IMG/VR virus record: IMGVR_UViG_3300009548_000027
Coordinates: 1 to 25,759 of that record
Reading direction: 5' to 3' (one strand)
Source of the DNA: a virus
DNA length: 25,759 nucleotides
This document shows positions 1 through 25,759 of the stretch, piece by piece. The translations under genes were made by a program, and so were the position numbers. The notes beneath the pieces are model-generated. The model searched no databases. It was not told the DNA's origin and saw nothing but the letters and a program-made list of their open reading frames with translations. How positions within the stretch are numbered: the stretch's first letter is position 1; each line of letters begins with the position of its first letter.

Positions 1-1634
1 GCCACTCCCGGTTCACACGTGAACTCCACTAACTCAAAATTGCTCGAATTCAATACGGCGTTGCCGTCGGTAAAAGTCACAACTGGACTCGCCACACTCG
101 ATCCGCCGTTTCCATCCAAAGCTACAATCGCGTAACTGTAATGCGTGGAGCCGGTTGTCCCATAACTTCCTCCTATTGGCGTACTCGGATTGGCGACTTG
201 CGACATGGAAAGCGAGGTCATTCCCGTCACGGCCGCGCCAAACGGCACCGCTCCCCCGTACGGCGCGAGACCGTTCAAGATCCACGTTCCCGCCGTAACC
301 GAAGGAATATTGGCGTTGGCATTCATGAAGGCAAACGCGGTGGAATCGGTGGGCCAATAGTCATCGACAACATAGGCCGCATTGAGACTCGTAAATTCGC
401 CGTCGGGACGTTCCGCGTACACGGCAATTCCCGTGGAACTATGACCCTGGCCTCCAGAGGCGTGAAATAATCCACCCACAAAAAAACCGCCCATGTCCGG
501 GAACGATCCCGGAGGCGAATCGTCGGCAGCATACCCTTCCGCGCCGATGATGGTCGGATAACCGGCTGTCGTTGCCCCCGCGGTCCGTTCGGCGAAACCG
601 AAAAGACCGCGAAAGGGCACATTTTGAATGACACCCGTAGCCGTTTGCAAACTGGCCGTGCCGTGCAACGCGCTGACTCCATAGTCAATCCCCGTAATCG
701 TGGGATTGCCGGAAACGTCGAATTCGGAATACAACCCCCACCAACCTCCGGTATAAGTATCGGTATCCGTGCTTAAATCATCCGACAGAATGAACATGCC
801 CGCCGGATCGCCTGTAGGACTGGGCCGGTTGTAAATTCCCACGGCGCCCCCATACGAGAAATTTTGAGACCCCGTGGTCGATGGATTTAGTCCAGTCGTG
901 TTGAAAAGCACGGGCCGCGTAAACGACAGAATTCCGGCTGGACTCGCGTTGCCATTGAATTGATGCCAAATCACGTTGGTATCGACGCACGCCTGCTCCT
1001 GCCAAGTGGAGGCCGTATCCAGCAACCATTCCACGGGATTCAATCCGCTGCTGCAATTCGACGCGCTTCCCGGCGAAGGAGGCGAGACAACACCGCCCGC
1101 CGGACTATACCAATCGGTCGAAGCCGTAGTTTGTCCGGTACCCGTCGGCGTCAGACTCGCGCCCGTTCCAACCTGCATCGCCGCTTGCGTGTTGTCGCCG
1201 GACGTTAGGGTATCGAAATTCGTCGCGCCGCCGCCTCCCAAAAGATTTGCCGCCACGACCGTCGAAGCATTCAGCCACACCGTGGCCGTGCCCGAAGTCC
1301 ACGCGCTCACGCAAAGCAGAAACGTGTCTCCGGCGGCCACCGCCGAGGTGAACGAACCGGCCGCCGTGATGGTCGATTGCGAGGTTTGCGAGCCGTAGGG
1401 CGTGACGCTGGTGTTGTCCGGCGTCTGGCCTTGGATGGAGATTTCCGGCTGCAAGGTCATAGTGAACGTGCCTTTGACCTTGATGCCGATGGTCGCTTGC
1501 GCCGTGGTTTCAATGACGGCGCAGGGCGAAGACGCGCTCGATAAAACGAACGGCCCCGCCTTCGACTGCGCCCAAACCGGCGGACTCAAGGCGAGAGAGA
1601 GAAACAGCACATAGATGCAGCGGCGCAGGTTCAT
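1..1634 (-). CDS. Exported tail spike/fibre-like protein (3' part beyond window)
   Basis: The frame is open for 544 codons from the ATG at 1634 to the window edge, so the C-terminus is missing. AAAGGA lies 7 bases before the ATG. Residues 1-22 form a typical Sec signal peptide: basic MNLRR, a hydrophobic core, then VWAQ as a likely cleavage site. The mature part is rich in Gly, Ser, Thr and Asn with short beta-type segments. Near residues 500-540 there is a fibronectin-like stretch (THYSYAIVALDGNGG) common in phage tail and bacterial surface proteins. It is the last gene of the late operon seen here, 23 bases after the preceding fibre-like gene, where P22-like phages encode tailspikes. I recognise no catalytic residues. 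Role in adsorption is inferred from position and composition; the signal peptide is unusual for a virion protein. Confidence 0.75.
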   Translation of the reverse strand, partial: MNLRRCIYVLFLSLALSPPVWAQSKAGPFVLSSASSPCAVIETTAQATIGIKVKGTFTMTLQPEISIQGQTPDNTSVTPYGSQTSQSTITAAGSFTSAVAAGDTFLLCVSAWTSGTATVWLNASTVVAANLLGGGGATNFDTLTSGDNTQAAMQVGTGASLTPTGTGQTTASTDWYSPAGGVVSPPSPGSASNCSSGLNPVEWLLDTASTWQEQACVDTNVIWHQFNGNASPAGILSFTRPVLFNTTGLNPSTTGSQNFSYGGAVGIYNRPSPTGDPAGMFILSDDLSTDTDTYTGGWWGLYSEFDVSGNPTITGIDYGVSALHGTASLQTATGVIQNVPFRGLFGFAERTAGATTAGYPTIIGAEGYAADDSPPGSFPDMGGFFVGGLFHASGGQGHSSTGIAVYAERPDGEFTSLNAAYVVDDYWPTDSTAFAFMNANANIPSVTAGTWILNGLAPYGGAVPFGAAVTGMTSLSMSQVANPSTPIGGSYGTTGSTHYSYAIVALDGNGGSSVASPVVTFTDGNAVLNSSNFELVEFTCEPGV

Positions 1635-1657
1635 AGAAAAATCCTTTCGGAGAAAAA

Positions 1658-3139
1658 TCACTGGCTGGTAAAAATCGCGACGTTCAACCATGAATTTTGC
1701 GAACTGAATTGCGAAGCGGCCTTCACGGTGATCGCCTGCTCGGATTCCACGACGAGAGAAAATGTGGCCGTCCCTCCATTGGAATAGGTGACCGGCGAAT
1801 AACTGGCCGCCGTGGCGTGAAATTCGGTAGTCGGGCCTACCGATCCGGTCGTGTTCGTGCCACCCGTCGCATAAACGTTCGAACCATCGCTCACCCAATA
1901 TTCCACGCCGCCGGCGTTCGACGTTGTAGCTCCCACTAAGTAACTGACGAATGCACGGCATGGACATCCCGCGCTCGGCATGGTCACGCTCGTCGTCATG
2001 ACCGTGGTCGGACTGCCCGCTGAAATGGAAGCGTCATTGGCGAGCGTCGTAATTGAATTGGCTTGTATCGCCACATCCACCGTGCAAGTCAGCGGCAACG
2101 TTCCACTGAAAAACAGGTGCGATCCAGCCGCGCATGTTGGAATGGTCGAAGCCGTGGGATCGGCGCTGGTTTGCCCCACTGCGATTTGATTGTTCCCCAG
2201 CGCGAGGCCGGTTATGGCGCTGCCGTTGCCTTCGTTCAACGAGATCGAATGCGTTGCCGCGCCGGAGTTTGCATCCCCCGAACCTCCCGGAACAATGGTT
2301 TGCCCGTTGACCGTGATATTGAGAACGGAGCTGCAACTCGATCCCGAAACCAAACCGGAATTTGAATCGGTACAAACCGGAGAATTCACCGCCAGTCCGT
2401 GATCGACGATGTTCCCCACGGAAATTTCCGGGCCGGGACTCGTCACACAGGGACCAATAGCCAACGCCGTCGTACCGTTCCAGACAAACATCTGGGTGCT
2501 GATTTGATTGGCAACCGCTCCAATTGTGCATCCTCCCATGGAATTCGACGGCCATGAAAATGTATGGCCTCCCGAAGCATCCTGCGCGATTTCAAACGTG
2601 ATATATCCCGGCGGCGTCACTCCTACGGCCGTGAGCGGCTGCGCGCTGGCGTTGCCCGTGAGCTGCATTTCAAAAAGTTGGTTTTGCGAAGAAACGGTGA
2701 AAACCGGCGTCGCTGAGTACGCGACCACCGTGGTCAACGTCGTGCTTCCGCCGCCGATGCCATTCACCGTGTAGAGTGTCGATCCAGTTGAACAGTTTGT
2801 GCCACCCTGACTCATGACTTTGTAGGTATAGGCTTGACCGGCCGCAAGCCAGATATTCGCCGTCCCACCCGCCGAGAGGATCACTGGATTCTGATTTAAG
2901 GTTGTCCCGGTGTAGTCCGTGTAAGTGCCCAGCGGCGAAGTCGAATTCACCTGGTAAGTGAAGACGCAGCCAAAGGCGTTCGGCTGGCCATCCTGGGTAT
3001 AAGAGACGAATTGGGGCCACGGGGAGATCACCACGGCGGTTTGGGCGGCGCAGAAAGTGACAAAAAGTGTCAGTAACAGGCCGGTAATAGCCAGTAAGTG
3101 CCGTAGACGAAGCGAGTTAGATGCGGGAAGATGGGACAT
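1658..3139 (-). CDS. Tail fibre-like protein with signal peptide and head-binding-like N-terminal domain
   Basis: 493 aa. Residues 1-32 are a signal peptide (RLRH, a long Leu/Thr core ending FCAAQ). Residues 35-130 resemble the N-terminal domain of many phage tail fibres: G-P-x-A-F-G-C-V-F-T-Y, then TYTDYTG, NPVILSAGGTANIWL and an AYTYKV strand. This module is often used to attach fibres to the tail. The rest is Ser/Thr/Gly/Asn-rich beta sequence ending in a compact Cys-poor domain (about 390-493) that could bind a receptor. The ATG at 3139 lies only 11 bases from the divergent start of the plus-strand gene at 3151, so its leader RNA must come from inside that gene. A GTG near codon 36 could give a version without signal peptide, but no ribosome site precedes it. 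Tail function is inferred from the N-terminal motif and operon position. Confidence 0.78.
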   Translation of the reverse strand: MSHLPASNSLRLRHLLAITGLLLTLFVTFCAAQTAVVISPWPQFVSYTQDGQPNAFGCVFTYQVNSTSPLGTYTDYTGTTLNQNPVILSAGGTANIWLAAGQAYTYKVMSQGGTNCSTGSTLYTVNGIGGGSTTLTTVVAYSATPVFTVSSQNQLFEMQLTGNASAQPLTAVGVTPPGYITFEIAQDASGGHTFSWPSNSMGGCTIGAVANQISTQMFVWNGTTALAIGPCVTSPGPEISVGNIVDHGLAVNSPVCTDSNSGLVSGSSCSSVLNITVNGQTIVPGGSGDANSGAATHSISLNEGNGSAITGLALGNNQIAVGQTSADPTASTIPTCAAGSHLFFSGTLPLTCTVDVAIQANSITTLANDASISAGSPTTVMTTSVTMPSAGCPCRAFVSYLVGATTSNAGGVEYWVSDGSNVYATGGTNTTGSVGPTTEFHATAASYSPVTYSNGGTATFSLVVESEQAITVKAASQFSSQNSWLNVAIFTSQ

Positions 3140-3140
3140 C

Positions 3141-3150
3141 GGAGGAACCT
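3141..3150 (+). promoter_or_regulatory. Strong Shine-Dalgarno site for the 3151 gene
   Basis: GGAGGAACCT directly precedes the ATG at 3151. It selects this start over an in-frame ATG at 3121 that has no ribosome site. It lies in the 11-base space between two divergent start codons. Confidence 0.7.
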
Positions 3151-3432
3151 ATGAAAAAGATTTCGATTTCTGCTGCGTTGATCGGTTTACTCTTCTACGC
3201 GACGTTTCTTGCGGCATCGACTTACTACAAATTGGAGTGGGTTAAGCGAGTCGATCAAGACTTATACTCCGCCAAAAGCGGAACGGCCAAAGTGTTGATC
3301 GAAACAAAGTTTTGTTACGAGATCGCCATCGGCGACGATGCTACGCTGAAATACGACGCCTACTCCTACGACAATAAGATCATCTTCAACAACGATCAGA
3401 GTTGTGATGTGCAAAAAGTCATCGTCCAATGA
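3151..3432 (+). CDS. Small membrane-anchored or exported protein (moron candidate)
   Basis: 93 aa. The N-terminus has two Lys then a hydrophobic segment (ISISAALIGLLFYATFLAAS), a signal peptide or signal anchor. The following 70 residues are polar with two Cys (about residues 55 and 84) that could form a periplasmic disulfide. The pattern RVDQDLYSAKSG...IETKFCYE...D.TLKYD...KIIFN...SCDV resembles a family of small proteins of unknown function common in bacterial chromosomes, which suggests a host origin. It is on the plus strand, opposite to all its neighbours, between the gp16-like and fibre-like genes. Its stop overlaps the next start (ATGA), so the two genes are probably translationally coupled. 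No function is proposed beyond envelope location. Confidence 0.7.
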   Translation: MKKISISAALIGLLFYATFLAASTYYKLEWVKRVDQDLYSAKSGTAKVLIETKFCYEIAIGDDATLKYDAYSYDNKIIFNNDQSCDVQKVIVQ

Positions 3433-3644
3433 CTGATTCCATCGGCTACGAACTTATTACCGAAATCCAGCGCGAGGTCTGGAAGTGCCAGGGCGCGTGC
3501 GGGAAATTCCGCCATCGCACCGTTCGTCCCGGCATTTTGCCCGCCATTTGTTGCGGCGTTCCGGCTCGGCTTTGGGACCGCTACCTCTATCCTGAAATCG
3601 TGAACATCGAGGAACCGGTTGTTTCCCGTTCCGCTACTGAGTAA
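3429..3644 (+). CDS. Small cysteine-containing protein, second gene of plus-strand cassette
   Basis: 71 aa, not recognised. It starts in an ATGA overlap with the preceding exported-protein gene, which strongly suggests one bicistronic unit. Four cysteines (C-x3-C near residues 20-24 and a CC pair near 41-42) with nearby His and Arg could bind a metal, but the spacing fits no family I know. No signal peptide or membrane segment is visible. Its last 11 bases overlap the 3' end of the convergent gp16-like gene, so the cassette completely fills the gap between two late genes. Confidence 0.55.
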   Translation: MTDSIGYELITEIQREVWKCQGACGKFRHRTVRPGILPAICCGVPARLWDRYLYPEIVNIEEPVVSRSATE

Positions 3645-5319
3645 CTTTCGCCGGAGCCATTCTTCGCACCATGATCGGAATTCGTTTGACTCCCGCACGC
3701 TCGGCGGCAATGGCGCGGGCGCGGCCATCCACCTCCACGATGTTGTTCTCGGCGTCTCGGGTTTCCAGTACCGGTTCAACCGGCTGACCGTTCTTGTAAG
3801 ACTCAGTAAGCTTTTGAACATATTGCTCAGTTTGTTCGGGACTCATGCCGCGCGTTTGCTCACGTCCCGAAACCAAGCTCTTGGTATCCACGCCCCAGCG
3901 TTGCGTCAGTTCCGCCGGATCGGCAGTGGTCATCACGCCGCCTTTCGGAACTTCAAGATTGGTAAATGAAGATTGTGGAGCTACGCTCGCCGCTTGCGCG
4001 CCCGCTTGGGCTTTCGGAATAATCGCGCCCTCCGCGTTTTGCATGGTGCCAGCGATGACCGGTTTCCCGTTTTTTGCGACCAGCACGGTACCCGCGCCTT
4101 GCTTGATATTTTTCGTCCAGGCCGCGCCCTGCGAGTCCGCTTTCTCGAAGGCATCGACTTGTTCCGGCGTAACTTCGCCGTGCGTGTAACTTTGCCCGTT
4201 TTTCAGGACTGCCGTAAATTCCTGCGCTTCGGGATCGTACTTGTATCCCTTGAGCAGCGAAGAATCGACGGGCGTGAAGCCTTCCGGCAACTTTCCCGAC
4301 GCCACGGCTTGCGCCGCCGGCTGGTTTCGCAAGGAAACGCCGCGCACCAGCGGCTGTCCGCCGGTCGCTTGATTTAATACCTCTTCAAGTTTTGCGGGCG
4401 TGACCGGCGCGGCGGGCGCGGCTTGCGGTTGTCTCGCAGCCAGCACATCGGAAAATTCCGGGCGACCCGTGGCGGGGTCGGTGACCACGGTACGGGTCGC
4501 CGGTGGCGCTTCTTCGCCCGCATAGGGAACATTCGCTTCGGTCGCATCGAATGGCTGCGCTTTGGCGGCCGCTTCCGTGCCCGCTTTGTAAACGTCGGCT
4601 GCAACATCTCCCACGTAGGGAATGCGCCGAATGGCCGCTACCGGCAACTTTTTTGCCGCGGCCGTGACGCCCGCTTGCAACGATGGATTTTTCGCTATAT
4701 TGGAAACGCCTTCCGGTAACGCCTGCGCCAATTTTGCCGAAAGATTCAGGGCTTCTCCGCCCGCGGCCATTCCCGCGCCTTTCGCCAGCGCGCCGCCAAC
4801 GTCTCCCGTCCCCGCTTGTTCTCCGAGCTGCGCGGCCGCCGGACCGACTAAGGGAACCGCCGCCGCAAGGCCGTGCCCCACGGCTTCGGTATAGCGTCCT
4901 TGGTTCCATAAATTTTTCGCTTTGTCCGCTTCCGCGTCGGCCGGTTTGAAAACAAACTTATTGAGCGTCGAGTCCGGCCCTTGCACCCAGTTGGGATTGT
5001 TGACGATATCGCTTCCCAGGGCGGCGGCCCCTTTGACAACGCTCTTCGCGCCTTCCCATGCGTTCGAGGCCAGATTGCCGAGAGTGAATCCATAGGCCGT
5101 TGGAAGATGCCCTTCGTCGGATTCAAGCGGCTGGATTTGACCGCCGTTTTCAGCCGCCTCTTTCAATCGCGTGACCGGCACCATGCGAACCGTGCCATCC
5201 GGCGCTTTCACGGGATGCGCCGGGACGCCTCCATTCGACACCGCATCTTTCAATGCGGAAAAAGGCACATCGCGAAGCGTGCCTTGCGGATCGTACATCG
5301 GAACTGGAGAAGCGGACAT
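3634..5319 (-). CDS. Putative DNA-ejection/internal virion protein (gp16-like position) with KTSC and ParB-like domains
   Basis: 561 aa, close to the 609 aa of P22 gp16, and third of three consecutive ejection-type genes. The N-terminus has two copies of a motif ending VP(F/V)xxLK(D/E)A...NGG (residues 9-31 and 39-60), often found at the start of large phage internal proteins. Residues 80-230 are Ala/Gly-rich with possible amphipathic or membrane helices. Residues 342-397 match a KTSC domain (LKNGQSYTHGEVTPEQV, then A-x-S-x-G). Residues 450-545 resemble a ParB/sulfiredoxin-like fold, with DGRARAIAAERAGVKRIPI where ParB-type proteins have DGxHR. It joins the previous gene as TAAATG. Role in DNA delivery is inferred from order and composition. 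A lytic transglycosylase motif was looked for and not seen. Confidence 0.72.
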   Translation of the reverse strand: MSASPVPMYDPQGTLRDVPFSALKDAVSNGGVPAHPVKAPDGTVRMVPVTRLKEAAENGGQIQPLESDEGHLPTAYGFTLGNLASNAWEGAKSVVKGAAALGSDIVNNPNWVQGPDSTLNKFVFKPADAEADKAKNLWNQGRYTEAVGHGLAAAVPLVGPAAAQLGEQAGTGDVGGALAKGAGMAAGGEALNLSAKLAQALPEGVSNIAKNPSLQAGVTAAAKKLPVAAIRRIPYVGDVAADVYKAGTEAAAKAQPFDATEANVPYAGEEAPPATRTVVTDPATGRPEFSDVLAARQPQAAPAAPVTPAKLEEVLNQATGGQPLVRGVSLRNQPAAQAVASGKLPEGFTPVDSSLLKGYKYDPEAQEFTAVLKNGQSYTHGEVTPEQVDAFEKADSQGAAWTKNIKQGAGTVLVAKNGKPVIAGTMQNAEGAIIPKAQAGAQAASVAPQSSFTNLEVPKGGVMTTADPAELTQRWGVDTKSLVSGREQTRGMSPEQTEQYVQKLTESYKNGQPVEPVLETRDAENNIVEVDGRARAIAAERAGVKRIPIMVRRMAPAKVTQ

Positions 5320-6891
5320 TTATTTGTGCTCGGAAAAGTTCGACCAATTGAAACCGCTCGGGTTGGCTCCGGCGTTCCCATTTTGAGCGCCCGCACCTTG
5401 ATTCGCACCACCACTCAAACGTTTTTTGATGGCGGCAATATCTTGCAGATAGGACTGGTGGCGGTTCGCCATATCCTGTTTAAGCGTGTCGACCACGGCC
5501 ATCGTTGCCGACATGGGCAAATTGCCGTCCGCCACGTCCTGCGCTTCTTTTTTTTGCGAATCGCTTAAGACTCCCGATCCAGTCGCCGATCCCAACACTT
5601 TGGCCACTTCCGCGGTGGCAGCTTGCCGCGCGGCATTCAGCGCAGCCATGTTGTCGGTTCCAATCATCTTGGCGGTTATCAGGCGCAGCGGCACATTCGC
5701 AAAACGCGCGCCAAGGTCGTAAATCTTCTTCGCCGTTTGCGCGTACAAATCGAGGTTGCGCAAGGCCGTGCCCTCGAAAGCGTCCATGGCATCGAATTGC
5801 TGTTGCAGCTTTTTCAGCGAACCAGTGTCGGCCTGATACGTGGCTTTGTTTGAGGCGATATTTTGTTCAGGCGCGATCTGCGCGGCGCGATTGACGATGG
5901 CCGAAGTTGTACCCGGAGAACGGGAAAATCCGGCCGGCAGCGACCCATCGGTCAAATAACGCTGGGCCGCTTGGTCCACCGCCGCCCCTTGCAACTGGTT
6001 TCCCATGACCACGGCCATCGGGCTCTGTTTTGCTTTCCAAGAAACAAAACTGGCGGGCGTGCGTTGCTCGGGGGGAAGCGTTTCGCCCGGAACTTTGGCG
6101 GCAGTGAGATAGGAATTCATTTCCTGTTGGTCCACCGGGCCAACACCCTGAACGCGCTTTCCGAATTGCGGCGATTGTGGATTGACGTTGACGAGAGTTC
6201 CGCCACCGCCTTCTTTCCAATCGCCAGCCTGCGCTTTTTGCCGCTCAACTGCCTTCGCTTGCTGCGCAGGCGAATTCGCCACCCATTGATCTGCCAACGA
6301 TTGAATCATGGCCGGATTCTGCGCGATGGCTTGCTGCATCTGCGCGATTTGCTGTTTCTGTTGCGGGGCCAAACTGGGGTCGTTCAGTTCATCGGCGAGC
6401 AACGTATGCGCGAGCTGCGAATCGTACTTCGCTTGCTGCAAGGCGTAGCCGAGATTGCCGAGCGCATCGCGCCCTCCCGTCTGAATTTTTTGTTGTTGTT
6501 CTTGCAGGTTGGCGACGGAAGTTTTGTACTCGGTAATACCTTTCATCACCTGGGGAATCGCCGCCCCATGGCCGCCTTGCGCGAGCGATTGCTGCAACGC
6601 ATCGGTGTCGAGCGACAGATTGCCCTGGGCGTCCGGCTTAAACGCTCCCTGGTAGGCGCGGTTCATGGCGTCCACTTGGGCATTCTGCATCTGCGCGGCC
6701 TTCACTTGCTCGGCCTGCATCTGCTGCTGGCCGGGAGCCATAGCTTGCGCTTGTTGCGTCTGTTGTTGCTGCGCTGCCGTTTGCGATTTGAGCGCGGCCA
6801 CGCGGGCATATTCCGCCACTTGGTTCATCGGCGCTTGCGCGATTTGGCCGCCGAGTTCGGCGATGTTAGGAGAAACTGGAATTGCGCTCAT
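5320..6891 (-). CDS. Putative DNA-ejection protein (gp20-like position)
   Basis: 523 aa, Gln/Ala-rich and largely helical, like P22 gp20 (471 aa). Residues 20-80 are dense in Gln (QQQQTQQAQ), and residues 140-230 have heptad-like Gln/Ala/Leu patterns suggesting coiled coil. A mid-protein segment (about 330-420) has regular amphipathic helices. The tail is Gly/Asn-rich and ends SNFSEHK. No enzyme motif is visible. It lies between the gp7-like and gp16-like genes, 6 bases from the first and overlapping none (TAAATG with the second). The assignment rests on position, size and composition; sequence drift in this family is high. Confidence 0.7.
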   Translation of the reverse strand: MSAIPVSPNIAELGGQIAQAPMNQVAEYARVAALKSQTAAQQQQTQQAQAMAPGQQQMQAEQVKAAQMQNAQVDAMNRAYQGAFKPDAQGNLSLDTDALQQSLAQGGHGAAIPQVMKGITEYKTSVANLQEQQQKIQTGGRDALGNLGYALQQAKYDSQLAHTLLADELNDPSLAPQQKQQIAQMQQAIAQNPAMIQSLADQWVANSPAQQAKAVERQKAQAGDWKEGGGGTLVNVNPQSPQFGKRVQGVGPVDQQEMNSYLTAAKVPGETLPPEQRTPASFVSWKAKQSPMAVVMGNQLQGAAVDQAAQRYLTDGSLPAGFSRSPGTTSAIVNRAAQIAPEQNIASNKATYQADTGSLKKLQQQFDAMDAFEGTALRNLDLYAQTAKKIYDLGARFANVPLRLITAKMIGTDNMAALNAARQAATAEVAKVLGSATGSGVLSDSQKKEAQDVADGNLPMSATMAVVDTLKQDMANRHQSYLQDIAAIKKRLSGGANQGAGAQNGNAGANPSGFNWSNFSEHK

Positions 6892-6897
6892 GGAATT

Positions 6898-7641
6898 TTA
6901 GGACCCAAAAAAGTTTCCTACTTGTTCCCCAAGACTGGAACTGCCGGTGGTATCGAGATTGCCGAGGCCCGACGTGAGACCCGACGCCATGCCGCCGGCG
7001 GCGTTCGACCAGGCGTTCGCCGATCCCATGATTCCCGCCGCCCGCGCCGCCGCTGCGTTGTTGATCTGACCCGCTTGTTGCGCCCCGCCCGTAAGATCGA
7101 CATTCGCCAGATTCTGCGCCCCGGCCTGCCCGAGTTGCCCCATGGTGGCCGTGGAAGACAATCCCGCGCCCGTGCCTCCCATGAGTGATTGGTAATTCGC
7201 CATGTAAGAGTTCAGCGCATTTTGGTAAGTCTGTTGATAGGCCGTCTGTCCGAGATTCTGGCCATATTGTTGGAGGGCTTTGCCGGTGTTACCCGACATG
7301 AGCGTACCATTGGCCGCGGCGTTTTCATTGATCGCATTCGTTCCTTGTTGTAACTGAAATTGATAACCGGGCGTCTGCTCGGCCTGGGCCAGTGTGGGAG
7401 CCTGAAAACCGTTCGAGAGCAGAGTATTGAGACCACCCGCGGCCGTCTGGCCGAGCTGCTGGTAGGGCTGTTCGGCGGCAACATTGGCGGCCGTGGCCGA
7501 CGCTTGCGAGCCTTGCGCCGCCTGCTGGTTTTGCAATTCGAGCTGTTGCGCTTTTTGCGCGGCTTGCGACTGGACATTCGCCGCGCTATTGGCCGCACCC
7601 GAGCCTAAAATCCCACCCACCAACGATCCAACGACGCTCAT
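6898..7641 (-). CDS. DNA-ejection protein, P22 gp7-like (DNA transfer protein family)
   Basis: 247 aa against 229 in P22 gp7. It has the layout of the phage DNA-transfer family: a Gly-rich N-terminus (VGSLVGGILGSGAAN), an Ala/Gln helix (about 15-60), the conserved block PGYQFQLQQGTNAINENAA (about 91-109) with downstream GTLMSGNTGKALQQYGQ, and a Gly/Ala/Ser-rich C-terminus. In P22 the homologue is carried in the virion and released into the periplasm to help build a DNA channel. It starts the three-gene ejection block, 4 bases after the GNAT-like gene. Confidence 0.82.
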   Translation of the reverse strand: MSVVGSLVGGILGSGAANSAANVQSQAAQKAQQLELQNQQAAQGSQASATAANVAAEQPYQQLGQTAAGGLNTLLSNGFQAPTLAQAEQTPGYQFQLQQGTNAINENAAANGTLMSGNTGKALQQYGQNLGQTAYQQTYQNALNSYMANYQSLMGGTGAGLSSTATMGQLGQAGAQNLANVDLTGGAQQAGQINNAAAARAAGIMGSANAWSNAAGGMASGLTSGLGNLDTTGSSSLGEQVGNFFGS

Positions 7642-7645
7642 AAAA

Positions 7646-8119
7646 TTATTCCGGTTTGGAAATTCCTAGACATACCTGGTCGCGCAAAACACCATCTCGA
7701 AGTCGGCTTCGTCGGTTGACGCCATAGACCACGCATCCCGCGCGCATGGCAAACCGAATAGCCCGGCGGTTTTCCTCGCAAATTTCGCCGACAATCCGCG
7801 CCGCCTCCGTGTTCGTCCACATCCACCCCAGCATCCGCCGGAAACCCGATTGGGCTCGTTCTCCGTAACTGCGCGGCAAGAACCCGAAATGGGCCTTCCA
7901 GCACACCCAGGTGTCGGGGATGAAGATGCCGAAACCGAAAGGCCCTTTTTCGTCCCGCGCAATGAGATAGCGAACAAGTTCGCTTTCGATGGGCCGCCAT
8001 TGCCTCGGATCGCGATGGAAATCGTCATAGATATGCGGAAAAATCGAAGGATCGGTGGCAAGTTTTTGAATGAGCGCCCAATCGCGGGTACGTTCGATGA
8101 CAATCAGCCCGTCTTCCAC
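7646..8119 (-). CDS. GNAT-fold-like protein at the P22 gene 14 position
   Basis: 157 aa from a GTG at 8119, overlapping the previous gene by 16 bases; no ATG is available in the real coding part and the frame upstream does not look coding. The sequence reads like a GNAT acetyltransferase fold: a central beta segment (ESELVRYLIARD), strands GPFGFGIFIPD and WKAHFGFLP, a helix with WTNTEAARIVGEICEENRRAIRFAMRAG and a final VVYGVNRRSR strand. The conserved acetyl-CoA loop (Q/RxxGxG/A) is weak, so activity is uncertain. P22-like phages carry a small protein, gp14, in this place between tail and ejection genes, and GNAT-like domains are common there. Role is inferred from position. Confidence 0.68.
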   Translation of the reverse strand: MEDGLIVIERTRDWALIQKLATDPSIFPHIYDDFHRDPRQWRPIESELVRYLIARDEKGPFGFGIFIPDTWVCWKAHFGFLPRSYGERAQSGFRRMLGWMWTNTEAARIVGEICEENRRAIRFAMRAGCVVYGVNRRSRLRDGVLRDQVCLGISKPE

Positions 8120-8436
8120 CAGTTCGTCCCGTCGCTTTTGATCTTCAAATAACTGCGGGCGGCCGTGAGCGTCAGCGCTCCGCCTTGCACGCCGTTCAAC
8201 GTGAAAGTATTGCCGTCCGCGGAAGTCTTCACATAGGTGATTTCTTTGCACTGCCCCGATTGGCCGGAAGTGTTCACGCCAGCCGGTGGCACGGTTTCCG
8301 CGTAGCTACCTTTCGAGCTATCGACTTCATAGAGCGGCTGAAGCCCCTGCACTAAAAGCAGCCACTGATGGTCGGTCTGCGAAACGTTCGACCCTTGCGT
8401 CGTCGGCGGCGGCGGAAGATAGAGAGTGGTGGGCAT
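8104..8436 (-). CDS. Small tail-region protein of unknown function
   Basis: 110 aa. It starts with a Pro-rich segment (LYLPPPPTTQ) and ends with a beta-type stretch (ALTLTAARSYLKIKSDGTNWW) like those at the ends of tail-fibre and baseplate domains. It follows the gp10-like gene by 15 bases and overlaps the GNAT-like gene. The P22 tail needle gp26 sits here, but gp26 is longer and mostly coiled coil, which this protein is not. A structural role is likely, but the specific one is unknown. Confidence 0.7.
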   Translation of the reverse strand: MPTTLYLPPPPTTQGSNVSQTDHQWLLLVQGLQPLYEVDSSKGSYAETVPPAGVNTSGQSGQCKEITYVKTSADGNTFTLNGVQGGALTLTAARSYLKIKSDGTNWWKTG

Positions 8437-8451
8437 CGCCGTTCGCTAAGA

Positions 8452-10194
8452 TCAGGCCGCCAACTCCAACTCAAGGTATGCATCCGCGATTCGCAGCGGA
8501 ACCGGGTCGGTCCAAATTACTTCCCACACTCGTTTGCGTCCTCTGCCGAGCATCCGCTTGATGACTCGCTTGTTGTACTTCCCGATGTCTCCCAAACTCA
8601 ACGTGTAGGTATTCGACCAAGTTTTTCCGGCGTCGTTTGACCAGCGCAGCATGAGTTCGGCTGGCCGCGCGTTGCCATCGCCATCGATCAGCGGCGGCTT
8701 GCCATAAACTGCGGTCCACATGGCAATGTCCGCCGCCGAAACTCCAAGGCCAACTTCGGCGTCGATTTCCAGTTGCTTGAAGTACACCCACTTGTTGTCT
8801 TTGGCGGTAGTCGGCGAGCGGCGATAGCCGCGAATCATGTTGCCGAAGTCGGTGCAGAACTGAGAGGACAACTGGTACACCGTGCCCGACGCCCAGTCCC
8901 CGACTAAGTGAATCCCAAAATTTAAGGTGTGGCAGACCGCCCGGTCCATCAAGTACGTGCCGTTGATTGCCTGCCAGAAGCCGCGCTTGTGCCAGTAGCT
9001 GGTCAAAATGTCGTAGGCCCAGCTCGCGCCCGCCGACGGGAAATCGAAGATGATGAAGGTGTGGCCGTACTCCTGATAGGTCCAGGCAACGGCGTCGGAA
9101 GTCTTTGCGTAGGTTTGCCACGCCAGTTCGACGGCATGAGTCGAAATTCTTTGGCCGCCGAAACTGCCACTCGAAAGCATGGCGACGAGCGATCCACGTT
9201 CGTCTTGAGAGAGCCAGGCCACCGCGTTTTCGGCAACCTGGGCAATCGCATAGGTGGCGCAAGAGCCGGTTTCAAAGAATGCGCCGGAAATGGGAATGAA
9301 AACCGGGAAGCCCGCCCCGCCGTTGTAGTACCACACCGTCTTTTTCGCCGACGAGAACTGAATGGTGCGGGCGTTCACTTTCATGCTGACGATGTTGTCG
9401 GGGAAGTAAGAAAGGGTGGCGATGTTCAGTCCGTTCCACACGGTTGCATCTTCCAAGTTCGATTGCTGAAAGGTGTGGGAGTTCTGAATGGTCGCGATCA
9501 CGTAGCCGTCGCAGAAATCGATTTGCGCAATCGGCCCGTTGAACTGCGACATGACCACCGGGTAGAGGACGTTATTCCCCACCGCCGAAATATCCACTTG
9601 GAAATTGCCGTCACCCGATCCGGTCGAAACCGCGGTAGCGATGCCGGCGGAAACGACGTTTCCCGAGCCTGGCGTGAAGGCGAAAGTCGCAACCGCGCCG
9701 CCGACGCCGATGGTCAGCACTTCATAAGTCGAGCCGGTGCCATCGATCAGGCCGAGATCTCCCGGCGCGTAGCCTAAGCCCGCCGCGCCCGCGTGGATGT
9801 TCATGGCGGTGATCGCGCCCTGGAAGGTCAGCACGAAGAGATTCCCATTATTCAGGATGACAAGCTGCGATTCGTTCGCCGTCATCATGGTCGGAGTCAC
9901 TGGGGCGCCACCGAGCGAGCCGTAGTTGGCGATCACGGCGCCCGACGCCGAGAGTTCGTAGAGATTCGAGCAGGCGGCGAAGGTTCTGCCGTTGACGCTG
10001 AAGAGCCCGGGCACGGAGGTTTCCCCGGCGAGCTGGGCGAAGACTCTCCGGCCAGGCGTGTGCAGTAAGGCAATCGGAGTTTTCGCGCCGGAGGAGCCCG
10101 ACTGCTCGCAGTATGCGTTCATGCAATCTTCATCGTCGATGTTCGGCGATTGCGATGTGTAAGTGGGACCGCAGAAGCCCCAGTTGCCAGGCAT
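8452..10194 (-). CDS. Tail hub / packaged-DNA stabilisation protein, P22 gp10-like
   Basis: 580 aa against 472 in P22 gp10. In P22 this protein forms a hexameric hub below the portal-gp4 ring and holds the tailspikes and needle. Family features are: GLFSVNGRTFAACSNLYEL (63-81) followed by the N-x-x-Q-L-V-I-L strand; a central beta-propeller-like region with VWYYNGGAGFPVF; and a C-terminal block with LRWSNDAGKTWSN, a G-K-Y-N-K-R turn and VWEVIWTDPVPLRI. An extra 70-residue module is inserted at about 135-206 (GLGYAPGD...TGSGDGNFQV), a small beta domain seen in many tail proteins, which explains the length. The start lies 14 bases from the divergent plus-strand gene at 10209. Confidence 0.85.
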   Translation of the reverse strand: MPGNWGFCGPTYTSQSPNIDDEDCMNAYCEQSGSSGAKTPIALLHTPGRRVFAQLAGETSVPGLFSVNGRTFAACSNLYELSASGAVIANYGSLGGAPVTPTMMTANESQLVILNNGNLFVLTFQGAITAMNIHAGAAGLGYAPGDLGLIDGTGSTYEVLTIGVGGAVATFAFTPGSGNVVSAGIATAVSTGSGDGNFQVDISAVGNNVLYPVVMSQFNGPIAQIDFCDGYVIATIQNSHTFQQSNLEDATVWNGLNIATLSYFPDNIVSMKVNARTIQFSSAKKTVWYYNGGAGFPVFIPISGAFFETGSCATYAIAQVAENAVAWLSQDERGSLVAMLSSGSFGGQRISTHAVELAWQTYAKTSDAVAWTYQEYGHTFIIFDFPSAGASWAYDILTSYWHKRGFWQAINGTYLMDRAVCHTLNFGIHLVGDWASGTVYQLSSQFCTDFGNMIRGYRRSPTTAKDNKWVYFKQLEIDAEVGLGVSAADIAMWTAVYGKPPLIDGDGNARPAELMLRWSNDAGKTWSNTYTLSLGDIGKYNKRVIKRMLGRGRKRVWEVIWTDPVPLRIADAYLELELAA

Positions 10195-10196
10195 AC

Positions 10197-10202
10197 TATA
10201 AT
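10197..10202 (+). promoter_or_regulatory. -10 box (TATAAT) of a probable leaderless promoter
   Basis: A consensus TATAAT ends 6 bases before the ATG at 10209, so transcription would start at or next to the A of the start codon. No Shine-Dalgarno site precedes the ATG, which fits leaderless translation. The -35 region at 17-base spacing (GAAGCC) is weak. Confidence 0.5.
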
Positions 10203-10208
10203 GGCCTC

Positions 10209-10610
10209 ATGAAAATCTGGAACCAATGGAAACCGGCGGCCACTCTTTGGGGAATTAACATGTTGGGAATTTTCCGAACCGAACATTCCTACGGTTTTTG
10301 TTTACTTGGATTCGTTTTTGAATGGATGCGCCCGGATTACGCAAATAAGGATTTCCCTATGTTTGAACCGAAAACGCCGCCACCCCCGCCCAAGTGCGAT
10401 TGGGTTTTTGTTTTAGAAATGAATGGACCCTCGGCACTACAGGAACGAGTCGTTACCGAGCTCAGCGAAGAAGATTTACGACTGAACTCTCAAGAATTTC
10501 TCGATAAATTTGGGCCGCCGATGATCCGGCGATTGCAAGCGCAACTGTATACACAACGGATGAAAGCTACTGCGGACGCCCGCCCGGATAGTTTCCATAC
10601 GCCCAATTGA
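10209..10610 (+). CDS. Unknown 133-aa protein, counter-oriented moron candidate
   Basis: I do not recognise this protein. It is the only plausible gene in the 372-base gap between the gp4- and gp10-like genes, and lies on the opposite strand. The N-terminal 40 residues are aromatic and hydrophobic (NQWKPAATLWGINMLGIF and GFCLLGFVFEWM), followed by a Pro-rich linker (TPPPPP) and a charged helical C-terminal half (VVTELSEEDLRLNSQEFL). Its base composition is more AT-rich than its neighbours, which hints at separate origin. A consensus -10 box ends 6 bases before the ATG and no ribosome site is present. Its 3' end overlaps the convergent gp4-like gene by 44 bases. An in-frame upstream ATG at 10113 would run inside the gp10 start and is less likely. 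Confidence 0.6.
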   Translation: MKIWNQWKPAATLWGINMLGIFRTEHSYGFCLLGFVFEWMRPDYANKDFPMFEPKTPPPPPKCDWVFVLEMNGPSALQERVVTELSEEDLRLNSQEFLDKFGPPMIRRLQAQLYTQRMKATADARPDSFHTPN

Positions 10611-11397
10611 AATCCTGCTTCTGCCCGCTCGGCTTCGCTTGCGGCATTCCAAAATCCTGCGTATTCATGCGCGGACTTTTCGCGTTGTTGCCAAACACCG
10701 CTGCCCGCGCCTGCAACGCCTTCGCATTGAGCGCCGGATTTTCCGGGCGGTTGGAGCCGGGAAGAATGTCCTCGGCCAAGGTGAGCATTAAGGCATTGCG
10801 GTATCCCGGCGGCAACGTCCCCGGCCCCCCCGGCCCACCCAAGGGATCTTGGATGGAGACGAATTGCGAGACCGTCTGCCAAAACTGCAACCGCACCTGC
10901 CGCGCGATGTTGCACACCGGCCAAAAATAGAGCGATCCGTCGGGATTCGTGGGGTCGTAGTAAAGATCGGTGGGAACGTTCGTTTGAATGTTTTTGACTT
11001 GCTGCGCCGCCCACCATTGCCGGTCGCGAATATTGATCGGCAGATCGACCAAACTGGGCGACGCCGTATTTTGCAAAAGCAACGCCGCCGATTCGACGCG
11101 CACCGGGCGCGGCTGGCCGTTGGTCGAAAACGTCGCTAGGCCGCTCGGCCCGATGGTATGCGGACTCAAATTCGGCACCAAGTCGTAGACGTTGAAGGCG
11201 TACGACCACACGTAGGCTTGCTTGGCCTGCCAGGTGTCCACCAGGTTGTTGAATTTGCGGAAGGCCCACTGCGCTTCGTCGGGGCCGGGGTTTTCTCCGG
11301 GCGCGACCGCGCCGATCTCGATCAAGGCATCGCGAACGATGTCGTAGACCTTGTAGGTCAACGGAGCCGGAGGATTCACTGGTGGAGAGATGGGCAT
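10567..11397 (-). CDS. Head-tail adaptor, P22 gp4-like tail accessory factor
   Basis: 276 aa. The N-terminal half matches the gp4-type adaptor pattern: VRDALIEIGAVAPGENPG, then a helix with FRKFNNLVDTW, the HTIGPSG turn, RPVRVESAALL, and LPINIRDRQWWA. Next come LYYDPTNPDGSLYFWPV and a beta strand, then LPPGYRNALMLTLAEDI. The C-terminus is Pro/Gly/Gln-rich. In P22, gp4 binds the portal after packaging, closes the channel and provides the platform for gp10; the gp10-like gene is the next late gene. P22 gp4 is 166 aa, so this is a longer form seen in many podovirus-like phages. It starts 8 bases after the preceding gene. Confidence 0.82.
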   Translation of the reverse strand: MPISPPVNPPAPLTYKVYDIVRDALIEIGAVAPGENPGPDEAQWAFRKFNNLVDTWQAKQAYVWSYAFNVYDLVPNLSPHTIGPSGLATFSTNGQPRPVRVESAALLLQNTASPSLVDLPINIRDRQWWAAQQVKNIQTNVPTDLYYDPTNPDGSLYFWPVCNIARQVRLQFWQTVSQFVSIQDPLGGPGGPGTLPPGYRNALMLTLAEDILPGSNRPENPALNAKALQARAAVFGNNAKSPRMNTQDFGMPQAKPSGQKQDFNWAYGNYPGGRPQ

Positions 11398-11405
11398 GGG
11401 GTTAG

Positions 11406-11897
11406 TTAACCTGCATCCACTTCGTCGAGCGCGGCCAATTCTTCCGCCGACATCTGCTCTTCGCGCTTCGGTTCCGCGCCGACGGGAGCCGCTATGCCCG
11501 CCCGGTTGACTTTCGAGTAATCGTGGCCCGGCGAAGGCTTTAATTTGAATTCCCGCTTGAGCGCCGCTTTTTCTTCTTTCTGATTGTTTACCTGTAACAC
11601 GCGCCCGGTCTCATGGTGATAGAGCATTTTCGGATATTCATTCTGCGGATCGTGCGGATTGTAGTTGCGGCGCGGCGGATTGTTAATGTCGGTGATTTCC
11701 ACCGTGGGCTTATCGACGGTGAAACTGTTGCGAGTGGGAGTGACGGTGGACATAGGTTCCTCGGAAAAGTTTTCGAGACTGGATTGTTGTTCTAGAAGCT
11801 GCGCGCGAGTGGCGGCGTCGCGCGGCACACCTTCCAAATCAAAGGCGAGCGGCCAGCGCTCGCGGCGCGGTTTCGCGGTCGATTCATTGAGCGGCAT
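11406..11897 (-). CDS. Hypothetical protein, possible dual start
   Basis: 163 aa from the ATG at 11897, not recognised. It is hydrophilic and probably partly disordered, with charged blocks (NNQKEEKAALKREFKLKPSPG) and an acidic C-terminus (MSAEELAALDEVDAG). The ATG at 11897 has no ribosome site and directly follows the T-run of a terminator. An in-frame ATG at 11753 has a strong site (CGAGGAACCT), giving a 115-aa protein starting MSTVTPTRNSFTVDKP, so the shorter form may be the main product. It lies between the coat region and the gp4-like adaptor, where completion or decoration proteins are found, but I see no family match. Confidence 0.62.
   Translation of the reverse strand: MPLNESTAKPRRERWPLAFDLEGVPRDAATRAQLLEQQSSLENFSEEPMSTVTPTRNSFTVDKPTVEITDINNPPRRNYNPHDPQNEYPKMLYHHETGRVLQVNNQKEEKAALKREFKLKPSPGHDYSKVNRAGIAAPVGAEPKREEQMSAEELAALDEVDAG
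11754..11762 (-). promoter_or_regulatory. Internal Shine-Dalgarno site supporting a start at 11753
   Basis: On the minus strand GAGGAACCT directly precedes the ATG at 11753. The same GAGGAACCTATG string occurs at the start of the plus-strand gene at 3151. It argues that translation can begin at codon 49 of the 11406-11897 frame. Confidence 0.45.
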
Positions 11898-11899
11898 CT

Positions 11900-11937
11900 A
11901 AAAAAACGGGAGCCGGGCCAAGTTCGACCGGGCTCCC
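11900..11937 (-). terminator. Rho-independent terminator after the coat-linked secreted gene
   Basis: Read on the minus strand, GGGAGCC pairs with GGCTCCC with two further G-C pairs after one mismatch, a 10-base loop, and a run of seven T directly after the stem. It begins 8 bases after the stop of the gene ending at 11946. Its T-run touches the next ATG at 11897. It should cut late transcription downstream of the coat gene unless read through or antiterminated. Confidence 0.78.
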
Positions 11938-11945
11938 ATCTCCAC

Positions 11946-12893
11946 TCAATAAAATGCAGCGTACGGCCCTTGCCCCGTGGTATAGGCGACGGAGGGCGTA
12001 ATCGTCGATGGAATGGTACCGAACGTCTGTCCCGTGTAAATCTGGGTCAGAAGTCCCGCATTGCCGTCGGCGGTGACGATCAAGTTCAGGGTGTCGGAAC
12101 TGTTCGACGCCTGCGAACACGCCCAGTACCGCGCCGGTCCCACGGCAAAATATTTTGCCGTGAAAGCATAGGGCGCGTACTGGCTTTCGTTGCCGGACGA
12201 CGTCGCGGTGCTGGCACTATGGGCCAACAAATTCCCCGACGCATCGTAAAGAATGGCGTTGCGATTGCCATTGCCCGCCACCGTACCTTGCAAAAGCTCC
12301 AGCCCGGTCAACAGTTTGTTGAAGGGCAAATCGGCTTCCACGCAGTACATGCTGGTGTTGGTGGTGGCCGTCGAAGTCCCGACCCCGGTCAGCACACTGC
12401 CCCCCGGCGAAGGCGCGAAAACCACCGTCGGAGAAAGCGGCGCGTTGACGCCGTTGACCCACACGCCACCCAAACAATCCGAAATTACCGAATTGTCGAT
12501 GTCGATATAGGGCAACACGCTCGACTGCGTGCGAGTGCAACTTCCATTGGGGTATCCCACGGGATTCTGAAAATAAAAATACGAGGGGGGCCCATACCAA
12601 ACCACGGCGCCGTTGGCGTGCGTGCTGACCCGCGACGTGGGCTGGCCGCGCGTCACGGAAACTGTAGTGGAAGTCACGGCATTCACAAAGTCCGCTTCGC
12701 CGTCGATATAGAGCATCGTGCTGTTGGCGGTGATGCCCGAAGTCGATGCCAGACGAAAAACATTCGATTGCGAGTTGGTGGACGTGATGGCCGCCGTAAG
12801 CGTGGTGAAAGGGATGATGGTTTGCCCGAAGGACAGGGACGCCACAAGGAGCAAACCGCAGAGAATCAGTGAAAGTTTCAGAGTGTTTTTCAT
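11946..12893 (-). CDS. Exported structural-like protein encoded next to the coat gene
   Basis: 315 aa from the ATG at 12893, chosen because GGAGA lies 8 bases upstream and the signal peptide begins there; an in-frame ATG at 12917 lies inside a palindrome. Residues 1-24 form a clear signal peptide (MKNTLK, core LSLILCGLLLVASL, SFGQ). Residues 25-105 carry a module common in phage structural proteins: FTTLTAAITSTNSQ, MLYIDGEADFV, VSVTRGQPTSRVSTHANGA. The rest is a Ser/Thr/Gly-rich beta region with several Cys (SCTRTQ, SDCLGG, YCVEADLPF, YWACSQ) that could form disulfides after export. It directly follows the coat gene, a usual place for capsid decoration proteins. The signal peptide conflicts with simple virion assembly in the cytoplasm. 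Confidence 0.75.
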   Translation of the reverse strand: MKNTLKLSLILCGLLLVASLSFGQTIIPFTTLTAAITSTNSQSNVFRLASTSGITANSTMLYIDGEADFVNAVTSTTVSVTRGQPTSRVSTHANGAVVWYGPPSYFYFQNPVGYPNGSCTRTQSSVLPYIDIDNSVISDCLGGVWVNGVNAPLSPTVVFAPSPGGSVLTGVGTSTATTNTSMYCVEADLPFNKLLTGLELLQGTVAGNGNRNAILYDASGNLLAHSASTATSSGNESQYAPYAFTAKYFAVGPARYWACSQASNSSDTLNLIVTADGNAGLLTQIYTGQTFGTIPSTITPSVAYTTGQGPYAAFY

Positions 12894-12909
12894 GATGGTG
12901 TCTCCGGGA

Positions 12910-12927
12910 TATCTCAAAATTGAGATA
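12910..12927. promoter_or_regulatory. 18-bp perfect palindrome between coat and secreted genes (operator candidate)
   Basis: TATCTCAA and TTGAGATA form a perfect 8-base inverted repeat around two bases. It lies in the 51-base space between the coat stop and the start at 12893. The 2-base loop is too tight for a good RNA hairpin, and no T-run follows, so a protein-binding site fits better than a terminator. Confidence 0.45.
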
Positions 12928-12944
12928 CTAAGCCGGAATCTCCT

Positions 12945-14207
12945 TTAAGCTCCCAGCAACCCTACAACGGCGTTGTCCTGATACAGGTTGCCGAATCCGC
13001 CCACGGTATCGAAGCGGTTGATCTGCAATGAGCGGTAAGCATCCCATGCCTTGACGAAGCGCACCGGAATGCCCGTTTCCTTGTCTTCCGCCTGGGAACG
13101 GGCTTCCACGGCCTTCGGCAAGTAGAAACGCATACCGACAATGGCGAAAGCGAACGGCGTAAGAGCCAAACCTACCGTCCCAATTGCGCCGTTGGGATTG
13201 GCCGTACCGGGCCAAAGCGTGAGGGCCGCGCCGTTCACCGGCAAAGCGTCCACGTTTTGGTATTGGCTGTGTCCATCGGAACTGTTGGCATCCGGCCCAT
13301 AAATCGCGGGCAGGATAGTGATGGTGTCGGCCCCGCCGGTCAACGTGAAGTCCTGCGTCACGGTGAACGTCTGCGGAGTGAGAGGGCCGGGAGGACGCCG
13401 GGAACGCGGGTTGACGAAATTCACGTTGGCGATAGAAAACTTGTCGCCCTGTTTGAGAGTGTCGCCATTGGTACCAGTGACGATCAATGAAGTTCCGCTT
13501 TGTCCGGCTCCGGTGACGGTGACCGCATTCTGCCAGGTTCCGGCGGTGTGAGAGTAGAGGTTCTGCTCTTCAAACACGTCGAACGTTTTCAGTTTTCCCA
13601 TCGACCCTTCCTTGAAGGCTTCCGTGATCGCATCCGAAGGCTGGAAGAGTGAAGTCACGGGAGTATTGATGGAATTAGTCTGCATGGAAGACGAAATCAG
13701 GGCCGCGCGTTTCTTCGACAGGTACGAACCGGCCTTTTGCAGCAAGCGGGCGCGCGCCTGGTCGAGAAACACGATGGACGTTGGATCGGTACCGAGCGAA
13801 CCGACGATCTGGCTGCAATTGTTCTTAGCGAACAAGGCGGCCCGAGAGTCCCATTCGTTCGCCAACTGCACACCGGCTGGAGCTAGGTACTGTTCGCGAA
13901 TTTCCTCTTCCGAGCGTTCGGCTTTGACGGCCGCTTCGTAATCGTCCCACTGGAAGTCGATGCCGAAAGGCTCGTCCAGGGAAATCGTGGTCGAAATGCG
14001 ATTGATGCCTTGCGGGTTGTATCCGAGTGCGTTGCGGATGGTGAACTGTTGCGGAAATTTGACTTGGATCGTGGTACCGACCGTCCACGCCTTTTGGTAG
14101 TCTTTTTCCCAATCGTGATTGAAATATTCGGCAATCTTCAAGGCGTTCTTGAGATTGCGTAACACCTCCATGGAAATCCATGAAGTGTTTAGAAATAAGT
14201 TGGCCAC
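12945..14207 (-). CDS. Major capsid (coat) protein, P22 gp5-like
   Basis: 420 aa against 430 in P22 gp5. It starts at a GTG three bases after the scaffold stop, with AAAGGA upstream. The N-terminus has the P22-type pattern: MANLFLNTSWISMEVLRNLK, then NHDWEKDYQKAWTVGTTIQVKFP, FTIRNALGY, and the ISLDEPFGIDFQWDDYE strand. REQYLAPAGVQLANEWDSRA follows, corresponding to the long helix of the HK97 fold. Residues 215-330 form a beta-rich stretch (VTGAGQSGTSLIVTG, GDKFSIANVNFVNP) where P22 coat carries its inserted domain. The C-terminus ends RSLQINRFDTVGGFGNLYQ. It forms the icosahedral shell with the scaffold encoded just upstream. Confidence 0.92.
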   Translation of the reverse strand: MANLFLNTSWISMEVLRNLKNALKIAEYFNHDWEKDYQKAWTVGTTIQVKFPQQFTIRNALGYNPQGINRISTTISLDEPFGIDFQWDDYEAAVKAERSEEEIREQYLAPAGVQLANEWDSRAALFAKNNCSQIVGSLGTDPTSIVFLDQARARLLQKAGSYLSKKRAALISSSMQTNSINTPVTSLFQPSDAITEAFKEGSMGKLKTFDVFEEQNLYSHTAGTWQNAVTVTGAGQSGTSLIVTGTNGDTLKQGDKFSIANVNFVNPRSRRPPGPLTPQTFTVTQDFTLTGGADTITILPAIYGPDANSSDGHSQYQNVDALPVNGAALTLWPGTANPNGAIGTVGLALTPFAFAIVGMRFYLPKAVEARSQAEDKETGIPVRFVKAWDAYRSLQINRFDTVGGFGNLYQDNAVVGLLGA

Positions 14208-14210
14208 GGG

Positions 14211-15320
14211 TTATTTTCCTTTGAGGCGCGCGAGTTGCCTTGCGTTTTCCACCCGCATATAGGTCTCGGTGTCGCCGTCTTCTATGGCTTGAGCCACCGT
14301 ATCTTTCGATACCGCACCGGTCCCGGAGAGCTGGTGCGGAGGGCGGGAAGCCTGGGTGACGGGTTTTGCAGAAGAAGAAACGGAAGCGCCCGAGGAAGCG
14401 CCCAGCGTATGGGCAATCACGGCAAGACGCGACACTTGCTCGATAGGATTGAGCAAATAATTTTGGCGCGCGTCGCGCGCGAAAATTTCGCGGATAGCCG
14501 GATCGCCGATATTTTTGGCGACGTGATACAGCACTTCGTGGCCTTTCGGCGAATTCAAAATAAAGCCGTCAATGGGCGACTTCGCGGCGAAGAAAAGCAC
14601 ATCTTGCCCGTGTTCGTCTTTTTCGGCGATGGCCGAATTGACCACTTCGTCGTAATCGGGAAAAGATTTGCGCACCTGCGCGATTCTTTCATTGACCACT
14701 TGCTGAATTTGCCGGTCGGCCTGCGATTGCTGCTGTTCACGCTGGGCTGCGACCAGCGATTCCTGCGCACGACGCGCCCCCTCTTCCAACAGCCATTGGT
14801 CCCGCGCCTCTTCATAGTCGGCGTAGGACTTGTATTTCGGTTGGTTGGTTTTGGGGTCGACGTCGTCGATCTTCGGTTTGGCTACGGTTTTCGGCTTCGG
14901 TTCCGTTGCGGGTGGCGAGACCCGCTCACTTTCACGCTGCGGTTGCTCGGTTTGCCGGATCGAAGTCTGCCGCGCCAATTTTTCGCGCAGTTCGCGGTTT
15001 TCTCGGGTGATTTTCTGCCAGCGGCTTTCGCTGGAGGCAGGCGTTTTCTTCTGCGGTTTGGCGGGTTCCGAGCCCGCGGCGGTTTCGGATTCACCGGGCG
15101 CGGCCGACTCGCCCTCTTTCACTGGCGGAACTTCCGGTTCTTGCGGTTTTTCTTTGATTTTCGCCGATTTTCGCCGATTTTCCTCGCGAATCTGGCGGGG
15201 ATCCGGCGTGGAAGCGGAAGGCATCTCCCCCGTCAGACGATACTTTTCGTCCGTGGGAAGAAAATTCGACTGCGATTCGGAAACGGCCGGGGTTTCCTCG
15301 GTAACGGCTGGATAAGGCAT
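14211..15320 (-). CDS. Capsid assembly scaffolding protein
   Basis: 369 aa, between portal and coat genes as in P22 (gp8, 303 aa). It is highly charged and low in aromatics, as scaffolds are. The N-terminal 120 residues are Pro/Glu/Lys-rich and probably disordered; residues 125-235 are long polar helices with Gln and Arg (REQQQSQADRQIQQVVNER). A compact middle (IDGFILNSPKGHEVLYHVAKN, 245-275) resembles a block found in other phage scaffolds. The C-terminus is a short basic helix (YMRVENARQLARLKGK), like the coat-binding end of P22 scaffold. AAGGAC lies upstream of the ATG. Confidence 0.82.
   Translation of the reverse strand: MPYPAVTEETPAVSESQSNFLPTDEKYRLTGEMPSASTPDPRQIREENRRKSAKIKEKPQEPEVPPVKEGESAAPGESETAAGSEPAKPQKKTPASSESRWQKITRENRELREKLARQTSIRQTEQPQRESERVSPPATEPKPKTVAKPKIDDVDPKTNQPKYKSYADYEEARDQWLLEEGARRAQESLVAAQREQQQSQADRQIQQVVNERIAQVRKSFPDYDEVVNSAIAEKDEHGQDVLFFAAKSPIDGFILNSPKGHEVLYHVAKNIGDPAIREIFARDARQNYLLNPIEQVSRLAVIAHTLGASSGASVSSSAKPVTQASRPPHQLSGTGAVSKDTVAQAIEDGDTETYMRVENARQLARLKGK
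15156..15182 (-). repeat. Short 10-bp tandem repeat inside scaffold gene
   Basis: GATTTTCGCC occurs twice in tandem, followed by a third copy that keeps only its first seven bases. It encodes part of a Lys/Arg-rich segment of the scaffold N-terminus. The 10-bp unit is not a multiple of three, so a copy change would shift the frame. Confidence 0.5.
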
Positions 15321-15365
15321 GAGATTGTCCTTGTTTTTTTTGCGCTTAACGCCGCGCGGGCGAAA

Positions 15366-17567
15366 CTAAACTTGTTGAGGCTGAGACGGTTGAGATATTG
15401 GAGATGGCTGCTGGTTTTCCGCTTGCTGGGCCGCTAACGTCTGCATCTGTTGCGCTTGTTGCGCCTCATGCTGATGTTCCATAGCCTGCAAGGCAACATC
15501 GTGAGCGCTCGAATGATTCTCTTGCCAAAATTCCTTATACATCTGCACCCGTTCGCTGTCGCTTTGCGCCTTGGCGGAAATTTCGGCGAGCAGCACTTTG
15601 ATGTCGTTGGCGAGCTGGGCACGCTGATTGTCGCCGTCTTCCTTCATCTGTTGGAGCAGGAGTTTGGTTTGCTGTTCGAGAATCTTGCCCGCGTGCTCCA
15701 TATGCAGCGCCGCCGCTTCCTGTTGCGCTTGCTGCAATTGCGCCTGTAGGGCTTGCATGGCGGCCTGCGCTTGCGGCGGCAGGGCGGCTTGATCGACGGG
15801 CGGCGGATCGAACACGTCGGCGATCTGCTTGCCGATGGGGCCGAGCGTGGGACGCATCCGAATGGCCAAGGCTAGCACTTTGGCCGCGGGCGTTCCAGGC
15901 TGGGGAAGATTGGCGATGTTCTCGGTCAGGGAATCGACAAATTCATCCTGTTCTTCCCGTTCCGATTGATAACTCGGCCCGGTCGAGATCGTCACGTCGA
16001 ATTCGCCTTTGCCGGTGTGGAGATGGTTCGCGTCCAATCCTTGTACTTCATAGCTGCCATCTTCGCCCAGAGGATGCGAGGTGTTGCCCACGAGCTGCAT
16101 CGTGGAACGCTTGCCGTCCGGCTGTGAAATGGGCATTTCGCGCTGGGTGTCGAGGATCGGGGTAATCAGTTCATTGATCTGCCAGCCCATATTGTGCAGA
16201 AAGCCGTTCTCGTAGCGGTCCACGAAATGAAAGCTGCCCAGCGACTCCATATCGTCGATTTTTTCGAGAGCCACGCCGGATTTCTGGTTTCTGCGCTGGG
16301 CGGCGTCCGGCAACGGCGTGATTCCCATGCCCGCTTGAATGGCGCGGGCGGCGGCGTCTTTGGCGATTTCCCAGATTTGAAAATTCGGAGCCCACTGCGG
16401 ACGCTGGGGCGGTGGCAGAACGTTCTGCCCCGTGGCGTCGATTACCGGATCGTATTGCAGGTAAGCGTGAGGAACTTTTGTGACTTCATCCCACGCTTCC
16501 TTGTCGGACTCAAACTGGCCTTTCGCGCCGACAAACGGACTTTTCGGAATCTGGCCCGCTTCTTCACATTCACCGGACGCCAGGTAATCGAGCAGCATCT
16601 GCGGATCGCGAGCAAAGCGCACCATGGAAAGCAGTTGCCGTTTGGCCGTGCCCCCTTCGGTTGTCCAGCGTTCCGGGCCTAGACATGAAATTATTGGGAC
16701 CCGGCTTCCATCCCACGGAACCTTGTCGAGAATTTCCAGGCCGTTCGTCATGTACTGGAAAACTTTTGGGAGCTCGACTTTGCGTTCCCGCTTAATCTCG
16801 CCGCGCGCGCCTTTTTCCTTCGCCAGCTTCCAATCTTCTTCGCTGAAAATCTGCGGGCCTTGCGCGGTTCCGATCAAGAACAGCGTCTTGAAACTCGACT
16901 GGATTTTCCAGTACTCCGCCCGCTGCACATACTTTTCCTTAATCCAGTCGGTGATGGTCGTGTCGCTCAAGTCCTGGTCGCCAAAATCGGTGATTCGCGC
17001 GCCGGGGTATTCGAGCTTGAATTGCGCCTTCGGCATGAGATCGAGGAAAAAAGCGTCGGGAATGTCGCTGGCGTTCGGCTGTTTGTAATAGGGCGAGAGC
17101 AAGACGCTATCGGGATTCGCCACCGGCTTAATGAGAATCTCCATGTCGAAACTGGAATCGTCTTTGTAGTCGGTGCGAATCAGCGCAAAACCGTAACTGC
17201 GTTCTGTCATCGACTGGAACGCCGACAAATAAATGGGTTGCGCTTGCGAACGCTCTTCGATCCCCATGATGGCCGCCGAACGCTTTTCGGCATCGGCGTC
17301 GTTCGCGCCGTTGCCTTTGGGAATGGCGGTGATGGCCCGCTTCGATTTGCGGACGTTGCCGTTGATTTGGGCGAGAAACTGATTCAATTGATCGAGATGG
17401 ATACAAGGACGGCCCGAGCCTTTGCGGGCGTCGCGATCTTCGTCCGTCCACGGGCCTTCGGTCGAAATGGCCCGCATGTCACTAGCTCCCTCATCCCTGA
17501 TTTCACGCCAGGCGTCGCGATAATCCTTGTAGGCTTCGCGAATTTCTTTGGGAGTTGGATCGGACAT
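15366..17567 (-). CDS. Portal protein, P22 gp1-like
   Basis: 733 aa against 725 in P22 gp1. Twelve copies form the ring at one capsid vertex that drives assembly, takes DNA from the terminase, and holds the tail. P22-type features are GRPCIHLDQLNQFLAQINGNVRKSKRAI (53-80 region), a helix with IEERSQAQPIYLSAFQSMTE, SYGFALIRTDY, and DMEILIKPVANPDSVLLSPY. Also seen are WAPNFQIWEIAKDAAARAIQAG and a central wing helix with NQKSGVALEKIDD. Residues 600-733 are a long Gln/Ala-rich helical tail (QALQAQLQQAQQEAAALH) consistent with the P22 portal barrel, ending in a Gln/Pro tail. It joins the preceding gene as TAAATG. Confidence 0.93.
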   Translation of the reverse strand: MSDPTPKEIREAYKDYRDAWREIRDEGASDMRAISTEGPWTDEDRDARKGSGRPCIHLDQLNQFLAQINGNVRKSKRAITAIPKGNGANDADAEKRSAAIMGIEERSQAQPIYLSAFQSMTERSYGFALIRTDYKDDSSFDMEILIKPVANPDSVLLSPYYKQPNASDIPDAFFLDLMPKAQFKLEYPGARITDFGDQDLSDTTITDWIKEKYVQRAEYWKIQSSFKTLFLIGTAQGPQIFSEEDWKLAKEKGARGEIKRERKVELPKVFQYMTNGLEILDKVPWDGSRVPIISCLGPERWTTEGGTAKRQLLSMVRFARDPQMLLDYLASGECEEAGQIPKSPFVGAKGQFESDKEAWDEVTKVPHAYLQYDPVIDATGQNVLPPPQRPQWAPNFQIWEIAKDAAARAIQAGMGITPLPDAAQRRNQKSGVALEKIDDMESLGSFHFVDRYENGFLHNMGWQINELITPILDTQREMPISQPDGKRSTMQLVGNTSHPLGEDGSYEVQGLDANHLHTGKGEFDVTISTGPSYQSEREEQDEFVDSLTENIANLPQPGTPAAKVLALAIRMRPTLGPIGKQIADVFDPPPVDQAALPPQAQAAMQALQAQLQQAQQEAAALHMEHAGKILEQQTKLLLQQMKEDGDNQRAQLANDIKVLLAEISAKAQSDSERVQMYKEFWQENHSSAHDVALQAMEHQHEAQQAQQMQTLAAQQAENQQPSPISQPSQPQQV

Positions 17568-18278
17568 TTACTGAACCAAGACGCCCTTCATCGCACAGCG
17601 CGGACACTTCGCCGCTTCCTCGATAACCCAGCCCGCCAGACGGGCCGCCGCATAACCATCTTGTTCATCCCAGACGCGGAACAGTTCTTTCCGGGGGCAC
17701 TCGGCGCATTGCAATCGTATGGATGCCCGCCCCGGCACATGGTCGGGGCAATACGTGCGCGTCACGCCATTCCGTTCTTCCCAGCGCCAACCCGCTTGAT
17801 GCGCCATCTTCTGCGCCTGCGGACGTTTAGCGGCAGGAAACTTTGCGGTCAGCGTACATTTCGTGCAAATCAGTTCCAACACGCCGCCCGCTTTTTCGTG
17901 CTCCTTGGCTTCGATGGCCTCGGAAGCCAACCGCGCCAATTTGTATTCCTCGGTTTCCACTTCACCGACCTTGAAAGGCTGCGGGAAATGAGGATTTTTG
18001 GGATCGATCACATCCCATTGCTCGCGCTCGGCTTTTTCCTTGATTTCCCGCTCGTACACATCGAGCGGTTTGGCCACAAAGCCGAGATGCGGCTTTAAGG
18101 CTTCGTAGGCGATGCGGCGCTGCTCGGGCTTGGTGGACATGAGCAGGCCGCGAAAAGAATCGTGCGTGCGATAGAGCGTCGCAATCTGGGCGAAAAGAAG
18201 CGCGTCGTGGATGCCGCCGAAACCGAGTTTCTTTAGCTCGTGATTGATCTTCTGGCGTTCGTCGAGAGAAATGGACAT
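17568..18278 (-). CDS. Protein with duplicated zinc ribbon, encoded upstream of portal
   Basis: 236 aa. Residues 1-70 are helical (LDERQKINHELKKLGFGGIH, then REIKEK); the C-terminal 100 residues hold two copies of one plan. Copy 1 (138-180) is C-x2-C ... MAHQAGWRW ... YCPDH. Copy 2 (191-228) is C-x2-C ... AARLAGWVI ... KCPRC. Each has two metal-ligand pairs around an A-G-W core, so two zinc ions are likely. Similar single ribbons occur in phage proteins of unknown role. Both junctions are TAAATG, so it should be made with the portal. DNA or RNA binding is possible but unproven. Confidence 0.75.
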   Translation of the reverse strand: MSISLDERQKINHELKKLGFGGIHDALLFAQIATLYRTHDSFRGLLMSTKPEQRRIAYEALKPHLGFVAKPLDVYEREIKEKAEREQWDVIDPKNPHFPQPFKVGEVETEEYKLARLASEAIEAKEHEKAGGVLELICTKCTLTAKFPAAKRPQAQKMAHQAGWRWEERNGVTRTYCPDHVPGRASIRLQCAECPRKELFRVWDEQDGYAAARLAGWVIEEAAKCPRCAMKGVLVQ

Positions 18279-18716
18279 TTACTCGGTTTCTTCCTCTTCC
18301 GGCTCTTCGTTCTCTTCCCGCGCTACGTCCTTCGCGGCGTGGCCCAGAATCCCCAGGTGCTCGCCGATGTGCTCCATCATATTGCCATGGGTGGAACTTT
18401 CACCGTGGGCATCGAACGGAAACGCATGGTGCGTCTGTTCCTGAAACGCGCCCGAGGGCGAGTTTTTGGCGGCGCTCGGCATCATGTGGTGGTGAACGGT
18501 GTGGCCGGTGACTTCATTTTTTGGACCGCGATGGATTTCAATTTCCATGCGATGGATCTTGTGCGGAGCGGCTTGTTTCATGGCGGCGGAACCTTTCTTC
18601 ATGCGCCCGAGGGCGGGATTTTCGTGCAATTCGGAATTCATTTTGTCCTTTTGCGCGGCGGTGAGCGGCGAGCCGGACGATTCGAGGTAGTGGACTTGAC
18701 GGGGGGTCCAGGGCAT
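18279..18716 (-). CDS. Hypothetical phage protein, His- and Glu-rich
   Basis: 145 aa. The N-terminus (MPWTPRQVHYLESSGSPLT, then AQKDKM and ALGRMKKGS) is a pattern seen at the start of many small phage proteins of unknown role. The middle is rich in His and Met (HTVHHHMMP, GNMMEHIGEHLGILGH) and the C-terminus is strongly acidic (EENEEPEEEETE). The His clusters could bind metal. The start shares one base with the stop of the exported Ig-domain gene (TGATG), so the two are likely coupled. Confidence 0.7.
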   Translation of the reverse strand: MPWTPRQVHYLESSGSPLTAAQKDKMNSELHENPALGRMKKGSAAMKQAAPHKIHRMEIEIHRGPKNEVTGHTVHHHMMPSAAKNSPSGAFQEQTHHAFPFDAHGESSTHGNMMEHIGEHLGILGHAAKDVAREENEEPEEEETE

Positions 18717-19417
18717 CAGCTTGGCCCCATTCCGCCGGTGACCGTCACCACGGCCACGGCAACAATCCCAACATCTCCACTGACAACGAAAACATAGTAG
18801 ACGTTCGCGCTTCCCGGCGCGGTATAGACGCCAGTCGATTGATTAATCGTGCCAGCCGTACACGCCCACGTCACGTTTTGAGTTGGAGTGCCGGTCAAGC
18901 TGAAGGTAAAAGTCTGGGTCGCGCTTGTGCTGATGGAAGCAGTTGCGGGGCTGATGACAATCGCCGGAGTGACGGCGGAATTGCCTAAAGTGATTGTGTA
19001 CGGCCCAAAACAAGTGACCGTATTCTGAATGCAGACGGTGTAATCGTATTTTCCCGGCACCGCCCAAAATCCGATATTTCCCTGCGCATCTCCCGTTCCC
19101 TGGCAGCCCGACGGTTGCGGATCGGGCGTATCCTGCGCGCCGTTGGGACAAGCCACGGCGCTCGAGGTATAGGTTGTCGCGTAGTTCGTGCAAGGCACCT
19201 GGTTCGCGGGAGAATTGCAAACGGCGAGAATTGGAGCGTTCGGCGGAACGTTGGCGACCAAAAACGGCGTGGCGTATGCGGACGAAACGGAGGGAAAAGG
19301 CGCGGAATAACGCACAATCTGCGCGACCGTGGGACTGGCGTGGACGAAGCTGCAGGCGAAAAGCAACAAGCCGAGCGTCAAAACGGCAACCGTAGGATGG
19401 GCCAAAAAGCGTTTCAT
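18716..19417 (-). CDS. Exported protein with carbohydrate/fibre-like domain and Ig-like domain
   Basis: 233 aa from the ATG at 19417; the frame extends upstream, but this start overlaps the previous stop (ATGA) and begins a signal peptide (MKRFL, core AVLTLGLLLFACSF, VHAS). LLFAC is a poor lipobox, so a lipoprotein is possible but less likely. Residues 30-145 are a beta domain with four or five Cys (VPCTNYATTYTS, GNIGFWAVPGKYDYTVC), a plan seen in acidobacterial surface and phage tail proteins. Residues 150-225 are a bacterial Ig-like (BIG-type) domain: ISPATASISTSATQTF, NVTWACTAGTINQSTGVYT, with a C-terminal TVTGGMG. It belongs to the accessory block between TerL and portal. It is a candidate virion surface or secreted adhesive protein. 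Confidence 0.72.
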   Translation of the reverse strand: MKRFLAHPTVAVLTLGLLLFACSFVHASPTVAQIVRYSAPFPSVSSAYATPFLVANVPPNAPILAVCNSPANQVPCTNYATTYTSSAVACPNGAQDTPDPQPSGCQGTGDAQGNIGFWAVPGKYDYTVCIQNTVTCFGPYTITLGNSAVTPAIVISPATASISTSATQTFTFSLTGTPTQNVTWACTAGTINQSTGVYTAPGSANVYYVFVVSGDVGIVAVAVVTVTGGMGPS

Positions 19418-19605
19418 GATTTTTTCTCGAACTTCACGCACCAGCCAGTCAGATAAATGGGATCGGCGACATGCTGGCAGCGCGTACCCTTCATCGCTTC
19501 GATCACATACTCGCAGTTGGCACAAGCCTGGCCGACATGCTCACTCACGCGCTCGTACTTCACTTCTTTGTGCGAGAGTTTTTCGTCTTGAGGCAATTCG
19601 GCCAT
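19414..19605 (-). CDS. Four-cysteine mini-protein (HiPIP-like or zinc-binding)
   Basis: 63 aa. The cysteines are spaced C-x2-C-x11-C-x12-C, with the last in G-W-C-V-K-F. This resembles the 4Fe-4S site of high-potential iron-sulfur proteins (C-x2-C, two spaced Cys, and an aromatic near the last), but lacks an export signal and is shorter than usual. Similar tiny proteins with a GWC ending occur in other phages without known role. A zinc site is the alternative. It overlaps the following exported-protein gene by ATGA. It has no clear ribosome site; a strong hairpin lies 13 bases upstream. Confidence 0.68.
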   Translation of the reverse strand: MAELPQDEKLSHKEVKYERVSEHVGQACANCEYVIEAMKGTRCQHVADPIYLTGWCVKFEKKS

Positions 19606-19617
19606 ATTGCAATCTTG

Positions 19618-19658
19618 CCGGGGCTCCCGTAAAGGAGGCAGGAAAACGGAAGCCCCGG
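19618..19658. terminator. 13-bp intergenic hairpin without T-run (partial terminator or RNA stability element)
   Basis: CCGGGGCTCCCGT pairs with ACGGAAGCCCCGG with one mismatch, around a 15-base loop. No T-run follows on either strand, so it is not a standard terminator. On the minus-strand transcript the loop contains CCTCCTTT, which matches the anti-Shine-Dalgarno tail of 16S rRNA. It lies between the beta-helix gene and the four-cysteine gene. Confidence 0.55.
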
Positions 19659-19700
19659 TTCAGCGCCATTGGAGATCGTCATGTGTGCGCTGAGATATGT

Positions 19701-20705
19701 TTAGGTGGCGACGATGCCTTTCACGCCGTCAGTGGCGGTGCCACCGCTGACCCAAGTCTGGGCCTTGGTGGTCGCATCGCCAATCGCAGTGACATTGAAC
19801 ACACCGCAGGTTGAATCCAAACAAAGCAGTCCGCCGGCATTCGCCACAGCGTGCAGAATCGCGCCGATGGTCGTGCCCACGCCCGCGATGAAATTACAGC
19901 CCTTGAAAAACACGAAGCGGTCGAACGATAGAGCGGTTGCCGCCAACAGACCGTACGCATTGCCGTCGCTCGACCAAAAAGGAAACGTGCAATTCTCGAA
20001 GATTGTCCGGGCCGCGCCATTTTGCACTTCCACCGAAGCATTCGCCCCAGTGCGCTCGACGGTATCGAGACCGATGTTGCAATGGTTAAAGTAGTTTTCG
20101 TCAGCGGTAATCAGAATGCTGCGCGAAGCGGCGCTGGTCGCGCTGATGGCGTCGCCCATACCTTCCCCATCGCAATTGACGAAGGCGTTGCGTGCGCCTG
20201 AAACCGTCAGACAGATCGAAGCCGCAACGCCAGCGGTGAAACCCTGAAACCAGCTCAGATTTTGGAACAAGCAGCCGTTGCCGGATATAACGAAGAAATT
20301 GGCGAAAGCGGCCTGCGCTGCGCCCGCATAAGGAGCAATGCGCGCGCGCTGCGATATCGCCGAAGGAGCGCAGACACCAAGCAGGTGCGCGGCATTCTTG
20401 GCCCAGGTAAAAGTATTCGACAACCGCGCCGAGCCTGTCGATGCACCGTTACCAATCAGAACCAGCACGTCGTTGAAGCCGCTGCGAAGTAGGTTGTAGC
20501 CCGCGCCGAGCGTTTGCACCGGGCCATGGCCACCCGGCGTGGTCGCGGGAGTCTGGCCGTCGTTGGTATCGAGTCCATTGACCGGGTCGCAATAGAAAAC
20601 GTTGCCGGTGGTGGCCGCAAGGCCCGCTTGCGCGAGGGCCGCATTGATGGCATTGATGGTTTGGTTGGTAAAAGCTCCGAGAGGGATAGAAGTTGAGAGT
20701 GGCAT
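19701..20705 (-). CDS. Beta-helix-like phage structural protein
   Basis: 334 aa. After a helical N-terminus it has FYCDPVNGLDTNDGQTPATT, a start pattern of many right-handed parallel beta-helix proteins, then short repeated strands with Asn and Gly turns (GNGCLFQNLSWFQGF, GARNAFVNCDGEGM, ENYFNHCNIGLDTV, ARTIFENCTFPFW, FVFFKGCNF). Each FxNC/FxGC step likely forms one helical rung. Such proteins act as tailspikes, capsid fibres or polysaccharide lyases; I see no clear catalytic triad. AAGGA precedes the ATG. Its place between TerL and portal is unusual for a tailspike, so a head fibre or decoration role is possible. Confidence 0.75.
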   Translation of the reverse strand: MPLSTSIPLGAFTNQTINAINAALAQAGLAATTGNVFYCDPVNGLDTNDGQTPATTPGGHGPVQTLGAGYNLLRSGFNDVLVLIGNGASTGSARLSNTFTWAKNAAHLLGVCAPSAISQRARIAPYAGAAQAAFANFFVISGNGCLFQNLSWFQGFTAGVAASICLTVSGARNAFVNCDGEGMGDAISATSAASRSILITADENYFNHCNIGLDTVERTGANASVEVQNGAARTIFENCTFPFWSSDGNAYGLLAATALSFDRFVFFKGCNFIAGVGTTIGAILHAVANAGGLLCLDSTCGVFNVTAIGDATTKAQTWVSGGTATDGVKGIVAT

Positions 20706-20780
20706 GGCCGTTGTTCCTTGAGTTGCGCGGGCTCTGGGGGCGTCACGGTAGATTCCGGTTCGCCGAGTCCATTAAGTCCG

Positions 20781-20984
20781 TTACTTCGAGAGAATCCTAT
20801 TCGCTTTGGCGCGAATTTTCGATGCCGAACTAGATGACAGCTTGCCGCGTTTGACCATCTGGGTGGCGCGTGCTTTGGCGTTCGCGGCATGAGCCTTATC
20901 TTGAACCGGATACTTGCGCGATCCCGGCAAGCCGAAGGCCCGGTCGGGCAGCGCATTGCGAGTTTTCGCTTTCAATTCAGACAT
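20781..20984 (-). CDS. Small basic conserved phage protein
   Basis: 67 aa. The pattern KTRNALPDRAFGLPGSRKYPV, then DKAHAANAKARATQ and a C-terminal AKANRIL, is shared by a widespread family of short phage proteins of unknown function (several are assigned to DUF6582). It is Lys/Arg/Ala-rich with a C-terminal helix. It joins the preceding gene as TAAATG. A nucleic acid or virion-binding role is possible but unknown. Confidence 0.78.
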   Translation of the reverse strand: MSELKAKTRNALPDRAFGLPGSRKYPVQDKAHAANAKARATQMVKRGKLSSSSASKIRAKANRILSK

Positions 20985-21311
20985 TTACATTGTCCCCATC
21001 ATTCTCTGCCGAAGAAAATTTTGGTTCCCCATTTGCGGCGTGGCCCGCATCTGATTTTGGACGCCCATCTGCGGCGTCTGTAAATTCGACTGCATATTTG
21101 GCTGCATATTTGGCTGCATCCCTGGCGCTCCCATGGCGTTGCCGGGTGAGGTATTCATCATCCCCGGTGCCATCGCGCCGCCAGCCTGCGCTGGAACGTT
21201 AGCAACCGGCATTCTAGGTTGAGATCGCATTAAAGTGTTGCGCGGATCGCCGCCAAAGGCCCGGAGACCGGCAACGTTGTTCTGTGGAAGCGCTAACGGC
21301 ATGGCAGACAT
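20985..21311 (-). CDS. Low-complexity Met/Gln/Asn/Pro-rich protein
   Basis: 108 aa, directly downstream of TerL (4-base gap) and joined to the next gene as TAAATG. Nearly a fifth of the residues are Met, with repeated MQPNMQPNMQSN and several PQMG units; it looks disordered. I recognise no domain. Being tightly placed in the operon it is likely translated. The 12-bp repeats inside suggest slippage. Confidence 0.6.
   Translation of the reverse strand: MSAMPLALPQNNVAGLRAFGGDPRNTLMRSQPRMPVANVPAQAGGAMAPGMMNTSPGNAMGAPGMQPNMQPNMQSNLQTPQMGVQNQMRATPQMGNQNFLRQRMMGTM
21090..21125 (-). repeat. 12-bp tandem repeat in Met/Gln-rich gene
   Basis: CTGCATATTTGG occurs twice in tandem, with a third diverged copy (CTGCATCCCTGG). 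Each encodes PNMQ on the minus strand. A 12-bp unit keeps the frame when copies change. Confidence 0.6.
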
Positions 21312-21315
21312 AGAT

Positions 21316-22836
21316 TTAACCCCAGGCGGAATGGCGAACCGAACGCGAAGCGGATGGTTGAGACTTCCGCTTGGGCGCGACCGGCATCGCGAAGGTCAAC
21401 GCCAAGGCATCGCCATCGTCCGGCGAACTGGAATCGGCGGCCCCCAATTTCTTCAGACGTTTTTCCATCAACTCTTTCGATTCCAGTTTCACGCGCTGCT
21501 TCAAATCCGAGACCAGCATCGGCTTGGCGAGATCGGCGGAAAGTCCAGGGTCTTTGTCGATGGCCCCGCCATCGAGAAGCCACTGCCGCATGTTGCCCCA
21601 CATTTCATCCCGGCGGTACACGTACTTCGGATTGATGGCATCCTGACCAAAATTGATTTCCATCACGTTCTGGTGGCCCAGGGCGCGCAAGCGGGCGGCA
21701 ATCGGTCCCGCGATCCCGGCGGAGTCGATGAACATCATGGTCACTTTCTCGCCGCCGTAGGTTGTCGCGAGAACATTGGCCAGTTTGGCGATCATCACCT
21801 GCGGGTTGCGGGTGAATTCGCCTTTGACTTTGATCGGGGGAATGGAACGTGCGTCGTTGCCGCGGCGAAACCGGATTACGTTGTCGTCCGAGCCGCCCCA
21901 TGCCAAATCGACGCCGACAACAAGCGGATCGTCCGGCAAAAGATGAATCGGCACCACCTGCGCGCGAGAGATCGTATCGAGATCGATGAATTGGCCGGCC
22001 GAACCTTTCGGATAGAGACCGCGGGCGCGAACGCGGAAATAGTCGGAGTCTTCATTGCCTTCGCATTCGGCGAGCCAGGACTGAATCTCTTCCAGGTCGC
22101 AACCTTCCACGTCCCGCGAGTCGATAATGCGCTGGGTCCAGCGTCCGCGCTGGTTGCCGAACACGGACTCGTAAAACGGCCCGGTGTTCAGCGTGGGGTT
22201 GCCGATGGCGAAAAAAATCTTCTCGGTGTTGGCGTCGGTCAAGGCGCCGTTCGTCACGCGATAGATTTCTCCGGGAATTTCGCTCGCTTCCTCGAAACCG
22301 AAGAACATCCGGCGTCCCGAATTGTGCTTTCCGGCGAACGCCTGCGCGTTTTCCATCGACCACGGAACGAAGTCGAGCCGCCAGAAATCGTCGTGCACCG
22401 GATCGACGGCCTTGATCGTCTGCGCGTTGACTTGAAACCAGTGGGTATTAATGGCCAGGCGAAACCAGCGCGCGAATTCCGGCTGCGTCGTGCCCGTGAG
22501 CTGGCGTTCGGTGTTGGCCGTGATGCGCGTCATCGCGTCGAGATACGTGGATTGCGCCCACCAGGAAAGAAAGGCGAGAAGCGTGGTTTTACCGGGGCCG
22601 TGGCCGGAGCTGATGGCCCGGCGGTAGGTGGTATATCGCGTTTCCGGATTTTGCAGATGCGCGCCGAGCAAATCCAGTTCTTCGCATTGCCACACCCGCG
22701 GCCCCTTGAAGTTCGACAGTTCATTCTCGCCCCATGGAAAGCCGTACATCACGGCTCCCAGCGGGTCCCAGCGAAATTCCGCCAGGCGCTCGCGAAGCTC
22801 CTGTTCGCAGTCGAGACTATTTGCCAGCGCGGACAC
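21316..22836 (-). CDS. terL: Terminase large subunit
   Basis: 506 aa from a GTG at 22836, preceded by GGAGG. It packages DNA into the prohead with an N-terminal ATPase and cuts it with a C-terminal RNase H-like nuclease. Walker A is SSGHGPGKTTLL (76-87); Walker B is MFFGFEEAS (177-184), with the acidic pair E182/E183. A coupling motif follows at FFAIGNPT (208-215). The nuclease has D310 in VGVDLAWGGSDD, D371 in MMFIDSAGIAG, and a late acid in the DDGDALAL block near 478-486. Length is typical. It overlaps TerS by 20 bases. Confidence 0.96.
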   Translation of the reverse strand: MSALANSLDCEQELRERLAEFRWDPLGAVMYGFPWGENELSNFKGPRVWQCEELDLLGAHLQNPETRYTTYRRAISSGHGPGKTTLLAFLSWWAQSTYLDAMTRITANTERQLTGTTQPEFARWFRLAINTHWFQVNAQTIKAVDPVHDDFWRLDFVPWSMENAQAFAGKHNSGRRMFFGFEEASEIPGEIYRVTNGALTDANTEKIFFAIGNPTLNTGPFYESVFGNQRGRWTQRIIDSRDVEGCDLEEIQSWLAECEGNEDSDYFRVRARGLYPKGSAGQFIDLDTISRAQVVPIHLLPDDPLVVGVDLAWGGSDDNVIRFRRGNDARSIPPIKVKGEFTRNPQVMIAKLANVLATTYGGEKVTMMFIDSAGIAGPIAARLRALGHQNVMEINFGQDAINPKYVYRRDEMWGNMRQWLLDGGAIDKDPGLSADLAKPMLVSDLKQRVKLESKELMEKRLKKLGAADSSSPDDGDALALTFAMPVAPKRKSQPSASRSVRHSAWG

Positions 22837-23152
22837 GCGCCTCCGCTTTCTGCATGGCCAGTTTCATGCCTTCGCCGAGAGTCAAGGTGGCGTTCACTTG
22901 TAGAGGTTGATCGTGGAGATGGTTCACGGTATCGACGGGGCGGCCGAGATCGCGATCATCCAGATATTCGAGGGCCTGCCGGAGATCGGAAGTGTGGCCA
23001 AATTTTTCCGCCTTCTCCATCGCGATTTCAATCAATCGCACCCACTTCTCTTCCGCCTTGACCTTCGCCTTGATTTTGCGGGCGACATTGGCATCGACAG
23101 GACGTTCCGTTTTGCGCCGTCCCGCATTTTCTCGTTTTCCGCCTCGGGGCAT
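22817..23152 (-). CDS. terS: Putative terminase small subunit
   Basis: 111 aa. It begins PRGGKRENAGRRK, a basic pattern common at the start of phage terminase small subunits, followed by a helical region (KIKAKVKAEEKWVRLIEIAMEKA) and the LEYLDDRDLGRPVDTV block seen in this family just before the C-terminal part. The protein recognises the packaging site (pac or cos) and regulates TerL. The gene directly precedes and overlaps TerL, supporting the call. In P22 the pac site lies inside this gene; no clear repeat marks it here. Confidence 0.8.
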   Translation of the reverse strand: MPRGGKRENAGRRKTERPVDANVARKIKAKVKAEEKWVRLIEIAMEKAEKFGHTSDLRQALEYLDDRDLGRPVDTVNHLHDQPLQVNATLTLGEGMKLAMQKAEARVRAGK

Positions 23153-23189
23153 CGGTATAGGGAAAATTAATTCAAAGAATCAAACCTAA

Positions 23190-23750
23190 TCAAAGCCCAA
23201 CTCCCACCGCTACCAGCTCATCAACCTGCTCTTCGCGCAGCTTCGCGTATATCAAAGTGTTGGCGCCATTGACATGGCCCGCGCGCCGCTGCACCGCGTT
23301 AAAGGGAAGAGTTTCAATGAGATGCGTACAGATGGAGTGTTTCAGGATGGTGGTTTTCGCTTTGTGGCGGGGGAGTCCGGCGGCGAGAGCGAGGCGAACG
23401 AGATGGCGCCAATAGGTCCATCGCGATCGCGGATAGAGTCTTTGATTTGGAGAAAGATTCAAAACCACTTTTTCAAGAACCTGGTGCTCATTGAAGAGTG
23501 GATCTTCGTGCTTGACAAAACGCTGCACACAGGGCTCCGATCCCTTACCACGGGAGTAGCGCACAAAACCGTCGGCGAGGTTATTCCCTGTGAGATGAAC
23601 CATTTCGGAGTTGCGGCCAGCGTGCCAGTACTGAATCAGCATGAGCACATACACGGGAAAATCCGCGTCCCGCGCATGCGTAAAAAGCGTGCGCAATTCT
23701 TCGCGCGTGAGTGAAATCGGCTGCGCCGCGCCTTTTGATTTTCGCTTCAT
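23190..23750 (-). CDS. Short tyrosine recombinase/integrase-like protein with substituted catalytic residues
   Basis: 186 aa covering only the catalytic domain (starts SLTREELRTLFTHA). FimB/FimE-type recombinases are similarly short. Motifs seen are Arg I in YWHAGRNSEM (R46), the beta-hairpin Lys in YSRGKGSE (K69), His in AGHVNGANTLIYAKL (H159), and the nucleophile Tyr (Y168). The middle box, normally HxLRHT, reads T-I-L-K-H, so the His becomes Thr134 and Arg II becomes Lys137. The ATG at 23750 has no strong ribosome site, and an in-frame stop lies just upstream, so no longer start exists. It sits in the terminase cluster, not at an obvious attachment site. Confidence 0.78.
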   Translation of the reverse strand: MKRKSKGAAQPISLTREELRTLFTHARDADFPVYVLMLIQYWHAGRNSEMVHLTGNNLADGFVRYSRGKGSEPCVQRFVKHEDPLFNEHQVLEKVVLNLSPNQRLYPRSRWTYWRHLVRLALAAGLPRHKAKTTILKHSICTHLIETLPFNAVQRRAGHVNGANTLIYAKLREEQVDELVAVGVGL

Positions 23751-23806
23751 TATTCAAAAAGAATCAATTTTTGCACCCGAACAACGTCTTGGTGCAGGCC
23801 GCGCGA

Positions 23807-24070
23807 CTAGATCACGCGCGTAAAACGATGCCGCGTCACGGCATCGCAGCCATCGCAATACAGCGCCGGCCGCAATTGAGAATCCCACGGTTGTCCCGTT
23901 CCCCAAGCGCGCAACGTTTTACAGTCGATGCAGCTCCAAATTTGCTGGTCGCGCTGGGGTAATTGCTTTTGTAAATTGGCCCCACAATGTTCGCAAATTT
24001 GAAAATTGAAGCTGGTCACAAAACTCACGCGAGAGTCGAGTTGTTCAATCGGATTAGCGGCGGCGCTCAT
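23807..24070 (-). CDS. Small zinc-ribbon protein with three CxxC motifs
   Basis: 87 aa from the ATG at 24070, five bases after the preceding stop. The same frame is open further upstream, but that part is the shadow of the neighbour. CxxC pairs occur at about C26/C29 (CEHCG), C47/C50 (CIDC) and C72/C75 (CDGC), with a His-rich end (TRHRFTRV). Pairs one and two make a standard zinc ribbon; the third, with a His nearby, may hold a second metal. Similar ribbons occur in phage regulators and adaptors; the function is unknown. It precedes the integrase-like gene by 56 bases. Confidence 0.68.
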   Translation of the reverse strand: MSAAANPIEQLDSRVSFVTSFNFQICEHCGANLQKQLPQRDQQIWSCIDCKTLRAWGTGQPWDSQLRPALYCDGCDAVTRHRFTRVI

Positions 24071-24075
24071 GATTT

Positions 24076-24366
24076 TTACGGAAACAGATAACTGAAAAGA
24101 ACTTTTACACCTTCCCAAGCCAGCCCAGTCAAGATCGAAGTCAGGGCAATGTTGACGATCCGATACCGGCTCAGCTGCGTTTTTAGTTGACCGAGAACGA
24201 TGTCTTTGTGGCGGAGTTCCTGTTCGCAATGATGGATCTTCGTCCACGCCTGATTGATGGCCGCTTTCAATTTTTCGGGATCGTCGAGAGGATACTGCTT
24301 CGAGCGATCCAGGACGTTCATCGTACCCAACAGATGCGCCCGCTGAATCGGAGTGAGGTCGCTCAC
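24076..24366 (-). CDS. Small protein with coiled coil and C-terminal membrane helix
   Basis: 96 aa from a GTG at 24366, preferred over the TTG at 24378 because GGAG lies six bases upstream and the start overlaps the previous stop (GTGA). It begins [17 protein letters not shown]. Residues 40-66 are a charged helix (AWTKIHHCEQELRHKDIVLGQ) that may be a coiled coil. Residues about 70-94 are hydrophobic (IVNIALTSILTGLAW ... LFSYLF), consistent with a C-terminal anchor. A holin or spanin part is possible from size and topology, but there is only one membrane segment and no lysis partner nearby. Confidence 0.65.
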   Translation of the reverse strand: MSDLTPIQRAHLLGTMNVLDRSKQYPLDDPEKLKAAINQAWTKIHHCEQELRHKDIVLGQLKTQLSRYRIVNIALTSILTGLAWEGVKVLFSYLFP

Positions 24367-24701
24367 CGCTCGCTCCAAACATACTCGCCCAGCAACACCA
24401 CAATTTCCCGGCGACGCACGCGACGCAACTGCGCCGGATTGGGATGCTGAAATTTAAGGCCAGAAATTTCCGCAGGCTCCAATTTTGCCGCTTTTCCCTC
24501 ACCGTAATGAGGTTGCGGAAAATTCATCTTCACCGGATAAATCGAATCCGGCGCAAGCAGGCGATACAGGCGGCGCGAAAGTTTCTCGGCGCACAGGCGG
24601 CGCGCAAGTTCACGGCACACTTCCACGTCCACAAGAGTTTCATGAGGAGAGTCGAGAGATTCGTAGTGGGCTAAAAGTCGGGCTTGAGACACAAAGGGCA
24701 A
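24363..24701 (-). CDS. Hypothetical protein, uncertain start
   Basis: 112 aa if started at the TTG at 24701, or 109 aa from the GTG at 24692; neither has a clear ribosome site. It is not recognised. The N-terminal half is helical and Arg/Leu-rich ([21 protein letters not shown]), followed by a mixed part ([17 protein letters not shown]) and a C-terminal strand-helix ([16 protein letters not shown]). It overlaps the next gene by four bases (GTGA). Confidence 0.55.
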
Positions 24702-24783
24702 CGAGAAAAACGGGATCAGAGCGCCTGGCGCGCCGGTGCCTGGATGGGCTCTACCCTATCGCCCAAAGAGAAGAAGAAGCAAG

Positions 24784-24972
24784 TTACGAAAGAGATGGAG
24801 CTTTCGGGGATTGTTTGGCCCAGCGGGCTTGACTCGCACGGCGACAGGCTTCACTGCGCTCTTGCGGAGTGCGATTTTTGGCCGTGGCTTTCCCGCCTTT
24901 TCGGCCCAACGCCACGGCAGCGGGGTTTTTGCGCGTCATTACAACTGTTTTACCATACAATTCCAAAATCAT
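24784..24972 (-). CDS. Small basic KGG-type protein
   Basis: 62 aa. The core ([18 protein letters not shown], then [17 protein letters not shown]) is shared by small basic proteins found in many bacteria, including Acidobacteriota, and in phages. The role is unknown; the composition suggests nucleic acid binding. The ATG at 24972 has no good ribosome site, nor does the internal ATG at 24939, where similarity to the family begins. It is the first gene of the minus-strand operon in this window, directly beside the divergent control region. Confidence 0.68.
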
Positions 24973-25130
24973 TGCACACCGCTTTGCATTTTAATGAAAA
25001 CAAAGACAATATAATCCTTGACAAACATCCGCAGCGGTGCGAAGATGAATTCAGTTCAGGAGAGAGAAGAAAATACAAAATGGCATCCTATCGTAAAGGA
25101 ATTAATTACATCGCGCAGAGAAAGGGGACT
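24973..25130. promoter_or_regulatory. Divergent AT-rich control region
   Basis: This is the only gap where transcription diverges into both main directions. On the plus strand a consensus TATAAT lies at 25010-25015 and a consensus TTGACA at 25018-25023, but neither has a good partner at standard spacing, so the exact start points are unclear. The minus-strand operon should begin here. Two short ribosome sites (AGGAGAG and AAAGGGG) serve the plus-strand gene. Confidence 0.5.
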
Positions 25131-25134
25131 ATGA
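25045..25134 (+). CDS. Mini-ORF (29 aa) overlapping the pentapeptide gene
   Basis: It starts at the ATG at 25045 and ends at TGA 25132-25134, overlapping the next ATG by ATGA. The product ([20 protein letters not shown], then a basic end) is charged and not recognised. It may act as a leader peptide that couples translation to the pentapeptide gene. It has no strong ribosome site of its own and could be chance. Confidence 0.3.
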
Positions 25135-25759
25135 AAAAAGAAGAATTAAAGCGGATTCTTGATTTACACGCAGAGTGGCTACGTAATAGCAACCAGGGAA
25201 GCCGTGCTGTCCTGCGCGGTGCTGACCTGCGCGGTGCTGTCCTGCGCGGTGCTGACCTGCGCGGTGCTGTCCTGAGCGGTGCTGTCCTGCGCGATGCTGA
25301 CCTGCGCGATGCTGTCCTGAGCGGTGCTGACCTGCGCGGTGCTGACCTGCGCGATGCTGTCCTGAGCGGTGCTGACCTGAGCGGTGCTGACCTAAGCGGT
25401 GCTGACCTGCGCGGTGCTGTCCTGAGCCGTGCTGACCTGAGCGGTGCTGACCTGAGCGGTGCTGACCTGAGCGGTGCTGACCTGAGCGGTGCTGACCTGC
25501 GCGGTGCTGTCCTGCGCGATGCTGTCCTGAGCGGTGCTGTCCTGAGCGGTGCTATCCTGCGCGATGCTGACCTGCGCGGTGCTGTCCTGCGCGGTGTAAA
25601 AATCAAAAGTTTGCGCGTCTATACAGGATTGTATTTTTATGAGATATGGTCCTGCGTCAGTATTGACAATGTTCCATACATACGTATGGGTTGTTTATAT
25701 AAAACAGTCGAGGAGTGGGACAGAATTACCATTCGCTCTAGTAATCTATCTGAATTTCC
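25131..25759 (+). CDS. Phage-type pentapeptide-repeat protein (3' end beyond window)
   Basis: The frame is open for 209 codons to the window edge. AAAGGGG lies six bases before the ATG at 25131; an in-frame ATG at 25080 is possible. Residues 1-25 ([19 protein letters not shown]) match the N-terminal helix of phage pentapeptide proteins. Residues 26-155 are 26 five-residue repeats, A(D/V)L(R/S)(G/D), which should form a right-handed quadrilateral beta-helix with Leu inside. The C-terminal part ([17 protein letters not shown]) matches a domain that ends many such phage proteins. Some pentapeptide proteins mimic DNA and bind gyrase, but no evidence points to that here. It is on the plus strand, away from the late operon, so it may be expressed early or in the lysogen. 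Confidence 0.85.
25206..25595 (+). repeat. 26 tandem 15-bp units encoding pentapeptides
   Basis: The consensus unit is GCTGACCTGCGCGGT. Copies differ almost only at three bases: GAC/GTC, CGC/AGC and GGT/GAT. The high identity suggests recent expansion by slippage or recombination. The 15-bp unit keeps the reading frame when copy number changes. Confidence 0.9.

Follow-up and report, generated by a model that had tools for sequence, protein, structure and literature searches.

Predicted Sec signal peptides on the tailspike and other putative surface proteins of a P22-like podovirus, and a proposed fitting of these proteins to the particle at lysis

In the window, which is the whole stretch of 25,759 nucleotides of viral DNA analysed here (IMG/VR record IMGVR_UViG_3300009548_000027), four minus-strand genes begin with segments that are very probably Sec signal peptides removed during export, as strong sequence evidence indicates. 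One of the four encodes a tailspike, and the predicted mature N-terminus of this protein is the podophage head-binding domain. The explanation that we favour, with fair confidence in it as a whole, is Sec export of the four proteins, cleavage, disulfide formation and attachment to finished particles at lysis.

The window was recognised as P22-like podovirus DNA from PHROGs and Pfam matches. The following genes lacking signal peptides set the context:

15366..17567, minus strand: P22-type portal (Pfam PF16510, E 5.6e-91), no signal peptide
12945..14207, minus strand: P22-type coat protein (Pfam PF11651, E 8.7e-26), no signal peptide
8452..10194, minus strand: head closure/tail hub protein (phrog_578, E 1.4e-76), no signal peptide
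3634..7641, minus strand: three putative ejection-protein-like genes, named by position and size only, no Cys and no signal peptide

The order of portal, coat, head closure and tailspike matched that of Xanthomonas phage PBR31, in which internal proteins A-C occupy the place corresponding to the ejection-protein-like genes; the terminase, scaffold and ejection genes of the window were named by eye and position only. A protein without signal peptide is encoded at 19701-20705, and has relatives in 10 other contigs. Contig G001 is the window's own virus, 100% identical over 25366 bases.

The four genes and their parts are given below, the arrow marking the predicted cut.

18716..19417, minus strand: QNVRY-module gene, 233 aa; signal peptide, six-Cys module and short tail (rule and alignment)
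19322..19417, minus strand: predicted signal peptide of the 19417 product, VHASPTVA↓QIVRY, cut after residue 32 (rule and family alignment)
18989..19321, minus strand: conserved QNVRY module, residues 33-143, six invariant Cys (alignment A5)
11946..12893, minus strand: SPcoat, coat-adjacent protein with predicted export, 315 aa, 4 mature Cys, decoration/fibre-like folds (rule and structure comparison)
12825..12893, minus strand: predicted signal peptide of SPcoat, SLSFG↓QTIIP (rule and alignment)
11949..12449, minus strand: SPcoat C-terminal domain, similar in fold to a cyanophage A4 capsid chain (Foldseek E 1.6e-4; VIA-align Z 15.2, rmsd 3.3, 153 aligned)
1661..3139, minus strand: FIB1 tailspike/fibre, 493 aa, 10 mature Cys; predicted signal peptide, head-binding domain, beta module and TNF-like tip
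3044..3139, minus strand: predicted signal peptide of FIB1, TFCAA↓QTAVV, cut after residue 32 (rule; Gln at +1 in 19/21 rows)
2765..3043, minus strand: tailspike head-binding domain, residues 33-125, Cys58/Cys116 pair (HMM and PDB profile search)
1661..2074, minus strand: TNF/C1q-like tip, residues 356-493 (predicted model and structure comparison)
1..1634, minus strand: KAGP fibre-like protein, cut by the window edge; predicted signal peptide, conserved N-terminal module of about 110 aa and variable C-terminus (complete in G001, 718 aa)
1569..1634, minus strand: predicted signal peptide of KAGP, PPVWA↓QSKAG (rule and alignment)

Each N-terminus displayed basic residues, a hydrophobic core and a signal peptidase I-like end with small residues at -3 and -1, as judged by our own rule. 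An earlier note on this DNA had described Sec-like N-termini on the minus-strand genes starting at 19417, 12893, 3139 and 1634, and this was confirmed: under a crude, hand-made n-h-c rule, which is not SignalP, the four products passed and none of the remaining 21 of the 25 listed window genes did. The best 15-residue hydropathy within the first 55 residues was 1.94-2.48 in the four and at most 1.65 in the remaining genes. A small plus-strand ORF outside the gene list (3151-3432, 93 aa) also passed the rule (score 3.99). The tag described for the 19417 product stands, and it is most likely cut at residue 32 and not at 27, where the rule alone sets the cut, because the family has an invariant Gln at 33. 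A lipoprotein reading of this product, based on an L-F-A-C stretch in its tag, was rejected by eye; the tags of the family tend to a common [AGS]↓Q end, and that Cys is missing from most of its members.

Among genes of at least 200 aa, a signal peptide score of at least 4 was reached by 72/453 in 24 group contigs, which are related to each other and include G001 as well as G021, a contig very like G011, against 2/170 in 10 control P22-coat phages, several of them covered in part only (Fisher 7.7e-9; same gene caller and rule for both). Both long control genes belong to PBR31, and one of them encodes an esterase with a previously published signal peptide (PMC10975493); the 8 further control matches were all in genes shorter than 200 aa. 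An ORF with signal peptide was present within 260 nt downstream of the coat gene at all 41 group loci with room (4/45 skipped) and in 0/10 control phages, and the same scan at the coat start gave 0/23 in the group. Chance, which the earlier note had held to be improbable for four tags, is a poor explanation for them.

Related phages retain the tag, as the earlier note had proposed to check. By the rule it was found in 37/37 listed SPcoat ORFs, 25/25 of FIB1, 16/16 of QNVRY and 15/16 of KAGP (the 16th by eye). These counts include the window's virus and, in places, several partial or overlapping ORFs of a single gene, and preference was given to starts with a tag. Gln at +1 was near-invariant in the alignments of the four families (33/34, 19/21 for FIB1, 14/14 and 12/14 rows). 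The signal peptide columns were variable (majority identity 0.44-0.54) against a more conserved mature part (0.66-0.83); the predicted tag is preserved in character rather than in sequence.

For the 3139 product, the head-binding-like module of the earlier note was confirmed by profiles. The A7 profile, in which the FIB1 domain is mixed with relatives lacking signal peptides, matched solved tailspikes in the PDB at 1.5e-13 and 2e-13, and within an E limit of 10 the A3 profile matched four PDB sequences (0.0065-0.015), each bearing the name tailspike. The FIB1 profile matched ORFs in 6/10 control phages, with the PBR31 tail spike at 2.2e-27 and the other five, one of them annotated tail spike, at 5.5e-17 to 3.7e-7. 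No homologue of the head-binding region was found in annotated phages by tblastn (E limit 0.01), and the relation emerged with profiles; the PBR31 domain, which has no signal peptide, matched 34 phage records when used as query. In the matched control-phage ORFs the domain sits at the protein start, and the relatives without signal peptide begin with Met and a few residues at about the mature start of the tagged spike.

Tailspikes are generally expected to be cytoplasmic proteins without a signal peptide, and the group departs from this in 21/21 domain-bearing contigs. Exactly one head-binding protein was present in 21 of the 24 contigs, all 21 tagged, in a count that gave preference to tagged starts; the 24 yielded no head-binding protein without a tag. 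Among 65 distinct domains from more distant phages, none carried a signal peptide, although every start was admitted that put the end of a tag at the domain, which made the test equally generous to this set. The A7 search used one pattern allowing C, K or Q, kept the best 80 of at least 581 and was confirmed against the PBR31 spike, a design that therefore favours forms without signal peptide. The homologues lacking the N-terminal segment which the earlier note had asked about are accordingly those of distant phages, while group homologues are tagged.

The FIB1 tip gave VIA-align Z scores of 13.9 to Pgp3 and of 12.5 and 12.3 to the lectins PLTL and BC2L-C; it looks like a TNF-like fold common with lectins, and is a putative receptor-binding part. 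The predicted model was poor overall (pLDDT 62.6), with tip blocks at 61-93. The listed matches of the structure searches concern the tip and not the head-binding domain, and the VIA-align list, which covers residues 356-493 only, therefore says nothing for or against the N-terminal domain.

The cysteine content pointed in the same direction as the tags. In proteins of at least 200 aa the number of mature Cys was even in 50 and odd in 5 of those with signal peptide, versus 62 even and 65 odd in those without, with 70% clustering as the sole correction for phylogeny and with truncated genes, minus-strand genes and contig G021 left out. The head-binding domain contained 2 Cys in 21/21 A3 rows, and at least 2 in 0/65 of the domains without signal peptide. 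The A3 search of viral contigs used two cysteine-containing patterns, so its association of tag and Cys is partly built in and was not counted. A second FIB1 pair was present in 12/21, absent in 8/21 and represented by a single Cys in 1/21. From this covariation we infer that disulfides very likely form in the mature proteins.

Among the other three products, SPcoat had the A4 capsid chain as best fold match, with phage central fibres and tail tips close (Z 12.1-13.5), and tblastn revealed no homologue in annotated phages (E limit 1e-5). Fold similarity and position make it a putative decoration/fibre-like protein beside the coat gene. The module labels of the earlier note fared unevenly apart from the head-binding one: the Ig-like label is weak, the I-set match of the 19417 product (Pfam, E 0.05) being below the cut-off, and Pfam and PHROGs searches of the 1634 product revealed no fibronectin-like family (at full length with PHROGs only). 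The QNVRY family had no Pfam match at 0.01, and 1/15 members matched a head-decoration PHROG; the 19417 product has an odd number of mature Cys (7). Profiles of the QNVRY and KAGP modules gave no PDB match up to E 10. A KAGP-like module with two Cys and no signal peptide occurs in Chlorobiaceae phage CV-1-33.

The proposed mechanism may be depicted as follows: In hosts of P22-like soil podoviruses, the head, tail hub and ejection proteins would be made in the cytoplasm without signal peptides, and the surface appendages, comprising a single head-binding tailspike, at least one fibre-like protein behind it and the coat-adjacent decoration/fibre-like protein, would be made as Sec preproteins. 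Signal peptidase I would cut beside the conserved Gln and leave the tailspike with about the N-terminus of tailspikes lacking signal peptides. The tagged proteins would fold outside the cytoplasm with disulfide bonds, and when lysis breaches the inner membrane the DNA-filled particles would meet and bind the appendages there. Homology and synteny make it likely that the tagged proteins belong to the virion. That they join it at lysis is somewhat probable, a step drawn from the finding of no untagged head-binding copy; pick-up at or after lysis was among the options of the earlier note, and the retained head-binding domain and the want of an untagged copy in 24 contigs support it. Counted against this explanation were the odd Cys of the 19417 product, the poor FIB1 model, the CV-1-33 module and two further phages, Tunturi_3 and Tunturi_4, described below. 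The protein at 19701-20705 might also serve as a cytoplasmic receptor binder.

The same export evidence would apply to proteins that are exported and disulfide-bonded without being virion parts, for example by coating receptors on the host, its neighbours or debris against superinfection or progeny loss. The TNF-like, lectin-looking tip could block receptors, and for signal peptide proteins of Porphyromonas phages a modification of the host outer membrane has been suggested by the authors (PMC10367356). We regard this reading, foreseen in the earlier note as action outside the cell by coats or decoys, as unlikely: it leaves unexplained a virion-attachment domain directly after the cleavage site, at the place of the PBR31 tailspike, and the lack of an untagged replacement in the 21 contigs bearing that domain. 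An exported pool of spikes might also do both, joining virions at lysis while the excess remains outside as a receptor mask, as would follow from a single tagged head-binding protein with a lectin-like tip; nothing found separates this from attachment at lysis as such, and we rate it as improbable.

Hydrophobic N-termini are present on all four proteins, and uncleaved they could be membrane-active or anchoring virion segments, e.g. for DNA delivery, another option of the earlier note. The small residue at -1, near-invariant Gln at +1 and variable tag are the pattern of signal peptidase substrates, and the cysteine parity indicates an oxidising place. An uncleaved tag would moreover lie directly at the front of the head-binding domain, a place at which the distant proteins have Met and a few residues near the predicted cut, which favours a real, removed signal peptide; retention is hence very improbable. 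Finally, the hand-made rule, a start choice favouring tagged starts and the Shine-Dalgarno sequence before 3139, poor by eye, could suggest a prediction artefact or wrong start codons. The empty scans at 10/10 control coat-downstream and 23/23 coat-start sites, the conserved Gln and the fact that the 19417 start overlaps the stop ahead of it make this the most improbable of the readings.

Beyond the group, the isolated phage Tunturi_1 (26 genes tested) carried signal peptides on gp12, gp13, gp14 'tail spike', gp16 and gp17 'virion structural protein', with 20, 10, 20, 1 and 32 mature Cys, respectively. Tests of 27 structural-region genes of Tunturi_3 and 21 of Tunturi_4 revealed none. Tunturi_3 shares its host strain with Tunturi_1, so that the host does not force export. 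Since an isolated phage carries tagged spikes, the question is testable with Tunturi_1 on Tunturiibacter. This analogous phage infects an Acidobacteriota.

As to the host of the window's group, the sole genome-contig match was a contig of 29 kb from a MAG that bears the name Betaproteobacteria and whose tetranucleotide usage correlated with the group at 0.89 versus 0.77 for a Granulicella plasmid. In Bacteroidetes, signal peptidase I substrates follow a Q-rule, with Gln at +1 (PMC5837995). All four families have this Gln, as do 8/36 predicted signal peptides of the Granulicella (Acidobacteriota) plasmid; an E. coli comparison contained 2 signal peptides only, too few for use.

Textbook accounts place the assembly of tailed phages in the cytoplasm. 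If a phage group exports its receptor-binding proteins first, completion of the virion would be an extracytoplasmic step tied to lysis, spikes could use disulfide bonds, perhaps helping survival in soil, and the prediction of signal peptides would be of help in spotting the receptor-binding proteins of uncultured phages. We give an even chance to the general proposition that tailed phages can finish particles outside the cytoplasm, with a surface layer including the only head-binding tailspike passing through Sec, signal peptidase and periplasmic disulfide formation and being fitted at lysis, and that it originated in P22-like soil phages and, perhaps independently, in Acidobacteriota phages of the Tunturi_1 type.

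Virion proteins with signal peptides are known from filamentous phages, as in the coat proteins pIII and pVIII of M13. These phages are put together in the inner membrane and then extruded, whereas the window phage is tailed, and for its DNA-filled head assembly in the cytoplasm is to be expected. FIB1 shares a homologous N-terminal domain with podophage tailspikes (PDB 7eeq, 9vyg; PBR31), is placed behind internal/ejection proteins like the PBR31 tail spike, and has a variable C-terminus like P22-like tailspikes (PMC2629481). It differs from them by a cleavable-looking signal peptide (21/21 domain-bearing contigs) and two cysteines, either of which was seen in 0/65 domains without signal peptide. 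No Sec-exported tailspike of a tailed phage was described in the titles and abstract openings among the matches listed from open-licence literature. SPcoat is encoded beside the coat protein like the A4 capsid chain 9jwb_Z, to which its C-terminal fold appears alike, and like phage L Dec. In purified form Dec is reported to bind P22 particles in vitro (PMC6449081), which speaks for the feasibility of attachment to finished particles. Unlike decoration proteins it has a predicted signal peptide and four conserved Cys; A-4L ORF25L, taken as a related cyanophage protein, has no signal peptide. The Nixviridae phages of Porphyromonas gingivalis encode five signal peptide proteins of unknown function which expose Gln at +1 (PMC10367356). 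They share Sec proteins of this kind with the window's group, which is a different phage group and includes among its tagged proteins an identifiable tailspike.

Four genes on the minus strand of the window, for which the earlier note had claimed signal peptides, start where it placed them, and their N-termini are clearly of the n-h-c type:

gene start 19417, minus strand: QNVRY-module protein
gene start 12893, minus strand: coat-adjacent protein
gene start 3139, minus strand: tailspike
gene start 1634, minus strand: KAGP fibre-like protein

None of the remaining 21 among the 25 listed window genes has a signal peptide by our n-h-c rule. A 93-aa ORF outside the gene list (3151-3432, plus strand) passes the rule with a signal-peptide-like start; it lies between the tailspike and the gene before it, on the strand opposite to the operon, and among group members it turned up in the window's virus alone. 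That the tags are not due to chance, as the note had also held, is borne out by genes of at least 200 aa, tagged in 72 of 453 cases in the 24 contigs of the group (the window's relatives, its own virus included) versus 2 of 170 in ten P22-coat control phages (Fisher 7.7e-9, with the same gene caller and rule on both sets, calculated over contigs that are kin). A tagged ORF was present within 260 nt past the coat gene in 41/41 group loci with room (45 loci, four being too short) and in none of the ten controls; at the coat start it was found in 0/23 group loci. At least two adjacent tagged genes occupied the fibre end of the operon in 16 of the 24 contigs, and all 30 QNVRY-module loci, several of them contigs already counted, were tagged.

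In the four family alignments, Gln is retained right after the predicted cut (+1) in 33/34, 19/21, 14/14 and 12/14 rows, while the tag sequences vary. In the Granulicella (Acidobacteriota) plasmid pACIX901, a small sample analysed with a rough predictor, Gln was exactly +1 in 8 of 36 predicted signal peptides and [AGSC]Q occurred within 5 residues of the predicted site in 25/36; with the same predictor, the numbers in a MAG (G024) were 8/26 and, for [AGSC]Q near the site, 10/26. There may be a Q-rule-like preference outside Bacteroidetes.

The window minus strand holds the late operon of a P22-like podovirus (virus record 25.8 kb), with portal (PF16510), coat (PF11651) and head closure protein (phrog_578) identified by family searches, and terminase, scaffold and ejection proteins named from position only. 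Contig G001 (38,272 bases), with 100% identity across 25,366 bases, is the same virus, and in it the 1634 gene is complete (718 aa). Close to the window's right end, 25204-25596 is a tandem array of a 15-bp unit (26 copies, 89% matches). The array is also present at both G001 ends, which suggests either a genome that closes on itself at this point or an assembly break caused by the repeat. Contig G009 (IMGVR_UViG_3300024182_000015) has pieces of the portal gene at each of its ends, which would fit a genome that is circular or circularly permuted. A putative GNAT acetyltransferase-like gene was recognised by eye within the operon (7646-8251); the tail region of Xanthomonas phage PBR31 and of phages Tunturi_1 and Tunturi_3 includes a gene with an acetyltransferase annotation.

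The 3139 product is a tailspike. Searched against PDB up to E 10, its profile retrieved only four sequences (0.0065-0.015), all tailspike by name and one a 'head-binding domain', and it matched ORFs in six of the ten controls, two of them annotated as tail spike; E was 2.2e-27 for the PBR31 tail spike and 5.5e-17 to 3.7e-7 for the other five. A profile mixing domains with and without signal peptides matched the solved tailspikes 9vyg (1.5e-13) and 7eeq (2e-13). The Met start of five aligned control proteins lies within one residue of the Gln-Thr start of the mature exported spike. The tip (356-493) has, in a weak predicted model, a TNF/C1q-like fold common to lectins (Pgp3 Z 13.9, PLTL 12.5, BC2L-C 12.3). 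One locus (L223) carries a tagged head-binding N-terminus in three copies (ORFs from about 5775, 6206 and 6700), two of them in short ORFs of 153 aa and the third in a gene of 411 aa, which look like a tandem duplication of a spike N-terminus.

Exactly one head-binding protein, tagged, was found in 21/24 group contigs and none in the other three, possibly fragments. Relatives lacking the tag serve as a natural control. The best 80 of 581 environmental matches to the head-binding domain came down to 65 distinct domains, a selection (confirmed against the untagged PBR31 spike) favouring untagged forms; none of the 65 abuts a signal peptide, and the likely protein start lies within about 5 residues of the domain. 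Two cysteines were present in the domain in 21/21 rows of the tailspike family alignment and in 0/65 environmental domains (none in 60, one in 5). The second pair of the spike, Cys204/Cys231, was complete in 12, absent in 8 and single in 1 of the 21 rows, and was not found as a pair, by eye, in untagged relatives of the module that carries it. Among 55 clustered tagged proteins of at least 200 aa, 50 had an even and 5 an odd number of mature cysteines; among untagged proteins with cysteines, the count was even in 62 and odd in 65. The simplest reason for this pairing, covariation and even parity would be disulfide formation outside the cytoplasm.

Between terminase and portal, 19701-20705 encodes an untagged 334-aa protein with 10 cysteines and no family match in Pfam or PHROGs; it looks by eye like a repeat-rich fibre, and 10 further contigs hold relatives of it, some with even and some with odd cysteine numbers.

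Two parts are seen in the 12893 product: a small barrel shared with a baseplate protein of phage JBD30 (Z 10.6), and a domain resembling a capsid chain of cyanophage A4 (Z 15.2); matches to fibres and tail tips of phages reached Z 12.1-13.5. In the families of 19417 and 1634, a conserved module at the N-terminus precedes C-termini that differ greatly in length, the layout reported for P22-like tailspikes (PMC2629481).

Tags, +1 Gln, domain homology, position and cysteine covariation are read from the sequences themselves. Beyond them, the signal peptide would be cleaved off, disulfides would form in the exported proteins, and these would become virion parts. P22 tailspikes join last, and in vitro, which makes it plausible that the spikes attach to finished particles once lysis opens the inner membrane. 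In vitro binding of the decoration protein Dec to P22 particles (PMC6449081) also makes such attachment plausible. That tailed-phage virions may be completed outside the cytoplasm is a well-motivated hypothesis and not a result, because one tagged product of the window itself has an odd mature cysteine count, the 19701-20705 protein is a possible untagged fibre, an untagged relative of the KAGP module carries two cysteines, and the spike model is weak.

A P22 portal occurred in 11 of 13 further contigs, up to 62 kb, the two others having been found via another module. Pfam detected no P22 portal in Tunturi_1, an isolated 63 kb podovirus of an Acidobacteriota bacterium (PP887698; PMC11924767). 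Among its 26 genes tested, signal peptides were present on gp12, gp13, gp14 (annotated tail spike), gp16 and gp17 (annotated virion structural protein), with 20, 10, 20, 1 and 32 mature cysteines, respectively; none was found in 27 genes tested of Tunturi_3 (same host strain as Tunturi_1) or in 21 of Tunturi_4. PBR31 differs from the window group in that its tailspike lacks a signal peptide, whereas the adjoining gene, orf035 (L154:24674-25483), is tagged, has two mature cysteines and matches a tail fibre family (phrog_11393, E 1.1e-15).
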